From a virus: a stretch of DNA of 55,464 bases. Both the position numbers and the translations under genes were made by a program. Within the stretch, counting starts at the first letter, position 1, and every line of letters begins with the position of its first letter. The notes beneath the pieces were generated by a model. That model did not search any database. It had not been told where the DNA came from and worked only from the letters and a program-made list of their open reading frames with translations. The stretch is from positions 1 to 55,464 of IMG/VR virus record IMGVR_UViG_3300025806_000001; one strand, written 5' to 3'. This document shows positions 1-55,464 of the stretch, piece after piece.

Positions 1-127
1 CTGCGTAGACTGCCCTTTGTTCGTGACTATATCCGTAAAATATAACAACGGATAGGGGGTAGTCTACACTAATTAGGAGGTAGCCATGTCACTTGCACAA
101 GATTTTTACGATTTATTTAAAGGCAGC
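1..127. repeat. Terminal direct repeat, left copy (circular-contig overlap)
   Basis: Bases 1-127 are identical to 55338-55464. The repeat runs through the intergenic region into the first 14 codons of the primase gene, so the right copy is a truncated duplicate of that gene start. A length of exactly 127 equals a common maximum k-mer of de Bruijn assemblers, so it is best read as the overlap of a circular assembly graph and not as a biological terminal repeat. The physical genome ends cannot be told from it. Confidence 0.95.
5..67 (+). promoter_or_regulatory. Nested inverted repeats and possible promoter upstream of primase
   Basis: An outer inverted repeat GTAGACT (5-11) / AGTCTAC (61-67) encloses an inner hairpin TATCCGT (30-36) / ACGGATA (48-54) with an 11-nt AT-rich loop. 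A possible sigma70 promoter (TTGTTC 17-22, N18, TATAAC 41-46) overlaps it. The primase ribosome site AGGAGG follows at 76-81. The structure is directly visible; promoter activity is inferred from weak matches. Confidence 0.4.
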
Positions 128-1612
128 GATATTGCTCACGGCACATATGTTGTAAAGAGTAATAGAGAAACAGACGGAAAGAAACAAGGCACAGCAAAAG
201 TTATTCGTGAACCCACTACAGTAGCTATGTGGGAAGAACACTTAAAAGGATCTACTCGTGGTCTGGGCATTATACCAATTAAAAGTGATAATACTTGCCA
301 TTGGGGTGCGATTGATATTGACGAGTATAGCGTTAGCCATAAAGATTTAATCACCACATTAACCAAGAATAAAATCCCTGCTGTAGTAGGCAGAACTAAA
401 AGTGGTGGAGCTCATGTATGGATATTTTTAAGTGAGCCTGTAGAAGCTGAAGAAATGCAACGCAGACTAACGGAGTTAAGTGCTGCTCTTGGTTTTGCAG
501 GAAGTGAAATATTCCCCAAACAAACAACAATCTTGCTAGATAGGGGTGATACAGGCAACTTTCTTAATATGCCCTACTTTAGTGGAGCTAAATCTACTCG
601 GTATGCGTTTGACCAAAATGCAGAAACATTAACGCCAGAAGAATTTATAGAATACTGTAAAGATTATATTGTAACCCCAAATCAATTTCGTAAACTTAAC
701 ATGGGCTTTGGCACAAAAGAAGGAATTCTAGAAGAAGGACCACCTTGTTTACAGCACTTGTGTAGTAAAGGATTTGGCGAAGGTTCACGAAACAATGCTC
801 TATTTAATCTTGGCGTGTATGCCAGAATGTTTGATGAAGATAATTGGGAGCAGTTAGTACAACGCTACAATGTAGATTACCTCAGCCCACCGCTAAGTCA
901 TGGTGAAGTAGGCAATACAATCAGGCAGTTAAAAAAGAAAGATTACTTCTATAAATGTGAAGACCAACCTATAAAACCTTTTTGTGATAAAGAGTTATGT
1001 AAAACAAGGAAGTATGGTGTAGGACCAAGTGGCATAGGCAACGATATGTCTAGCCTTACTAAAATTGATGGTGACCCCCCTATCTGGATTCTTAATGTAG
1101 ATGGCGAACGGCTAGAGCTTAGTACCAATGGTTTAACTAGTCAGGCACAGTTTCAAAAAGAGTGTGTATCGCAAATAAATAAATTCCCTGTTATGGTTAA
1201 TCAACGTTCATGGCAGACACGCATACAACTGTTGTTAGATAACTTGACTATTGTGGAAGTACCACCTGATGCTACGTTCAAAGGTGAGTTTGAAGACTTA
1301 CTTCATGCTTTCGCTGCGGAAAGAGCTAAAGGTGAAGAGCGTGAAGATATTCTGCAAGGTGTTGCGGTCTGGGCAGAAACGAGGGTATACTTTCAAATAA
1401 AAGATTTAAAGAAACATTTATCTGTAAACGATTTTAATCACTATACTTCTAACAAAATAACTTTAAGGTTACAGGATCTACAAGCAGAAAAAATGTTTTG
1501 GAGAGTAAGGGGGAAAGGTATTCATGTTTGGTCACTGCCACAAAACTATTTTGAAACAGATGATTCAGAAATGCCATTACCTCAGTTACCTGTTGAAAAC
1601 GACATAATCTAA
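86..1612 (+). CDS. TOTE-type archaeo-eukaryotic primase (primase-polymerase)
   Basis: Predicted replicative primase that makes primers for the phage DNA polymerase. The N-terminal half carries archaeo-eukaryotic primase (AEP) signatures: HWGAIDIDEY (residues 72-81) with the metal-binding D77/D79 pair, and SGGAHVWIF (106-114) with the catalytic-type H110, followed by EIFPKQ and LNMPYF, which are typical of the AEP domain first described in TOTE conflict systems. The C-terminal half (about 230-508) has several Cys/His residues and is probably a PriCT-like helical region. The start is supported by AGGAGG 5 nt upstream. The gene overlaps the helicase by 1 nt (TAATG), so the two are translationally coupled. 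Many marine podoviruses carry this primase in place of a DnaG/T7 gp4 type enzyme. Confidence 0.85.
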   Translation: MSLAQDFYDLFKGSDIAHGTYVVKSNRETDGKKQGTAKVIREPTTVAMWEEHLKGSTRGLGIIPIKSDNTCHWGAIDIDEYSVSHKDLITTLTKNKIPAVVGRTKSGGAHVWIFLSEPVEAEEMQRRLTELSAALGFAGSEIFPKQTTILLDRGDTGNFLNMPYFSGAKSTRYAFDQNAETLTPEEFIEYCKDYIVTPNQFRKLNMGFGTKEGILEEGPPCLQHLCSKGFGEGSRNNALFNLGVYARMFDEDNWEQLVQRYNVDYLSPPLSHGEVGNTIRQLKKKDYFYKCEDQPIKPFCDKELCKTRKYGVGPSGIGNDMSSLTKIDGDPPIWILNVDGERLELSTNGLTSQAQFQKECVSQINKFPVMVNQRSWQTRIQLLLDNLTIVEVPPDATFKGEFEDLLHAFAAERAKGEEREDILQGVAVWAETRVYFQIKDLKKHLSVNDFNHYTSNKITLRLQDLQAEKMFWRVRGKGIHVWSLPQNYFETDDSEMPLPQLPVENDII

Positions 1613-3129
1613 TGAAGATTGTACTGGGACCTCCAGGAACAGGCAAGACAACTAAACTTCTTAACTTAGTTGAACAATACCTTGCCTCTGGTGTACCGCC
1701 AGACCGTATAGGGTACTTTGCTTTTACAAGAAGAGCAGCACAGGAAGCTATAGAAAGAGCTTGTACTAAATTTAGTATATCTAAAAAAGAGTTACCTTAC
1801 TTTAGAACCTTGCATAGTCTAGCCTTTTTGCAAGCAGGTTTGACCCATTCGCAGGTGATTACACCAGACAAGTACCAAGAAATAGCTGATTGGTTAAAGA
1901 TAGGAAAGTTTTACGGTGGGGGCAATGTAGAACAAGGACCATACAAAGACTTTGGGTATGGCGACAAGTTTCTTGAAATTATTAATATTGCTCGTATACT
2001 ACGCCAACCGTTACGCAAGATATACAATGATAGCATCGTACCTTTGAAAACAGATTGGGCTAGAGTTGATTATGTAAACAGAGGCATAGAGCATTGGAAA
2101 AGTTCTTATGGGTTATATGATTACACAGGAATGTTGGAGGCTTTTGTAGAGCGTGACCTTTGCCCTAAATTAGAAGTAGTGTTTATAGACGAAGCCCAAG
2201 ACCTGTCCCCTTTGCAGTGGGAAATGGTAAGACAGTTAGAACAAAAAAGCAAGATATGTTATGTAGCAGGTGATGATGACCAAGCTATTTATCGTTGGGC
2301 AGGAGCAGATGTAGATCACTTTGTAAACCTAGAAGGCGAAGTGACTTTGTTAAATAAGAGTTATCGTATTCCTTCTTCGCACCACACACTTAGCCATAAT
2401 GTGATAAAGACAATAGTAGGGCGTAGGGAAAAACAGTTTCAACCAAGGCAAGAAGACGGTAATATTACTTGGCATCGCCACTCTGAAGAGGTGGGTTTAT
2501 CAGAAGGTGACTGGCTGTTATTAAGCAGAACCACCCGAGGAGCTCAACAAATAGAGGAAGAAGTAAGAAGGCGAGGACATTTGTACATCTACAACGGTTC
2601 TAAAAGTATTGATAGTAAAGTGTTAGAAGCGGTCAGGTTATGGGAATATTTACGAGAAGGTAACAAGCTCAGCAAAGAACAAGTCTTACTTGTGTATAAG
2701 CACATGATGTTAAACAGTCAAGTAAAGTATGGCTGCAAAACAATGCCTGATGGGGAGGAAGGTTCTTTCTACAGTTTGCAAGAGTTACAAAACAATCACG
2801 GTTTGTTGCACAACCATCCATGGGATATTGGGTTAGGCAAAATAAATGAACGAGATAAAACTTACATAAAGGCTTGTTTACGAAAAGGTGAAAGCTTAAC
2901 CGAAACGCCCCGACTACGCATCTCTACTATTCATTCTGCTAAAGGGGCTCAAGCAACTAACGTAATGCTTTTAACTGATACGATGAAACGCCCTTACTCT
3001 ATGTGGCGTAAGATACATACCTACGAAGAAGATGAAACAAGGGTGTTTTATGTTGGACTTACTAGAGCCACACATAATATACATCTGATACATCCTATGT
3101 ATAGTCAAGGGTATGCGTTGCCCTACTGA
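1612..3129 (+). CDS. UvrD/Rep-like superfamily 1 DNA helicase
   Basis: ATP-dependent DNA helicase, probably the unwinding partner of the primase encoded immediately upstream. All main SF1A motifs are readable: Walker A GPPGTGKTT (6-14), motif Ia YFAFTRRAA, Walker B VFIDEAQDLSP (about 190-200), motif III GDDDQAIYRWAGAD, motif IV YRIP, motif V STIHSAKGAQA and motif VI VFYVGLTRAT near the C terminus. At 505 residues it is shorter than cellular UvrD (about 720), as is usual for phage relatives with reduced 1B/2B subdomains. The ATG overlaps the stop of the primase. No DnaB-type helicase was found, so this or the SNF2 enzyme at 51834-53273 must serve replication, or a host helicase does. Confidence 0.88.
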   Translation: MKIVLGPPGTGKTTKLLNLVEQYLASGVPPDRIGYFAFTRRAAQEAIERACTKFSISKKELPYFRTLHSLAFLQAGLTHSQVITPDKYQEIADWLKIGKFYGGGNVEQGPYKDFGYGDKFLEIINIARILRQPLRKIYNDSIVPLKTDWARVDYVNRGIEHWKSSYGLYDYTGMLEAFVERDLCPKLEVVFIDEAQDLSPLQWEMVRQLEQKSKICYVAGDDDQAIYRWAGADVDHFVNLEGEVTLLNKSYRIPSSHHTLSHNVIKTIVGRREKQFQPRQEDGNITWHRHSEEVGLSEGDWLLLSRTTRGAQQIEEEVRRRGHLYIYNGSKSIDSKVLEAVRLWEYLREGNKLSKEQVLLVYKHMMLNSQVKYGCKTMPDGEEGSFYSLQELQNNHGLLHNHPWDIGLGKINERDKTYIKACLRKGESLTETPRLRISTIHSAKGAQATNVMLLTDTMKRPYSMWRKIHTYEEDETRVFYVGLTRATHNIHLIHPMYSQGYALPY

Positions 3130-3211
3130 ACAAACAAGACAAATAAACACTTATCAAGACTAACGCTGCGTGTATTATGGTTAGGCATTATAAAACATAG
3201 AAAGGGAAAAA
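3128..3211 (+). promoter_or_regulatory. Promoter block, copy 1 of a duplicated intergenic unit
   Basis: Begins with the 20-mer GAACAAACAAGACAAATAAA (3128-3147), found again at 12989-13008. In both places it is followed 3 nt later by TTATCA (3151-3156), N16 and a -10-like TATTAT (3173-3178), then an AGAAAGGG ribosome site. This copy keeps ATAGAAAGGG but the flanks do not pair, so it lacks the RBS hairpin seen elsewhere. Promoter role is inferred. Confidence 0.5.
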
Positions 3212-3472
3212 ATGCAGGTAAAATATTTCAGCAAAGACCTTTTGGTAAAGGCTAACAAAACTGCGATTCGTACTAACCGCAATCGTTCGCTTGAACCAAA
3301 GTATTTGTCGCAACTCGACGAAGACAACAAGTACCCTATCGTATGGGCAATGCCACACAATGACGTAGAAATGCGTGTTCGTTTATTATTAAATGCAGAC
3401 GATGATGCGTGGCTCGATATACCCTTTAAAACCTACGACAAACTACCTGTCGTAACAATGCCAACACATTAA
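3212..3472 (+). CDS. Hypothetical protein, 86 aa
   Basis: Not recognised. A small soluble protein, basic at the N terminus (KANKTAIRTNRNR), with a more acidic second half and no membrane segment or Cys. It is the first gene after the primase-helicase pair, has its own putative promoter and a GAAAGGG ribosome site 8 nt before the ATG, and is followed by the DUF932 gene 20 nt downstream. The context suggests an early accessory role. Confidence 0.65.
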   Translation: MQVKYFSKDLLVKANKTAIRTNRNRSLEPKYLSQLDEDNKYPIVWAMPHNDVEMRVRLLLNADDDAWLDIPFKTYDKLPVVTMPTH

Positions 3473-3486
3473 CTCTAGAAAGGAGT
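3472..3486 (+). promoter_or_regulatory. RBS hairpin (AGAAAG-loop family)
   Basis: Stem ACTC (3472-3475) / GAGT (3483-3486), loop TAGAAAG. The Shine-Dalgarno AAAGGAG spans the loop and the 3' stem, and the DUF932 start codon lies 7 nt after the stem. It is the only element in the short gap between the two genes, so it is not tied to a promoter. Confidence 0.6.
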
Positions 3487-3492
3487 ATTCAA

Positions 3493-4521
3493 ATGGCACA
3501 TGAAGTAGAAACAATGGCTTATGCAGGACAAGTTCCTTGGCATGGTCTAGGCAAACAGGTTGACAACAATATGTCTCCTGACGAAATGTTAAAAGCTGCC
3601 CAAATTGACTGGACAGTTAGTAAGCGACCTGCTTACACAATTGACAAACCAAACTGTTGGAATATTGTAGACCCAACAGGCGAGGCAGGGTTTTTGCGTT
3701 GCCCTGACAACCACTTCCTTGTTCGTGACAGTGACAACAAAATACTGTCCCCTTGTGGTGAAGGCTACGTTCCTTTCCAAAACTCAGAAGTTATGGACTT
3801 TTTCAAAAAGTTTACCGAAGCAGGTTCTATGACTATGGAAACAGCAGGTAGCTTAAAAGACGGCAAAGACATTTGGGGGTTAGCAAAGCTTAAAGATGAG
3901 TTTGCTCTTGCAGGTGGCGACGAAGTAAAAGGTTATCTGTTACTAAACAATAGCCACCAAGTCGGTAAAGCCATGACTATTATGTTCACACCTATACGAG
4001 TCGTGTGCAATAATACACTAACAATGGCTCTCAACAACGATGGCAACCGCTTCCGAGTTCTGCACTTACAAATGTTCGACGAGGAAATACAAAAGGCTGC
4101 TGAAGATGCGTTAGGTATTAGTGGTCAGCAAATGACACACTTCAAAGAACAGTCAGAGTTCTTGGCTAACAAACGAGCCAAAGAGTTTGACATCGACAAC
4201 TTTATTGCAGAGTTGTTCCAACCTAATCTACTGATTGAAAGGGCGAAAGCCAGTAACCCTGATACGTTACCTGCTCTACGTGAAGAGTTTAAAAACACAG
4301 CAGAGCTTGTGCATGAGGCAGTAGAAAACAGTCCAGGTCATAACTTAACGTCTGCCAAGGGTACTTGGTGGGGAGCAGTAAATGCTGTGACTTATGTTGT
4401 TGATCACCAGAAAAAGTCTTTAGCTGAGGGTAATGCGTTGCACTCTGCATGGTTTGGCTCGGGTGCAAACACTAAGCGTAAAGCATTGACAAAAGCTGTT
4501 GAGTATGCTAACGTATCTTAA
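3493..4521 (+). CDS. DUF932 / phage-plasmid-like protein (TIGR03299 type)
   Basis: 342 aa. The opening MAHEVETMAYAGQVPWHGLG and the internal QVGKAMTIMFTPIRVVCNNT are hallmarks of the DUF932 family, found in many phages and plasmids. The molecular role is not established; members usually sit in early or replication regions, as here. A GAAAGGAG ribosome site lies within the hairpin immediately upstream. The protein is soluble, with no signal or membrane segment. The C-terminal part (AKGTWWGAVNAVTYVVDHQ) is also typical of the family, so the gene looks full length. Confidence 0.85.
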   Translation: MAHEVETMAYAGQVPWHGLGKQVDNNMSPDEMLKAAQIDWTVSKRPAYTIDKPNCWNIVDPTGEAGFLRCPDNHFLVRDSDNKILSPCGEGYVPFQNSEVMDFFKKFTEAGSMTMETAGSLKDGKDIWGLAKLKDEFALAGGDEVKGYLLLNNSHQVGKAMTIMFTPIRVVCNNTLTMALNNDGNRFRVLHLQMFDEEIQKAAEDALGISGQQMTHFKEQSEFLANKRAKEFDIDNFIAELFQPNLLIERAKASNPDTLPALREEFKNTAELVHEAVENSPGHNLTSAKGTWWGAVNAVTYVVDHQKKSLAEGNALHSAWFGSGANTKRKALTKAVEYANVS

Positions 4522-4543
4522 CCTGATAAACTAAATGTTGTCT

Positions 4544-4579
4544 TGGTAGTGTTCATATATTAGAGTGTGAACACTACCA
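4544..4579 (+). promoter_or_regulatory. Perfect 12-bp inverted repeat, intergenic
   Basis: TGGTAGTGTTCA (4544-4555) and TGAACACTACCA (4568-4579) are exact reverse complements around a 12-nt loop. No T-tract follows, so it is not a typical intrinsic terminator. It could be an operator, an RNA-processing site or an mRNA-protecting hairpin. It lies 2 nt before the RBS hairpin of the next gene, giving two stacked hairpins in one leader. Confidence 0.6.
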
Positions 4580-4581
4580 GT

Positions 4582-4597
4582 TTCCATAGAAAGGGAA
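4582..4597 (+). promoter_or_regulatory. RBS hairpin (AGAAAG-loop family)
   Basis: Stem TTCC (4582-4585) / GGAA (4594-4597), loop ATAGAAAG; start codon 4 nt after the stem. Same loop as the other family members but a different, still complementary, stem. Confidence 0.6.
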
Positions 4598-4601
4598 TTA
4601 A

Positions 4602-5237
4602 ATGCACTATGCGATATGTAACAGTGATAATGAGAACAGCCCTTACCAAGTGCTGTCTTTTACTTCATTAGCCTCTATGAAAGACTGCCAGTTTATAGAT
4701 GAATATAGTATGGTGTACAGTACCAAAGAACCCAAACAGTTGATAGATAATTGGCAACAAGATGAGCTTGAAGGTACATGGCTCAGCATTTTGCTTAACA
4801 GTAAAAAAGCTCATAACAAGTTTTCTACTGACTTAACTACTTACCGAAACATGAAAAACAAGTTTCAGAATAAAGAGATAGCAGCACAGAAACTCCATGA
4901 ACTGGTGCTGTTTTGTGTGAAACCATGGAAAAAGGAAAACCAAATGAATGAAGCTGTAGAAGTCACAACAATTCATGTAGATGAATTTAATAATAAGGCT
5001 CAAAAAGCAGAAAAGGAGGTACGCCCTCGTTTTGAAAAGACAACTAAAATAGTTGCTCTTATGGACACACCCCCAATCCGTTCAGGTACAAATCGTTACC
5101 GTAACATGGAAGTGGTTATGGGATGTGCCACTGTAGCCGAAGCGATGGAAAAACTTCGTGCCTTAGATCCTGCTCCTGGAGGTGGGGTAGATATTAAGAT
5201 TGCTGTAAAGGCAGGAGCCGTTAAGTTAGAGGAGTAA
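4602..5237 (+). CDS. Hypothetical protein, 211 aa, possible internal start
   Basis: Not recognised. It reads as two parts: an N-terminal region of about 113 residues with many Asn/Lys, and a C-terminal region (from about residue 130) with KIVALMDTPPIRSGTNRYR and a Gly-rich turn APGGGVD. An in-frame ATG at 4944 has a good upstream site (AAAAAGGAAAA), so a shorter 97-residue product covering only the C-terminal part may also be made. The gene ends 3 nt before the next one, at the start of the modification-like block. Confidence 0.65.
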   Translation: MHYAICNSDNENSPYQVLSFTSLASMKDCQFIDEYSMVYSTKEPKQLIDNWQQDELEGTWLSILLNSKKAHNKFSTDLTTYRNMKNKFQNKEIAAQKLHELVLFCVKPWKKENQMNEAVEVTTIHVDEFNNKAQKAEKEVRPRFEKTTKIVALMDTPPIRSGTNRYRNMEVVMGCATVAEAMEKLRALDPAPGGGVDIKIAVKAGAVKLEE

Positions 5238-5240
5238 ACT

Positions 5241-6152
5241 ATGGATACCGAAGCTGTAGAAAGATACTTTGGTTGGATAAATGAAAGACATTCTATTTAC
5301 CAACGCAGGGTAGCCGACGAAATACCACCGTGGACGGAAGATAGAATTCTTCAGGATTATAAGTTTACAAATCCTTTTCGTGAAAACGATAAAGTAACTG
5401 TGTGGATGCGTGAGAATTGGACTAAGCCCAATCACAACCGTCCACACGGTGAAATTATCTTTAACTGTTGCTTGTTTCGTATGATTGGCACAAGTGAGTT
5501 TGCCGATGCCCACAAGTGGGTACACGAAGATGAAGGGTGGGATAAAGATAAAACTAAACAATTAATTGAAGAGCGGTTGTCAAAAGGTTTACGAACTTTT
5601 ACTGGTGCATATATAATCACAAATCAGGGGTTAAAAGCACCAAAGTCGGAGGTCGTGGTTGACTATTTTCTTACGCCCATTTGGGAAGAAAAGAACACGC
5701 TTTCAAAGATTGCCGAGGAATCTTTATCCCTCGAAGCTCTCCACCAAGCGATGGGTTCCTATAAAGGGTGGGGAGGGGGAGGTTTTATGTCGTACGAGGT
5801 GGTTACGGACCTCAACTACACACCTGTGTTGGAAGCCGCGAAGGATCAGTTCACATGGGCTAACGCAGGTCCTGGAGCCAAGCGAGGATTAAACCGTATA
5901 CATTTGCGTGACCTTAAAAAAGGCATGAATCAACAGGTAGCTAATACTGAAATGCAACTGTTGTTAGCCGAAGCTCCCAAGTATTGTAAACCTCATGTAC
6001 CTATAGCTCGTGTAGATATGCGTACTATAGAGCATAGCTTGTGTGAGTGGGATAAATACGAACGTGTGCGTTTAGGACAAGGTACTCCTAGAAGTAGATA
6101 CAACGCTAACATATTATCAAACGACAACTTCAAGAAAGGAACTGTAGAATGA
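5241..6152 (+). CDS. 5-hmdU DNA kinase helical-domain / thymine pyrophosphorylase-like protein (HMUDK_hel family)
   Basis: Matches the family named for the helical domain of 5-hydroxymethyl-dU DNA kinases, also called alpha-glutamyl/putrescinyl thymine pyrophosphorylases. Visible signatures: YFGWINERHSIYQRR (9-23), PPWTEDRILQDYKFTNPFRE (29-48), FMSYEVVTDLNYT (182-194), WANAGPGAKRGLNRI (206-220) and a C-terminal HSLCEWDKY. The family is tied to thymidine hypermodification in phage DNA. No P-loop kinase domain (GxxxxGKS/T) is present, so this is a stand-alone version and its reaction is uncertain. It shares a 4-nt ATGA overlap with the glycosyltransferase and stands two genes before a thymidylate synthase homologue, which supports work on 5-hydroxymethyl-dU or a derivative. 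Confidence 0.75.
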   Translation: MDTEAVERYFGWINERHSIYQRRVADEIPPWTEDRILQDYKFTNPFRENDKVTVWMRENWTKPNHNRPHGEIIFNCCLFRMIGTSEFADAHKWVHEDEGWDKDKTKQLIEERLSKGLRTFTGAYIITNQGLKAPKSEVVVDYFLTPIWEEKNTLSKIAEESLSLEALHQAMGSYKGWGGGGFMSYEVVTDLNYTPVLEAAKDQFTWANAGPGAKRGLNRIHLRDLKKGMNQQVANTEMQLLLAEAPKYCKPHVPIARVDMRTIEHSLCEWDKYERVRLGQGTPRSRYNANILSNDNFKKGTVE

Positions 6153-7489
6153 AGTTCTTAATGACACTATTCCAAATACAAGATTATGGTGGCATAATAA
6201 ACCATGCTGAGTATTTAACCAAAGGCTTGAAAGAGCTAGGGCATGAAGTAGACTTTTGTATGCTCGTCCCTAAAGGGGCTGTTTCAAATAGATTGCCCAT
6301 GCGAGGTAGGCAAGATGGCTACAAATCTTTAGAAGGTGGGACAGGTTATAAGTTTCATCAAGCAAGGGGGTGGAAAGGTGTACCCAAGATACCTTATGTG
6401 AGCAAACAAGCACGAGAGTCATTTAAAGATAGGTGCAGTAAATACGATGCGGTGCTCTGGCACATACCTGTGCCTACCCTTAATAAAGATAACACAGAAA
6501 TCACAGCTTGGTTAGATTTATACGATCACGGTAGCAAAAACATTGCTATCATACACGATGGCAATCTACCTAAGTTGTATCCGCACCTTATCTCTGTTTC
6601 AAAGTATTTTCATGCTGCTGTATGCGTTCATGAAAGTGCATACAACTCGGCAAAATATTTAGATATTCCACGCAAGTTAATCTTAAACCCTTTTAAAATA
6701 CATGGGGATTTTGGCTTAGACTTTGATAAGCGTAGCGGTGCATTGGCTATCCAAATATTCAAGGCATGGAAACGAGTAGATACCCTAGTTCGTGCTGTGC
6801 CGTTTATACAAGAGCCTGTTGTAGTCGGTGGAGCAGGTATTGAATACAGGTACATGACAAGTAAAGATAAGTGTAAACCAAAATACTTTGATGCACAGGG
6901 TAATCGTATATGGGAAGTCGCCCTTAGTAACGGTATGAGTTATCACGGTGTTGTGCCTAATGAAGAAGTATTACGATTGCTTGGTGAGACTAAGTTACAA
7001 ATAGACCCTAGCTTTTCTAAAAAGTATTCTGGTTACGGAGCACACTTTAATCGCACAACGGTAGAGGCAATGATCAAAGGTGCAGTACCAATGGCTACAG
7101 ACTTGGGTATGAAAGATAGCCAGATATTTAAGTCTGGGCGAAACTACATAGAGATACCCCATACAGCTACGCCCGAAGAGTTTGGGGATATAGTAAACGA
7201 GAGTTTGACCAATAAGCAACAGTGGGAAACAATACGACATAACAATCTGGGGGTGCTAAATAAGTTTGATATGCGGAACGTAGCACAAGAATATGCAGAC
7301 ATTGTAACTCAGCCCACGCACTTTCTTGAAAAAGGTCAGCCACAACAAAATATTGGGCTAATTGCAGATTGCAATAAAAACCTACAGTTTTTCGGGCTAC
7401 CGAAGCTTTCGACGCTAATCGAGGAGCGTATGACAGCACAGCATGGGGCAACCCTAGCAAATTATAACAACAACCATCGAGGGGGCTAA
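6149..7489 (+). CDS. GT-B (GT4-like) glycosyltransferase
   Basis: 446 aa. The N-terminal Rossmann-like lobe has a GT4-style opening, QDYGGIINHAEYLTKGLKEL (12-31), for the acceptor side. The C-terminal lobe has the nucleotide-sugar region: IQIFKAWKRVDTLVRAV, and FNRTTVEAMIKGAVPMATD (about 300-319) with the conserved Glu of GT4 enzymes. It overlaps the preceding HMUDK_hel-like gene by 4 nt, and the thymidylate synthase homologue begins 1 nt after its stop, so the three form one translational unit. The simplest reading is a transferase that adds a sugar to a hydroxymethylated pyrimidine in phage DNA. An alternative is modification of a host surface glycan. The sugar donor cannot be read from sequence. 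Confidence 0.75.
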   Translation: MKFLMTLFQIQDYGGIINHAEYLTKGLKELGHEVDFCMLVPKGAVSNRLPMRGRQDGYKSLEGGTGYKFHQARGWKGVPKIPYVSKQARESFKDRCSKYDAVLWHIPVPTLNKDNTEITAWLDLYDHGSKNIAIIHDGNLPKLYPHLISVSKYFHAAVCVHESAYNSAKYLDIPRKLILNPFKIHGDFGLDFDKRSGALAIQIFKAWKRVDTLVRAVPFIQEPVVVGGAGIEYRYMTSKDKCKPKYFDAQGNRIWEVALSNGMSYHGVVPNEEVLRLLGETKLQIDPSFSKKYSGYGAHFNRTTVEAMIKGAVPMATDLGMKDSQIFKSGRNYIEIPHTATPEEFGDIVNESLTNKQQWETIRHNNLGVLNKFDMRNVAQEYADIVTQPTHFLEKGQPQQNIGLIADCNKNLQFFGLPKLSTLIEERMTAQHGATLANYNNNHRGG

Positions 7490-7490
7490 T

Positions 7491-8531
7491 ATGCAGTCGA
7501 TACACGCAAGAAACGTAAGTGAGGCACTATACCTAGCAAAGCAAGCATTAGAAACTAACGGAGTAGAGGTACAAACTCGTAATGGGGCAGCTTTAGAGTT
7601 CCCCACTCCTGTTATGACAACCTACACAGATAGCCGTGAACGAGTGTTGTTTTATCCCGAACGTGATGCCAACCCATACTTCCACTTCATGGAATCTTTA
7701 TGGATGTTGGCAGGACGTAATGATGTAGAATGGATTAGCCAGTTTAACGGCAGGATAAATACCTACAGTGACGATGGCGAGTACTTCCATGGGGCATATG
7801 GTTTTAGATGGAGAGAGTGGTTTGGTGAAGATCAATTATTAACCGCTATTCATAGGCTGAGGAAATACCCAAATGATAGACGAACAGTTATTGGGATGTG
7901 GGATCCATGGGAAGATTTGCAGGAAGAAAACGATGGCAAAGATTATCCTTGCAATACCCAGATTTATTTTTGGTCTCGTAACGACAAACTAAACATGACT
8001 GTAGCTAATCGCAGTAACGATATGATTTGGGGGGCATACGGAGCTAATGCTGTGCATATGTCTTTCTTGTTAGAATACATGGCAGGAATGTGTGGTCTTC
8101 GGGTAGGAACTTATTATCAGTTTAGTAACAACCTTCATGCTTATGTAGATACACTACAAAAGTTAGACAACTTGCAGCCAGAATACGATCCTTACCTTAC
8201 TATCGGTGATGATGGGTTAAGCTATAATCCCCCACCATTAATAGACAACCCTGCTACCTTTGACCAAGACCTCAGCCAGTGGTTTAAAACATGGGGTGGT
8301 GACAACAGTGCTAACAAAACAAGATTAGAGTACAATAAAGAAGTTGAAGACACAGGTGCAATAAATGATTACCTGAACACAACAGCAACGCCCATGATTA
8401 AGTCTTGGAAAGCATGGAAAACTAAAGGCACGAATACCATGTTTATGGATGAAGCAATAATCGAGGCGACAGCAATTAACGATACGGCATGGCGTAAGGC
8501 TTGCCTTGAATGGTTAGAGAGGAGAACATAA
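7491..8531 (+). CDS. Thymidylate synthase homologue, probable dUMP hydroxymethylase or thymidylate synthase
   Basis: 346 aa, thymidylate synthase superfamily. Recognisable blocks: FMESLWMLAGRND (folate/dUMP Glu and Trp), YGFRWREW, DRRTVIGMWDPW, the catalytic cysteine in YPCNTQIYF (C154), ANRSNDMIWG, and GAYGANAVH, whose Asn (N186) is where canonical enzymes hold the uracil base; dCMP hydroxymethylases have Asp there. A dUMP substrate is therefore favoured. Whether the product is dTMP or 5-hydroxymethyl-dUMP cannot be decided from these motifs; the neighbouring HMUDK_hel-like and glycosyltransferase genes favour the latter. The stop overlaps the next ATG (TAATG). Confidence 0.8.
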   Translation: MQSIHARNVSEALYLAKQALETNGVEVQTRNGAALEFPTPVMTTYTDSRERVLFYPERDANPYFHFMESLWMLAGRNDVEWISQFNGRINTYSDDGEYFHGAYGFRWREWFGEDQLLTAIHRLRKYPNDRRTVIGMWDPWEDLQEENDGKDYPCNTQIYFWSRNDKLNMTVANRSNDMIWGAYGANAVHMSFLLEYMAGMCGLRVGTYYQFSNNLHAYVDTLQKLDNLQPEYDPYLTIGDDGLSYNPPPLIDNPATFDQDLSQWFKTWGGDNSANKTRLEYNKEVEDTGAINDYLNTTATPMIKSWKAWKTKGTNTMFMDEAIIEATAINDTAWRKACLEWLERRT

Positions 8532-8911
8532 TGAGTGTTGAGTCAGATAAATTTGAGTATAACTACAGTGAAATGATTACGATCGTAGAAAAAGTAGCAC
8601 AAGTAGATGTTACAAAACTACACAAGGCAGAGCAGAGTTACGGAAACAGTTGGAAACAAAGAGGTGGCGTAGGTGCATTCATGATGCTTGCCCGAAAGTG
8701 GGATAGGCTTGAAAAACAAGTAAATGAAAGCAATTACGACATCTTTCTTGCTGCTGAAAAAGACAATAGAGCTGAAGGTATCTTGGATGATATACAAGAT
8801 TTACGCAGGTATCTTATGTTAGTTGAAGCGGAAATTATTCGGAAGGAAACAACGAATGACCAAGAGCCAGACCTCTTCCTTGAAGAACGATGCGAATGGA
8901 AAACTGGATGA
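8531..8911 (+). CDS. Nmad1/DUF1599-like protein
   Basis: 126 aa from the ATG at 8531, chosen over an in-frame ATG at 8510 because AGAGGAGA lies 7 nt upstream and the start overlaps the synthase stop by 1 nt. Residues SYGNSWKQRGGVGAFMMLAR, KWDRLE and DDIQDLRRYLMLVEAE follow the pattern of the all-helical nucleotide-modification-associated domain 1 (former DUF1599), which recalls MazG-type NTP pyrophosphatases. Such proteins often accompany phage base-modification genes. A role in clearing unmodified nucleotides is inference. Confidence 0.6.
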   Translation: MSVESDKFEYNYSEMITIVEKVAQVDVTKLHKAEQSYGNSWKQRGGVGAFMMLARKWDRLEKQVNESNYDIFLAAEKDNRAEGILDDIQDLRRYLMLVEAEIIRKETTNDQEPDLFLEERCEWKTG

Positions 8912-9056
8912 AGTGCTAGTTGCCGTTTGTGAGTGTGGGGTTACAAAGGAGGTTACTTTTCGCAATTTGAAAAATAAGTGGGCTAAATGTCATAAATGCA
9001 ACCAACCGATGAAAGTGAAAAGTAATGCAGTTTCCTTTATTTCAACCCCCGACTGA
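8856..9056 (+). CDS. Small zinc-ribbon-like protein, 66 aa
   Basis: Start ATG 8856, inside the end of the preceding gene, is preferred to an upstream in-frame ATG because GGAAGGAAA lies just before it. The protein has one CxC (VCECGV) and one CxxC (CHKCNQP) spaced about 20 residues apart, a likely four-cysteine zinc site. It overlaps the upstream gene by 56 nt and the polymerase gene by 32 nt. The function is unknown; small zinc ribbons in phage early regions often bind nucleic acid or host polymerase. Confidence 0.6.
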   Translation: MTKSQTSSLKNDANGKLDEVLVAVCECGVTKEVTFRNLKNKWAKCHKCNQPMKVKSNAVSFISTPD

Positions 9057-10941
9057 ATGGGTTATGCCCGATGGTTATCCAGATCTTAGCCATGCTAGAG
9101 AAGTAGCTATAGATCTAGAAACTCGGGATCCTAACCTAACAACAATGGGGTCAGGGTGGGCTAGAAAAGATGGGCATATTATAGGTATCGCTGTAGCAGT
9201 AGAAGGCGACCAATGGTATTTCCCTATAAGACACGAGTTAGGTCCTAATCTTGACCCCAAAACAACAATGAGGTGGTTACAAGATGTGTGTTCAAAAGAT
9301 CGTGATTATATTTTTCATAACGCTCCCTATGATGTTGGGTGGATGCTCGCAGAAGGTGTGTCTGTCCAAGGAAGAATCGTGGATACAATGGTCGTTGCAC
9401 CCTTGTTAGACGAAAATCGTTTTAGTTATGCGTTAAACGCTATTGGCAGAGATTACTTGCAAGAGCGTAAATCAGAAAAAGAACTACGAGAAGCAGCAGA
9501 AGCATTTGGCGTCAATGCTAAAAGCGAGATGTTTAAACTCCCTGCTGCTTATGTAGGAGCCTACGCAGAACAAGACGCAGCTTTGACCTTACGGCTGTGG
9601 ACATTTTTTAAAGGATTAATAATAAAAGAAGACATTGGTGATATTTTCGACCTAGAATTAAAAGTATTGAAAACGATTATACCTATGCGACAACGTGGCG
9701 TCTGCGTAGATTTAGAAAAAGCCGAGCGTATTAAAATTGATTTAGAGCAACGTGAAAAGAAATTACTTGCTGAAATTAAAAAACAATCAGGTATAGCTGT
9801 AGAGTTGTGGGCTGCTGAGAGCGTATCAAAAGCATTTGATGCTTTAGGGTTAGAGTACAACAAAACAGAAAAAACAGGAGCACCAAGCTTTACTAAAGGA
9901 TTCTTGGCAAACCACCCACACGAAATACCACAAATGATTGTACAGGCTCGTGAGTTTAACAAGGCAAGAACTACTTTTGTAGATACAATATTAAAGCACC
10001 AGATAAATGGTCGTATTCATGCTGAGCTACACCCCTTGCGTTCTGACGATGGTGGTACAGTCACAGGCAGATTTAGTTACAGTAACCCTAACCTGCAACA
10101 GATTCCTGCTAGGCATGGCGAAATTGGTCCAATGATACGTAGCCTATTTATACCCGAACAAGATACATTATGGGGGGCGTTCGACTACTCTAGCCAAGAA
10201 CCACGCATAGTTGTGCATTACAGCAAGCTCATGGGCTTCAGAGGGGCTTCTGACTTTGCAGAACAATACAATGTAGATGCACGAACAGATTTCCACCAAA
10301 TGGCAGCAGATATTGTTGGTGTCCCACGCAAGCAAGCTAAAGATATTAACCTTGGATTGTTCTATGGCATGGGGTCTAAAAAGTTGGCAGCAAGTTTAGG
10401 TTTAGAGTTTGAAGATGCAAAAGAGTTATTTGCTCAATACCATGACAAAGTACCTTTTGTACGAGAACTAAGTGATTACGCTGTAAACAGAGCGAGCCAA
10501 AAAGGTGTGATTCGTACTGTGCTAGGCAGACGTTGTAGGTTTGACAAATGGGAACCAAACAAGTATGGGAGTTGGAAACCAATGACTTACCAAGAAGCTT
10601 ATGCCGAACATGGTCCTGCAATCAAACGAGCGTTTACTTATAAGGCTCTTAATAAACTTATCCAAGGAAGTGCTGCTGATCAAACTAAAGCTGCGATGGT
10701 TGCTTTAGCTGATGAAGGTATACTTCCCATGATTCAAGTACACGATGAACTAGATGTCTCCGTAGAAAGTGAAGACCAAGCTAAGAAGATTACGGAGATA
10801 ATGCAGGATTGCGTCCAACTAGAAGTACCCTCCGTAGTCGACGCAGAGTTTGGACCAAATTGGGGGGAAGCAAAACAAACATTCACGGAGAAACCATGGA
10901 CAAGAGGATTAAGAGACAACCACAGCGAAATGAAAACCTGA
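9025..10941 (+). CDS. polA: Family A DNA polymerase with 3'-5' exonuclease
   Basis: 638 aa replicative polymerase. Proofreading exonuclease: VAIDLETRD (D30, E32), FHNAPYDVGWML, and YAEQDAALTLRLW for the last acid. Polymerase: motif A AFDYSSQEPR (D387), motif B PRKQAKDINLGLFYGM (Leu443, Tyr447), motif C VHDELD (H573, D574, E575). At the position equal to E. coli Phe762 this enzyme has Leu; Tyr is typical of fast T7-like phages. The 5'-3' exonuclease is absent, as usual for phage enzymes. The DnaJ-like insert described for HMO-2011 polymerase is not seen. The start lies within the preceding gene and has only a weak ribosome site (GAAAAG), so expression may depend on coupling. Confidence 0.93.
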   Translation: MQFPLFQPPTEWVMPDGYPDLSHAREVAIDLETRDPNLTTMGSGWARKDGHIIGIAVAVEGDQWYFPIRHELGPNLDPKTTMRWLQDVCSKDRDYIFHNAPYDVGWMLAEGVSVQGRIVDTMVVAPLLDENRFSYALNAIGRDYLQERKSEKELREAAEAFGVNAKSEMFKLPAAYVGAYAEQDAALTLRLWTFFKGLIIKEDIGDIFDLELKVLKTIIPMRQRGVCVDLEKAERIKIDLEQREKKLLAEIKKQSGIAVELWAAESVSKAFDALGLEYNKTEKTGAPSFTKGFLANHPHEIPQMIVQAREFNKARTTFVDTILKHQINGRIHAELHPLRSDDGGTVTGRFSYSNPNLQQIPARHGEIGPMIRSLFIPEQDTLWGAFDYSSQEPRIVVHYSKLMGFRGASDFAEQYNVDARTDFHQMAADIVGVPRKQAKDINLGLFYGMGSKKLAASLGLEFEDAKELFAQYHDKVPFVRELSDYAVNRASQKGVIRTVLGRRCRFDKWEPNKYGSWKPMTYQEAYAEHGPAIKRAFTYKALNKLIQGSAADQTKAAMVALADEGILPMIQVHDELDVSVESEDQAKKITEIMQDCVQLEVPSVVDAEFGPNWGEAKQTFTEKPWTRGLRDNHSEMKT

Positions 10942-11444
10942 CCAAGCTACACGCTCGGTTAAAAGGTGGACACGTTGTTCGGTATCATACACGACCAGAG
11001 TTAGGGGATGGGCAAAATGTAGCTGCTCATACTTGGAGGGCGATAGTTATACTGCAAACCCTTTACCCTGACGCAAGTAAAAACTGCATCTTGCATTTGT
11101 TGTATCACGATGTAGCAGAAGCCGAAGTAGGGGATGTACCTGCTACGACTAAATGGAACTACCCTAAGATAAATGAACTGATGGTAAAAGCCGAAAGATC
11201 TTATGAGCTGTCTATTGGCGTGGGCGATATAGTACACAAAATTACTGAAGAAGACAAGCAAATGTGTGACATTGTCGACAAATTAGAGCTTGTACTGCAT
11301 TGTTATCGTTTAATGCAGCAAGGCAACGGCATGGCAGAGGAAGTATTTTTGCGAGGTGTAAACTATTTAAATAAGAAGTACAAAAAAGAATTGATTTTTA
11401 AACCTGCTTCTGAAATAATAAAAATATTGTGTGATGATATTTAG
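10896..11444 (+). CDS. HD-domain phosphohydrolase (YfbR-like 5'-nucleotidase)
   Basis: 182 aa from ATG 10896, supported by CGGAG 5 nt upstream; longer in-frame starts lie deep in the polymerase gene. Metal-binding HD pattern: AAHTWR (H45), LLYHDVAEAEVGDVP (H71, D72) and VDKLEL (Asp near 130). The closest known relatives are deoxyribonucleoside 5'-monophosphatases of the YfbR type. In this neighbourhood it could adjust dNMP pools, for example removing a canonical pyrimidine monophosphate that competes with a modified one. That role is inference. Confidence 0.75.
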   Translation: MDKRIKRQPQRNENLTKLHARLKGGHVVRYHTRPELGDGQNVAAHTWRAIVILQTLYPDASKNCILHLLYHDVAEAEVGDVPATTKWNYPKINELMVKAERSYELSIGVGDIVHKITEEDKQMCDIVDKLELVLHCYRLMQQGNGMAEEVFLRGVNYLNKKYKKELIFKPASEIIKILCDDI

Positions 11445-11452
11445 GAGCAGCT

Positions 11453-11608
11453 ATGTTAATGGAAAAGGTTTTGAATGTAAAGGTTACTGTTGAGGAGCTG
11501 TTGATTATTAGACAAGCGATACTTTCTACATGCTCACATGACCCTCGTAAAGCTGAAATCATTCAAAGGCTTTTTGCAAGAATAGAAACTACCTTGGAGG
11601 GAGAATAA
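11453..11608 (+). CDS. Small hypothetical protein, 51 aa
   Basis: Not recognised. ATG at 11453 with TTAGGAG upstream; the stop overlaps the next start (TAATG). Predicted mostly helical and amphipathic (VTVEELLIIRQAIL, KAEIIQRLFARIE), with one Cys and no membrane segment. The ribosome site and tight packing on both sides support a real gene. Confidence 0.6.
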   Translation: MLMEKVLNVKVTVEELLIIRQAILSTCSHDPRKAEIIQRLFARIETTLEGE

Positions 11609-12036
11609 TGATTGTAGGGTTTACTTGTGGGACATTTGATTTGTTACACGCAGGTCATGTTTTAATGCTGCAAGAGGCAAGCGAAGTGTGTGACTTTTTA
11701 ATCGTAGGGTTACACATAGACCCAAGTCACGAACGTGAATGGAAAAACAAACCTGTGCAATCTATTCACGAACGGTTCATACAATTAGAAGCGATAAAAT
11801 ACGTTGATTATGTTTTACCTTATCACACTGAACAAGATATGCACGAGTTATTACAGATACTTAGAGTAAACATCCGTATTGTAGGTGAAGAGTATAGAAA
11901 CAAACCTTTAAGCGGACAACATTTGCATGAAGAGTTGAACATAAGACTGCATTACAATAGCCGTGGACATAGGTTCTCCTCGACCGAATTGCGAGAACGA
12001 GTAAAAAGAGCAAATAAGAAAAGTCATATGAATTAA
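11608..12036 (+). CDS. Cytidylyltransferase-like nucleotidyltransferase (TagD/glycerol-3-phosphate type)
   Basis: 142 aa, the usual size for glycerol-3-phosphate cytidylyltransferase. It has the HxGH signature in GTFDLLHAGHVLML (H14, H17) and the second signature RFSSTELRERV, equivalent to the ISTTxL/I motif near the C terminus. It would transfer CMP from CTP to a phosphorylated substrate such as glycerol 3-phosphate. No CDP-glycerol-using transferase was recognised, so the acceptor is unknown; it might feed the nearby glycosyltransferase or DNA-modification genes, or alter host envelope chemistry. Confidence 0.78.
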   Translation: MIVGFTCGTFDLLHAGHVLMLQEASEVCDFLIVGLHIDPSHEREWKNKPVQSIHERFIQLEAIKYVDYVLPYHTEQDMHELLQILRVNIRIVGEEYRNKPLSGQHLHEELNIRLHYNSRGHRFSSTELRERVKRANKKSHMN

Positions 12037-12060
12037 ACCATAGTATTGTAAAATACAGGC

Positions 12061-12080
12061 AAAATCACAGAAAGGATTTT
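12061..12080 (+). promoter_or_regulatory. RBS hairpin (AGAAAG-loop family), longest stem
   Basis: Stem AAAATC (12061-12066) / GATTTT (12075-12080), six pairs, loop ACAGAAAG; start codon 2 nt after the stem. An all-A/T outer stem with the same loop shows that pairing, not stem sequence, is retained. Confidence 0.6.
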
Positions 12081-12082
12081 AC

Positions 12083-12343
12083 ATGGCAGATAATGAAGGC
12101 AAGTACCGAGTACAAGAACAAAGAAAATACCATTATGGCAAACCGTTGCCGAGACACGGTAGTCCACGAGACAGAGGTAGTGCAGATGCGTATTATGGTC
12201 GTCAACCACGCCCACATTATTTCGTAGGCAAAACACGCCTATCTAAAGAAATACATGAAGACGGCATGTCTGACGAAGAAATAAACGAGTACTACAAAGG
12301 TTACAACGAAGAAGAAGATCGCAAAGACTGGGGCGAAGAGTGA
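12083..12343 (+). CDS. Hypothetical protein, 86 aa
   Basis: Not recognised. Charged and tyrosine-rich: a basic N-terminal half with RHGSPRDRGSADAYYGR and an acidic C-terminal half (SDEEINEYYKGYNEEEDRKD). No Cys and no membrane segment; probably partly disordered. The stop overlaps the next gene by 4 nt (GTGA). Confidence 0.65.
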   Translation: MADNEGKYRVQEQRKYHYGKPLPRHGSPRDRGSADAYYGRQPRPHYFVGKTRLSKEIHEDGMSDEEINEYYKGYNEEEDRKDWGEE

Positions 12344-12864
12344 ATATATTTCTATTAGACTATGACCACGAAACATGTGCTCAGTACCATTGCGATAAAC
12401 ACGTTGTCAAAATGCCGTTAGAGTCTACCCAAATGCTCAGCACCGTTCATTGGCGACACAATGCCGAAGGACCATATTTACCTGTTCATCAAAAACATCC
12501 TTGTACGTTATGGGCAGGACAAACCGTAGAAAACTACAAATGGCTCTGGCGTCTGGGCATTGCTTTGTGCAAAGAGTATACTTTCAGGTATGAAAAGACC
12601 CATGCTTGTGAAAGAGTTCTTGCCATACTGCGATGTCCACCTGTAGAACTAACTGCAAGGGGAGTAACAAAACACCCTCAGGCTATGCCTGATGAGTACA
12701 AATCACCGAAACCGTTACTCGCTTACCATAATTATTACATCGGTGAGAAAGCGAGGTTATGCACATGGAAAAAAAGAAGAGTTCCCCCATTCATGGAGGA
12801 AATAATGTTATCCCATTCACACGAGAAAAAAGATCCCATTCTGACGAGAATAATGTCACCATAG
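12340..12864 (+). CDS. Conserved phage protein with HCDKHVVKM motif, 174 aa
   Basis: GTG start in a GTGA overlap with the preceding gene. N-terminal LLDYDHETCAQYHCDKHVVK, then HPCTLWAGQTVENYKWLWRL, LCKEYTFRYEKTH and PQAMPDEYK form a pattern I recognise as a recurrent phage family of unknown function. The ordered His, Cys, Asp and Trp residues suggest a metal site or an enzyme. The last 30 or so residues are not part of the family core and overlap the next gene in another frame. Confidence 0.7.
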   Translation: MNIFLLDYDHETCAQYHCDKHVVKMPLESTQMLSTVHWRHNAEGPYLPVHQKHPCTLWAGQTVENYKWLWRLGIALCKEYTFRYEKTHACERVLAILRCPPVELTARGVTKHPQAMPDEYKSPKPLLAYHNYYIGEKARLCTWKKRRVPPFMEEIMLSHSHEKKDPILTRIMSP

Positions 12865-13007
12865 AGTATAACGAGGTTGACGTTCTTCTCTGTTCACTCT
12901 GTGGAGATAATTCTTTTTTCTTGCTCAATGATCAAACAGGACAAATCGGTTGCTCATCATGTGGATATTTGACAGGTACTCATTGGACGAACAAACAAGA
13001 CAAATAA
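12765..13007 (+). CDS. Small zinc-ribbon protein, 80 aa
   Basis: ATG 12765 is preferred to 12759 because GCGAGG is well spaced only for the former. Two CxxC knuckles, LLCSLCGDNSFF and IGCSSCGYL, form a clear zinc ribbon around residues 45-70. The first 100 nt overlap the end of the preceding gene in another frame, and the N-terminal part is poorly ordered in composition. It ends in the 20-mer repeat that opens the next promoter block. The function is unknown. Confidence 0.6.
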   Translation: MEKKKSSPIHGGNNVIPFTREKRSHSDENNVTIEYNEVDVLLCSLCGDNSFFLLNDQTGQIGCSSCGYLTGTHWTNKQDK

Positions 13008-13072
13008 AGAGTTATCAATACCAACTGCTGTGTTACTATATAGTATAGACATTCCGCAGAAAGGGGATATTT
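12989..13072 (+). promoter_or_regulatory. Promoter block, copy 2 of a duplicated intergenic unit
   Basis: 20-mer GAACAAACAAGACAAATAAA (12989-13008), then TTATCA (13012-13017), N16 and TACTAT (13034-13039), matching the arrangement at 3128-3211. The 20-mer overlaps the 3' end of the upstream reading frame here, as it does at the first copy. An RBS hairpin follows. Confidence 0.5.
13051..13068 (+). promoter_or_regulatory. RBS hairpin (AGAAAG-loop family)
   Basis: Stem ATTCC (13051-13055) / GGGAT (13064-13068) with one G-U pair, loop GCAGAAAG; start codon 4 nt after the stem. Confidence 0.6.
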
Positions 13073-13255
13073 ATGCGACTAACTAAACCACAATCTACGT
13101 CTTTGCTCCGCAAGTGGCAACAAGACGACCAAGGACTCACGTTTCTTGGTTTCCGTAAACTTGTACAATCCACTAATTTTATGGACGACGCTGTTGTCGT
13201 GAAATGGTGCAATATGTTTCTTGCAATAGAAACTGATGGTTACACACACTCGTAG
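13073..13255 (+). CDS. Conserved small phage protein, 60 aa
   Basis: The core GLTFLGFRKLVQ, VVVKWCNMFLAIETDGYTHS is a pattern I recognise in small proteins of many environmental phages; function unknown. A single Cys; the hydrophobic stretch is short and is more likely a beta hairpin than a membrane helix. An AAAGGGGA ribosome site is part of the upstream hairpin. Confidence 0.7.
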   Translation: MRLTKPQSTSLLRKWQQDDQGLTFLGFRKLVQSTNFMDDAVVVKWCNMFLAIETDGYTHS

Positions 13256-13263
13256 AAAGGAGT
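13248..13263 (+). promoter_or_regulatory. RBS hairpin (AGAAAG-loop family) overlapping upstream stop codon
   Basis: Stem ACTC (13248-13251) / GAGT (13260-13263), loop GTAGAAAG. The UAG stop of the preceding gene (13253-13255) lies in the loop, so ribosomes finishing that gene must melt the hairpin. Start codon 5 nt after the stem. Confidence 0.6.
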
Positions 13264-13268
13264 TACAC

Positions 13269-13538
13269 ATGAAACCACAACCAGACGCATATGTATTTAA
13301 CGAGGGTAGGTCTCGTACAATACTACATTATGCAGATATCAACCAAGCCTACATCGTATACCGCGAAGATGGTATACACACTGATTCTCCAATACAGGGG
13401 AACGTAAGAGTTCACAACCAATTTAGCGATGCTAAAGCCGATTACGACGGCAGGGTTGCAGCGATTGAACACATGGATATGTTTTTAAACAGAGTTGAGC
13501 AAGAAGCTGATATGTTTTTTGGCTCAGACGAAATGTAG
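13269..13538 (+). CDS. Hypothetical protein, 89 aa
   Basis: Start ATG 13269, with AAAGGAG 5 nt upstream, is preferred to an in-frame ATG at 13236 inside the previous gene. Not recognised. Mixed alpha/beta composition with an acidic C terminus (EQEADMFFGSDEM), no Cys, no membrane segment. Confidence 0.6.
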   Translation: MKPQPDAYVFNEGRSRTILHYADINQAYIVYREDGIHTDSPIQGNVRVHNQFSDAKADYDGRVAAIEHMDMFLNRVEQEADMFFGSDEM

Positions 13539-13547
13539 GAGGTAAAT

Positions 13548-13895
13548 ATGTTATCAGCCGATCTTAAAATGTTCACGGGGACAGAACAATGGTTTCGTCA
13601 CCCACTGAGCTCTAACTTTCTTTACACTGATGGTGTAAAGTTCTTTGCTGAACACTGCGGAGGAGGTGCTTACTGGTTTCTAGACATACTAGCTACCGAG
13701 CTCGCCGACTTGCAGGAAACGGAAGACTTTATGTCTATTACACTAGATGTAGTAGACAATTCTGCTAAGATAACTGCCGACGATGGCAATGGTAATGTCT
13801 TGTACACACGAGGCGTAGACTTTACAGATGCCGAGGAAGGCACATGGAAGTTCTTCTTTACTAACAACGTCTTACTACTACCGAGTGAGTACTGA
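13548..13895 (+). CDS. DUF6876-like protein, 115 aa
   Basis: The layout FTGTEQWFRH, LYTDGVKFFAE, AYWFLDILATEL and terminal VLLLPSEY agrees with DUF6876 as I remember it, a family of small phage and bacterial proteins of unknown role. AGGAGG lies 5 nt before the ATG. Full length. Confidence 0.65.
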   Translation: MLSADLKMFTGTEQWFRHPLSSNFLYTDGVKFFAEHCGGGAYWFLDILATELADLQETEDFMSITLDVVDNSAKITADDGNGNVLYTRGVDFTDAEEGTWKFFFTNNVLLLPSEY

Positions 13896-13896
13896 T

Positions 13897-13971
13897 ATGT
13901 TTGAAACAGCAATCGGTTACATCGTTGTTTCTTTAGTTATAGCTCTTGCTAAATCGCAGGGAATGCTATGA
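13897..13971 (+). CDS. 24-residue single-pass membrane peptide
   Basis: ATG 13897, one base after the preceding stop, to TGA 13971, overlapping the hydrolase start by 4 nt (ATGA). Residues 5-19 (AIGYIVVSLVIALAK) form one hydrophobic helix followed by Lys. Translational coupling to a cell-wall hydrolase suggests a pinholin- or export-like helper. No strong ribosome site of its own, so re-initiation is likely. Real expression is uncertain. Confidence 0.45.
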   Translation: MFETAIGYIVVSLVIALAKSQGML

Positions 13972-14411
13972 TAGAAACAGCACTTATGTGTCTTGCCTTG
14001 AATATATACTTTGAGGCAAGATCCGAACCTATCCAGGGACAAATAGCAATAGCGGAGGTCACTCTTAACAGGGTGGCTTCCTCAAAATACCCTAACGACG
14101 TATGCAGTGTAGTCTTGCAAGAAAACAAAGATGGTTGTCAATTTAGTTGGTGGTGTGATGGTAAATCAGATCACCCAAGAGAACACAATTCTTTACGAAC
14201 ATCTAAAGCTCTTGCTGAACTCATGTTAGAAGAGGGTAGATACATTACTGTTATCGGTGACGAGGCAACGCACTATCACAACAACGATGTCTATCCTTAT
14301 TGGGCAGATGACTTGCACAGAATACGACGCATCGGGAAACATATATTCTACAAGACGAAGGATAATGATGTATGGCTACGTCCTATGCCAAGACCTAAAA
14401 AGATAAATTGA
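13968..14411 (+). CDS. SleB-like cell-wall hydrolase (Hydrolase_2 family)
   Basis: 147 aa. LNIYFEARSEPIQGQIAIAE with the catalytic-type Glu (E16), then VTLNRV, CQFSWWCDG and a final ATHYHN, WADDLHRIRRIGKHIFY block are characteristic of SleB/CwlJ-type peptidoglycan hydrolases. The N terminus runs directly into the catalytic domain, with only a short hydrophobic stretch (TALMCLALNIYF) and no cleavable signal. It sits far from the main lysis cassette (24302-26438), so it may serve a second lysis step, entry, or superinfection-related wall processing. Confidence 0.8.
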   Translation: MIETALMCLALNIYFEARSEPIQGQIAIAEVTLNRVASSKYPNDVCSVVLQENKDGCQFSWWCDGKSDHPREHNSLRTSKALAELMLEEGRYITVIGDEATHYHNNDVYPYWADDLHRIRRIGKHIFYKTKDNDVWLRPMPRPKKIN

Positions 14412-14414
14412 TGT

Positions 14415-14443
14415 TTATCGTTAAATTTATCTTGTAGTATGGT
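14415..14443 (+). promoter_or_regulatory. Possible promoter
   Basis: TTATCG (14415-14420), N17, TATGGT (14438-14443) in an intergenic gap, followed by an RBS hairpin. Weak match to sigma70 consensus. Confidence 0.3.
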
Positions 14444-14463
14444 AATTATATTAACCAACCGAT

Positions 14464-14480
14464 TACTCAAGAAAGGGGTA
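14464..14480 (+). promoter_or_regulatory. RBS hairpin (AGAAAG-loop family)
   Basis: Stem TACTC (14464-14468) / GGGTA (14476-14480) with one G-U pair, loop AAGAAAG; start codon 4 nt after the stem. Confidence 0.6.
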
Positions 14481-14484
14481 TATC

Positions 14485-14817
14485 ATGAACGAGAAAGAAG
14501 TACAAAATGGGTTATCTAATATTTCTACTGATCCTAATAGGAATAGCGAGTCTGGTGCTACGTTAGCAGGAACTCTTGCTGCTGATTGTGAAAACTTAGG
14601 GCAGACGCTCCGCATGTTGGCAGATAAAATACCACCTAGACAAGCAACAGATAGGCACATACTCATTGAGGCTATACAATCTGCTTTTCGTGAAGACGAA
14701 GCCTTGCGTGACCAAATGTGGGAGTTGTTTGAAGAAAACATAAAAGAGCTTTTACGCAGTGCAGAAGTAGATATTGATGCACATCTTGAAGTGAACTCAG
14801 CTTCGTTGAGGGTATAA
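14485..14817 (+). CDS. Hypothetical helical protein, 110 aa
   Basis: Not recognised. Acidic and probably mostly helical (LAADCENLGQTLRMLADKI, DQMWELFEENIKELL). No membrane segment, one Cys. First gene of a tight run of five small genes to 15966. Confidence 0.6.
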   Translation: MNEKEVQNGLSNISTDPNRNSESGATLAGTLAADCENLGQTLRMLADKIPPRQATDRHILIEAIQSAFREDEALRDQMWELFEENIKELLRSAEVDIDAHLEVNSASLRV

Positions 14818-14819
14818 CT

Positions 14820-15134
14820 ATGGCGAAATGGAAAGAAGTCCCTACTACTAAGACTACTCACACCATCGCAGAAGTGCGAGCTATTATTAGCTCGTTACTT
14901 TCTGCCTCTGAACGAGAGTTTAAACTAGAACATCAAGCTATTGGCGTTCCCATAAAAAACTTTGATGACAACCGTAGGCTAGGGGTAGTCACATTCACTC
15001 TAGCCACAATCTGTTTCAATAACCCTGACGCATTAAAAAGACTTGAAAAAAGGGTGGCAGATATCAATAGGCAAGTACACTTGTTAGATACTCGCCGAAC
15101 AAAAGATACTAAACGTGAAGGGGGAGTTAAGTGA
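14820..15134 (+). CDS. Hypothetical protein, 104 aa
   Basis: Not recognised. Begins 2 nt after the preceding stop, with GAGGG as the ribosome site. Helical, with a basic C terminus (DTRRTKDTKRE). The stop overlaps the next gene (TGATG). Confidence 0.6.
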   Translation: MAKWKEVPTTKTTHTIAEVRAIISSLLSASEREFKLEHQAIGVPIKNFDDNRRLGVVTFTLATICFNNPDALKRLEKRVADINRQVHLLDTRRTKDTKREGGVK

Positions 15135-15313
15135 TGGCGTTTATAGTAAGAGCAAAAGATCTTGAACCATTCTTAAAATGGCTTGATACTTGTCCATGTT
15201 CATATAGCATAAGCTCAATGCAGAGTGGGTTCGTCCACGTTAAATTCCTGCTTCAACCAGAGGTGCAAACGATTCCTGCACCTGAAAAATATGGGGAGGT
15301 TAAGCATGACTAA
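15134..15313 (+). CDS. Hypothetical protein, 59 aa
   Basis: Start ATG 15134 (TGATG overlap) with GGGGAG 7 nt upstream, preferred to GTG 15131. Not recognised; contains CPCSYSISSM, and its C terminus overlaps the next gene by 8 nt. Confidence 0.55.
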   Translation: MAFIVRAKDLEPFLKWLDTCPCSYSISSMQSGFVHVKFLLQPEVQTIPAPEKYGEVKHD

Positions 15314-15623
15314 CCCATTATTAACCTTTCATATAGAAGAACCAAACGAAGATTACTGCGGTATGTGTCAGCAATTAGGCGAACCTCAGTATGGTGTTAA
15401 GATGCACCGCAGTCTACCAACTCAAGTGCATTGGGTGCGAGCCGAAGCAGAAGGCTTGCCAGAAGATAAAAAATATGTCAAATTATGCTCAGATTGTTTG
15501 TATGACGCAAGCATGTCAAATGAAGTTGAAGCTATATTTAAGGATGGCGAACCATGGATTCCTGAGCAATCGGGTATGTTTTTCATCCGCAGTAAATTAG
15601 GAGAAACAAATGAGTCAAACTGA
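15306..15623 (+). CDS. Putative zinc-binding protein, 105 aa
   Basis: Start ATG 15306 is chosen because GGGGAGG is 6 nt upstream; longer in-frame starts lie inside the previous gene. Two cysteine pairs, YCGMCQQLG near the N terminus and LCSDCLYDA about 45 residues later, suggest a treble-clef or ribbon zinc site. Function unknown. Confidence 0.65.
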   Translation: MTNPLLTFHIEEPNEDYCGMCQQLGEPQYGVKMHRSLPTQVHWVRAEAEGLPEDKKYVKLCSDCLYDASMSNEVEAIFKDGEPWIPEQSGMFFIRSKLGETNESN

Positions 15624-15966
15624 TAGAACACGCCCAAGTGATGAGTTTGTGGCAAGAATTTTAACTGATAAAGAAAATGGATTGACTGCAAAGCAAATAC
15701 AGTCTTCCCACGGGATTACAAAAAATCAATATAAGTACATTGTGTATACGCTCGGCAAAAAATTAAATGAGAATAGTGCTAATTTTAAATCAACTAAGTC
15801 TGCTCAATCGGCAGCCGTGACTGTGTCATCTGCATCAGAAGCAAAAGCCGACGTTTGGATTCCCATGGAAAAAACAGTAGATTTTTTCTATCCCAAGAAA
15901 GAAAAGAAATCTTTTTGGAAAAGCCTTGTGTCAAAAATCTTTTTTTGGTATCCTAAAAAAGCATAA
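15610..15966 (+). CDS. Hypothetical protein with possible HTH N terminus, 118 aa
   Basis: TAGGAGAAACA precedes the ATG, which overlaps the upstream gene by 14 nt. Residues 14-50 (ARILTDKENGLTAKQIQSSH, then GITKNQYKYIVYTLGKKL) look like a helix-turn-helix or wHTH fold. A Ser/Ala-rich linker follows, then a basic aromatic C terminus that repeats FFYPKKEKKSFW and FFWYPKKA. Possibly a DNA-binding or membrane-touching regulator; unproven. Last gene before a strong terminator. Confidence 0.6.
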   Translation: MSQTDRTRPSDEFVARILTDKENGLTAKQIQSSHGITKNQYKYIVYTLGKKLNENSANFKSTKSAQSAAVTVSSASEAKADVWIPMEKTVDFFYPKKEKKSFWKSLVSKIFFWYPKKA

Positions 15967-16002
15967 GCTCACCTCCCAAGTTATATGCTCACACTCTCTC
16001 AA

Positions 16003-16039
16003 CCCCCTGATTCAACCCTTTTGGTCAGGGGGTCTTTTT
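16003..16039 (+). terminator. Rho-independent terminator
   Basis: Stem CCCCCTGA (16003-16010) / TCAGGGGG (16025-16032), 14-nt loop, then TCTTTTT. It ends the early/middle transcription unit just before the structural-side leader. Confidence 0.85.
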
Positions 16040-16044
16040 ATATA

Positions 16045-16290
16045 TTATCTGGACTTTGCTATATAGGGGTAAATGATGGATAGGACTCTTTTTGTTTTTA
16101 ATGATTTGATAATATACAATATCTCACTATACCCCTATATTCAATAGGTTAGCATGGATTATGGTTCTCTGACTCCGATATCTTGATCACAATAGATCAT
16201 TACTTTCGTGTTCGCGCGACTTCAAATCAGGGCTGTTTTAAAATGGCTACTTTTCTTTTTCCCTCCTATTTAGTAAAGTGGTCCCATCAT
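16045..16290 (+). promoter_or_regulatory. Long leader element, copy A, with extended -10 promoter
   Basis: Shares ordered blocks with 53337-53510: TTATCTGG (16045), TTTGCTATATAG with TATATA at 16060-16065 preceded by TGC (extended -10), GGTAAA, GATAGGA, ATATACAATATCT (16112-16124), ACTTTCGTG (16202-16210), TCGCGCGA palindrome (16212-16219), AAATC and CCTATTtAGTAAA. This copy has about 77 extra nt, including an inverted copy of ATATAGGGGTA (16061-16071 against 16130-16140). It fills most of the 344-nt gap upstream of the small terminase gene. Long conserved 5' leader, origin-like element, or both. Confidence 0.6.
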
Positions 16291-16309
16291 AACGAGAAGG
16301 AAACTCAAA

Positions 16310-16864
16310 ATGCCTCTTGCAAAAGCTACTCACAAACCCACTATCAATGTCGTCGCTAATCCTCGTGTAGAGAAAGGAATTACTCCGAAACAAGAAGAGT
16401 TTTGTAGAATCTACGTTTGTGAAGACATTAGCCAGACTGAGGCTGCGGTGCGAGCAGGATACTCTGTGAAATCTGCCCATGCCATTGCATCGCAACTACT
16501 CAATGGGCAAAGGTATCCTCAAGTTGTGCAAAGGATAGGTGAACTAAAAAGTGAGTTATCTAAAAAGTACGAGGTAAGTTTTGAAGGACACGTTAAAAAA
16601 CTAGCCGAAATACGTGACGCTGCCATGACTGGAGGAAACTTCGCAGCAGCAGTCGCAGCCGAAAAGTCTAGAGGACAAGCAGCAGGGATCTATATAGATC
16701 GTAAAGAAATCCTTCATGGACGCATTGATCAAATGGACAGAGAACAGGTTATGAAAGAAATAGAGCGTTTGCAAAAAGAGTTTCCTGCACTCGCAGCAGT
16801 AGCCGATGGCAATATGGTCATCGAGGGGACTGTGCAAAAAAAGATAACAAAAGACACTACTTGA
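16310..16864 (+). CDS. terS: Terminase small subunit (Terminase_2-like)
   Basis: 184 aa. ITPKQEEFCRIYVCEDISQT (23-42), then EAAVRAGYSVKSAHAIASQL, forms the N-terminal helix-turn-helix of Terminase_2 small subunits, followed by a helical oligomerisation region (RGQAAGIYIDRKEI). It would recognise the packaging site and recruit the large subunit. The gene is separated from terL by 2.8 kb holding small genes and repeats, an uncommon split. Ribosome site GAGAAGGA lies 8 nt before the ATG. Confidence 0.8.
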   Translation: MPLAKATHKPTINVVANPRVEKGITPKQEEFCRIYVCEDISQTEAAVRAGYSVKSAHAIASQLLNGQRYPQVVQRIGELKSELSKKYEVSFEGHVKKLAEIRDAAMTGGNFAAAVAAEKSRGQAAGIYIDRKEILHGRIDQMDREQVMKEIERLQKEFPALAAVADGNMVIEGTVQKKITKDTT

Positions 16865-16888
16865 CAAATACCTGTGCTACAGTAAAGT
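16861..16888 (+). promoter_or_regulatory. Sigma70-type promoter overlapping the end of terS
   Basis: Perfect -35 TTGACA (16861-16866), N16, TAAAGT (16883-16888). It overlaps the terS stop codon and would drive the three genes from 16927. Confidence 0.6.
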
Positions 16889-16903
16889 ACGATCAATTTA
16901 ACC

Positions 16904-16921
16904 AACCCGAAGAAAGGGGTT
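16904..16921 (+). promoter_or_regulatory. RBS hairpin (AGAAAG-loop family)
   Basis: Stem AACCC (16904-16908) / GGGTT (16917-16921), loop GAAGAAAG; start codon 5 nt after the stem. Confidence 0.65.
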
Positions 16922-16926
16922 TTGAT

Positions 16927-17127
16927 ATGGCTACTAAGTTTAGTGAGTGGACTAAAAAGTTAGGACAACAGCATTTTGCAATGGCTGATGGCACAAGCAG
17001 GACATTATGTGGGATGCCGATGCTCGGCAACAATTATGCTAGGGATTTATACGACGAGGACAAAACACCCTGCACGACATGTGCTGAGCGTATGGACTTT
17101 ATTGTAACAGGGGAGCTCGTAGACTAA
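16927..17127 (+). CDS. Small Cys-containing hypothetical protein, 66 aa
   Basis: ATG 16927 is chosen because the ribosome site AAAGGGG lies in the hairpin just upstream and a TTG at 16861 overlaps the promoter. Residues QQHFAMADG, LCGMP and PCTTCAERM may form a small zinc site. Function unknown. Overlaps the next gene by 1 nt. Confidence 0.6.
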   Translation: MATKFSEWTKKLGQQHFAMADGTSRTLCGMPMLGNNYARDLYDEDKTPCTTCAERMDFIVTGELVD

Positions 17128-17483
17128 TGGCTAAACTATTTACAAATGAGTACCATATCGTTGGGACATATATTTCTAATCACCGCCTTGGCAAAAATGG
17201 TTGGGAAGACGTGCCTGAAGGATTTGAGGCTGTCGGGCATAGACACTGTGGATATGAAACTCACAGCGAAGCGATGGAAGCCGCTGAAGAAATGAGAACA
17301 CGAGGGTTTAAAGTTTACGTTTACGAAATGAACCCGACACCCATTTACGAAGCGGAGGGTTTAGAACCAGAGCCTGATAATTGGCACGAAGATGACCACC
17401 ACGGTGAATCCTTATCTGACCACTATTATGAAGACATAGAAAGTAGCACTGACTATTGCTACCGCATGGGACATGACATGTAA
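17127..17483 (+). CDS. Hypothetical protein, 118 aa
   Basis: Not recognised. Probably folded N-terminal half (EYHIVGTYISNHRLGKNGWE), then an acidic, His- and Tyr-rich tail (WHEDDHHGESLSDHYYEDIE) that could bind metal. Overlaps its neighbours by 1 nt on both sides, placing it in one operon with the nuclease-like gene. Confidence 0.6.
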   Translation: MAKLFTNEYHIVGTYISNHRLGKNGWEDVPEGFEAVGHRHCGYETHSEAMEAAEEMRTRGFKVYVYEMNPTPIYEAEGLEPEPDNWHEDDHHGESLSDHYYEDIESSTDYCYRMGHDM

Positions 17484-17944
17484 TGGGAACAAAACCCGAG
17501 TCACAATTATGGTATAAACTCCGTGATGGAACCAAAGATCTAGGTGTGTTTTGGACACGCCTAGAATCATGGGCAAGTCCTGGAGTTCCTGACTTACACG
17601 GCATCGTCCAAGGTCATCCATTTTGGTTAGAACTCAAGGTTCACAGGTTAAAGTCCCTAAAGTCTATAACTCTACGTCCTCATCAAATTGCGTGGCAAAC
17701 AAGATATTCTATGAATGGAGGCTCAGTTTATAACTTGGTTCATCATCCTTCTTCCCATACCCTAAATATATTTGGCGGTGAGAGAGCGATACAGATAGCA
17801 GGAAACGGAGAATCATGGACACCTGATTGGAGTTCCCCGACACCGTACGATTGGACAGGTATCATCAATCATATTCTATCCTCAAAATCGTCCCATCACA
17901 ATGAGAAAGATATCCAATTTTCTCCCATGATAGAGGAAGAATGA
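17483..17944 (+). CDS. VRR-NUC-like nuclease (PD-(D/E)XK fold)
   Basis: 153 aa. SPGVPDLHGI (D37) and PFWLELKVHR (E50, K52) give the D...ExK catalytic set of VRR-NUC/Holliday-junction-resolvase-like nucleases, followed by LRPHQIAWQ, which is typical of the family. It may resolve branched DNA before packaging or act on recombination intermediates. Its place between the small terminase and a repeat array supports a packaging- or replication-linked role. The C-terminal 40 residues are low in recognisable structure. Confidence 0.7.
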   Translation: MGTKPESQLWYKLRDGTKDLGVFWTRLESWASPGVPDLHGIVQGHPFWLELKVHRLKSLKSITLRPHQIAWQTRYSMNGGSVYNLVHHPSSHTLNIFGGERAIQIAGNGESWTPDWSSPTPYDWTGIINHILSSKSSHHNEKDIQFSPMIEEE

Positions 17945-17955
17945 TTATGACAAGG

Positions 17956-18033
17956 ACTTGAGGATGATTGACGATGAACCATGATCCGTGGACGATGATT
18001 GACGATGACAAGACAGATGATGATTGACGATGA
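17956..18033 (+). repeat. Iteron-like direct repeats, left array
   Basis: Three exact copies of GATGATTGACGATGA at 17963-17977, 17994-18008 and 18019-18033, within a stretch dominated by GATGA. The 16-mer ACTTGAGGATGATTGA (17956-17971) is the exact reverse complement of 18719-18734. This is the content of most of the 236-nt gap after the nuclease gene. Replication origin, packaging site or regulator-binding array are all possible. Confidence 0.7.
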
Positions 18034-18093
18034 CCGATGATTCTTGAGGATTTTGCCGTCAATAAATAAAGATTATTTAAGAGTATAAAAGAC

Positions 18094-18122
18094 TTGCACC
18101 TGAGTTCACTATTTGCTATTCT
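18094..18122 (+). promoter_or_regulatory. Promoter for the first paralogue
   Basis: TTGCAC (18094-18099), N17, TATTCT (18117-18122) with TGC immediately before the -10 (extended -10). AGTTCACTATT (18103-18113) within the spacer is the reverse complement of a motif in the second paralogue's promoter. Confidence 0.6.
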
Positions 18123-18157
18123 ATATATGTATCCAACGCATAGTGTGTTGGGACAGT

Positions 18158-18173
18158 GCTCGTAGAAAGGAGC
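18158..18173 (+). promoter_or_regulatory. RBS hairpin (AGAAAG-loop family)
   Basis: Stem GCTC (18158-18161) / GAGC (18170-18173), loop GTAGAAAG; start codon 7 nt after the stem. Confidence 0.65.
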
Positions 18174-18180
18174 TTCTATC

Positions 18181-18606
18181 ATGGCTAATACAGCTAAAAA
18201 GACTTCCCCTAAATCTGCCACTAAAAAGGTGGTAAAATCCGTTGAGTTAGTGGTCACTGACCAAGAGCTAACTTACGACGACATCTGGCATTTTGTACAG
18301 ACTCAGGCAGGTGGCAATGAGGCTAACGTGAAAATCGTACCTCTTGACAATGTTGACCTCAAGTCTGACGCACCTGTGCCATTTGGTTATGGTGGACGAG
18401 CAGGTGGTGTTCGTCAAAAAATTCAAGACTGGATGTTGCGTGGTGTTGATGGCGACCTCACACTAAAAGCGGTTCTCACTAAAGCCGCTCCATTAGGACA
18501 CAGTCGCAAAAAGCCTGTCTGTCTACACGCCCTCTTGCATGGTGGTTACTCACCGTCTAGTAAATACTGGATGACACCATATGTCAAACTCGTAGTACAA
18601 GCTTAA
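18181..18606 (+). CDS. Lysine-tailed paralogue 1, function unknown, 141 aa
   Basis: Not recognised. A basic Lys/Thr/Ala-rich tail (TAKKTSPKSATKKVVKS, residues 4-20) precedes a folded region that is clearly homologous to the protein at 19035-19460: DIWxFVQxxAGGN, PLDNVxLxSDxPVPFGY, GGVRxxIQDW, PLGHSxKxP and YVKLVVQ are common to both. The Gly-rich, highly ordered motifs suggest an enzyme-like or nucleic-acid-binding fold. It has its own promoter, RBS hairpin and a strong terminator, so it is a single-gene transcription unit, which often indicates high or independently timed expression. Confidence 0.8.
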   Translation: MANTAKKTSPKSATKKVVKSVELVVTDQELTYDDIWHFVQTQAGGNEANVKIVPLDNVDLKSDAPVPFGYGGRAGGVRQKIQDWMLRGVDGDLTLKAVLTKAAPLGHSRKKPVCLHALLHGGYSPSSKYWMTPYVKLVVQA

Positions 18607-18610
18607 GGAT

Positions 18611-18636
18611 AAGGGGACTTCGGTCCCCTTTTTCTC
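18611..18636 (+). terminator. Rho-independent terminator with UUCG tetraloop
   Basis: AAGGGGAC (18611-18618), loop TTCG, GTCCCCTT (18623-18630), then TTTCTC. Eight perfect pairs closed by the very stable UUCG loop. Confidence 0.9.
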
Positions 18637-18718
18637 TTATCCCATTCCCGAGGAAAATTGATGATTATCCCATTCCCGAGGAAGACCGACGACATATATG
18701 TATGAGTACATATATTAA

Positions 18719-18780
18719 TCAATCATCCTCAAGTAATCATCATCAAGTAATCATCATCAAGTAATCATCATCAATCATCC
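18719..18780 (+). repeat. Tandem and inverted repeats, right array
   Basis: Three exact tandem copies of AAGTAATCATCATC (18731-18744, 18745-18758, 18759-18772), flanked by TCAATCATCC at 18719-18728 and 18771-18780. TCAATCATCCTCAAGT (18719-18734) is the inverted partner of 17956-17971. The two arrays bracket the first paralogue and its promoter. The rest of this 429-nt gap (18607-19034) holds a terminator, a promoter and a 19-codon reading frame. Confidence 0.75.
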
Positions 18781-18819
18781 TCGGGTCAATCTTTTATAAT
18801 CTTGTCTGGCAATTAAAGT

Positions 18820-18848
18820 TTGCTCCATGCAAACCGTTTTAATAATAT
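18820..18848 (+). promoter_or_regulatory. Sigma70-type promoter
   Basis: TTGCTC (18820-18825), N17, TAATAT (18843-18848); lies 27 nt before the small membrane-peptide frame. Confidence 0.5.
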
Positions 18849-18875
18849 TAGTAGTACAAACAAAAAGGGGTTCGT

Positions 18876-18935
18876 ATGTCATTCATAATAGTAGTCATAA
18901 TAATAGTCGGTATAATTAGTTTAATAAAAATGTAA
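18876..18935 (+). CDS. 19-residue hydrophobic membrane peptide
   Basis: ATG 18876 to TAA 18935, with AAGGGG 5 nt upstream and a putative promoter before it. Almost the whole peptide is one Ile/Val-rich helix (IIVVIIIVGIISLI) ending in Lys-Met, as in small toxic or regulatory membrane peptides. Composition, ribosome site and promoter support it, but the length makes it provisional. Confidence 0.45.
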   Translation: MSFIIVVIIIVGIISLIKM

Positions 18936-18938
18936 AAA

Positions 18939-18982
18939 AGTTCACAAAAGGGGTTTACAATAATAGTGAACTATAGTAGAAA
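18939..18982 (+). promoter_or_regulatory. Promoter and operator-like inverted repeat for the second paralogue
   Basis: TTTACA (18954-18959), N17, TAGAAA (18977-18982). AGTTCAC (18939-18945) and GTGAACT (18966-18972) are inverted around the -35 and spacer, as expected of a repressor or activator site. Confidence 0.45.
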
Positions 18983-19013
18983 GAATATGTAGCCAATAAA
19001 GGTTACAGTCATA

Positions 19014-19029
19014 AACCGTAGAAAGGGTT
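19014..19029 (+). promoter_or_regulatory. RBS hairpin (AGAAAG-loop family)
   Basis: Stem AACC (19014-19017) / GGTT (19026-19029), loop GTAGAAAG; start codon 5 nt after the stem. The loop is identical to that of the first paralogue, while all four stem pairs differ. Confidence 0.65.
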
Positions 19030-19034
19030 CTCAA

Positions 19035-19460
19035 ATGACAAAAGCAAAAACAAAAACAACCGCCACTAAATCAGTCGCAGTAGCAACGCTACAAAATACT
19101 GGTACTCCTATCAACTACTCTGACATCTGGGCTTTCGTTCAAGCCGAAGCAGGTGGCAATGTACATAATGTACAGGTTCTTCCGCTTGACAATGTTAAGC
19201 TAGATTCAGATCAGCCAGTGCCGTTCGGTTACACTGGCAAGGTCGGCGGTGTTCGTGCCACAATCCAAGACTGGTTGCTAAAAGGTTATGAAGGTAATCA
19301 CAGTTTGTTTGCAATCCTTAATGCTGCGAAGCCACTAGGTCACAGCACTAAGTCGCCTATCTGTTTGTTGGCAATGCTTAACGGTGGTTATACTCCGAGC
19401 AGTTCAGTATATGGTACTGGCTATGTCAAACTGGTAGTTCAACCTCAAGCCACAGCCTAA
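19035..19460 (+). CDS. Lysine-tailed paralogue 2, function unknown, 141 aa
   Basis: Same length as the protein at 18181-18606, and more than half of the 110-residue core is identical by eye. The tail is again Lys/Thr/Ala-rich (TKAKTKTTATKSVAVA) but its sequence is not conserved, so charge appears to matter more than sequence. Core motifs: DIWAFVQAEAGGN, PLDNVKLDSDQPVPFGY, GGVRATIQDWLL, PLGHSTKSPICLLAMLNGGY, YVKLVVQP. Own promoter with an inverted repeat, RBS hairpin and downstream hairpin. Function unknown; histone-like or coat-accessory roles are guesses. Confidence 0.8.
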   Translation: MTKAKTKTTATKSVAVATLQNTGTPINYSDIWAFVQAEAGGNVHNVQVLPLDNVKLDSDQPVPFGYTGKVGGVRATIQDWLLKGYEGNHSLFAILNAAKPLGHSTKSPICLLAMLNGGYTPSSSVYGTGYVKLVVQPQATA

Positions 19461-19467
19461 CGTCAAC

Positions 19468-19493
19468 GGCTAGGGGGATGGGTCCCCCTAGCC
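19468..19493 (+). terminator. Strong hairpin without T-tract
   Basis: GGCTAGGGGGA (19468-19478), loop TGGG, TCCCCCTAGCC (19483-19493): eleven perfect pairs. No U-tract follows, so it may be a 3'-end stabiliser or a factor-dependent terminator. Confidence 0.6.
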
Positions 19494-19512
19494 AATACTA
19501 AACTGAGCATTG

Positions 19513-19537
19513 CCCCCTCCCCCCCTACCACCCCCCC
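19513..19537 (-). other. G-quadruplex-capable tract (minus strand)
   Basis: The plus strand reads C5, T, C7, TA, CC, A, C7. On the minus strand this gives three long G runs that can supply four G3 or longer tracts with short loops. It is conspicuous in an AT-rich genome and lies between the second paralogue and terL. Confidence 0.6.
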
Positions 19538-19548
19538 TGACGACGACC

Positions 19549-19580
19549 CTTGGTTATGTCGTTAGGTATAACCAAGTTTT
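19549..19580 (+). terminator. Rho-independent terminator
   Basis: CTTGGTTAT (19549-19557) / ATAACCAAG (19568-19576) with a 10-nt loop, followed by TTTT. It isolates the paralogue region from the large terminase gene. Confidence 0.7.
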
Positions 19581-19705
19581 AGATATTTCTTCGAGTACCA
19601 AAAACATTTTTCATGGATAGTGAACTGTGCTCGACGGAAAGCCTAGACGACGTACCCCCTATTGTGTGTTTTGATTATAGGTTCATTGCCCTTTGAAATT
19701 TTTCG

Positions 19706-21187
19706 ATGTATTTTAAAAATATGAGCTTTGATTTAACGAACGTGCCAGAAGAGCATTTGAAAAAGTTTGCGACTTTATTAGACCGAGCTAAGGAAATTGG
19801 TGAGTCTGAGTTAGCCCGTGATGATTTTATGGCTTTTACAAAAGTTGTGTGGGAAGATTTTATAAATGGACGCCACCATAAGATAATGGCAGAGAAGTTT
19901 AACCGTTTGGCTCGTGGAGAGTTGAAACGATTAATCGTGAATATGCCACCTCGGCACACGAAATCTGAATTCGGAAGTTATTTATTACCTGCGTGGTTGA
20001 TGGGACGTAAGCCTACGTTAAAGATTATGCAGACGACGCACACTGCTGAGTTGGCGTTTAGATTTGGTCGTAAGACACGTAATTTAATGAACTCGGATGC
20101 GTATAAAAAAATTTTTGATGTAGAGTTGCGAGCGGATAGTCAGGCAGCGGGACGTTGGGAAACGTCAAGAGGTGGTGAATATTTTGCTGCGGGAGTTGGT
20201 GGTGCGGTTACTGGACGTGGTGCTGATTTGTTAATTATTGATGACCCCCATAGTGAACAAGATGCGTTAAGTCCTACGGCTATGGAACATGCTTATGAGT
20301 GGTATACGTCAGGACCACGGCAGAGGCTTCAACCTGGAGGGTCTATCGTGATTATTATGACCCGATGGGCAGAAAATGATTTAACAGGTAAGTTGTTGAA
20401 GCAGCAGGGGCGAGATGTTTTAGCTGATAAGTGGGAAGTTGTAGAGTTTCCTGCGTTGATGCCAGAGACTGGTGAGCCGTTGTGGGGTGAGTATTGGAAA
20501 AAGGAAGATTTACTTTCTGTTAAGGGCAGTTTATCAGTAGGTAAGTGGGAAGCTCAGTGGCAGCAAAACCCGACGAGTGAACAGTCAGCTATATTAAAGC
20601 GTGATTGGTGGAAGCGTTGGGAAAAGAAAGAGTTGCCCCCTTTGGAGTATGTGATGCAGAGTTATGATACTGCGTATAGTAAACAGACAACTGCTGATTA
20701 TAGTGCGATAACCACATGGGGTGTATTTTATCCTAGAGAAGGTGAACCACCAAACATTATTCTTGTAGATGCTCAGCGTGGACGATGGGATTTTCCTGAT
20801 TTGCGTAGGCGAGCGTTGGAAGAATACAAGTATTGGGATCCTGAATGTGTGTTAATTGAGGCGAAAGCTTCAGGTATGCCATTGACCCAAGAGTTGCGAA
20901 CTATGGGCATTCCAGTGCAAAATTATAGCCCGAGTAGAGGAAATGATAAGTTCACTCGTGTGAATTCAGTTGCACCTTTACTTGAAAGTGGGTTAGTATG
21001 GGCTCCAGATACTCGATGGGCAGAAGAAGTTGTTGAAGAGTGTGCTGCTTTTCCTGCAGGAGAGCATGATGATTATGTTGATACGGTTACGCAAGCGTTA
21101 CGCAGATTTAGAGAGGGCGGTTTTATTCAACACCCCGAAGATTATGAGGAAGAGGATACAGCTCCTAGAATAAGGAAGTATTATTAA
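19706..21187 (+). CDS. terL: Terminase large subunit
   Basis: 493 aa packaging motor. ATPase: an N-terminal region with LKRLIVNMPPRHTKSEFGSY (about residues 72-91) carrying an atypical Walker A, and ADLLIIDDPHSEQDAL (Walker B, Asp-Asp). Nuclease: QSYDTAYSKQTTADYSA (about 317-333) and a C-terminal HDDYVDTVTQALRRF with the last acidic residues. Full length. The start is uncertain: neither ATG 19706 nor the in-frame ATG 19721 has a good ribosome site, so translation may be modest. The stop overlaps the portal start region by 1 nt. Confidence 0.9.
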   Translation: MYFKNMSFDLTNVPEEHLKKFATLLDRAKEIGESELARDDFMAFTKVVWEDFINGRHHKIMAEKFNRLARGELKRLIVNMPPRHTKSEFGSYLLPAWLMGRKPTLKIMQTTHTAELAFRFGRKTRNLMNSDAYKKIFDVELRADSQAAGRWETSRGGEYFAAGVGGAVTGRGADLLIIDDPHSEQDALSPTAMEHAYEWYTSGPRQRLQPGGSIVIIMTRWAENDLTGKLLKQQGRDVLADKWEVVEFPALMPETGEPLWGEYWKKEDLLSVKGSLSVGKWEAQWQQNPTSEQSAILKRDWWKRWEKKELPPLEYVMQSYDTAYSKQTTADYSAITTWGVFYPREGEPPNIILVDAQRGRWDFPDLRRRALEEYKYWDPECVLIEAKASGMPLTQELRTMGIPVQNYSPSRGNDKFTRVNSVAPLLESGLVWAPDTRWAEEVVEECAAFPAGEHDDYVDTVTQALRRFREGGFIQHPEDYEEEDTAPRIRKYY

Positions 21188-23565
21188 TGGCACAGAACCC
21201 ACGTCCAAGCAATATTGATAGAGCTTTAGTACAAGCCCCGAATGATTTCTTAAGTATAGAAGAAGAGGATCTTGCTCAACAGGAAGATGATTTTTTAAAT
21301 GTCGAGGTTGTTGAGAATGAAGAAGGTGCTGAAGTAAGTTTTGGTGAAGATGAAGTTACGTTTGGTGGTGAGCCAGAAAATTTCTATGATAATTTAGCCC
21401 CGATGGTTTCCGATGCTACATTGACAGGTGTAGCCAGTTATGTGTTAGATTCTGTAGAAGATGACCGTAATAGTCGCGATGATTGGGAAGATACCTATGT
21501 AAAGGGTTTAGATTTACTTGGTATGCGGTATGAAACCCGAAGTGAACCTTTTGAGGGTGCTACTGGAGTTATTCATCCCTTATTAAATGAGGCTGTTACG
21601 CAGTTTCAATCGCAAGCTTATAAAGAGATGTTGCCGAGTTCAGGACCTGTGCGAGCAAATATTGTGGGTACACCTACCCCAGATGCGGAACAACAGGCTC
21701 AACGTGTTCAAGATTACATGAATTACCAAATAATGTATGAAATGGAGGAGTATGAACCTGAGTTTGATCAGATGTTGTATTATCTTGGTTTGGCAGGAAG
21801 TGCGTTTAAGAAGGTATATCGTGATGAGGCGTTGGGCAGACCAGTAAGTAAGTTCATTCCTGCAGAAGATGTGCTTGTACCTTATGTTGCTACTGATTTA
21901 AAGACTGCTGAACGTGTTACTCATGTGATAAAAATGTCTAAAAATGAGTTACGCAAAATGCAAGTGTCGGGTGTTTACCTTGATATGGATAGTAAAGGTA
22001 GCACAAATGACAGTAGTGATTCAATTACCGATGCGTATGATGATATTGAGGGCAGATCACCGTCTGGTACTGATGAACAGTTTACATTATATGAGTGCCA
22101 TTGTTTCTTGGATCTCGAAGATTACCCTGATGTTGATACAACAGGTGAAGAAACAGGTATTAAGCTCCCTTATATTGTAACTGTTTGCCTAGATACGAAT
22201 GAAGTTTTGGCAATTAGGCGTAATTTCACCCCAGATGACCCTAAAAAAGATAAAATTCCACATTTTGTGCAGTATAAATTTACTCCAGGATTAGGTTTTT
22301 ATGGTTTTGGCTTAATTCACTTGCTTGGAAATTTATCTCGCACTGCTACAGCTAATTTACGTCAGTTAATTGACGCAGGTACGTTGAGTAATATGCCAGC
22401 AGGATTTAAAGCGAGAGGTTTACGCATTGCAGATGAGGCAAACCCATTATCTCCTGGAGAATTTAGGGATGTAGATGTTCCTGGAGGTGATTTAAAAGCT
22501 TCTTTAATGCCGTTACCTTATAAAGAACCCTCTGGAACGTTGTTTCAGTTGATGGGTTTTGTAGTAGAAGCAGCCCAACGCTTTATCGGGACAACTGATA
22601 TGGGTATGGGGCAGGGTAATACAGAAATGCCTGTCGGTACTACTATTGCATTATTGGAACGTGGCTCACGAATCGTGAGTGCGGTGCATAAACGGTTGCA
22701 TACGTCTATGAAATCAGAGTTAAGGATGCTTGGACGTTTGTTTGCAGAAGATCCTACCCCTTATCCGTACAATGTTGGTGTAGATGGTATGATTAAGATG
22801 CAAGATTTTGATAATCGTGTAGATATTTTACCAGTAAGTGACCCAAATATATTTAGTATGTCGCAAAGAGTTGTTTTAGCACAAGAACAGTTGAAATTAG
22901 CTCAGGCAGCACCTGAATTGCACAATTTATATGAGTCATATAAGCGTGTTTATGAGGCATTGGGCGTAAGTAATATCGAACAAATATTAAACCCAGAACC
23001 ACAGCCACAGCCGTTAGATCCGTCTACAGAAAACCAAGAGGCGAGTAAAGCAGCAGCAGGTCAGGGTAAAATGCAAGCATTTCCGCAACAAGACCATGAT
23101 GCACACATCGCAGTACATTCTGCGTATATGAATAGTAAGATTGCACAGTTGCAGCCACCGCTGTTAATGACATTAGAGAAACATATTTATGAACATTTGG
23201 GTATGAAAGCCCAAGTAATGCACGATCAACAGATGGCACAAGACCCACAGGCAGGACAGCAACCGCCTGAGGAACATGATAAGATGATTGCACAGATACA
23301 GGCACAATTAATTGCTGAGTATCAAAAAACGCAGCCACCTGCACAAGAAGATGACCCACTTGTACGCATAAAAGAGCAAGAGTTGCAGTTGCGTCAACAA
23401 GAGATGGTAGCTGACCAACAAAACGATCAGCAAAAACTTGCACTTGACCAACAACGTGCTCAACAAAACTTCCAGTTAGGGCGTGACCGTATAGATAGTA
23501 CGGAGGATATAGCTCAGATGCGAGCTCGTATTGCTCTGCAAAAACAAAATCAAACGAGGGGGTAA
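21187..23565 (+). CDS. Portal protein (P22-like)
   Basis: 792 aa dodecameric head-tail connector. EPFEGATGVIHPLLNEAVTQ (about 117-136), SSGPVRANIVG, LGLAGSAFKKVYRDEALGRP, FIPAEDVLVPY and the wing/stem region LIDAGTLSNMPAGFKARGLR place it with P22-type portals of podoviruses. The last 180 residues are rich in Gln, Ala and acidic residues (helical barrel or internal tail). Slightly longer than P22 gp1 (725 aa). It starts on the last base of terL, so the two are co-translated. Confidence 0.88.
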   Translation: MAQNPRPSNIDRALVQAPNDFLSIEEEDLAQQEDDFLNVEVVENEEGAEVSFGEDEVTFGGEPENFYDNLAPMVSDATLTGVASYVLDSVEDDRNSRDDWEDTYVKGLDLLGMRYETRSEPFEGATGVIHPLLNEAVTQFQSQAYKEMLPSSGPVRANIVGTPTPDAEQQAQRVQDYMNYQIMYEMEEYEPEFDQMLYYLGLAGSAFKKVYRDEALGRPVSKFIPAEDVLVPYVATDLKTAERVTHVIKMSKNELRKMQVSGVYLDMDSKGSTNDSSDSITDAYDDIEGRSPSGTDEQFTLYECHCFLDLEDYPDVDTTGEETGIKLPYIVTVCLDTNEVLAIRRNFTPDDPKKDKIPHFVQYKFTPGLGFYGFGLIHLLGNLSRTATANLRQLIDAGTLSNMPAGFKARGLRIADEANPLSPGEFRDVDVPGGDLKASLMPLPYKEPSGTLFQLMGFVVEAAQRFIGTTDMGMGQGNTEMPVGTTIALLERGSRIVSAVHKRLHTSMKSELRMLGRLFAEDPTPYPYNVGVDGMIKMQDFDNRVDILPVSDPNIFSMSQRVVLAQEQLKLAQAAPELHNLYESYKRVYEALGVSNIEQILNPEPQPQPLDPSTENQEASKAAAGQGKMQAFPQQDHDAHIAVHSAYMNSKIAQLQPPLLMTLEKHIYEHLGMKAQVMHDQQMAQDPQAGQQPPEEHDKMIAQIQAQLIAEYQKTQPPAQEDDPLVRIKEQELQLRQQEMVADQQNDQQKLALDQQRAQQNFQLGRDRIDSTEDIAQMRARIALQKQNQTRG

Positions 23566-23566
23566 T

Positions 23567-23794
23567 ATGGCTAAAAAGAAAACTAAAAATAAAAAAGAGG
23601 AGTCGTTTGATGTTGCGATTATTATTGGTGCTCCAAGCATGGGTAGAGAAACTAGGCGAGGTAGTCGTCAAAAATTGTCTCATGGTGGGCAGCCTTACTT
23701 TATGGGGAACGCCTATCCTTCCCCCGATACTGACAGGATTAGTCGTGGTGGTGGTGCTGCGTTTTCTGGGATAAAATTTAGAGGAGTTAAATAA
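23567..23794 (+). CDS. Small basic virion-region protein, 75 aa
   Basis: ATG 23567, 1 nt after the portal stop, with GAGGGGG upstream, is preferred over a longer in-frame start inside portal. Lys-rich start (AKKKTKNKKEE), then RETRRGSRQKLSHGGQ and a Gly-rich C terminus RGGGAAFSGIKFRGVK. The C-terminal pattern resembles tails of other small phage proteins I have seen. Function unknown. Confidence 0.6.
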   Translation: MAKKKTKNKKEESFDVAIIIGAPSMGRETRRGSRQKLSHGGQPYFMGNAYPSPDTDRISRGGGAAFSGIKFRGVK

Positions 23795-24031
23795 ATGGGC
23801 GTATTTGATAAGCTAGGTGATTTTCTTGACCAAATTCAAACAACCGAACAATATACAAAAGAAACTTTAAAAAATGATGGGGGTAAAAAATCTAAAAACG
23901 CCAAAAATCCTCGTTATCCTGTTGCTGAACAGAAGCAAGGCGAAAGAGCAAGAATAAAAAAAGAATTGAATGATTCTTTTATTGCTATGTCAAAAGAAGT
24001 AAGAAGAAAAAAAGGTAAAGGAGGGCGATAA
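23795..24031 (+). CDS. Small basic protein, 78 aa
   Basis: Not recognised. Starts directly after the preceding stop with AGAGGAG upstream. Amphipathic N-terminal helix (MGVFDKLGDFLDQIQ), then a highly basic region ending KKGKGGR. No Cys, no membrane segment. Confidence 0.55.
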   Translation: MGVFDKLGDFLDQIQTTEQYTKETLKNDGGKKSKNAKNPRYPVAEQKQGERARIKKELNDSFIAMSKEVRRKKGKGGR

Positions 24032-24032
24032 A

Positions 24033-24305
24033 ATGGATAAACGATTAAAGCAGCTTATACAGTTAGCTGAAGAGGGCAATGAAGAAGCAGCCTCTGATAT
24101 TGCAAAAGAATTTCCTGCCCAATACGAAAAGATATTTGGTATTCCTATGCCTAAGTTGGTTAAAAAAAGTGGGGGAGGCATAATTGATAGAGAGCCTATA
24201 ACTCCTGCACAAGGAACTCAAAAAGATACCCCTGCAAAAAGAAAATCAAAACCTCAAGGGGTGGGTATTGCTAAAAAAGGATTTGGAAAAGCTTACATCC
24301 AATGA
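24033..24305 (+). CDS. Small basic protein, 90 aa
   Basis: Not recognised. The N-terminal 40 residues look like a helical pair (LKQLIQLAEEGNEEAASDIA, similar to a tetratricopeptide-like unit), followed by a Lys/Pro-rich segment. Overlaps the next gene by 4 nt (ATGA). Confidence 0.55.
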   Translation: MDKRLKQLIQLAEEGNEEAASDIAKEFPAQYEKIFGIPMPKLVKKSGGGIIDREPITPAQGTQKDTPAKRKSKPQGVGIAKKGFGKAYIQ

Positions 24306-24661
24306 CAGAGTTTAAAAAAGCAGATACTAACGGTAACGGAGTTATCGAAAAAGTTGAATGGAATAAACTAGCCTTGGAAGACCGTAGGCTAGAAATAGTT
24401 GATCGTGATTTAAAACGTAATGCTGAGCGTAGATTTACAGGTTTTGCATTAGCAGGGATGTTGATTTATCCGTTTATTATACTGCTTGCTTCAGTTTTAG
24501 GTTTTGATAAAGCAGCTACGTTGATTACCGATATTGCAAGTGTTTATGTGATTGCTGCTTCAGGTGTTGTGGCTGCGTTTATGGGATTCAACGCTTACTC
24601 TGCAAAGGCTGACAAAAAGTCATCAAGCATAAAGATGGAAGAACATAACAATGGAAAATGA
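24302..24661 (+). CDS. EF-hand-like membrane protein, possible holin, 119 aa
   Basis: Residues 8-20 (DTNGNGVIEKVEW) have the D-x-N-x-N-G-x-I-x-x-x-E spacing of an EF-hand calcium loop. Two hydrophobic helices follow (about 50-72, FALAGMLIYPFIILLASVLG; and 80-100, SVYVIAASGVVAAFMGFNAY). Position at the head of a lysis cassette and two membrane helices fit a holin-like or holin-regulating protein. Function is inferred. Confidence 0.55.
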   Translation: MTEFKKADTNGNGVIEKVEWNKLALEDRRLEIVDRDLKRNAERRFTGFALAGMLIYPFIILLASVLGFDKAATLITDIASVYVIAASGVVAAFMGFNAYSAKADKKSSSIKMEEHNNGK

Positions 24662-24857
24662 TGTTATCATTGAGCAATCAGCTTCCACGATAGGCACTAA
24701 AACAATAAACATTGGGACAGGTGGCTCTAGTGATGTTGAAGCAGGAATCGAATTTATTTACCATATGCGTGAACATTTGTTAGATATTGGTGTAGCTACC
24801 GTTTACGGTCTTACTGTGTTTGCTTTGGTTATGTGGTTGAAAAAGAAACTCTCTTAA
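24651..24857 (+). CDS. Single-pass membrane protein, 68 aa
   Basis: Polar N terminus, then one hydrophobic helix (ATVYGLTVFALVMWL, about 49-63) and a KKK end, giving a likely N-out or N-in anchor. Overlaps the upstream gene by 11 nt. Possibly an accessory lysis or spanin-like protein; no lipobox seen. Confidence 0.55.
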   Translation: MENDVIIEQSASTIGTKTINIGTGGSSDVEAGIEFIYHMREHLLDIGVATVYGLTVFALVMWLKKKLS

Positions 24858-24866
24858 GGAAGCAAA

Positions 24867-25538
24867 ATGGCAAACATTTACACTCCTAAAGAAAATGAAG
24901 AAATTCTAACTCCTTTTAGTCCTGTAATGGGGTATAAAAAAATGTCTGATGCGTTTGTACAGAAATGTAATAACGCAGTAAACGATGAAATGGAAGATTG
25001 GTCAGGCAACCTTGTAGGCAAGGTTAGCCAAGAATTAAAATTCACAGATGAACTCAATCAAGCATGGTCTGAAGAGTTTGGTCAGTTTTTAATGAAATAT
25101 CAAAGTCATGCAGAGTTGTATACTTCTATGGGTAAACGCAACATAACGCCTGATATATTTGATTATAGATTAGAAATAACAAGTGGTTGGTTTGTTCGTC
25201 AGTTTGAAAATGAATATAACCCTATACATACTCACCAAGGGTCATTACTTTCTTGCGTTGGCTATTTACAATTACCTGACGGAATAGAAAAAGAGTGGGA
25301 AGAAGATTACAAAGATCACCACCCTAGTCATGGTCATATACAATTTATTCATGGGCAAGCAGCGAACCATGAAGGTTCTAATTTTTTGATGAAACCAACA
25401 GTAGGTGACTTTATAGTTTTTCCTGCTCATTTACACCATTGTGTTTACCCTTTTAAAACTATTGGCGAAAGAAGGTCTTTTAGTGTAAACTTCACTATAG
25501 CTGCATCACCAAAGGAGAAAACAAATGAGCATAATTAG
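24867..25538 (+). CDS. 2OG-Fe(II) oxygenase family protein
   Basis: 223 aa. Double-stranded beta-helix pattern: YNPIHTHQGSLLSCVGYL carries the first metal His, VGDFIVFPAHLHHCVYPF the distal His, and ERRSFSVNF the 2-oxoglutarate Arg. It fits the putative 2OG-Fe(II) oxygenase group common in marine phages. The substrate is unknown: protein or nucleotide hydroxylation are both possible. It lies, oddly, within the lysis cassette, overlapping the holin gene by 14 nt. Confidence 0.75.
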   Translation: MANIYTPKENEEILTPFSPVMGYKKMSDAFVQKCNNAVNDEMEDWSGNLVGKVSQELKFTDELNQAWSEEFGQFLMKYQSHAELYTSMGKRNITPDIFDYRLEITSGWFVRQFENEYNPIHTHQGSLLSCVGYLQLPDGIEKEWEEDYKDHHPSHGHIQFIHGQAANHEGSNFLMKPTVGDFIVFPAHLHHCVYPFKTIGERRSFSVNFTIAASPKEKTNEHN

Positions 25539-25926
25539 CAGTCTCATAGGTCCTGTTTCTGGAATACTAGATAAAGTTATAGAAGATAAAGATCAAAAAG
25601 CTCAGTTGGCACACGAAATTGCCACTATGTCTGATACTCATGCCCAACAAGCTTTGCTCGCACAATTAGAGATAAATAAAGCGGAAGCTGCATCGGGTAG
25701 TTTGTTTAAAGGAGGTTGGCGACCTTTTGTAGGATGGACATGTGGTGTTGCCTTATTGTACCACTTTATTTTAACTCCGTTGATTTTGTTTGGGGTAAGC
25801 CTTTCAGGAGCTACTATACCGCCTCTACCTGAATTTGATATGAGCAGTTTAATGACAGTATTGATGGGTATGCTCGGTTTAGGTGGATTACGAACTTATG
25901 AGAAACAAAAAGGATTAACAAAGTGA
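25525..25926 (+). CDS. Holin, 3-TM GTA type
   Basis: 133 aa. SIISSLIGPVSGILDKVIED opening, coiled middle (KAQLAHEIATMSDTHAQQAL), then FKGGWRPFVGWTCGVALLYH and further hydrophobic segments match the holin family described for gene-transfer-agent release. Placed directly before the endolysin with a GTGA overlap. AAAGGAG lies 7 nt before the ATG. Confidence 0.8.
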   Translation: MSIISSLIGPVSGILDKVIEDKDQKAQLAHEIATMSDTHAQQALLAQLEINKAEAASGSLFKGGWRPFVGWTCGVALLYHFILTPLILFGVSLSGATIPPLPEFDMSSLMTVLMGMLGLGGLRTYEKQKGLTK

Positions 25927-26438
25927 AACAAAATTTTGACAAATGTTTGACTATGCTTTTAAAACATGAGGGTGGTTTTGTCGATCACCCTAAAGATCCT
26001 GGAGGCATGACAAATTTAGGAGTTACTAAAGCTGTTTATGATAAATGGATTGGTAGAGAATCTACCGAAGCAGAGATGCGTGGTTTAACCCAAGATGATG
26101 TAGCTCCTATTTATAAAAAGAATTATTGGGATAGGTGCAAATGTGACCAACTCCCTAGTGGTGCAGACTGGTCTGTTTTTGATTGGGCAGTAAACTCTGG
26201 TACAGGCAGAGCTTCTAAAGCTATGCAGAAAATAGTCGGGGCAAAACAAGATGGTGCTATTGGTCCGAAAACTTTACAAATGATTGCAAATGAAAAGGCA
26301 GAGTTTTTAGTAGAAAAAATGTATGATCAAAGGCAGTCTTTTTATGAAAAGTTAAATACTTTTGAAACTTTTGGTCGTGGTTGGACTAGAAGAAATAAAG
26401 AAACAAAAGAAACAGCATTAGAGTTAATTCATGAATGA
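25923..26438 (+). CDS. Endolysin, glycoside hydrolase 108 type
   Basis: 171 aa, GTG start overlapping the holin stop. MLLKHEGGFVDHPKDPGGMT carries the catalytic Glu (E16) in the HEGGF signature; TNLGVTKAVYDKWIGR, APIYKKNYWDR and a C-terminal peptidoglycan-binding-like part (GAKQDGAIGPKTLQMI) complete the family layout. It cleaves the glycan backbone of peptidoglycan at lysis. No signal peptide, so it relies on the holin. Confidence 0.9.
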   Translation: MKQNFDKCLTMLLKHEGGFVDHPKDPGGMTNLGVTKAVYDKWIGRESTEAEMRGLTQDDVAPIYKKNYWDRCKCDQLPSGADWSVFDWAVNSGTGRASKAMQKIVGAKQDGAIGPKTLQMIANEKAEFLVEKMYDQRQSFYEKLNTFETFGRGWTRRNKETKETALELIHE

Positions 26439-26625
26439 CCTTTACATTTATGAGAAAATGCTTAAAAATGTTCGTGATCGGCAAAGTTTGTTAAAAGAGG
26501 CTATATGTATTGGTCCTATAGCAGACTTTACCGCATTTAAAGAATTACGAGCTCGTTTAGATGAACTCGCCCAAACTGAACAGGATTTAAAAGACCTGCT
26601 AGAGAAAGTAAATAAAAATGACTAA
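26431..26625 (+). CDS. Small coiled-coil protein, 64 aa
   Basis: Not recognised beyond its form: nearly all helical with heptads (LRARLDELAQTEQDLKDLLE). Overlaps the endolysin by 8 nt and the cochaperonin by 8 nt. Possibly a head-assembly or lysis accessory. Confidence 0.6.
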   Translation: MNDLYIYEKMLKNVRDRQSLLKEAICIGPIADFTAFKELRARLDELAQTEQDLKDLLEKVNKND

Positions 26626-27085
26626 AACACTATATGTGCCTGATTATATTGCTAAGAAAAAGAAAAAAGAAAAAGGGGAGCTTGAAAAAGCGTATGTATC
26701 TGCAGAAGATAGATACTTAGAACCTTCCAAACTTACCGAAAATGCGTTAGATAAATTACCTCAACCGACAGGTTGGCGTCTTTTGATATTGCCGTATCAA
26801 GGTAAGAAACAAACAATGGGCGGTATAATTGTTCCTGACGAAGTTAGAGAACGTGAAGCCGTTGCCACAGTATGTGGCTATGTATTGAGAGTTGGTCCAT
26901 TAGCGTACCAAGACTCTAGTAAATTTGGCGATGATACTCCTCCTTGGTGTAAAGAAAAGGATTGGGTTTTGTTCGGCAGATATGCGGGAAGTAGATTTAA
27001 AATCGAGGGTGGAGAAGTCCGCATTCTTAATGATGATGAGATAATAGCTCGCATTAATAACCCCGATGATATTTTGCACCTTTAA
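26618..27085 (+). CDS. GroES-like cochaperonin
   Basis: 155 aa. LPQPTGWRLLILPY, GGIIVPDEVREREAVATVCG and VLRVGPLAY form the beta-barrel and the edge of the mobile loop that contacts GroEL (GGIIVP). A Lys-rich N-terminal extension of about 45 residues is longer than cellular GroES (about 97 aa). By analogy with T4 gp31, it would redirect host GroEL to fold the capsid protein. No GroEL is encoded. Placed directly before scaffold and capsid genes. Confidence 0.82.
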   Translation: MTKTLYVPDYIAKKKKKEKGELEKAYVSAEDRYLEPSKLTENALDKLPQPTGWRLLILPYQGKKQTMGGIIVPDEVREREAVATVCGYVLRVGPLAYQDSSKFGDDTPPWCKEKDWVLFGRYAGSRFKIEGGEVRILNDDEIIARINNPDDILHL

Positions 27086-27100
27086 TTACATGGAGTAACC

Positions 27101-28000
27101 ATGCCACAAGCAGCACAAAAACAAGACCAAGAGGTCGAAGAAAAAGAAACTGACGAGGTTGAAGTCGAGGTTCTTGAAACCGAAGAGCAAGAAAAACCTG
27201 AAGTTGAAGTTGAAACTCAATCAAAACCAGAACAATCTGGTGATGAACTAGAGCAATACAGCGAAGGTGTTAAAAAACGAATTAGTAAGCTTACAGCTAA
27301 GATGCGTGAAGCTGAACGTCGAGAACAAGCAGCTATACAATATGCTCAAGCAGCTAAAAAAGAGCTTGAAGAAAACCAAAAGAAAAACCTTTCTTTAGAT
27401 AACTCTTATGTTAACGAATTTGAGAATAGAATAAAGCTACAAGATCAACTTTATAGAAATACTTTGAAAGAAGCTATTGATAGAGGTGATGTTGATGGTC
27501 AAGTAGAAGCTCAAAGACAACTTGCTAATGTAGCCTCGCAAAACGATAAACTTGCGATGGTAAAACAACAGCAAGAACAACGAGCTCGACAACCTGTTCC
27601 TGTGCAACAACCGATGCAACAGCAACAGCAACGACAACCTGCACCACCAGACCCTAAAGCAGCAGCGTGGGCAGATAAAAATGATTGGTTTGGCACAGAT
27701 GAGCCTATGACCTTAACTGCTTTTTCTATCCACAAAACTTTAGTGGAAAGCGAAGGTTGGGATCCACACAGCGACGATTATTATGCTGAGGTTGATAAAC
27801 GAATCAGACAAGAGTTTCCCCATAAATTTGGTGGTACGACTAGACAAAGTGGTCCAGTTGTAGCTTCGGCAAGTCGTGGTGGACAGAAAAAAGGCAAACA
27901 AAAGATACAATTAACAAAATCAGAGGTTGCAATCGCTGACAAACTTGGTGTATCTTATGAACAGTATGCGAGACAAAAAGCTCGTATGCAGAATACGTGA
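27101..28000 (+). CDS. Probable scaffolding protein
   Basis: 299 aa. A strongly acidic N terminus (EVEEKETDEVEVEVLETEEQ), a long coiled coil (about 60-165), a Gln/Pro-rich linker and a basic C terminus (GGQKKGKQKIQL), the charge layout of podoviral scaffolds, whose basic end binds the shell interior. The location just before the capsid gene supports this; sequence families of scaffolds are poorly conserved. Confidence 0.65.
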   Translation: MPQAAQKQDQEVEEKETDEVEVEVLETEEQEKPEVEVETQSKPEQSGDELEQYSEGVKKRISKLTAKMREAERREQAAIQYAQAAKKELEENQKKNLSLDNSYVNEFENRIKLQDQLYRNTLKEAIDRGDVDGQVEAQRQLANVASQNDKLAMVKQQQEQRARQPVPVQQPMQQQQQRQPAPPDPKAAAWADKNDWFGTDEPMTLTAFSIHKTLVESEGWDPHSDDYYAEVDKRIRQEFPHKFGGTTRQSGPVVASASRGGQKKGKQKIQLTKSEVAIADKLGVSYEQYARQKARMQNT

Positions 28001-28010
28001 GGATAAAATT

Positions 28011-28469
28011 ATGAATGATAGAAGCCCACGCTCATCCCAAACTAGGGAAAAAACCGTCCGCAATAAACCGTGGACACCACCGTCACAATTAGACGCTCCA
28101 CCCCCTCCAGAGGGATATGTTCATCGTTGGGTCCGTGAATCAGTCATGGGTTTTGATGATAAAAAGAACCTTTCTGCTCGGCTACGCGAAGGCTTTGAAT
28201 TAGTTCGTGCTGATGAGTATCCAGACTTTGAAGCTCCTACCGTCCAAGATGGTAAACACGCAGGTGTTATTGGAGTTGGCGGTTTAGTACTCGCAAGAAT
28301 TCCCACAGAAACAGTTGGTCAACGAACAGCTTACTTCCAAGGTCAAACTCAAGATCAAATGGATGCAGTTGACAACGATCTCATGAGGGAACAACACCCA
28401 TCCATGCCTATTAGCAAACCTGATAGGCAATCTCGTGTAACCTTCGGGGGAGATAAATCCTCTGAATAA
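28011..28469 (+). CDS. Conserved head-region protein, 152 aa
   Basis: ATG 28011 (GAGGAT upstream) is preferred to in-frame starts in the scaffold gene. PPPPEGYVHRWVRESVMGFD, then KNLSARLREGFELVRADEYP, and a late TAYFQGQTQDQMDAVDNDLM are a pattern I recognise in marine podoviruses and myoviruses next to the capsid gene. Function unknown; perhaps a capsid accessory. Confidence 0.65.
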   Translation: MNDRSPRSSQTREKTVRNKPWTPPSQLDAPPPPEGYVHRWVRESVMGFDDKKNLSARLREGFELVRADEYPDFEAPTVQDGKHAGVIGVGGLVLARIPTETVGQRTAYFQGQTQDQMDAVDNDLMREQHPSMPISKPDRQSRVTFGGDKSSE

Positions 28470-28487
28470 TTTTTAGGAGACTAATCC

Positions 28488-29099
28488 ATGGCGAATACAG
28501 ATTCACCTTTTGGGTTGAGACCTCATAACAAATTAGGGTCTACACCGAACGGAAACGGTTTAACGTCTTATAAAGTACAGATTAACGGTACAGCAGGATC
28601 ATCTAGCTCTATTTTTCAAGGTGATATGGTGATTCCTCTTGCTAACGGTCTTGTCGATGTAAGTGCAGCGGACGGTGGTTCAGTGGCGATTCTTGGTGTT
28701 ATGGCAGGTTGTCAATATACCGATCTGACGGGCAAACCCGTCTTTGATAATAGCTATCCTGGAACGGCTTCATTAAAATCAGGCACAGAAGCTACTGTGT
28801 TTGTATATGATGATCCGCATCAGGTTTATGAAATCCAATGCGATGCAAGTTTAACAAACTTAGTGACAGCTACAGCTTTGATCCACGGAAATGCCGAAGG
28901 CACAGGATTTGGTTCAGAGCAAGCAAATGGTATCTCAAGTGGTGAGATATCAGTAGCTTCCGCAGGTGCAACAACAGCTACTGACAATTTTAGAGTCGTT
29001 GGTTTTAAAGATGTTGAAGGCATTGATTATGCAGCAGCAGGAGTTGTAGCTTTAGTTAAACTAAACCTACCGTTCCATGTCGCCACAACTGGCATATAA
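28488..29099 (+). CDS. Probable capsid decoration/stabilisation protein
   Basis: 203 aa. Opens with NTDSPFGLRPHNKLG and is rich in Gly, Ser, Thr and Ala with beta-strand periodicity (FQGDMVIPLANGLVDV, YPGTASLKSG). Such proteins immediately upstream of the capsid gene in marine phages are structural. AGGAGA ribosome site 8 nt upstream. Confidence 0.65.
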   Translation: MANTDSPFGLRPHNKLGSTPNGNGLTSYKVQINGTAGSSSSIFQGDMVIPLANGLVDVSAADGGSVAILGVMAGCQYTDLTGKPVFDNSYPGTASLKSGTEATVFVYDDPHQVYEIQCDASLTNLVTATALIHGNAEGTGFGSEQANGISSGEISVASAGATTATDNFRVVGFKDVEGIDYAAAGVVALVKLNLPFHVATTGI

Positions 29100-29110
29100 G
29101 GAGATAAGAT

Positions 29111-30019
29111 ATGGCTATAGCAAGATCCCAACTCCTTAAAGAATTAGAGCCTGGACTAAACGCTCTATTCGGACTGGAGTATGATCGGTATGACAATGAA
29201 CATGCCGAAATATACGAAACAGAATCTTCAGACAGAGCGTTTGAGGAAGAAGTAATGTTAAGTGGCTTTGGTGCTGCTCCTGTTAAAGGGGAAGGCTCCG
29301 CAGTATCATTTGACACAGCAAATGAGTCATTTACGGCTCGATATACACATGAGACAATAGCTCTTGCGTTTGCGATTACAGAAGAAGCTGTAGAGGATAA
29401 CCTCTACGACCGACTCAGTTCTCGTTACACTCGTGCTTTGGCTCGGTCTATGTCAAACACTAAGCAGGTCAAGGCTGCTGCGGTATTGAACAATGCGTTT
29501 GATAGCTCAGTAACTTATGGCGACGGTAAAGAACTTTGTGCAACTGACCACCCTACTAATGGTGGCGGTAATTTCCGCAACGAGTTGTCTACTGCTGCTG
29601 ACCTTAACGAAACATCTTTAGAGCAGTCGTTAATTGACATCGCTGCCTTTATTGATGAGCGTGGACTAAAAATTGCTCTGCAAGGGCGTAAGATGATTAT
29701 TCCATCTTCACTTCAGTTTGTAGCTGAACGTTTGATGGCTAGTAATCTTCGCACAGGAACAGCAGACAATGACATCAACGCAGTTCGTAACATGGGAATG
29801 TTGCCAGACGGTTATGTAGTAAATCACTTCCTAACTGATACTGACGCATTTTTCATTAAAACGGATGCACCTAATGGGTTCAAACATTTTGAGCGTAGTG
29901 CTGTCAAAACTTCTATGGAAGGTGATTTTGATACAGGCAACGTGCGATACAAAGCTCGTGAGCGTTACAGCTTTGGTGTTTCAGACCCACGATGTGTGTT
30001 TGGCTCTCCAGGAGCATAA
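29111..30019 (+). CDS. Major capsid protein
   Basis: 302 aa, HK97-fold candidate. N-terminal helix (SQLLKELEPGLNALFGLEYD), then FEEEVMLSGFGAAPVKGEGS, and the Mu gpT-like ELCATDHPTNGGG, IIPSSLQFVAERLM and ERYSFGVSDPR. Strong ribosome site AAGGAGATAAG, and a transcription terminator directly after the gene, as expected for the most abundant protein. Confidence 0.82.
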   Translation: MAIARSQLLKELEPGLNALFGLEYDRYDNEHAEIYETESSDRAFEEEVMLSGFGAAPVKGEGSAVSFDTANESFTARYTHETIALAFAITEEAVEDNLYDRLSSRYTRALARSMSNTKQVKAAAVLNNAFDSSVTYGDGKELCATDHPTNGGGNFRNELSTAADLNETSLEQSLIDIAAFIDERGLKIALQGRKMIIPSSLQFVAERLMASNLRTGTADNDINAVRNMGMLPDGYVVNHFLTDTDAFFIKTDAPNGFKHFERSAVKTSMEGDFDTGNVRYKARERYSFGVSDPRCVFGSPGA

Positions 30020-30024
30020 AAAAT

Positions 30025-30053
30025 TATGAAGGGGAGATAAGCTCCCCTTCATA
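30025..30053 (+). terminator. Hairpin after the capsid gene
   Basis: TATGAAGGGGAG (30025-30036) / CTCCCCTTCATA (30042-30053), twelve perfect pairs, loop ATAAG, followed by an AT-rich stretch without a pure T-tract. Partial terminator or 3' stabiliser for capsid mRNA. Confidence 0.7.
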
Positions 30054-30104
30054 TTATCATCTTGACAGCGAAAGCTGACACTAGCCACGACAAGGAGATA
30101 TTAC

Positions 30105-30653
30105 ATGGCTAATACGACTTTTAGCGGTCCCGTCCGTTCTGAAAACGGTTTTCAAGTTGTTTCTAAAAACGCAACAACTGGTGCTTTTACAACTGTAGCT
30201 AGTACAGCTTCAACAGGTATCGTAACAAACAAATATGTTAAGCACGTTGGTTTGGTCACTGGTGTAACAGTAAACACCACAGCAGGTGATAGTCCTACTA
30301 TTGGTGAATTTACTCAACCTGCAAATACAATTATCACTGACATCAAAATTTTCTGTGCCACAGCTCCTGTTATTGGAACAGGTGACATTGGATATGAAGT
30401 TGGGACATCGTCTTCTGGAGCACAAATTGTTGCTGCTGTAACAGATGAGATATTAGATGGTGGTACAACAGTTGTTCTTGGTAACGTAACATTGACAACT
30501 CTTGTTGTGCAGACGCAGAGTGGAACAACAGCTCCTGCCTCTGTTCAGTATGCAAGTGCCGAAAGAACCATCTATTGCAACATCACTAACACAGTTGATG
30601 CTACAACAGCAGGATCGTTCACATTCATCATTGAGTATGTTCAAATTGCGTAA
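30105..30653 (+). CDS. Structural beta-rich protein, 182 aa
   Basis: Thr/Ser/Val-rich with regular short strands (TTTLVVQTQSG-like segments); NTTFSGPVRSENGFQVV is a start common in marine phage head or head-fibre proteins. Own ribosome site AAGGAGATATTAC and flanking hairpins. Function inferred from composition and location. Confidence 0.6.
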   Translation: MANTTFSGPVRSENGFQVVSKNATTGAFTTVASTASTGIVTNKYVKHVGLVTGVTVNTTAGDSPTIGEFTQPANTIITDIKIFCATAPVIGTGDIGYEVGTSSSGAQIVAAVTDEILDGGTTVVLGNVTLTTLVVQTQSGTTAPASVQYASAERTIYCNITNTVDATTAGSFTFIIEYVQIA

Positions 30654-30660
30654 TTAATAT

Positions 30661-30688
30661 GGTGGGGCTTTTGTCCCACCTTTATTAT
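30661..30688 (+). terminator. Short terminator-like hairpin
   Basis: GGTGGG (30661-30666) / CCCACC (30675-30680) then TTTATTAT. Moderate strength. Confidence 0.55.
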
Positions 30689-30699
30689 AGGAGATTGAA

Positions 30700-31302
30700 A
30701 TGGCAGGATCAGACGTACAAGTCGCTTTTATAACTGATGAGAACGCAGCAGACCCAGACCGTTTAGTTACAGCAGCTAGACCAAACACCTCAGCGACTAT
30801 GGCAGAGACTACTTTTTTAGGTGGCGGTGCTAGGAATGTAACCGTAACGACTACAGGCACAGGCGATAATGCGAAAACCTGTACGATTACAGGAACTGAT
30901 GTTTTCGGCAACGCAATGACTGAAGTTATAACTTCAACAGGTTCAGCGGCAACGGTTGCAGGAACTAAATTATTTTTAACAGTTAGTGCAGTTGAATGTT
31001 CTGCTCAATATGCGGCAAACATTACAGTAGGCTCAGGAGATTTGTGTGCTAAAGCAGCAGGAGGCGGTGGCAGAGTTCGGCTTGTAGGTACTTCTATTGT
31101 ATCTGGAGGAACAGCAGGGTTAGTTGATTTTTATAATGGAACACCTGAAAGTGGAACTATTGTTTTTAAAGCTCAAACTATTGGTACAGATCATGCTACG
31201 GTAGATAATACCATACCTGACGAGGGGCTTTTGTTTGTAGATGGTTTAGCTCTCGCGTACACAGTCGCGACTGTTTCATTGATGAATATTTTCCACTCAT
31301 AG
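30700..31302 (+). CDS. Structural protein, 200 aa
   Basis: Not assigned to a family. Beta-rich with Gly/Thr-rich repeats (TVTTTGTGDNAKTCTITG, AAGGGGRVRLVG). Location among head genes suggests a head-decoration or head-completion role. Confidence 0.6.
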   Translation: MAGSDVQVAFITDENAADPDRLVTAARPNTSATMAETTFLGGGARNVTVTTTGTGDNAKTCTITGTDVFGNAMTEVITSTGSAATVAGTKLFLTVSAVECSAQYAANITVGSGDLCAKAAGGGGRVRLVGTSIVSGGTAGLVDFYNGTPESGTIVFKAQTIGTDHATVDNTIPDEGLLFVDGLALAYTVATVSLMNIFHS

Positions 31303-31326
31303 AGGGTTTAATTCGCAGGAGTTGTT

Positions 31327-31611
31327 ATGGCTACTACTAAAGATGTAAAACGAACGGCTTCTGGTAGAGTTGTTTACAGAGGTGAAAGTTTTGCAGGATT
31401 TAACAAACCCAAGCGAACACCGAGTGCTAAAAAGAAATCAGCAGTTTTAGCTAAAAAAGGTAGCGAGATAAAACTCGTTCGTTTTGGTGATCAAAATATG
31501 TCTATTAAAAAAGATCAACCTGCCAGAAGAAAAAGTTTTAGAGCAAGACATAATTGCGATACAGCTAAAGATAAATTCAGTGCTCGATATTGGTCGTGCA
31601 AAGCGTGGTAA
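31327..31611 (+). CDS. Conserved small phage protein, 94 aa
   Basis: Basic (pI high), ending in RARHNCDTAKDKFSARYWSC. The C-terminal RHxCDTAKDK...RYWSCK pattern recurs in small proteins of marine phages of several families; function unknown. The two Cys and the aromatic end suggest a small folded knob, perhaps virion-associated. Confidence 0.65.
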   Translation: MATTKDVKRTASGRVVYRGESFAGFNKPKRTPSAKKKSAVLAKKGSEIKLVRFGDQNMSIKKDQPARRKSFRARHNCDTAKDKFSARYWSCKAW

Positions 31612-31612
31612 G

Positions 31613-31774
31613 ATGACAGTGAAAGAGATGTTAGCATTATTAGAAAAACATGAAGAAGAATGCAACCGTAGGTACGCAAAGATCGAAAGAGGTCTAGATA
31701 AATTAGATATGCGTATGTGGGGGATAGCTGCTTTGATTGTTGGTGCTGCTGTTTTAGAAAAGATATTTTCATGA
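31613..31774 (+). CDS. Small membrane-anchored coiled-coil protein, 53 aa
   Basis: ATG 31613, 1 nt after the upstream stop, is preferred over longer in-frame starts inside that gene. A helical charged part (KEMLALLEKHEEECNRRYAK) precedes one C-terminal hydrophobic helix (MWGIAALIVGAAVLEKIF). The form is like small XhlA-type holin-accessory proteins. Function inferred. Confidence 0.5.
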   Translation: MTVKEMLALLEKHEEECNRRYAKIERGLDKLDMRMWGIAALIVGAAVLEKIFS

Positions 31775-31806
31775 CAATTACTCGTGGTCAAATGAAGGAG
31801 CAAACG

Positions 31807-31983
31807 ATGGCGAAAAAAGGTTTATATTACAATATTAACCAACGTAAGAAAAAAGGCACTTCTAGATCTAAAAAAGATTCTACTATTGACCCTAAAGCTT
31901 ATGCAAATATGCAAGCAGGTTTTCCTAAAAAAACTAAAAAATTAAAAGACGGGGGTAAGGTTGTCAAAGGTCCTTACAGCTAA
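31807..31983 (+). CDS. Basic small protein with GGKVxKGPYS tag, 58 aa
   Basis: ATG 31807 with AAGGAG upstream. Lys-rich throughout (INQRKKKGTSRSKKDS) and ending DGGKVVKGPYS. The same C-terminal motif ends the repeat protein at 32923-33102. Not recognised; likely a nucleic-acid- or capsid-interacting peptide. Confidence 0.6.
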   Translation: MAKKGLYYNINQRKKKGTSRSKKDSTIDPKAYANMQAGFPKKTKKLKDGGKVVKGPYS

Positions 31984-31986
31984 CGA

Positions 31987-32679
31987 ATGAGTTACTTACA
32001 AAGTAACATCCCATATTTTAAATGTTGGGTGAGAAAAGAGTACACTCATAACCACGAGAAATATCATGGTGAGTTTTTACACGCTATGGCTATCGCTGTT
32101 ACGACTATTCCAAATAGGTGTTTAAGTTTTCAAGTAATATTTACAGGTAACGAAGCAGAAGGCGAACCAGAAGATACTGTTCATGGCGGTGCTATGTGGG
32201 CTAGGATGCCTATAACTGGTTTGTTAGGCGATGTTCCTTTAGAGGAATGGTCACACCCTATGGAAACATATGATGCTCAACCTTGGGATTGTTCTTCACA
32301 CAACCATGCAGTGTATGTTATGGATAGAACAACGCCTTGTCCTTGGTTAGCAAAAATAAATGGCGAGTTTTTCCCTGCAAAGTATATGTTTACGGTAGAT
32401 TATACTGACAGTGAAATTGCAGATGACCCTGCACAGCATAAACAATCACATGTTTTACAGTTACTTGATGCAGGAGTATGGACAGGTAATATTGTTGCGT
32501 TACCTAATAACAGGGTCAGAGTAACTCACCCTGCGTGGTTTGGAACAGGGGAAGGTGCTCCTGATTTTAGACCATCTCAACATATACACTATTCAAAGTC
32601 CGATTTAGACTATACACTAGACGTGAATAGAGTTTTTGACAATTTGTATAACAAAGGAGACAACGATGAAGCCAGTTGA
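31987..32679 (+). CDS. Conserved marine-phage protein, 230 aa
   Basis: Family I recognise from marine phages but cannot name. Rich in Trp, His and Cys: FKCWVRKEYTHNHEKYHGEF, YDAQPWDCSSHNHAVYVMD, VTHPAWFGTGEGAPDFRPSQ. The ordered His and Cys may bind metal. Lies between small basic genes in the virion region; structural role probable but unproven. Confidence 0.6.
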   Translation: MSYLQSNIPYFKCWVRKEYTHNHEKYHGEFLHAMAIAVTTIPNRCLSFQVIFTGNEAEGEPEDTVHGGAMWARMPITGLLGDVPLEEWSHPMETYDAQPWDCSSHNHAVYVMDRTTPCPWLAKINGEFFPAKYMFTVDYTDSEIADDPAQHKQSHVLQLLDAGVWTGNIVALPNNRVRVTHPAWFGTGEGAPDFRPSQHIHYSKSDLDYTLDVNRVFDNLYNKGDNDEAS

Positions 32680-32911
32680 TAAAAAGAAAAATCCTGGACT
32701 TGCGAAACTGCCTAAAAAAGTCCGCAACAAAATGGGTTATATGAAAAATGGTGGTAAGGCTACGAAAAAACCTGTCCGCATGGCTTCAGGTGGTGAAAGT
32801 AAAAAGACTGGTGCAACAGCAGCAGGAATTTCTAACAGACTGATCGCTATACAAGAAGGTAGGCTGTCACCTGCACAAGCTTTGAAATTTATAATGGGCA
32901 AAATCAAATAA
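32666..32911 (+). CDS. Basic small protein sharing ISNRxIAxQEGRL motif, 81 aa
   Basis: ATG 32666 (AAAGGAGA upstream), overlapping the previous gene by 14 nt. The N-terminal half is Lys/Gly-rich (YMKNGGKATKKP). The C-terminal part TAAGISNRLIAIQEGRLSPA matches a segment of the 1062-residue protein at 47512-50700 (PAGISNRFIAVQEGRLGPR). The shared block suggests a common binding partner or a gene-fragment origin. Confidence 0.6.
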   Translation: MKPVDKKKNPGLAKLPKKVRNKMGYMKNGGKATKKPVRMASGGESKKTGATAAGISNRLIAIQEGRLSPAQALKFIMGKIK

Positions 32912-32922
32912 AGGGGAAGAAC

Positions 32923-33102
32923 ATGAAAAAAATGAAAAAGAAGCCTAAAGGCATGAAGAATGGTGGTAAGGCTATGAAGCCTAAAGGCATGAAGAATGGT
33001 GGTAAGGCTATGAAGCCTAAAGGCATGAAGAACGGTGGCAAAATGATGAAGCCCAAAGGTATGAAAATGGGTGGTAAAGTTATAAAAGGACCATATAGTT
33101 AA
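32923..33102 (+). CDS. Lysine/glycine/methionine repeat peptide, 59 aa
   Basis: ATG 32923 (AAAGGGGAAG upstream) to TAA 33102, overlapping the next ATG by 1 nt. The protein is built from four 12-residue units of type KPKGMKNGGKAM and ends GGKVIKGPYS, like the gene at 31807. About one third Lys with no acidic residue, so it is expected to bind DNA, RNA or acidic virion surfaces. Function unknown. Confidence 0.65.
   Translation: MKKMKKKPKGMKNGGKAMKPKGMKNGGKAMKPKGMKNGGKMMKPKGMKMGGKVIKGPYS
32941..33084 (+). repeat. Four tandem 36-bp coding repeats
   Basis: Units at 32941-32976, 32977-33012, 33013-33048 and 33049-33084. The first two are identical, the third and fourth progressively diverged, which suggests recent unequal expansion at the 5' end. 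Confidence 0.9.
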
Positions 33103-34007
33103 TGGCAGTTTCAGGATCAATAGATTTTGAACCAGATGTAGCAGAGTACGTTGAAGAAGCGTTTGAACGCTGTGGTTTAATTGTATCTACGGGATATGAT
33201 TTAAAAACAGCAAGACGTTCTTTAAATTTACTTTTTGCAGACTGGGCAAATCGGGGGCTAAATCGTTGGACTATTGAGCAGGTATCTTTACCTTTAGTTA
33301 CAGATATTGCCGATTATCCTGCAGGAATTTTAACTATGACCGTAGGAGCTAGTGGCTCTTTCACGGTGGGCGAAACAATCACAGGCGGTACAAGTGGTGC
33401 GACTGCTTCTATAACGAGCGTTACATCATCTACTGTTATTGCTATAACTATACCTTCTGGAACTTTTGTTGCTACAGAAACAATCACAGGTGGCACAAGC
33501 AGTGCGACTACTACGGTTACGGCTGCTGTTGATTTTACTAATGTGAGAAGCACCATAGATATTTTGTCTGCTGTTGTAAGACAAAATGCAGGTGCTTCAA
33601 CACAATCAGATATTGCTATAAGTAGAATAAGTCGTGATACTTTTATAAATATCCCGAGCAAACGAACAACTGCAAGACCTTCGCAATTTTACATAGACAG
33701 ACAAATCACACCTGTTGTAAAACTGTGGGGAACTCCTGACGCAACAACATACACTCTTGTTTTTGACAGGCTTGTAAGAATTGATGATGCAGACAATCCA
33801 CAAAATACAGTAGATGTACCGTTTAGGTTTTATCCTTGTTTAGCAGCAGGGTTAGCTTATTATATCAGTTTGAAAAAAGCACCAAATCGGGTACAACTGT
33901 TAAAAGCTGTATATGAAGAAGAATTTGAGCGAGCTGCTGCGGAAGATCGTGACCGAGCTAGTTTAACATTAACCCCTAGTAGAGATTATTACACGTTTAT
34001 AAGATGA
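33102..34007 (+). CDS. Head-tail adaptor protein with inserted beta-repeat domain
   Basis: 301 aa. N-terminal EYVEEAFERCGLIVSTGYDL, then ARRSLNLLFADWANRGLNRW, and C-terminal YPCLAAGLAYYISLKKAPNR are features of adaptor proteins (P22 gp4 / tail tube A-like) in marine podoviruses. Residues about 82-143 are a Thr/Ser-rich insertion of two units with the ITGGTSGAT motif, also inserted in the protein at 34300-35154. Overlaps the next gene by 4 nt. Confidence 0.7.
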   Translation: MAVSGSIDFEPDVAEYVEEAFERCGLIVSTGYDLKTARRSLNLLFADWANRGLNRWTIEQVSLPLVTDIADYPAGILTMTVGASGSFTVGETITGGTSGATASITSVTSSTVIAITIPSGTFVATETITGGTSSATTTVTAAVDFTNVRSTIDILSAVVRQNAGASTQSDIAISRISRDTFINIPSKRTTARPSQFYIDRQITPVVKLWGTPDATTYTLVFDRLVRIDDADNPQNTVDVPFRFYPCLAAGLAYYISLKKAPNRVQLLKAVYEEEFERAAAEDRDRASLTLTPSRDYYTFIR

Positions 34008-34303
34008 AATTTGCAACTGGACAATACGCTTTAGCTTTATGTGACCGATGCGGTCAACAGTATGATTACGTTTCGTTACGAAAAGAATGGAACGGTCTAA
34101 GAGTATGTCCTGAATGTTTTGAACAAAAACACCCTCAATTAGAACCAAGTCCTGTGCCGTTTGAGCCAGAAGCTTTATGGCATCCTCGTCCTGATAGAAA
34201 AGAACCTACTGAAATACTTGTGGGTCAAAACACATTTCCTCTTTTTACTAATACGTCGATACAAGGAATTAGCTCTGTAGGGAAAGTAGAGGTTACAACA
34301 TGA
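34004..34303 (+). CDS. Zinc-ribbon virion-region protein, 99 aa
   Basis: LCDRCGQQYDY and VCPECFEQKHP give a clear four-cysteine zinc ribbon (about 12-40), followed by a Pro-rich part. Four-nt overlaps with both adaptor genes point to a joint role in the head-tail junction. Function unknown. Confidence 0.65.
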   Translation: MKFATGQYALALCDRCGQQYDYVSLRKEWNGLRVCPECFEQKHPQLEPSPVPFEPEALWHPRPDRKEPTEILVGQNTFPLFTNTSIQGISSVGKVEVTT

Positions 34304-35154
34304 GTTTTACCTATTCAACTTTAAAACAAGCTCTAAAAGATTACACTCAAAACGATGAAGTTTCCTTTGTATCTAATCTGCCAATTTTTATCAGACTTGC
34401 AGAAGAGCGAATATTAAAATCAGTACAGTTAAACCTTTTTCAAAAGAATGCTTCGGGGTCTATGACTGCAAGTAATAAGTTTTTAAATTGTCCTACAGAT
34501 TTTTTAGCTCCTAATTCATTATCAGTTACCAACAATAGTAATTTTGAGTTTTTAGATTTTAAAGAGTTAGAGTTTGTACAATCTTATAACCCTAACCCTT
34601 CAACTACAGGAACCCCTAAATACTACGCCCAATTTGATGTAGATAATTTTATAGTAGCTCCTACCCCTGACAGTAATTACGCTGTTGAAATGAGTTATTT
34701 TTATCGTCCTCTTAGTTTAACAGCGAGTTCATTTATTTTGACTTTAACAAGCGTGGTAGGCACTTTTACAACAAGCGATACAATAACAGGAGGCACAAGT
34801 GGAGAGTCGACTGATGTCCTTTCCGTACCCTCTTCTACTTCACTTAGTGTTACAATTCCTAGTGGTGATTTTACTGTTGGTGAAACTATTACAGGAAGTT
34901 CTAGCGGAGCAACAGGCACGTTATCAAGTATAGGATCTGACTCTACAGTTTCTTGGATTAGTGAAAATGGTGAACTTGCTCTACTTTACGGAGCATTAAT
35001 TGAGTGTTATACTTATATGAAAGGTGATCAAGAAACCATGAATATGTATAACTCTCGTTATGCGGAATCTCTTGCAAGACTTAAAAACTTAGGCGAAGCT
35101 AAAGAAGTGACAGATGAATATTTATCAGGATCTATAAGAAAGGCTAGGACATAA
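34300..35154 (+). CDS. Head-tail adaptor/tail protein with inserted beta-repeat domain
   Basis: 284 aa. FTYSTLKQALKDYTQNDEVS, then LPIFIRLAEERILKSVQLNL, and C-terminal LALLYGALIECYTYMKGDQE match phage adaptor proteins that dock under the portal. Residues about 150-210 are an insertion with DTITGGTSGE and ETITGSSSGATG units, interrupting the adaptor core just as in the protein at 33102-34007. Confidence 0.7.
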   Translation: MSFTYSTLKQALKDYTQNDEVSFVSNLPIFIRLAEERILKSVQLNLFQKNASGSMTASNKFLNCPTDFLAPNSLSVTNNSNFEFLDFKELEFVQSYNPNPSTTGTPKYYAQFDVDNFIVAPTPDSNYAVEMSYFYRPLSLTASSFILTLTSVVGTFTTSDTITGGTSGESTDVLSVPSSTSLSVTIPSGDFTVGETITGSSSGATGTLSSIGSDSTVSWISENGELALLYGALIECYTYMKGDQETMNMYNSRYAESLARLKNLGEAKEVTDEYLSGSIRKART

Positions 35155-35447
35155 TGTTGACAGAAGCGTTAGGTATGTCTAATAACTTTTCTGTTACGGT
35201 TGAAACTACAGACAACAGGGGGTTTACTCCAGAGGAAACAGCCAAAAGATGTGTCGATAAAATAGTTGGCATATCTGACAATGCTCACCCTGCAATACGT
35301 GATCAAGCTCATGCTTATCGCAAACAAATGGAAACGATTATTGCGTTGTATATGAAACAAGCTATTAAAAGTGATAGAACTACTGTATACAATGCACTAA
35401 AAGATTCTGGAAACCCGAAACTTGCAGAATATATAAGGAGAATGTAA
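35154..35447 (+). CDS. Conserved small phage protein, 97 aa
   Basis: VETTDNRGFTPEETAKRCVD, HPAIRDQAHAYRKQME and IKSDRTTVYNALKDSGNPKL form a pattern common in phages next to tail genes; mostly helical, function unknown. The start at 35154 overlaps the upstream stop and has a good AAAGGCTAGGA site. Confidence 0.7.
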   Translation: MLTEALGMSNNFSVTVETTDNRGFTPEETAKRCVDKIVGISDNAHPAIRDQAHAYRKQMETIIALYMKQAIKSDRTTVYNALKDSGNPKLAEYIRRM

Positions 35448-35884
35448 TGGCTTTCACGGGAAATTTTCTGTGTACCTCTTTTAAAGTAGAGTTATTAAAA
35501 GGAGTGCATAACTTTACGGCGACAACAGGTAATACTTTTAATATCGCATTGTATGATAATAGTGCTTCGTTCACAGCAGCGACAACAGCGTATACTTCAG
35601 GCAATGAAATAAGTGGGACAAACTATTCAGCAAAGGGTCAGGCATTAGCCCCTGTAACTCCTGTGGCGAGTAGCACAACTGCACTTGTTGATTTTGCTGA
35701 TGAGGTGTTTAGCAACGTAACCATCTCTGCAGTACGAGGAGCTTTGATATTTAACGAAACAGCAACAGGCGACCCTGCGGTAGCTGTGTTAGATTTTGGT
35801 GCAGATAAAGCAGCAAGCTCTGGCGATTTTACAATAGTGTTTCCTACAGCTGATGCGAGTAATGCTATAATTAGGATAGCTTAA
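35447..35884 (+). CDS. Structural beta-rich protein, 145 aa
   Basis: FTGNFLCTSFKVELLKGVHN start, then Thr/Ala/Ser-rich strands. Proteins of this form sit between adaptor and fibre genes in marine phages and are probably virion components. Starts 1 nt into the upstream stop codon. Confidence 0.6.
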   Translation: MAFTGNFLCTSFKVELLKGVHNFTATTGNTFNIALYDNSASFTAATTAYTSGNEISGTNYSAKGQALAPVTPVASSTTALVDFADEVFSNVTISAVRGALIFNETATGDPAVAVLDFGADKAASSGDFTIVFPTADASNAIIRIA

Positions 35885-36510
35885 TGTCTGACATTATTGT
35901 TGCACTTCATGGGTGGAATAGTGTCACCAGAGGATGGAACGAAGGTGCGTGGAACTCAGAAGTCGCACTTCCTGGATCTACTGGTTCTGTAGGTGCAACT
36001 ACAGTTATTGCTAATTCAAACCTTTCGGTCACTGGACTTGCAGGTACAGGTGCGATTGATTCTGTTTCTATTACTGGTGATGCAAATGTTTCAGTTACAG
36101 GAGTCGCAGGTACTACTGCTCTAGGGAATACATTTGAGACAAATGTAGGAGTTAGTGCAACAGGGAGTGTTGGTTCTACTACAATTACTGGTGTTGCAAA
36201 TGTATCTGTTACTGGCGTTGCAGGAACGACTGCTTTAGGCAACGTATTTGAAACACAAATGGGTGTGTCAGGTACTACCGCTTTAGGCAATGTATTTGAG
36301 ACAAATGTAGGAGTGAGTGCTACTGCTTCGGTCAATAGTGCTGTAATAGATACAACATCAAGTGTTACTATTGAAGCTACAGGGTTTGGTTTGACTGCAT
36401 CTTTAGGGAACATTAAACCGATCTGGAGTCAACTTACACCTAGTCAGACTCCCAATTTTAGTGCAATATCACCAAGTCAGACCCCTTCTTGGATAGATAT
36501 AGCAGCATAA
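35884..36510 (+). CDS. Repeat-containing fibre-like protein, 208 aa
   Basis: N terminus WNSVTRGWNEGAWNSEV, then internal repeats of about 40 residues (VSVTGVAGTTALGN, VFETNVGVSATGSVGSTTI), and a C terminus with two SPSQTPxxxxI units. The repetitive strand pattern suggests a beta-solenoid or trimeric fibre segment, perhaps involved in adsorption. Confidence 0.65.
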   Translation: MSDIIVALHGWNSVTRGWNEGAWNSEVALPGSTGSVGATTVIANSNLSVTGLAGTGAIDSVSITGDANVSVTGVAGTTALGNTFETNVGVSATGSVGSTTITGVANVSVTGVAGTTALGNVFETQMGVSGTTALGNVFETNVGVSATASVNSAVIDTTSSVTIEATGFGLTASLGNIKPIWSQLTPSQTPNFSAISPSQTPSWIDIAA

Positions 36511-36521
36511 GGAGATAAAAT

Positions 36522-38558
36522 ATGGCAAGTGTATATACAAATGACTTACGATTAGAAGAAATTGGGTCAGGCGAACAGTCAGGAACGTGGGGAGATACAA
36601 CCAACACGAACCTCGAATTAATTGCAGAAGGCTTTAGTTTTGGCACAGAAGCTATAACGACTAATGCGGATACGCATACTTCTACCGTTGCAGATGGGGC
36701 TACAGACCCTGCTCGCTCTATGTATATTAAATATACAGGTACACTAGATTCTACTTGTACGATTACAATAGCTCCAAATACTTTATCTAGAATGCACTTT
36801 ATTGAAAACGGCACGAGCGGTTCTCAAGACATTATTATAAGCCAAGGTTCTGGTGCAAATGTAACGATCCCTCCAGGAGATGTTAAAGCTGTTTATTTAG
36901 ATGGTGCAGGAAGTGGTGCTGCTGTTGTAGATGCTTTTGCCTCGTTGAATATTGGGTCTTTTACATCTGGTGCGTCTACAATCACAACCGATGGTAACAC
37001 TGCACAGCTTACGCTTATCTCTACTGATGCTGATGCTAATGCAGGACCTACATTAAAACTTCGTAGAAATTCAGCTTCACCAGCAGATGATGATTTAATA
37101 GGTGCTATAGATTGGACTAGTGAAAACTCTTCTGGAGATGAACATGATTTTCTTAATCTTACAGCTAGAATGCGAGATGTTACAGCAGGGAGTGAAGATG
37201 TAGCGTATGCTTGGACAGCTTATTTAAATGGAACAGGCAGAGAAATACAGTCATTCGTAAATACTGATGCTAGTGCTGCTTCAATGGTATTTAACGAAGA
37301 CGCTCAAGACATAGACTTCCGTATTGAGTCTGACACAAAACCTAATGCTTTTTCCCTTAACGGTGCTACAGGTTCTGTTGGGTTTAATGTATTAGACGGT
37401 GACGTTACTAGCGATGGCACTGCCGCAAGAACCTATGTAGGTATCATTGGAACAGGCAACAGAGGTCGTTTAAATATTGGTTCAACTGCTGTAAATGGTG
37501 CGGACTCAGGCGTAATTAGTTTTGTAAATGGAGCTAATGAACTTGGCAACATAAATATGGAAACTAATTCTGGCGTTCAAAATGCTGGTAAAATGTACAT
37601 TTCCAGCACTGACCTTCTGACCATCAATAGTGCGGGAGGAGTTGTATTTAACGACAACAGTGCAAACGTAGACTTCCGTATTGAGTCTAACGGCAATGTT
37701 AATATGTTCCTTGTTGACGGTAGTGCTGATACGATAGGCATTGGCACAACTCAAATGAATGTAGTTGGCAACAACGCAGCAGGAATTAATCTTCTTGCTG
37801 ATGGAATGGTAGGTATAAGTCGTGCAGGTATGCCTTTAAAAATAAACAGAACAGCGGAAGGGGGTATGATAGAGCTTTATGAGGCAGGAACTTCCAGAGG
37901 TCAAATTGATATAGAATCAGATAGAATTTTAGTAAGAAGCGGAGGCGATGCTTCTGGTATTCGGTTTGACGCATCGGGTCTTACACCATTTAAGAACGGT
38001 TCGGCTGCGGATGGTACAGTTGACTTAGGTTTTGCAAGTGGTCAATTCAGAGACATTTATCTATCAAACGGTGTAGTCTTTGGTGCTGCTGGTGGTGCAA
38101 ATGTTTCTAGTGAGACTTTAAGTGACTATGAAGAGGGTGTTTTCACTCCTGCTCTAAGAGATGCCCTCGCTGGAACAGCAGCAGGAACAAGTTCAACTTC
38201 TGGCAGATACACCAAAATTGGTCGTGTGGTTAATTTTTCTTTTGCTATGTCTTTAAGCAGCACCAGTGGAATGACAGCAACAAATTCCTTAAATCTTACT
38301 GGACTGCCTTACACTGTAAATAATGATAGTGCAGGAGGTGGTGAACCTCACGCACAGATTTTATCTTTTATAAGTCCTTTAAGCAGTGCAGATTATGGCG
38401 GTAGTATAATTCTTAGACCCAACAATAATACCACTTCTTGTGAAATAAAATACACTTCAGGAGGGGCGCAAACAACTCAAGGAGGTCAAAGTCTTCAAGT
38501 TCAAAATATTAGCGGTAGCACTTATTTAACTGGTTCAGCTACATACGAAACAACTTAA
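36522..38558 (+). CDS. Tail fibre / receptor-binding protein
   Basis: 678 aa. N-terminal YTNDLRLEEIGSGEQSGTWG is a recurrent start of marine phage fibres (virion attachment), followed by a long Asn/Gly/Ser-rich beta region with VDFRIESNGN-type repeats and a C-terminal EEGVFTPALRDALAGTAAGT, GRYTKIGRVVNFSF head domain typical of fibre tips. Likely determines host range. Strong AAGGAGATAAAA ribosome site. Confidence 0.78.
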   Translation: MASVYTNDLRLEEIGSGEQSGTWGDTTNTNLELIAEGFSFGTEAITTNADTHTSTVADGATDPARSMYIKYTGTLDSTCTITIAPNTLSRMHFIENGTSGSQDIIISQGSGANVTIPPGDVKAVYLDGAGSGAAVVDAFASLNIGSFTSGASTITTDGNTAQLTLISTDADANAGPTLKLRRNSASPADDDLIGAIDWTSENSSGDEHDFLNLTARMRDVTAGSEDVAYAWTAYLNGTGREIQSFVNTDASAASMVFNEDAQDIDFRIESDTKPNAFSLNGATGSVGFNVLDGDVTSDGTAARTYVGIIGTGNRGRLNIGSTAVNGADSGVISFVNGANELGNINMETNSGVQNAGKMYISSTDLLTINSAGGVVFNDNSANVDFRIESNGNVNMFLVDGSADTIGIGTTQMNVVGNNAAGINLLADGMVGISRAGMPLKINRTAEGGMIELYEAGTSRGQIDIESDRILVRSGGDASGIRFDASGLTPFKNGSAADGTVDLGFASGQFRDIYLSNGVVFGAAGGANVSSETLSDYEEGVFTPALRDALAGTAAGTSSTSGRYTKIGRVVNFSFAMSLSSTSGMTATNSLNLTGLPYTVNNDSAGGGEPHAQILSFISPLSSADYGGSIILRPNNNTTSCEIKYTSGGAQTTQGGQSLQVQNISGSTYLTGSATYETT

Positions 38559-38609
38559 TTATCTGTAGTGGATTCTACAGACAGACAGTCCAAACCATAG
38601 GAGATAAAA

Positions 38610-39008
38610 ATGGCAAATGGCGATATAACAAAAGAAATGGAATACGACAAAATAGAAGTTGTAAGCACTTGGCACATACAAGTGCGTAAGGCTACAAAGA
38701 TCATGGAAGAAGAGGCAGACGGTTCTAAGACAGAGCTTAGTCGTAGTTTTCACAGACACGTTCTTGCTCCATTTGCTTCAGAATACACACCAGCAGTAAT
38801 TGCTGTTGAGGCTGTAACTGAAGAAAAAGACAGCGATGGTAATGTTACCAGAGAGGCTGTTGAGGCAGTAGAAGCAGCCGATGCTTTTTGGACGCATACA
38901 GCTACAGACATTTCGGGTGAACACGCAAGTGTGCAAGCAATAGCTAATGCTGCTTGGACAGACGATGTTAAAAACGCATACAAAGCAATGCGTGAAACAC
39001 AAGGATAA
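38610..39008 (+). CDS. Conserved protein downstream of fibre, 132 aa
   Basis: Function not established. Acidic (EEADGSKTEL, VEAVEAADAFWTH), no membrane segment. Position directly after the fibre gene is where fibre-assembly chaperones are often found, but no motif confirms that. Confidence 0.55.
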   Translation: MANGDITKEMEYDKIEVVSTWHIQVRKATKIMEEEADGSKTELSRSFHRHVLAPFASEYTPAVIAVEAVTEEKDSDGNVTREAVEAVEAADAFWTHTATDISGEHASVQAIANAAWTDDVKNAYKAMRETQG

Positions 39009-39012
39009 TAAA

Positions 39013-39237
39013 ATGACTGATGAAAATGTATTAAGTATTGATGGCAAAGGCTATGTTGAAGCTGATCTTAACAATCAACAAAAGTATCTAATCGCACAGT
39101 TAAAAGACTTGTCTGGTAAAACTAACAAGTTACGAGCTGATTTAGATCAAGTTCAACGAGCAGCAGATAGCTTCCAAAAAGAACTTCTAGAGTCGTTTAA
39201 AAAGAACGCTGAAGAAGTTTCTGCAGAGGCTAGTTAA
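39013..39237 (+). CDS. Small coiled-coil protein, 74 aa
   Basis: ATG 39013 (AAGGATAATAAA upstream) is preferred to starts inside the previous gene. A long amphipathic helix (LIAQLKDLSGKTNKLRADLD) suggests an oligomeric coil. Function unknown. Confidence 0.55.
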   Translation: MTDENVLSIDGKGYVEADLNNQQKYLIAQLKDLSGKTNKLRADLDQVQRAADSFQKELLESFKKNAEEVSAEAS

Positions 39238-39259
39238 ACAACGGAATTAAAGGATTGAG

Positions 39260-41182
39260 ATGCCTCTTACTAAGTTACAATTTCGTCCTGGAATAAACAG
39301 AGAAACAACTTCCTATAGCAATGAGGGCGGTTGGTTTGATATGGATAAAACTCGGTTTAGATTTGGTTTTCCCGAAAAAATAGGCGGTTGGATTAAACAA
39401 TCTATTAATGCCTATTTAGGAACGGCTCGTTCTTTACATCCTTGGGTAGCACTAGACGGTAGTCAATATCTGGGTGTAGGAACACATCTTAAGTATTATA
39501 TTAATGAAGGTGGTGCTTATAATGATATTACACCTATAAGAGCAACCACAACAAATGGAATTGTTTTTGCAGCCACAAACGGATCTTCTACTATAACAGC
39601 TACTGATGATAATCATGGGGCAGCTATTGGTGACTTTGTAACTATTTCAGAGGCTGTCAGCCTTGGTGGTTTGATTACTGCAGATGTATTAAACCAAGAA
39701 TATGAGATTGTTGCCATACCTACTGTGAATACGTTCACGTTTGTAGCTCGTACCGTTTCTAGTATTAGTAGTATAACCACAACTTCAGGATTAAATCCAA
39801 CACCTGTTGTGGCAAATTCAAGTGATACTGGTAATGGTGGGTCAGGTGCTGACGCAGCATATCAAACTACTATAGGTTTAGATACCTCACTTACAGGTAA
39901 TGGTTGGAGTGCAGGAACATGGAGTCGTGGTACTTGGGGTTCTTCTTCAAGTCAATCTGTTGCAGGAGCTACGCTACGCATATGGAGTCATGATAATTTT
40001 GGTGAAGACCTTATAATAAATGCTCGCGACTCTGGTATATTTTATTGGGATAAATCTAACGGAGTAACTGCTAGAGCAGTAGAGCTTTCTAGTTTAGCTA
40101 ACTCAAATTTAGCCCCTACTATTGCTAAGAAAGTTTTAGTTTCTGATGCAGATAGACATATCATAGCTTTTGGTTGTGACCCTGAAACTGCTATAGGTAC
40201 GCAAGACCCCTTGCTTATAAGGTTTAGTTCGCAAGAAAGTTTAACTGATTGGCAGAGTTTAGCTACAAATACGGCAGGTGAGTTAAGGATTGGTTCGGGT
40301 AGTGAGATTATAGCTGCGATAGAAACACGTCAACAAGTATTAGTTTTTACAGATAAATCGCTCCATGCCATGCAGTTTATAGGACCTCCTTTCACATTCG
40401 GTATTAACGCAATTTCAGAAAATATAACTATTGCAGGACCTCTTGCAGCTATAGCCGTTGAAGATATGGTATTCTGGATGGGACAACAAGAGTTTTACGT
40501 TTACAGTGGGGGAGTGCAAAGATTACCCTGTACTGTTCGTGACTATATATTTAATGATTTTAACGAAAAACAAATTGAAAAAGTAACAGCCTCAACCAAT
40601 AATGCGTTTTCTGAAGTATGGTGGTTTTACCCGAGTGCAGCCAGTAGTGAAAACGATAAGTACGTTATTTACAATTATCAACAAAAAGTTTGGTACTATG
40701 GCAATTTAGCTAGAACTGTTTGGTTAGATAGAGGTATAGAAAGTTTACCTATAGCAGCAGGAACAGATCATTTTTTATATTCGCATGAAAGTGGTTTTGA
40801 TGATGGTAGCACTACTCCTGTTTCAGCCATATCTGCGTATATTGAATCGAGCCAGTTTGATATGGGTGATGGGGATAATTTCACATTCATCAACAGGTTA
40901 ATACCCGATTTAACCTTTAGGGATTCAACCTCTGGTTCGCCTAAAGCTACTTTTACATTGAAAACACGGAACTTTCCTGGAGGAGATTATTTACAATCTG
41001 ACGCTAAACCAGTAACACAATCTTCCGCAGGATCAACAACAGTTGTAGAACAATTTACAAATCAAGTAAATGTACGCTTAAGAGGTAGATCATTTGCACT
41101 GCGAGTTGATTCAGGGGAAACAGGCGTAGCATGGAGATTAGGTTCTCCCAGAGTAGATGTTAAGCCAGATGGAAGAAGATAA
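39260..41182 (+). CDS. Tail nozzle / tail tubular protein B-like
   Basis: 640 aa. LQFRPGINRETTSYSNEGGW, then DMDKTRFRFGFPEKIGGW, WVALDGSQYLGVGT and ENITIAGPLAAIAVEDMVFW are marks of nozzle proteins at the distal end of podoviral tails (P22 gp10 / T7 gp12-like role), built from beta-propeller-like repeats. Full length. The stop overlaps the next gene by 1 nt. Confidence 0.75.
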   Translation: MPLTKLQFRPGINRETTSYSNEGGWFDMDKTRFRFGFPEKIGGWIKQSINAYLGTARSLHPWVALDGSQYLGVGTHLKYYINEGGAYNDITPIRATTTNGIVFAATNGSSTITATDDNHGAAIGDFVTISEAVSLGGLITADVLNQEYEIVAIPTVNTFTFVARTVSSISSITTTSGLNPTPVVANSSDTGNGGSGADAAYQTTIGLDTSLTGNGWSAGTWSRGTWGSSSSQSVAGATLRIWSHDNFGEDLIINARDSGIFYWDKSNGVTARAVELSSLANSNLAPTIAKKVLVSDADRHIIAFGCDPETAIGTQDPLLIRFSSQESLTDWQSLATNTAGELRIGSGSEIIAAIETRQQVLVFTDKSLHAMQFIGPPFTFGINAISENITIAGPLAAIAVEDMVFWMGQQEFYVYSGGVQRLPCTVRDYIFNDFNEKQIEKVTASTNNAFSEVWWFYPSAASSENDKYVIYNYQQKVWYYGNLARTVWLDRGIESLPIAAGTDHFLYSHESGFDDGSTTPVSAISAYIESSQFDMGDGDNFTFINRLIPDLTFRDSTSGSPKATFTLKTRNFPGGDYLQSDAKPVTQSSAGSTTVVEQFTNQVNVRLRGRSFALRVDSGETGVAWRLGSPRVDVKPDGRR

Positions 41183-41481
41183 TGTCAAGAAATTTAGTCC
41201 TACCGTTTTTTCCTGTACCGCCAGAACAGTACGACCAACAGTATATGACAGAAGTTATGAGGGCTTTTTCTATTTATTTAACACAAATGCAAAATCCAGG
41301 AGAAGGTAGACATACAGAATTGGTTCTTACAAACGTACAAACAGATGACCAAGGGTTAGAAGTAGGAGCAATATTTAAATCTGAAACAACAGGAAATTTA
41401 AAAATAGCAGTAGCAGATATTTCTAATCTCCGAGGAAACTCTGCAACAAGTTCGGTAGGAAGTGTTACGGTGACTGTTTGA
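41182..41481 (+). CDS. Conserved small virion-region protein, 99 aa
   Basis: LPFFPVPPEQYDQQYMTEVM, then RAFSIYLTQMQNPGEGR, is a pattern recurring after nozzle genes in marine podoviruses. Soluble, no Cys. Function unknown, probably a tail component. Confidence 0.6.
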   Translation: MSRNLVLPFFPVPPEQYDQQYMTEVMRAFSIYLTQMQNPGEGRHTELVLTNVQTDDQGLEVGAIFKSETTGNLKIAVADISNLRGNSATSSVGSVTVTV

Positions 41482-41493
41482 TTATTATTAAAG

Positions 41494-41575
41494 AAATATG
41501 TAGGTTGCGATATTATGCAGTTGACGCTATTATAAGTTCAGCGTCTATTCAGGAACTAACGCTTCCTGCATATTT
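41494..41575 (+). promoter_or_regulatory. Nested stem-loop before the ejection-protein genes
   Basis: Outer arms AAATATGTAGG (41494-41504) and CCTGCATATTT (41565-41575) pair with one G-U; inner arms GACGCT (41523-41528) and AGCGTC (41540-41545) pair exactly. A possible promoter -35 TTGACG lies at 41521-41526. It fills most of the 119-nt gap. Terminator, processing site or regulated promoter cannot be told apart. Confidence 0.5.
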
Positions 41576-41600
41576 CCCCCAAGAAAGACATAGGTGAAAA

Positions 41601-43367
41601 ATGCAAGGTATAGAGACATTAGGTTATGAAGTTGTAGAAATTAATCCTGTAGAGGCACTGTTCTCAGAAGGAGGAATAGCACAACACCAACAAGCAGCAG
41701 AAATGTTAGCTGATTTTGGACGTAATGGTGATACCTACATAGTTCATGCTGCTGAAGGCGAAACTGTTTTACCTTTAGAAGTGTTAGAAAATAACCCACG
41801 ACTTAAAAATATGATCTATACCCAAATGGAAGAAATGGGTTTAGAGCCAGAGCGTTATATTGTTGGTAATGAGTTAAACTCTTTGAATCCAGAAACAGGA
41901 CAACCTGAATTCTTTTTCAAAGGTCTTAAGAGACTTGTGAAAAAAGTTGTTAATGTTGTTAAAAAAGTAGCTCCAGTCGTATTAGCTATTGCAGCTCCTA
42001 TCTTGCTTCCTGCGATGCCTGTTGCTTTAGCAGCAGGATTAGGCAGTACCGCAGGTAACTTGATTCAAGGTAAAAGTTTAAGTGATTCATTAAAATCAGG
42101 GGTAGTAACAGGTCTTACCGCAGGTGCAGGTAATATGATTTCAGGGGGCAGTTTTTTAGGCTCTAGTATTGATCCTGGAAATGTAGCAGGAGTGCAAAAG
42201 CTAGGCACTATGTTTACACCTGATAATCCGTTTACTTCAGAAATTGCTGCAAACCTTACAGGAGTTGGTGCTCAGGTAACACAGGCAGGAGGTCAAGTAG
42301 GCAGTGGGGTTTTAGAGCAAGAATTTATAGCTGATACTGCTACAGGTACAGGTGTTAATACTGGTGTAGAAACTGGTGTAGAAACTGGTGTAGAAACTGG
42401 TGTAGAAACTGGTGTAGAAACTGGTGTAGAAACTGGTGTAGAAACTGGCGTAACTGAAATTATTCCTGAAGTAGTTCAACCTAAAACATTTATAGACGGT
42501 TTGAAGTCTGCCTTTACTCCAGGAGATGATTATGGGTTTGGAGATTTTTGGTCAGAGTTTTTAAGTCCAGGACGTGAAAGCATATCAGCAGCAGCTCAAG
42601 AAGGTTATAAAACTGATTTAGCTAATTTCAAACAAATGTATCCTGGAGCAGACGCAGGTCAATATACAACCTTCATAAATAGTCTTGATGCTAAATACGC
42701 TCCTGGAATATTCGACAAATTTGGTGCTGCTGTTGGCACTGGTTTAGTAGGGGGTTTAGCGAGTGATACTATACTAGGCACAAATATTATTACTCCACCA
42801 GAAGAAGAAGTTTATGATTTAGCAGGAGCTCAAAACGCAGGAGCTGATTTGTTAGCTGCTGATCCACAAACATATGGCATTGACGATAGTTATTTAGGTG
42901 GTAATCCTTATTACGAAACGGTCACAAATATGCCTGTTACAACAGCAGTTAATCCTGGATTTACATCCCCTGTTGCTCCAGAAGTTGCTCCTGTAGAAAC
43001 AGGAATACAAACAGTAGCAACAGATATTCCTGGAGCAGTGGTTGCTAACCCTAATGCTTCTAATCAGTATGCAGGAATGTTAAGTGGCGATTATTTCTCA
43101 CAAACACCATATAGCAATATTAATTATTTCCAACCCCCTGTTCCTAGTCCAAATGTTGGTATAAACCCACCACCTATATATAGCTTTGCTTCTGGTGGAG
43201 AAATCATGGGTCCTGGAACACCGACCAGTGATTCAGTACCTGCAATGTTAAGTGACGGTGAATTTGTTATGAATGCTCGTGCTGTAAGAGGAGCAGGAGG
43301 TGGCGACCGCCAACAAGGTGCTAAACGAATGTACGAGATGATGCGTTCTTTCGAGAGGACTGCATAA
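41601..43367 (+). CDS. Probable internal/ejection protein with VETG repeats, 588 aa
   Basis: The N-terminal part includes GDTYIVHAAEGETVLPLEVL and a hydrophobic region (VVLAIAAPILLPAMPVALAA, about 125-145) that could insert into the host membrane. Residues about 253-284 are perfect VETG repeats. The C terminus PGTPTSDSVPAMLSDGEFVM, NARAVRGAGG is a motif widespread in phage internal/tape-like proteins. Suggests a protein ejected with the DNA. Confidence 0.65.
   Translation: MQGIETLGYEVVEINPVEALFSEGGIAQHQQAAEMLADFGRNGDTYIVHAAEGETVLPLEVLENNPRLKNMIYTQMEEMGLEPERYIVGNELNSLNPETGQPEFFFKGLKRLVKKVVNVVKKVAPVVLAIAAPILLPAMPVALAAGLGSTAGNLIQGKSLSDSLKSGVVTGLTAGAGNMISGGSFLGSSIDPGNVAGVQKLGTMFTPDNPFTSEIAANLTGVGAQVTQAGGQVGSGVLEQEFIADTATGTGVNTGVETGVETGVETGVETGVETGVETGVETGVTEIIPEVVQPKTFIDGLKSAFTPGDDYGFGDFWSEFLSPGRESISAAAQEGYKTDLANFKQMYPGADAGQYTTFINSLDAKYAPGIFDKFGAAVGTGLVGGLASDTILGTNIITPPEEEVYDLAGAQNAGADLLAADPQTYGIDDSYLGGNPYYETVTNMPVTTAVNPGFTSPVAPEVAPVETGIQTVATDIPGAVVANPNASNQYAGMLSGDYFSQTPYSNINYFQPPVPSPNVGINPPPIYSFASGGEIMGPGTPTSDSVPAMLSDGEFVMNARAVRGAGGGDRQQGAKRMYEMMRSFERTA
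42360..42443 (+). repeat. Seven perfect 12-bp tandem repeats
   Basis: Unit ACTGGTGTAGAA repeated seven times without change, with a degenerate eighth copy to 42452. It encodes a Thr-Gly-Val-Glu repeat. Perfect identity in a coding minisatellite implies recent expansion or ongoing slippage. Confidence 0.95.
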
Positions 43368-43368
43368 T

Positions 43369-44850
43369 ATGACCACAACCACAAACATTGTCCAACAACA
43401 AGAATCTCCCGCTATTGAGGCATACAAATTAGGCTTAATGGGTACAGCCCAAGAGCTTATTGAAAAGCCAATAACACTTCCTTCACCTACGGCTGTTGGT
43501 GCAGACCCAATGACGCAACAAGCCCAACAACTTGCGACGCAAGGTGTAGGGACGTTTCAACCATTCATAACTTCAGGTAGCCAGTTTGTTACAGATGCAG
43601 GGGTACAAGCCCAACTTGCAAATCAGATAGCAGCAGGGATCCCACAAAATTACGTTCCTGCTCAACAAGAAGCTATGCAAGGAACAGCTCTTGGAGCTCA
43701 AATGGGGCAACAAGCAGCAGCAGGAGGAATGCAAGCTATACAAGATCAATTAGCTGCAAGCAATCCTTATCTTACAAGTTCAGTGGGCAATGTAAACCAA
43801 GCAGCGATAGATGCACAAAATCAAGCTTTATACGCACAAGGCATGATAGGACAAGCAGGTCAGTTTGGAATGGACTCTGCTGCACTTGGTCAAGCAGGTT
43901 TACTAGGTACAGCAGCTCAATACGACCCTGCTTCCGCACAAGCATTTATGAATCCTTACGAAACTCAAGTTGTTGATCAAGCATTAGCAGATATACAAAG
44001 AGCAGGTAATATTCAAGGTCAAGCAGATGCAGCTCGAGCAGTTGGTGCAGGAGCATTTGGCGGTTCTCGTTCAGGAATTGTAGATTCTGAGCGTGGCAGA
44101 AATATACTAGAGCAACAAGCTAAAACAGCAGCAGGTCTACGAGCTCAGGGTTATGGGCAAGCAATACAACAATCCATGGGTGCTCAAGAATCAGCGTTAC
44201 AAAGGCAGCAACGAGCAGCAGGTTTGCTAGGTCAATTAGGTCAAGCAGGAGCAGGAACTGGTTTGCAAGCAGGACAAGCTACAGGTCAATTAGGACAACA
44301 GGCTTCACAACAAGCATTACAAGCAGGACAAATAGGTGGTCAATTAGGGGCTCAATATGGACAAATGGGGCTTGCAGGACAAGAAACTGCTGCTAAATTA
44401 GGACTTATGGGTGCTGATATGACTGGTCAGGCAGCAGGTCAATTGGGACAACTTGCTTTACAAAGAGCTCAATTAGGTCAGCAAGCAGTGGGGCAAGCAC
44501 AAGATAGTGCGAAAACATTGGCTATGCTAGGACAAACATCAGCAGGGTTAGGTCAACTAGGTCAACAAATGCAAATGACAGATGTAGATGCTCTTGCTAA
44601 ACTAGGAGCTCAACAACAAGTTCTTGACCAAGGAGCAGCTGACCAACAACAACAATTTGAATTACAACAAATTTATCAACCTTATCAAAAACTTGGTTTT
44701 TACAGTGATATTTTACAAGGAGCACCATCTACCTCTATGTCCGTTTCTCAAAACACAGCCCCCAAAGCTTCTATGTTAAATCAGATAGTTGGTGCAGGAA
44801 TCGGTGGGTTAGGCATAGCAAACGCAGCTCAAAACGTAGGGATAATATAA
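43369..44850 (+). CDS. Gln/Ala/Gly-rich internal protein, 493 aa
   Basis: Long helical, Gln/Ala/Gly-rich protein (QLGQQASQQALQAGQIGGQL) with near-repeats of LGQxGQxxG type and one ordered region FGGSRSGIVDSERGRNILEQ. Resembles low-complexity ejection proteins of podoviruses. No enzymatic motif. Starts 1 nt after the preceding stop. Confidence 0.6.
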   Translation: MTTTTNIVQQQESPAIEAYKLGLMGTAQELIEKPITLPSPTAVGADPMTQQAQQLATQGVGTFQPFITSGSQFVTDAGVQAQLANQIAAGIPQNYVPAQQEAMQGTALGAQMGQQAAAGGMQAIQDQLAASNPYLTSSVGNVNQAAIDAQNQALYAQGMIGQAGQFGMDSAALGQAGLLGTAAQYDPASAQAFMNPYETQVVDQALADIQRAGNIQGQADAARAVGAGAFGGSRSGIVDSERGRNILEQQAKTAAGLRAQGYGQAIQQSMGAQESALQRQQRAAGLLGQLGQAGAGTGLQAGQATGQLGQQASQQALQAGQIGGQLGAQYGQMGLAGQETAAKLGLMGADMTGQAAGQLGQLALQRAQLGQQAVGQAQDSAKTLAMLGQTSAGLGQLGQQMQMTDVDALAKLGAQQQVLDQGAADQQQQFELQQIYQPYQKLGFYSDILQGAPSTSMSVSQNTAPKASMLNQIVGAGIGGLGIANAAQNVGII

Positions 44851-47501
44851 TGGCAGAATTCGCACAGCGACCTATGGTTGCTCAGGGTATGCCTCCCTCT
44901 GCACCCAATGCAGTAGGGACAGGTATTACTTCTGGGTTAGTACCAGAAAACAACGACCCAATAATTCAACAGGGGATGGAACAATTTACATCTGCTGTTG
45001 ATGGTTTGTACACTAAGTTAGATCAATCAGAAAGTATAGAGGATGTTATAAACTCTGTAAGGGGTGATGAACAACCTATGAAAGCTAGGGTAGATGAACT
45101 AGCAGAGTTAGTTGGTGAAAAAGATGCCAAGAAAACTCCTGAATCAGTGTTAGCGGTTATGCAACCATACTTTCAAATTCTTGAAATGGTGCAATCCCAA
45201 GCGAGCGACGCAGCTCCAGGAGGAATCGCAGATGCTCCAATGGCAGGAGGTCGGCAGTCCACTGTAAATTTTAATAACGCCTCTCCAATCCAAGCTCCAG
45301 GATCGGATGAGGCGTCAATGCGTATAGCTATGGGAGAAACACCAGTTAATTTTGCACATGGCGGTTATCATGATCCCGTTACAGGACTGCCATCTACAAG
45401 ACCTACAACATTTAATAGCCCCCAAATGGTCCCAAATCCTTTTGGTAAAACAAACTACGCTACTAATTTGCCTGATTATGCAAAAATGGATTTCGGTAAT
45501 ATTGAAGCAGGAACTAATCGGTTTATGGATATTTTGACCCCATATGCTAAGTCGGGGCAAACAGATCCTTCAAAACTGATAAGTACACGTGAAGGTTTAT
45601 TAGAACAGTATTTAAAAGACCCCAGAAGCAAAGAAGAAATACTTGCAGAACAACAAGGGTTTTTCGGTGATCAAGATCAAAAAGATTTAGAAACACAAAG
45701 CTCTTTAGCATTAGCTAAATTTGGAGCTCAGGTTGCTCAAACTCCAGGATCTTTGTTACAGGCTTTAACAAAACCTGTACCTGAGTTTGCTACTGATTTA
45801 AGTAAGGTTGCTGCTCAAAAAGCAGCTTTAGATCGCAAAGCAAAAGAGTTTGCATATGATACAGAGCAAACGGAAAAGGCACAGTTAGAAGGTCAGAAGT
45901 TGTCGATAGCTATGAGCTCTATAGAAGAAGCAGCTAGAAATGAAAGTGATTTAAATAAACTAATTTTTAATGCAAGAGCTGATTCTTTAAGTAAAGGAGT
46001 TGACTTAGAAAAAACAAACATAGGGATAATAAATGCTAAAATAACTCAAGCCTATTCGGCTAACAATCAATTTGCTACATTAGGTACAGAGACTTGGGGC
46101 AAAGTAGATGACGATGGTAATGTGACTGTTATTGGTGTGCGTAGAACCGATAAAGGTCCTCAGAAATTTGATAATGGTTCCTTTGAAGCCATCCCTGAAG
46201 GCTATTACCCTATGGATGGTGCGACTATTAGAGCTGCTAGTGCAGCAGGAAAAATAGATTATTCTACAGCTACCGCTAAAACTTTAATGATTCCTGATGC
46301 TAGTACAGAGTCAGGGTTAAGGGAAGTGGCAGGTATTTTCTATAATGGATTTTACATGGTTTCAAAAAGTGGGAACCAAGTAGGAGCAGATGGCAAACCC
46401 GATTTTGTCCCTGCTCCTAATGGCTTTATTGTAGGAACTAAAGACATCTTTTCAACTTCTACTGATACAGTGGGTAGAACTACGATTACATTTCAACGTG
46501 GTCCAAGAAAAGGTCAAACTATTATGACCAAATTGGTAAACCAAGGAGCAGATGTTTACGAAACTGAAACTGAAGTTGTAAACGGCAAGGTAGTAGAAAA
46601 AATAGACCCCCAAACAGGTCGACCTATTATTATAAAAAATCCTGACGGTACTCCAAAAATTGTTGTTCCTGCAGGAGCGTCTGTTTCAGTTAATCCTGCT
46701 TATAGGCAAGAAACTCCTGAGTATGAATATTTTGACAGCAACAACCAACCTCTTGATGGTCCTGAAGGAGCAGCTACTAGAAAGTATGTAAGAGGAAATC
46801 CTTTAGCTAAAAACCTAGGGAAAGTAGGGGTTAAACCTGCTTCGCTTACTCCTTCTGCTTACGGCTTAGAACAACGAAAAATTCTTTCATTAAACCAAGC
46901 TTTGAATGCAGCAGATGAAGTTATACAATCTGTATTTAGTTCTGTTGGTCCTATAAATAGTGTGAAATCTTTTGTAAGTAATGCTATTGGTGGTTGGACA
47001 GATCAAAATTTAGACAATGCGTTGTTGGATTATTCTAAAACTCAAAGTGGTAGTCAAAATCTTGAGATGTTTGGTAGATCTTTAGCACGAGCTCTTGCAT
47101 TAAGTGACCGATATGCAGTTGCGGAACAAAAGCTAATACAAGAGTTAGCTGTTGAACCTGGAGGATTTTTTAAGTCTGCTAAAATGTCTGCTGTAAGATT
47201 AAAAGAACTTGTTCGCATACTGCAAAATGACTTAAACTACTCTACTGCTATTTTAAATGGAGAAGATTATGTCGAAACTCAATCTATGCCTGAGGGTACA
47301 AAAAACGATCCATTTATATACAGTGGCTATGGTCAGTTTGATTATTTGAAAATAGCAACAGCAAATGGAGCTAACTTTGACGGTAAGTTTATGATTATGA
47401 CAAACGAAGAAGCAAAAAGAATTTTCCCACAAGACAGATCAATATGGGGAGCAGGTGGTCCTGTTGAATTAAAAATTGGTGACCAAATAAAGTTTAACTA
47501 A
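44850..47501 (+). CDS. Large internal/ejection protein, 883 aa
   Basis: Not assigned to a family. N-terminal third disordered and Pro/Gly-rich, central helical region (KVAAQKAALDRKAKEFAYDT), then a beta region (GVRRTDKGPQKFDNGSFEAI). No transglycosylase motif found. Size and location within a run of three giant genes fit an ejection-complex protein. Shares its first base with the upstream stop. Confidence 0.6.
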   Translation: MAEFAQRPMVAQGMPPSAPNAVGTGITSGLVPENNDPIIQQGMEQFTSAVDGLYTKLDQSESIEDVINSVRGDEQPMKARVDELAELVGEKDAKKTPESVLAVMQPYFQILEMVQSQASDAAPGGIADAPMAGGRQSTVNFNNASPIQAPGSDEASMRIAMGETPVNFAHGGYHDPVTGLPSTRPTTFNSPQMVPNPFGKTNYATNLPDYAKMDFGNIEAGTNRFMDILTPYAKSGQTDPSKLISTREGLLEQYLKDPRSKEEILAEQQGFFGDQDQKDLETQSSLALAKFGAQVAQTPGSLLQALTKPVPEFATDLSKVAAQKAALDRKAKEFAYDTEQTEKAQLEGQKLSIAMSSIEEAARNESDLNKLIFNARADSLSKGVDLEKTNIGIINAKITQAYSANNQFATLGTETWGKVDDDGNVTVIGVRRTDKGPQKFDNGSFEAIPEGYYPMDGATIRAASAAGKIDYSTATAKTLMIPDASTESGLREVAGIFYNGFYMVSKSGNQVGADGKPDFVPAPNGFIVGTKDIFSTSTDTVGRTTITFQRGPRKGQTIMTKLVNQGADVYETETEVVNGKVVEKIDPQTGRPIIIKNPDGTPKIVVPAGASVSVNPAYRQETPEYEYFDSNNQPLDGPEGAATRKYVRGNPLAKNLGKVGVKPASLTPSAYGLEQRKILSLNQALNAADEVIQSVFSSVGPINSVKSFVSNAIGGWTDQNLDNALLDYSKTQSGSQNLEMFGRSLARALALSDRYAVAEQKLIQELAVEPGGFFKSAKMSAVRLKELVRILQNDLNYSTAILNGEDYVETQSMPEGTKNDPFIYSGYGQFDYLKIATANGANFDGKFMIMTNEEAKRIFPQDRSIWGAGGPVELKIGDQIKFN

Positions 47502-47511
47502 AGGAAAGCAC

Positions 47512-50500
47512 ATGGCAGACCCACTAATATTAAGTGCTCCTACAATAGATGAAATAGAGAGCACAGCACCTAATCTTCAATTTTTAGATCCTCGCAAAGA
47601 TGATCAGAAAGGTCCTGATGCGATAGTACCTCAAGCAGAGGTTACTGCTCAAGTAGAGTTGCAACCTTCTAGACTGACACGTTTAGGTATCGATCCTAAA
47701 ACAGGAGAAAAAAGAGATTTACAGGAAATATATGATGAGCAATACGGTGGTTCTACCATAGCAGGAGAAGTTGCTATTGCTGCTAATGAATTTATAGATA
47801 ATAGTATTGGGGGTCTTGCACGAGGAGCTAACGATTTTATATTAGGGATTCCTAATTTTGCATTAAACCAAATTGATAACGCATTGACCGCAGCAGGAAT
47901 TGTAGAAGAAAATACGATCGATAGAGATTTTTTGCTTAGAGCCATAAACTCAAATGATTTTGAAGCACAGAAAACAATTATTCCTTATTTGTTAGCGTAT
48001 GGTGCAGGGGAAAGAATAGGTTCTACAGATAAAGATAGCATTGTTGAACGATACGGTCGATCAGCAGGAGAAAACATATCTATGGCTGTTCCTTTTATAG
48101 CTTTGCAAATGAAACTTGCTCAATTAACTAATCTTACAGGAAGTGCAGTTTATCAAGCAACTCGAGGTCCTATCAAATCTATATCAGACAAAGTAGCTCC
48201 TTATTTAGATCGCATAGCAGCTCCTTTTAGAACAGCTCCTGGAGCTGCCACAGCGGTAGAAGTAGCAGGAGCAGGTTTAGCAGGGGTAGGTATGCAAGCC
48301 GAAGAAGATATATTCGGCACAAATACTGGTATCGGTGGGTTGGCTGCTGTTGGTGCTCCTTTTTACTTAGCGACTAAAATGACTCCTCAACTCAAGACTG
48401 CTTTTACTTGGCTCGGTAAACCTGCAATGACAATGGCAGATGATGCTCTTTTAAAATCAGGAGTTGTAAGTCCTGGAGGAGGCAAAGCTCAAAGCCAGTT
48501 AGAAAATCAAATAGCTATTGCCAAAGGAACAAATGAAGGAGCTGCGAATTGGCAAAGAGCTCAAGAAATAGAAACAAAGCTAGGACCTTTTGCTCCTGAC
48601 GATAGTCCTATAGTTCTTACTCCAGGAGAAAAAACATTAGACGCTCCCTTTTTAGCTACCCAAGCACGTTTAGAAGGAAAAGGAGATGCGGAGTTTACAC
48701 GCAAAAACCTAAGTCGTAAATTTAATGTGTTAGAAAGTATTGCAAATTTTAAAAATTATTTGATAAAGGGCAAAGGCGACCCTACTTTAGATTCACCTTT
48801 ATACATTTATGATGAGGCTACAAACTCTTACACTTCTACAGTAGGTAAGTTAGATGCTGAAAAAGGTGATTTAGCTTTTCAATTAGATACTTTAAGCCAT
48901 CAAACTGATGGGGCTTTTCCTCTTATGACAGACAAAGCAGCAACAGGGGAACAAGTTCGTCAAAGTCTTATTGCAGCTAAAGACGCAGCTAAAAATTCTG
49001 CAGAACAACTCGCTACAAAATTAAAAATAAATCAAGCTGATCAGTTAGCAAGTAATGATGCCTTAGTCGCAGCACAAGAAAGTTTGAAAAAACAAGTTCT
49101 GACACGCCAAGGAGACGAAGCATTATCTTTTAAAGGTTTGCACCCTATAGTTAAAGATTTCTTAAATACAAAATTAAAACGTGTGTCTTTTCAAGATTGG
49201 AAAAGTTTTTCTAGCCAAACAAGTGATGCTCTTGGCAAAGCTGTAGCAAATAACAAAAGCGAAGATATAAGAACTCTAGCTATACTAAAGAAAACTTTAG
49301 ATAACATGGGTACTACTTACGGTAGAACTTCAGAGAAGTTTCAACAATTTCAAACAGTTTGGAGAGAAACGGTTATTGAACCATTTTCCAATAGTTTCGT
49401 AAGCAAAGTAATAGATGGTCCTGGAGGTAAACGAGGTTATACGTTAGCTCCTGAAAAAGTTGCCAAAGCTTTTTTAAGTGATTCTAATGCAGCTAAAACA
49501 TACATGAGTCTTTTTGCAGATGATCCAGATAAAATGAGGTTTATGAAGAACGCTGTTTTAGATGCAGTTCGCAAAGCAGGGATAGGACCGAAAGGTTTAA
49601 ATGCAGATAAAATAAATACCCACCTCAATACAAACAGGGATGTATATACAGAGCTCGGTTTATTTGATGACCTTAGTAACTCTAACAAATTAGTAAGTGA
49701 TGTGTTAGCTAGACAAGCTGAGTTAGCTACTAGAACAAAACTTGTTAATTCTAACTTGCTGTTTAAATCTATTGCAAAGTCTATGAACAACAGCAACCCA
49801 CAATCATTGTTTGACGATGCAATAAAAAACCCTACTATTATGAAAGAGCTAAAACAGATAGCAGCTAAAGGGTCTGACAGTTTATCGCCAGAAGAATCTT
49901 TGTATGTTTTTCGGGCTGCAATAACAGATAGGTTGTTTAAAAATTACAGTGGAACTGATGTTCTTGCTAATCCTAAAGCTTTCAAACAAATGATTGTAGA
50001 TAACGAAGTTGCGTTAAACCAAGCTTTTGATAAAAAACACTTAGACAATATTTATCTTGTAGCGGATGCAGCAGAAAGAATAATGGCGACAGGTCTACCT
50101 AAAGGAGCAGGTACAACTACTGACGATATTATCACTGCTTTATCTGCTAAAATGGGAACCTCTCCTGCAGGAATCTCTAACCGTTTCATTGCTGTGCAAG
50201 AAGGAAGGTTAGGACCAAGAGCTGCTATAGGATATATTGCTTCAAGGTTTTTAAGGCAACAAAGTAGTGCCAGAACAGAAATGTTATTTAAAGAAATGAT
50301 GTTTAATCCTCAAGTTGCAAATGATTTAACTGTGATAGGACCTAAAAACCTTAGTATATCAGAGCCTGTGCGTCTTAGGATGAACACTTATCTGTTTAAC
50401 GTAGGAGTAGAAGCGTTAGGAGGTCGACCAGATGTTGACCCAGATACTACAAGGGAAATTATTTTTGAAGCCCCAATAGGTAATCAAGGTTCTGTTTCAC

Positions 50501-50700
50501 CTAATATTTTACCGCCTGTTAATACTAATCAGTTTGCTGCTGCTCCAGTGAATAATGCTCCACCTCCTGCTCCTGTAGCAAGTAAGCAACAAACAAATAC
50601 TCAAACAGCCTCAGCTAGTGATCTTTTCCCTTTCGATCCAACGCTTGCTGCTATAGAAAAAAGACAAAACGCTAAACAAGGCATAATGTCTGTTACCTAA
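47512..50700 (+). CDS. Very large internal/ejection protein, 1062 aa
   Basis: Largest gene in the genome, analogous in size and place to T7 gp16-like internal proteins, though sequence similarity cannot be judged by eye. A Gly/Ala-rich region near 200-300 (AVEVAGAGLAGVGMQAEEDI) may be membrane-active. A helical middle part follows. Near residue 880 lies PAGISNRFIAVQEGRLGPRA, shared with the 81-aa protein at 32666-32911. Pro/Ala-rich C-terminal tail. No peptidoglycan hydrolase motif was recognised. Confidence 0.6.
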   Translation: MADPLILSAPTIDEIESTAPNLQFLDPRKDDQKGPDAIVPQAEVTAQVELQPSRLTRLGIDPKTGEKRDLQEIYDEQYGGSTIAGEVAIAANEFIDNSIGGLARGANDFILGIPNFALNQIDNALTAAGIVEENTIDRDFLLRAINSNDFEAQKTIIPYLLAYGAGERIGSTDKDSIVERYGRSAGENISMAVPFIALQMKLAQLTNLTGSAVYQATRGPIKSISDKVAPYLDRIAAPFRTAPGAATAVEVAGAGLAGVGMQAEEDIFGTNTGIGGLAAVGAPFYLATKMTPQLKTAFTWLGKPAMTMADDALLKSGVVSPGGGKAQSQLENQIAIAKGTNEGAANWQRAQEIETKLGPFAPDDSPIVLTPGEKTLDAPFLATQARLEGKGDAEFTRKNLSRKFNVLESIANFKNYLIKGKGDPTLDSPLYIYDEATNSYTSTVGKLDAEKGDLAFQLDTLSHQTDGAFPLMTDKAATGEQVRQSLIAAKDAAKNSAEQLATKLKINQADQLASNDALVAAQESLKKQVLTRQGDEALSFKGLHPIVKDFLNTKLKRVSFQDWKSFSSQTSDALGKAVANNKSEDIRTLAILKKTLDNMGTTYGRTSEKFQQFQTVWRETVIEPFSNSFVSKVIDGPGGKRGYTLAPEKVAKAFLSDSNAAKTYMSLFADDPDKMRFMKNAVLDAVRKAGIGPKGLNADKINTHLNTNRDVYTELGLFDDLSNSNKLVSDVLARQAELATRTKLVNSNLLFKSIAKSMNNSNPQSLFDDAIKNPTIMKELKQIAAKGSDSLSPEESLYVFRAAITDRLFKNYSGTDVLANPKAFKQMIVDNEVALNQAFDKKHLDNIYLVADAAERIMATGLPKGAGTTTDDIITALSAKMGTSPAGISNRFIAVQEGRLGPRAAIGYIASRFLRQQSSARTEMLFKEMMFNPQVANDLTVIGPKNLSISEPVRLRMNTYLFNVGVEALGGRPDVDPDTTREIIFEAPIGNQGSVSPNILPPVNTNQFAAAPVNNAPPPAPVASKQQTNTQTASASDLFPFDPTLAAIEKRQNAKQGIMSVT

Positions 50701-50752
50701 TTGATATTAATAAAAACATGAATAAATTATCAAAAGAAAGCATTGTTAGAAC

Positions 50753-51178
50753 ATGGATCTACCCAAGATAAACATAGCTGTAGCTGCTTCAGCAGTGGTT
50801 GCGATTGTGTCTACTGTGGGCGGTGGTATATGGTATGCTTCTTCGCAAGCTTCAGTAATAGAAAGCTTAACAGAACAAGTTGAAGTTTTAACAATAGAAA
50901 ATAATGCAACTGACCGTACAAACCTAATTCGCGATGTAGAACAAAACAGAGAAAAACTTGATGAAGTAGCCCATATACTTGCAGAAATTTATGAGGATAT
51001 GGAAGAAGCAGATAACGAAATTTGGGATGAAACTGAAATGATTTGGGAAGATGTAGGTGGCATGGCTTCTCATATGATGGAAATAATTAGAGTTCAAGCT
51101 CGCATTAAAACTTTAGAAAGTACAATGGAGTATCTTACAGGCAGTTCAAGATCCCCTCTTCATCCTGACGCAAGGTAG
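50753..51178 (+). CDS. Membrane-anchored coiled-coil protein, 141 aa
   Basis: An N-terminal hydrophobic helix (INIAVAASAVVAIVSTVGGG, residues 7-26, then IWYASSQ) anchors a long acidic coiled coil (LTEQVEVLTIENNATD, EDMEEADNEIWDETEM). Looks like a spanin- or envelope-spanning helper, but no partner lipoprotein is recognised. Function unknown. Confidence 0.6.
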   Translation: MDLPKINIAVAASAVVAIVSTVGGGIWYASSQASVIESLTEQVEVLTIENNATDRTNLIRDVEQNREKLDEVAHILAEIYEDMEEADNEIWDETEMIWEDVGGMASHMMEIIRVQARIKTLESTMEYLTGSSRSPLHPDAR

Positions 51179-51187
51179 TAATACCCA

Positions 51188-51664
51188 ATGATAGATCCCG
51201 CAAGTGCAATCGCAGCCTGTACTCTTGCTTTTAAGGGCATAAAGAAAGCCGTTTCTATAGGCAAAGATATCAGTGACATGGGAAGGGATCTTTCTAATTT
51301 TGGTAAAGCTGTTTCTGATTTAAATTATCTTGGTAATAAAGCTAATAACCCACCTTTATGGAAAAAAGTAAAACCTGGATTTGATACTTCTGCGGTAGAA
51401 ATTTGGGCAGCTCAACAAAAAGCTAAAGAGATGCGAGAAGAGTTACGTGATTATATTAGTCTTTACTATGGACCAAGTGCTTGGAAAGCTATCGTTAACA
51501 TTGAAGTAGAACAAAGACGTTTACAAAAAGAAGCGGTATACAAAAGACAAGAAAAAATAGATCACCTCATAAATTGGGGTGTTGGGATTGGAATTGTTTT
51601 AATTGGCTTGGTTATATTTGGAGCAGTGATATACTTTATAGGCAAAGGTAGGGGTCAGTGGTAA
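51188..51664 (+). CDS. Conserved marine-phage membrane protein, 158 aa
   Basis: IDPASAIAACTLAFKGIKKA start, helical middle (AAQQKAKEMREELRDYISLY) and a C-terminal membrane helix (NWGVGIGIVLIGLVIFGAVI). I recognise this layout from marine phage genomes, where its role is unknown. Followed immediately by a 57-aa gene that starts on its last base. Confidence 0.65.
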   Translation: MIDPASAIAACTLAFKGIKKAVSIGKDISDMGRDLSNFGKAVSDLNYLGNKANNPPLWKKVKPGFDTSAVEIWAAQQKAKEMREELRDYISLYYGPSAWKAIVNIEVEQRRLQKEAVYKRQEKIDHLINWGVGIGIVLIGLVIFGAVIYFIGKGRGQW

Positions 51665-51837
51665 TGGTTTATGTTTTAGTGTTCTTGCATTTTATTAATA
51701 CAGACCATTTAAAATATTATCAAATTGATACATATTCAGACAAACAAGAATGTTTAGCTCAAGCGGAAAAGGCAAAAATACTGGTAACACACAACTCAAT
51801 GAAAGTAACGTGTTTAGAAATTACAACCAGTAATTAA
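51664..51837 (+). CDS. Small protein, 57 aa, convergent with the helicase
   Basis: ATG 51664 overlaps the preceding stop by 1 nt; TAA at 51835-51837 overlaps the end of the minus-strand helicase gene by 4 nt. A hydrophobic start (MVYVLVFLHFI) and two Cys (C30, C50) suggest an exported or membrane-tethered peptide with a possible disulfide. Not recognised. Confidence 0.55.
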   Translation: MVYVLVFLHFINTDHLKYYQIDTYSDKQECLAQAEKAKILVTHNSMKVTCLEITTSN

Positions 51838-53273
51838 ATTATCCAGTCTTTGTAACCTTCAGCTAATACTTGTGAGCTAATGTCTATCTTATTACGCAAC
51901 GCCCTAAGTATTTTTTCATCGCTTGTGTTGTCTGCAACAATATCAATATAGGTAACTTTATTAACTTGTCCTATACGGTGAGCTCTATCTTCACTTTGCA
52001 ATCTTACTTCTAAATCGTATCCATTGCTGTAATAGATCACTGTTTTTGCTTCTGTCAGAGTCAGCCCATAGCCACCTGTGCGTGGTTGCCCAACAAAGAA
52101 CCTCAGAGGATCGTCTTTATCTTGAAATCTTTCAACAATTAACTGCCTTTCTTCTCCTGGAGTTCCACCATAAAATAATTCTACAGATTCAGGACCATAC
52201 TGCTTGGCAAGAGCTTCACCTATAATTTCAAGATCATGGGTAAAGTTCCCCCATATAATTGCCTTACCATCTGTTTCTTCCAACAAAGACATAAGCTCAG
52301 TTAGCTTGTTGCTTGGAACTTTGATCATTCGCCCATCTTCTAACTTTGCAAAACCAGAGCAAACTTGCTGCAACCTTAACAGTTGAGTTAGTATAGTAGA
52401 GGCAGAAATCATACCTTCACCTTCAATGATTGCGAGGGCGTTGCGTTTTAATTGGTCGTACAATTTACGTTGCTCGGGTGTTAGCTCTACTAATCGTTTG
52501 GTATATACTTTGTCAGGTAAATCTAAACAGTCTTCTTTGCGTACCCTAAAGCTGAAGTCTTCTATTAGTTCGTTTAGCTCACTTAGGTTTTGGTATCCTA
52601 CAATCTGGTTAAATGAGTGAGCTCCCATATTTTTCCGCACCATTTTAGCATAGCGGTTTTGGAATGTCCAGAAAGATGTATGCCCTAATACATTGTTTTT
52701 CAAGAAGTCACATTGTGTGAACAAATCAAGTGGCGACTTAGTCACAGGCGATCCTGTAAGTATTCTACGATAAGGAGCATTTTTACCAAGTTTAATTATA
52801 CTCTTTGTACGATTTGCTGTTCGTGATTTTATGGTAGTGCTTTCATCTACAGCAAGCATTGCCCTATGGCACAGTAGAAATTTATCAGCAACCTCAACCC
52901 CACGTTTACTTGACAATGCCTCTACATTCATAAGGAATATTTGTAGGTCATCCGTTTGTTTATTCAACGTGTTTAATTCTTCTTGTTTCTTTTTTGTTTT
53001 TTCTGGCGACCATGTAACAATGTTCGCTTTTACATGATCTGGCAAATGTGTGGGTAGTTCTTTGCGTTCCCAGTTTCTATACACACCTTTTGGTGCAATG
53101 ATCAACGCAGAATCTATTTCACCTTTATCGTACAACATAGCAATGTTATCTATAAGAACTTTAGATTTACCTGTACCCATATCCATAAAAAGAGCATAAT
53201 ACTCTTTAGTCCAAGATTTTTCTAAAGCTTCGAGTTGGTGCTCGTATGGCTTGAATTTAAACTTGTATCGCAT
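51834..53273 (-). CDS. SNF2-family DNA helicase/translocase
   Basis: 479 aa from ATG 53273, chosen because AGAGGG lies just upstream and the alternative TTG at 53300 falls inside the predicted promoter. Motifs: YEHQLEAL (Q-type), LFMDMGTGKSKVL (Walker A, about 28-40), MLAVDESTTIKSRTANRTKS (Walker B region, DEST for DEAH), RILTGSPVTKSPLDLFTQ (motif III), GGYGLTLTEAKTVIYYS (motif V) and QSEDRAHRIGQ (motif VI). Such phage proteins are thought to remodel or repair DNA forks, in a role like T4 UvsW. The only convincing gene on the minus strand. Confidence 0.88.
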   Translation of the reverse strand: MRYKFKFKPYEHQLEALEKSWTKEYYALFMDMGTGKSKVLIDNIAMLYDKGEIDSALIIAPKGVYRNWERKELPTHLPDHVKANIVTWSPEKTKKKQEELNTLNKQTDDLQIFLMNVEALSSKRGVEVADKFLLCHRAMLAVDESTTIKSRTANRTKSIIKLGKNAPYRRILTGSPVTKSPLDLFTQCDFLKNNVLGHTSFWTFQNRYAKMVRKNMGAHSFNQIVGYQNLSELNELIEDFSFRVRKEDCLDLPDKVYTKRLVELTPEQRKLYDQLKRNALAIIEGEGMISASTILTQLLRLQQVCSGFAKLEDGRMIKVPSNKLTELMSLLEETDGKAIIWGNFTHDLEIIGEALAKQYGPESVELFYGGTPGEERQLIVERFQDKDDPLRFFVGQPRTGGYGLTLTEAKTVIYYSNGYDLEVRLQSEDRAHRIGQVNKVTYIDIVADNTSDEKILRALRNKIDISSQVLAEGYKDWII

Positions 53274-53299
53274 TCGCCCTCTTTCTATTGGGTACAACA

Positions 53300-53328
53300 A
53301 TTCTATTACACAGCTATATAATAGACAA
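53300..53328 (-). promoter_or_regulatory. Minus-strand promoter of the SNF2 gene
   Basis: Read on the minus strand: TTGTCT (53328-53323), N17, TAGAAT (53305-53300, one mismatch to TATAAT). The predicted start site leaves about 20 nt of leader to the ATG at 53273. Confidence 0.55.
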
Positions 53329-53336
53329 CTGCTATT

Positions 53337-53510
53337 TTATCTGGTTTGCTATATAGAGGTAAAAGACCGATAGGATTGTTTTAAGTTTTTAACATTTATA
53401 AATATACGATATACAATATCTTCAACTTTCGTGGTCGCGCGACTAAATCGGACTTTATTTTATTGGTCATTGCTTTGTTTTTAGTGCCTATTAGTAAAAG
53501 TTAAAACCCC
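53337..53510 (+). promoter_or_regulatory. Long leader element, copy B, with extended -10 promoter
   Basis: Counterpart of 16045-16290. TTATCTGG (53337-53344), TTTGCTATATAG with TATATA at 53350-53355, GGTAAA, GATAGGA, ATATACAATATCT (53409-53421), ACTTTCGTG (53425-53433), palindrome GTCGCGCGAC (53434-53443), then CCTATTAGTAAA. The -10 lies about 250 nt before the start of the first early gene, nearly the same distance as in copy A. The 300-nt gap between the divergent genes is mostly this element; 53511-53586 shows nothing else clear. Confidence 0.6.
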
Positions 53511-53586
53511 TACAAGATAGTGGAGATAGTAAAGGATAACTTACTGCTTTTATTTTTACGCTATACCAAGTAAAGTTAAATATACC

Positions 53587-53604
53587 CATGTGGAGAAAGA
53601 CATG
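53587..53604 (+). promoter_or_regulatory. RBS hairpin (AGAAAG-loop family) enclosing the start codon
   Basis: Stem CATGT (53587-53591) / ACATG (53600-53604), loop GGAGAAAG. Here the start codon ATG (53602-53604) is itself part of the 3' stem, and the Shine-Dalgarno GGAG is in the loop. Confidence 0.6.
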
Positions 53605-53928
53605 ACAGTTTATATTACACAAGAAATGCGAGGTCGTGACATTACAGATGCCACTAGCTTCGGCGATGTTGAAATACTTGTTCCTGCAGGAGAGCAAGCA
53701 AGTTATTCTACACAACCTATTATGAGACAAATTAACAGAAAGCTAAGTAAGTTTTCTGATGATGACTACCTTATTTTAGCAGGAGACCCTGTTGTTATTG
53801 CTTTATGTGCTTGCCTTGCAGCAAGAACTAACAGGGGCAAATTCAAAATGTTAAAGTGGGATAGGCAAGAAGGAAAGTATTTTCCTTTAACCGCAGACCT
53901 AAATTACAGACCAGGAGGTGACAAATGA
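53602..53928 (+). CDS. Conserved early phage protein, 108 aa
   Basis: ATG 53602 is preferred to GTG 53590 because GGAG is correctly spaced for it. LSKFSDDDYLILAGDPVVIA, then ALCACLAARTNRGKFKMLKW, is a pattern seen in T7-like and other podoviral early regions; function unknown. First gene of the early operon. Overlaps the next gene by 4 nt. Confidence 0.65.
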   Translation: MTVYITQEMRGRDITDATSFGDVEILVPAGEQASYSTQPIMRQINRKLSKFSDDDYLILAGDPVVIALCACLAARTNRGKFKMLKWDRQEGKYFPLTADLNYRPGGDK

Positions 53929-54485
53929 GTAGCGACTTTGAATCTGTTGCAGAACAGTTCAGTGCAATAAATGAAGATGGTATGAGCAGAGTAAGTAAAC
54001 TTGCTCGTTTGCAATTAACACTAGAAGAGCGTGTGAAAGCATTAGAAGAAGATGTTAAGGAAGCTAAAAGAAGCTTAAAGGAAGTAGCAGAGGAACAATT
54101 ACCTGCTGCGATGGCTGAATATAACATGACTAAAATTGGCTTAGAAGATGGTTCAGAAATTAAAATTAATAAATTTTACAGTGCTTCTATACCGAAAGAT
54201 AAAGCAGACTTATCGTTTGCATGGTTATTGGAAAACGGTTTCGGTGACTTAATAAAGAACCAAGTAGCTACAAACTTTGTTCGTGGACAAGAAACACAAG
54301 CAAACGAGTTTGCAGAGGAATTGACAGAAAGAGGTATGCCTGTCAATAGCAGAAAATGGGTAGAACCTATGTCATTGAAGGCTTGGTACAAAGAGTCTAC
54401 TGAAAACGGTATTTCTATACCAGACGAACTGTTCGGTGGTTACATCGGAGAGAAAGCAAAAATAACTACTCCAAAGAAAGGGTAA
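53925..54485 (+). CDS. Conserved replication-region protein, 186 aa
   Basis: N-terminal coiled coil (LTLEERVKALEEDVKEAKRS), then a compact domain with KIGLEDGSEIKINKFYSASI and a C-terminal EPMSLKAWYKESTENGISIP, DELFGGYIGEKAKI. The C-terminal pattern is frequent in podoviral early proteins that stand next to ssDNA-binding proteins. No function is established. Confidence 0.65.
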   Translation: MSSDFESVAEQFSAINEDGMSRVSKLARLQLTLEERVKALEEDVKEAKRSLKEVAEEQLPAAMAEYNMTKIGLEDGSEIKINKFYSASIPKDKADLSFAWLLENGFGDLIKNQVATNFVRGQETQANEFAEELTERGMPVNSRKWVEPMSLKAWYKESTENGISIPDELFGGYIGEKAKITTPKKG

Positions 54486-54488
54486 AAT

Positions 54489-55295
54489 ATGTCAGATACT
54501 AAAGAAGTGGCGAAAGCCAAGAGCTCAGAAGTTGCCTCATACGAAGGCATGGAGCAATACAGTGGTACAGGATTTGGTGAGGTAGGTTCAGAAGACCTTT
54601 CAATACCGTTCCTAAGAATTCTTGCACAGCTTTCGCCACAAGTTAACAAGCAAGATGGTGCTTATGTTGCAGGAGCAGAAGCAGGTATGATGTTCAATAC
54701 TGTATTGAACGAAGTGTACGATGGTGACCAAGGTATTCAAGTTGTGCCATGCCATTACAACAGACGTTTTGTTGAATGGAAACAACGTGAAGCAGGTGGT
54801 GGATATGTTGGTTCATACCTACCAGATGACCCTATTAAGGATACAACCACCCAGAACGAAAGAGGGCAAGATGTATTGCCAAATGGCAATCTGCTAACTA
54901 ACACATCGCAGTTTTTTGTATTGATGTTACACCCTACATTCGGTGCTCAGCGTGTGCTTATGACCATGTCGTCTACACAACTTAAGAAGGGTAGGAAGTG
55001 GTTGACACAGGCACAATCTATGACAGCTAAAGGTAAAAACGGTATTTATGTTTTGCCTCTTATGTCACAGGTGTACACTGTAAAAACCACACCAGAAAAG
55101 AACGATAAAGGTAACTGGTTTGGTTGGGATATTAGCCGTGAACGTGGGCTAAATCTTTCTGTTCCTGCTGATAAAGACATATTTGAGTCAGCGGTTGGAT
55201 TTGCTAAATCTGTAGAAGCAGGTGAGGTAAAGGTAAAAGATGAAGAACCAAAAGATGTAACTCCTAATGAAAAAGATGACGAAATACCATTTTAA
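54489..55295 (+). CDS. Putative ssDNA-binding protein with SSB-like acidic tail, 268 aa
   Basis: Core motifs SIPFLRILAQLSPQVNKQDG, GMMFNTVLNEVYDGDQGIQV, VPCHYNRRFVEWKQRE and VLMTMSSTQLKKGRKWL identify a phage family common beside replication genes. The C terminus is acidic and ends EKDDEIPF, close to the DDDIPF tip by which bacterial SSB recruits partners. I infer ssDNA binding; no OB-fold can be proven by eye. After the join it is followed by the primase gene. Confidence 0.6.
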   Translation: MSDTKEVAKAKSSEVASYEGMEQYSGTGFGEVGSEDLSIPFLRILAQLSPQVNKQDGAYVAGAEAGMMFNTVLNEVYDGDQGIQVVPCHYNRRFVEWKQREAGGGYVGSYLPDDPIKDTTTQNERGQDVLPNGNLLTNTSQFFVLMLHPTFGAQRVLMTMSSTQLKKGRKWLTQAQSMTAKGKNGIYVLPLMSQVYTVKTTPEKNDKGNWFGWDISRERGLNLSVPADKDIFESAVGFAKSVEAGEVKVKDEEPKDVTPNEKDDEIPF

Positions 55296-55337
55296 AAAGT
55301 CATAAACGGAACAGCTATGGGGAGTCATGACCCTATA

Positions 55338-55464
55338 CTGCGTAGACTGCCCTTTGTTCGTGACTATATCCGTAAAATATAACAACGGATAGGGGGTAGT
55401 CTACACTAATTAGGAGGTAGCCATGTCACTTGCACAAGATTTTTACGATTTATTTAAAGGCAGC
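55338..55464. repeat. Terminal direct repeat, right copy
   Basis: Exact duplicate of bases 1-127, including the intergenic hairpins and the first codons of the primase gene. It should be counted once in the 55,337-bp genome. Confidence 0.95.

Follow-up and report, generated by a model that had tools for sequence, protein, structure and literature searches.

AGAAAG-loop hairpins at early-gene ribosome sites of an uncultured phage lineage: putative translational operators and a candidate repressor

About ten early genes in each phage of an uncultured marine lineage carry at their ribosome sites a dispersed hairpin with covarying stems and a loop that ends in the fixed sequence AGAAAG. This hairpin is almost certainly a real RNA element; it occurs in two geometries, is almost restricted to a single phage lineage, and is distributed together with a gene family designated Fam1. 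Judged from sequence analysis, the hairpins would control an early-gene regulon as translational operators, with Fam1 as the likeliest candidate repressor, a reading to which we assign a probability of roughly 0.6. Translation as the level of control, repression as its sign and Fam1 as the binder are what we infer, and the sign may instead be activation. The original prediction that the ribosome sites of early genes share a phage-wide RNA element is supported by a covariance model, by covariation, by recurrence in relatives and by a control on other purine-rich sites. It did not include the two geometries, the restriction to one lineage, the location close to promoters or the gene for a candidate regulator.

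The window, i.e., the whole stretch of DNA that was analysed, comprises 55,464 bases of a virus record with identical ends of 127 bp. As seen with simple gene calling, it contains early replication genes, a group of small genes at 12-19 kb, and a terminase gene at position 19706 with the structural genes downstream of it. The terminase shares 63% of its residues with that of the Pelagibacter phage HTVC027P, and a thymidylate-synthase-like gene product shows 44% identity to its counterparts in Pseudomonas M6-like phages. Rfam release 15 gave no match to the window at or above the gathering cut-off. Host assignment through genome bins was dropped, as the matches were to metagenome-assembled bins only and too weak.

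Two geometries of the hairpin can be distinguished. Class A comprises 159 sites, in which the Shine-Dalgarno sequence AAGG(AG) straddles the end of the loop and the 3' arm, and the start codon is mostly located 8-10 nt past AGAAAG. Class B comprises 33 sites as counted, a number that includes a few class A sites at which an alternative start is closer. Its typical loop is GGAGAAAG, the Shine-Dalgarno sequence is GGAG, and the start codon typically lies within or directly next to the 3' arm. The relevant features of the window are as follows.

3199..3472, + strand: ribosome site with AGAAAG but no short stem; gene 3212 of Fam33 (86 aa), alternative candidate regulator
3472..3486, + strand: hairpin ACTC-TAGAAAG-GAGT, class A, 7-nt loop, leader of the DUF932 gene 3493, orthologs class A or B
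4582..4597, + strand: hairpin TTCC-ATAGAAAG-GGAA, class A, leader of gene 4602
12061..12080, + strand: hairpin AAAATC-ACAGAAAG-GATTTT, class A, leader of gene 12083, 24.3 bits
13051..13068, + strand: hairpin ATTCC-GCAGAAAG-GGGAT, class A, leader of gene 13073
13248..13263, + strand: hairpin ACTC-GTAGAAAG-GAGT, class A, leader of gene 13269
14464..14480, + strand: hairpin TACTC-AAGAAAG-GGGTA, class A, 7-nt loop, leader of gene 14485
16904..16921, + strand: hairpin AACCC-GAAGAAAG-GGGTT, class A, leader of gene 16927
18158..18173, + strand: hairpin GCTC-GTAGAAAG-GAGC, class A, leader of the Fam1 gene 18181, covariation among orthologs
18181..18606, + strand: Fam1 gene, 141 aa, basic product, hairpin in its own leader, leading candidate trans-acting regulator
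19014..19029, + strand: hairpin AACC-GTAGAAAG-GGTT, class A, leader of the Fam1 paralog 19035
19035..19460, + strand: second Fam1 paralog, 141 aa
53587..53604, + strand: hairpin CATGT-GGAGAAAG-ACATG, class B, loop with GGAG, 3' arm with the start codon of gene 53602

All ten hairpins that had been predicted upstream of ten named genes are present at their positions. The common arrangement ascribed to them, a stem enclosing (N)NAGAAAG just ahead of the start codon, describes nine of the sites, at which the loop is followed after about 8-11 nt by the start codon; gene 53602 has a different geometry, its start codon being inside the 3' arm. The structural genes were said to lack the hairpin, and no match to the covariance model occurs across about 19.7-51.7 kb. 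Gene 3212 does keep AGAAAG without the short stem, as had been noticed, and so do its orthologs: AGAAAG is found in 26 of 39 leaders and a stem of at least 3 bp in none. The AGAAAG-bearing leaders of families 33, 29 and 17 have the stem in 0/26, 0/12 and 0/4 cases, respectively. A possible wide-loop stem at gene 3212 folds differently among orthologs, and look-alike sites at genes 6149 and 54489 were left out because they are not conserved in relatives. Some stems are able to slide by one base, which gives a 7-nt loop.

The stems comprise just 4-6 bp, as might be expected if purine-rich ribosome sites paired by chance with upstream pyrimidines; this explanation is refuted, and its probability is negligible. 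A control with shuffled and other purine-rich sites, proposed together with the original prediction, was run in the window and excludes chance pairing. Ten of the 21 AGAAAG motifs at ribosome sites have a stem of at least 4 bp, a count never reached in 20,000 arm-swap permutations (mean 1.9, maximum 8), while AGAAAG away from ribosome sites has a stem in 2 of 41 cases and other purine hexamers at ribosome sites are paired in 3 of 105 (2.9%). In a first set of relatives, 50% of the ribosome-site AGAAAG motifs have at least 4 bp versus 14% after permutation (maximum 18%) and 13% away from ribosome sites.

The predicted covariation of the stems is borne out by two sets of Fam1 leaders; numbers from sites selected for their stems were excluded as evidence. 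In 26 leaders chosen without regard to stems, 97% of the cells are paired and 18 double changes occur, values as high being found in none of 500 shuffles, and sliding of the partner abolishes the pairing signal. Parsimony reconstruction on a tree built from the proteins of 93 Fam1 genes gave 40 pair-keeping versus 3 pair-breaking double changes in the leaders, and slid-partner controls on this tree gave 2-8 pair-keeping ones. Such compensatory changes also speak against chance.

The specificity of the loop was assessed in 2,429 upstream regions of relatives, with AGAAAG placed at the 3' end of an 8-nt loop. Of 309 such cases, 121 have a stem of at least 4 bp versus 21.8 expected (an about 5.5-fold excess), while none of the 18 single-base neighbours of AGAAAG seen in these relatives, GNRA-like ones included, has a comparable excess; the largest is that of AGAGAG (2/24 versus 0.1 expected). 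The one or two loop bases on the 5' side vary, and the 3' arm always follows directly after AGAAAG. Whole-leader folding energies are only partly below those of shuffled sequences, and the hairpins are weak on their own. These properties bear on the proposal that the structure acts in cis only and has no specific reader, its loop displaying the Shine-Dalgarno sequence or the hairpin serving as a cap that protects short 5' leaders from decay. The hairpins follow -10-like boxes and are close to the 5' ends of short leaders, a location that would suit such a role. However, any stable loop or Shine-Dalgarno sequence would then suffice, and yet the variants of AGAAAG lack the excess; moreover, class A pairs part of the Shine-Dalgarno sequence, and the stems are short and weak. 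We therefore consider a cis-only structure a poor prospect. Pure exposure of the ribosome site, in particular, is disfavoured because only AGAAAG has a large loop excess and because the class A 3' arm includes part of the Shine-Dalgarno sequence. Among the three functions originally offered, it is the one that fails on loop specificity, a binding site for a regulator fits best, and an RNase site retains a small probability (see below). Two further structural ideas were discarded: an outer helix between the start codon and upstream sequence (0.48 versus 0.43 permuted, maximum 0.50), and a phage-encoded antisense or kissing RNA, as the loop-complementary CTTTCT is absent from the non-coding sequence of the window.

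What speaks most for a trans-acting reader that sees the loop is that the loop is kept while its relation to the Shine-Dalgarno sequence changes. Ahead of the DUF932 gene, the window has a class A hairpin and L062 and L064 have class B ones, and leaders of the 13548 family comprise both classes; orthologs that switch class and nevertheless keep the loop argue for such a reader. At gene 53602, whose hairpin is present in 18/18 carrier genomes, some phages have a GTG start codon in place of ATG, and the stem has followed from CATGT/ACATG to CATGG/CCGTG. Hence, we consider it likely that the hairpin is an operator for a trans-acting factor.

Genes with a hairpin have a median upstream spacer of 75 nt versus 5 in controls, and 41% of them are preceded by a -10-like box versus 9% of the controls; they are probably the first genes of transcripts with short leaders. 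The promoter-proximal position might point to an element at the level of transcription, such as nut/put-like antitermination or a DNA operator. The fixed spacing to the start codon, the lack of an excess at AGAAAG away from ribosome sites, the construction of class B around the start codon, and the free sequence of the arms, unlike that of a double-stranded DNA site, all make this very improbable.

Recurrence upstream of early genes in related marine phages, which had been proposed as a test, was found with the covariance model: each of 18 carrier genomes has several matches and ten relatives have almost none. Among these ten are the nearest isolates, HTVC027P, HTVC023P, 023Pt_psg01 and DSL-LC04, all of which lack the element. 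A search of 2.9 million contigs with the 16-mer ACTCGTAGAAAGGAGT, one exact form of the hairpin, yielded 56 contigs, of which 53 share proteins with this lineage. The hairpin scarcely occurs outside this single lineage of phages. No isolated carrier phage was found here, the carriers being uncultured, and isolate phages searched for Fam1 or Fam30 gave no match.

Exactly two protein families, Fam1 and Fam33, are present in 16/16 near-complete carriers and in 0/10 non-carriers. The Fam1 proteins are basic throughout (pI 8.7-10.6), and a stem of at least 3 bp is found in 122/122 distinct Fam1 leaders with AGAAAG (at least 4 bp in 116/122). Many second Fam1 copies lack AGAAAG and thus the hairpin, and the hairpin is also absent from the Fam1 genes of G014 and G023. 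In deeper relatives, which were retrieved through the hairpin itself, a Fam1 gene with hairpin was present in 12/12 examined. Because of this mode of retrieval, only the reverse search with the Fam1 protein is free of selection bias; it revealed hairpins at 129/129 loci, a set that includes repeats of one contig and close relatives, versus 3/19 relatives without Fam1, the densities being 4.33 versus 0.06 hairpins per 10 kb. It should be noted that the carriers form one lineage, so that the association with Fam1 is confounded with shared descent. Searches of Pfam, PHROGs, PDB and BFVD with Fam1 returned no match. Its AlphaFold2 model has a confident core (pLDDT 86, pTM 0.77), and a structure search with it against PDB and BFVD found nothing similar and no likeness to a known RNA-binding protein. 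Fam1 is the leading, though tentative, candidate for the factor that binds the operator. Two other families were rejected for this role: Fam30 (4602), which is missing from most deeper relatives, and Fam29 (8531), which is present in a non-carrier as well.

It is rather unlikely that the same operator is read by a different factor, be it Fam33 of the phage (3212) or an RNA-binding protein of the host. Fam33 is the only family to share the distribution of Fam1, and its own leader keeps the stemless AGAAAG; however, its charge is inconsistent (pI 4.2-9.9), and the hairpin is absent from that leader. A host factor would explain the limitation to one lineage if the carriers share a host. Two known candidates of this kind do not fit. 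For Hfq, an ARN-type spacing would tolerate variants of the loop, and these show no excess. CsrA/RsmA targets resemble the present sites in being small loops at the Shine-Dalgarno sequences in weak hairpins of many mRNAs (PMC7652899), but CsrA needs an unpaired GGA in the loop (ANGGAN), which is present in just 2/159 class A loops and in 22/33 class B loops.

A processing site, at which a phage or host endoribonuclease would cut the loop of early mRNAs and thereby end their translation, is an improbable alternative for which T4 RegB provides the model. RegB acts at the Shine-Dalgarno sequence and can cut GGAG in which GGA is unpaired and the last G is constrained (PMC3014915). The early-type genes, the location at the Shine-Dalgarno sequence, the common fixed purine loop and the GGAG of some sites would all agree with this proposal. 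In contrast to what it demands, GGAG (GGAGRAYARAA) is not universal, being found in just 80/159 sites of class A and 24/33 of class B; RegB sites are without conserved structure, structure generally blocks them in T4, and no nuclease family was identified among the co-distributed genes.

We suggest instead that the hairpins are translational operators, which would function as follows. A trans-acting factor would recognise a weak hairpin by its 7-8-nt loop ending in AGAAAG and the 3' arm that follows, on any stem that pairs. Its binding would stabilise the hairpin and, in class A, keep the Shine-Dalgarno sequence from the 30S subunit; in class B, it would shield the start codon together with the GGAG Shine-Dalgarno sequence. 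About ten early transcripts, with hairpins often just behind promoter-like -10 boxes and near the 5' ends of short leaders, would thus be turned off together. The likeliest factor would be the basic Fam1 protein (18181, 19035), which would also repress its own synthesis. With considerable reserve, we put forward that Fam1 may found a new class of RNA-binding proteins in phages and co-repress the early regulon and itself via two hairpin geometries.

The coat-protein operator of MS2-type single-stranded RNA phages is a short hairpin over the ribosome site with fixed loop bases and a flexible stem. It differs from the element described here in having a single target in an RNA phage, and loop and protein are unrelated as far as known. 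The T4/RB69 gp43 operator is likewise a hairpin with conserved loop bases, through which the protein represses its own translation (PMC3014915); gp43 has one target and a -UAAC- loop, whereas here about ten targets per genome have the Shine-Dalgarno sequence or the AUG covered. A conserved loop in a ribosome-site hairpin, as in the gp43 and MS2 kind of operator, is found here, and Fam1, only a candidate regulator, has the hairpin in its own leader. T4 RegA is a phage repressor that acts at the ribosome sites of about 30 early and middle mRNAs (PMC3014915). It resembles the proposed system in covering many early genes at their ribosome sites, but RegA sites are A+U-rich, unstructured and near or over the AUG, in contrast to the covarying stems and fixed AGAAAG loop reported here. 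A literature search, mostly outside subscription journals, found no published description of this hairpin element.

What is known of phage translational operators comes mostly from single genes (MS2 coat protein, gp43) or from unstructured sites (RegA). A regulon with copies of the same loop at about ten genes, on stems that are free to vary, would offer a direct route to a new RNA-binding protein and its recognition code, and the two candidate genes named here, Fam1 and Fam33, can be tested cell-free without phage or host.

Further features of the window:

3212-3472, gene of Fam33 (86 aa), the family considered as the alternative candidate regulator
4602-5237, gene of Fam30
7491-8531, gene whose product resembles a thymidylate synthase or dUMP hydroxymethyltransferase
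1-127 and 55338-55464, identical ends of 127 bp

Fam33 is found in every phage that carries the hairpin element and in none of the non-carriers, and the ribosome site of its gene retains the AGAAAG sequence while lacking the short stem. In the structural model of Fam30 an N-terminal domain is accompanied by a strand-three helices-strand unit at the C-terminus, and this modelled unit looks like a winged helix; a comparison of the model with the PDB gave no match. Immediately 5' of the hairpin of gene 4602, and enclosed by a promoter-like stretch, lies an inverted repeat (GGTAGTGTTCA-N12-TGAACACTACC, 4545-4578), whose arms have a different sequence but remain complementary in two related phages (L018 and L020); it may serve as a repressor palindrome or form a second RNA hairpin.

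Both genes of Fam1, the leading candidate regulator, are directly followed by a GC-rich hairpin (18606-18650 and 19460-19490), which suggests that each forms a separate transcription unit; the first of these hairpins, with its T run, is terminator-like. An 80-bp non-coding repeat occurs in two intergenic copies (16041-16122 and 53333-53412; 80% identity).

The thymidylate synthase or dUMP hydroxymethyltransferase-like product shares 44% identity with those of Pseudomonas M6-like phages, which hints that the phage has modified DNA.
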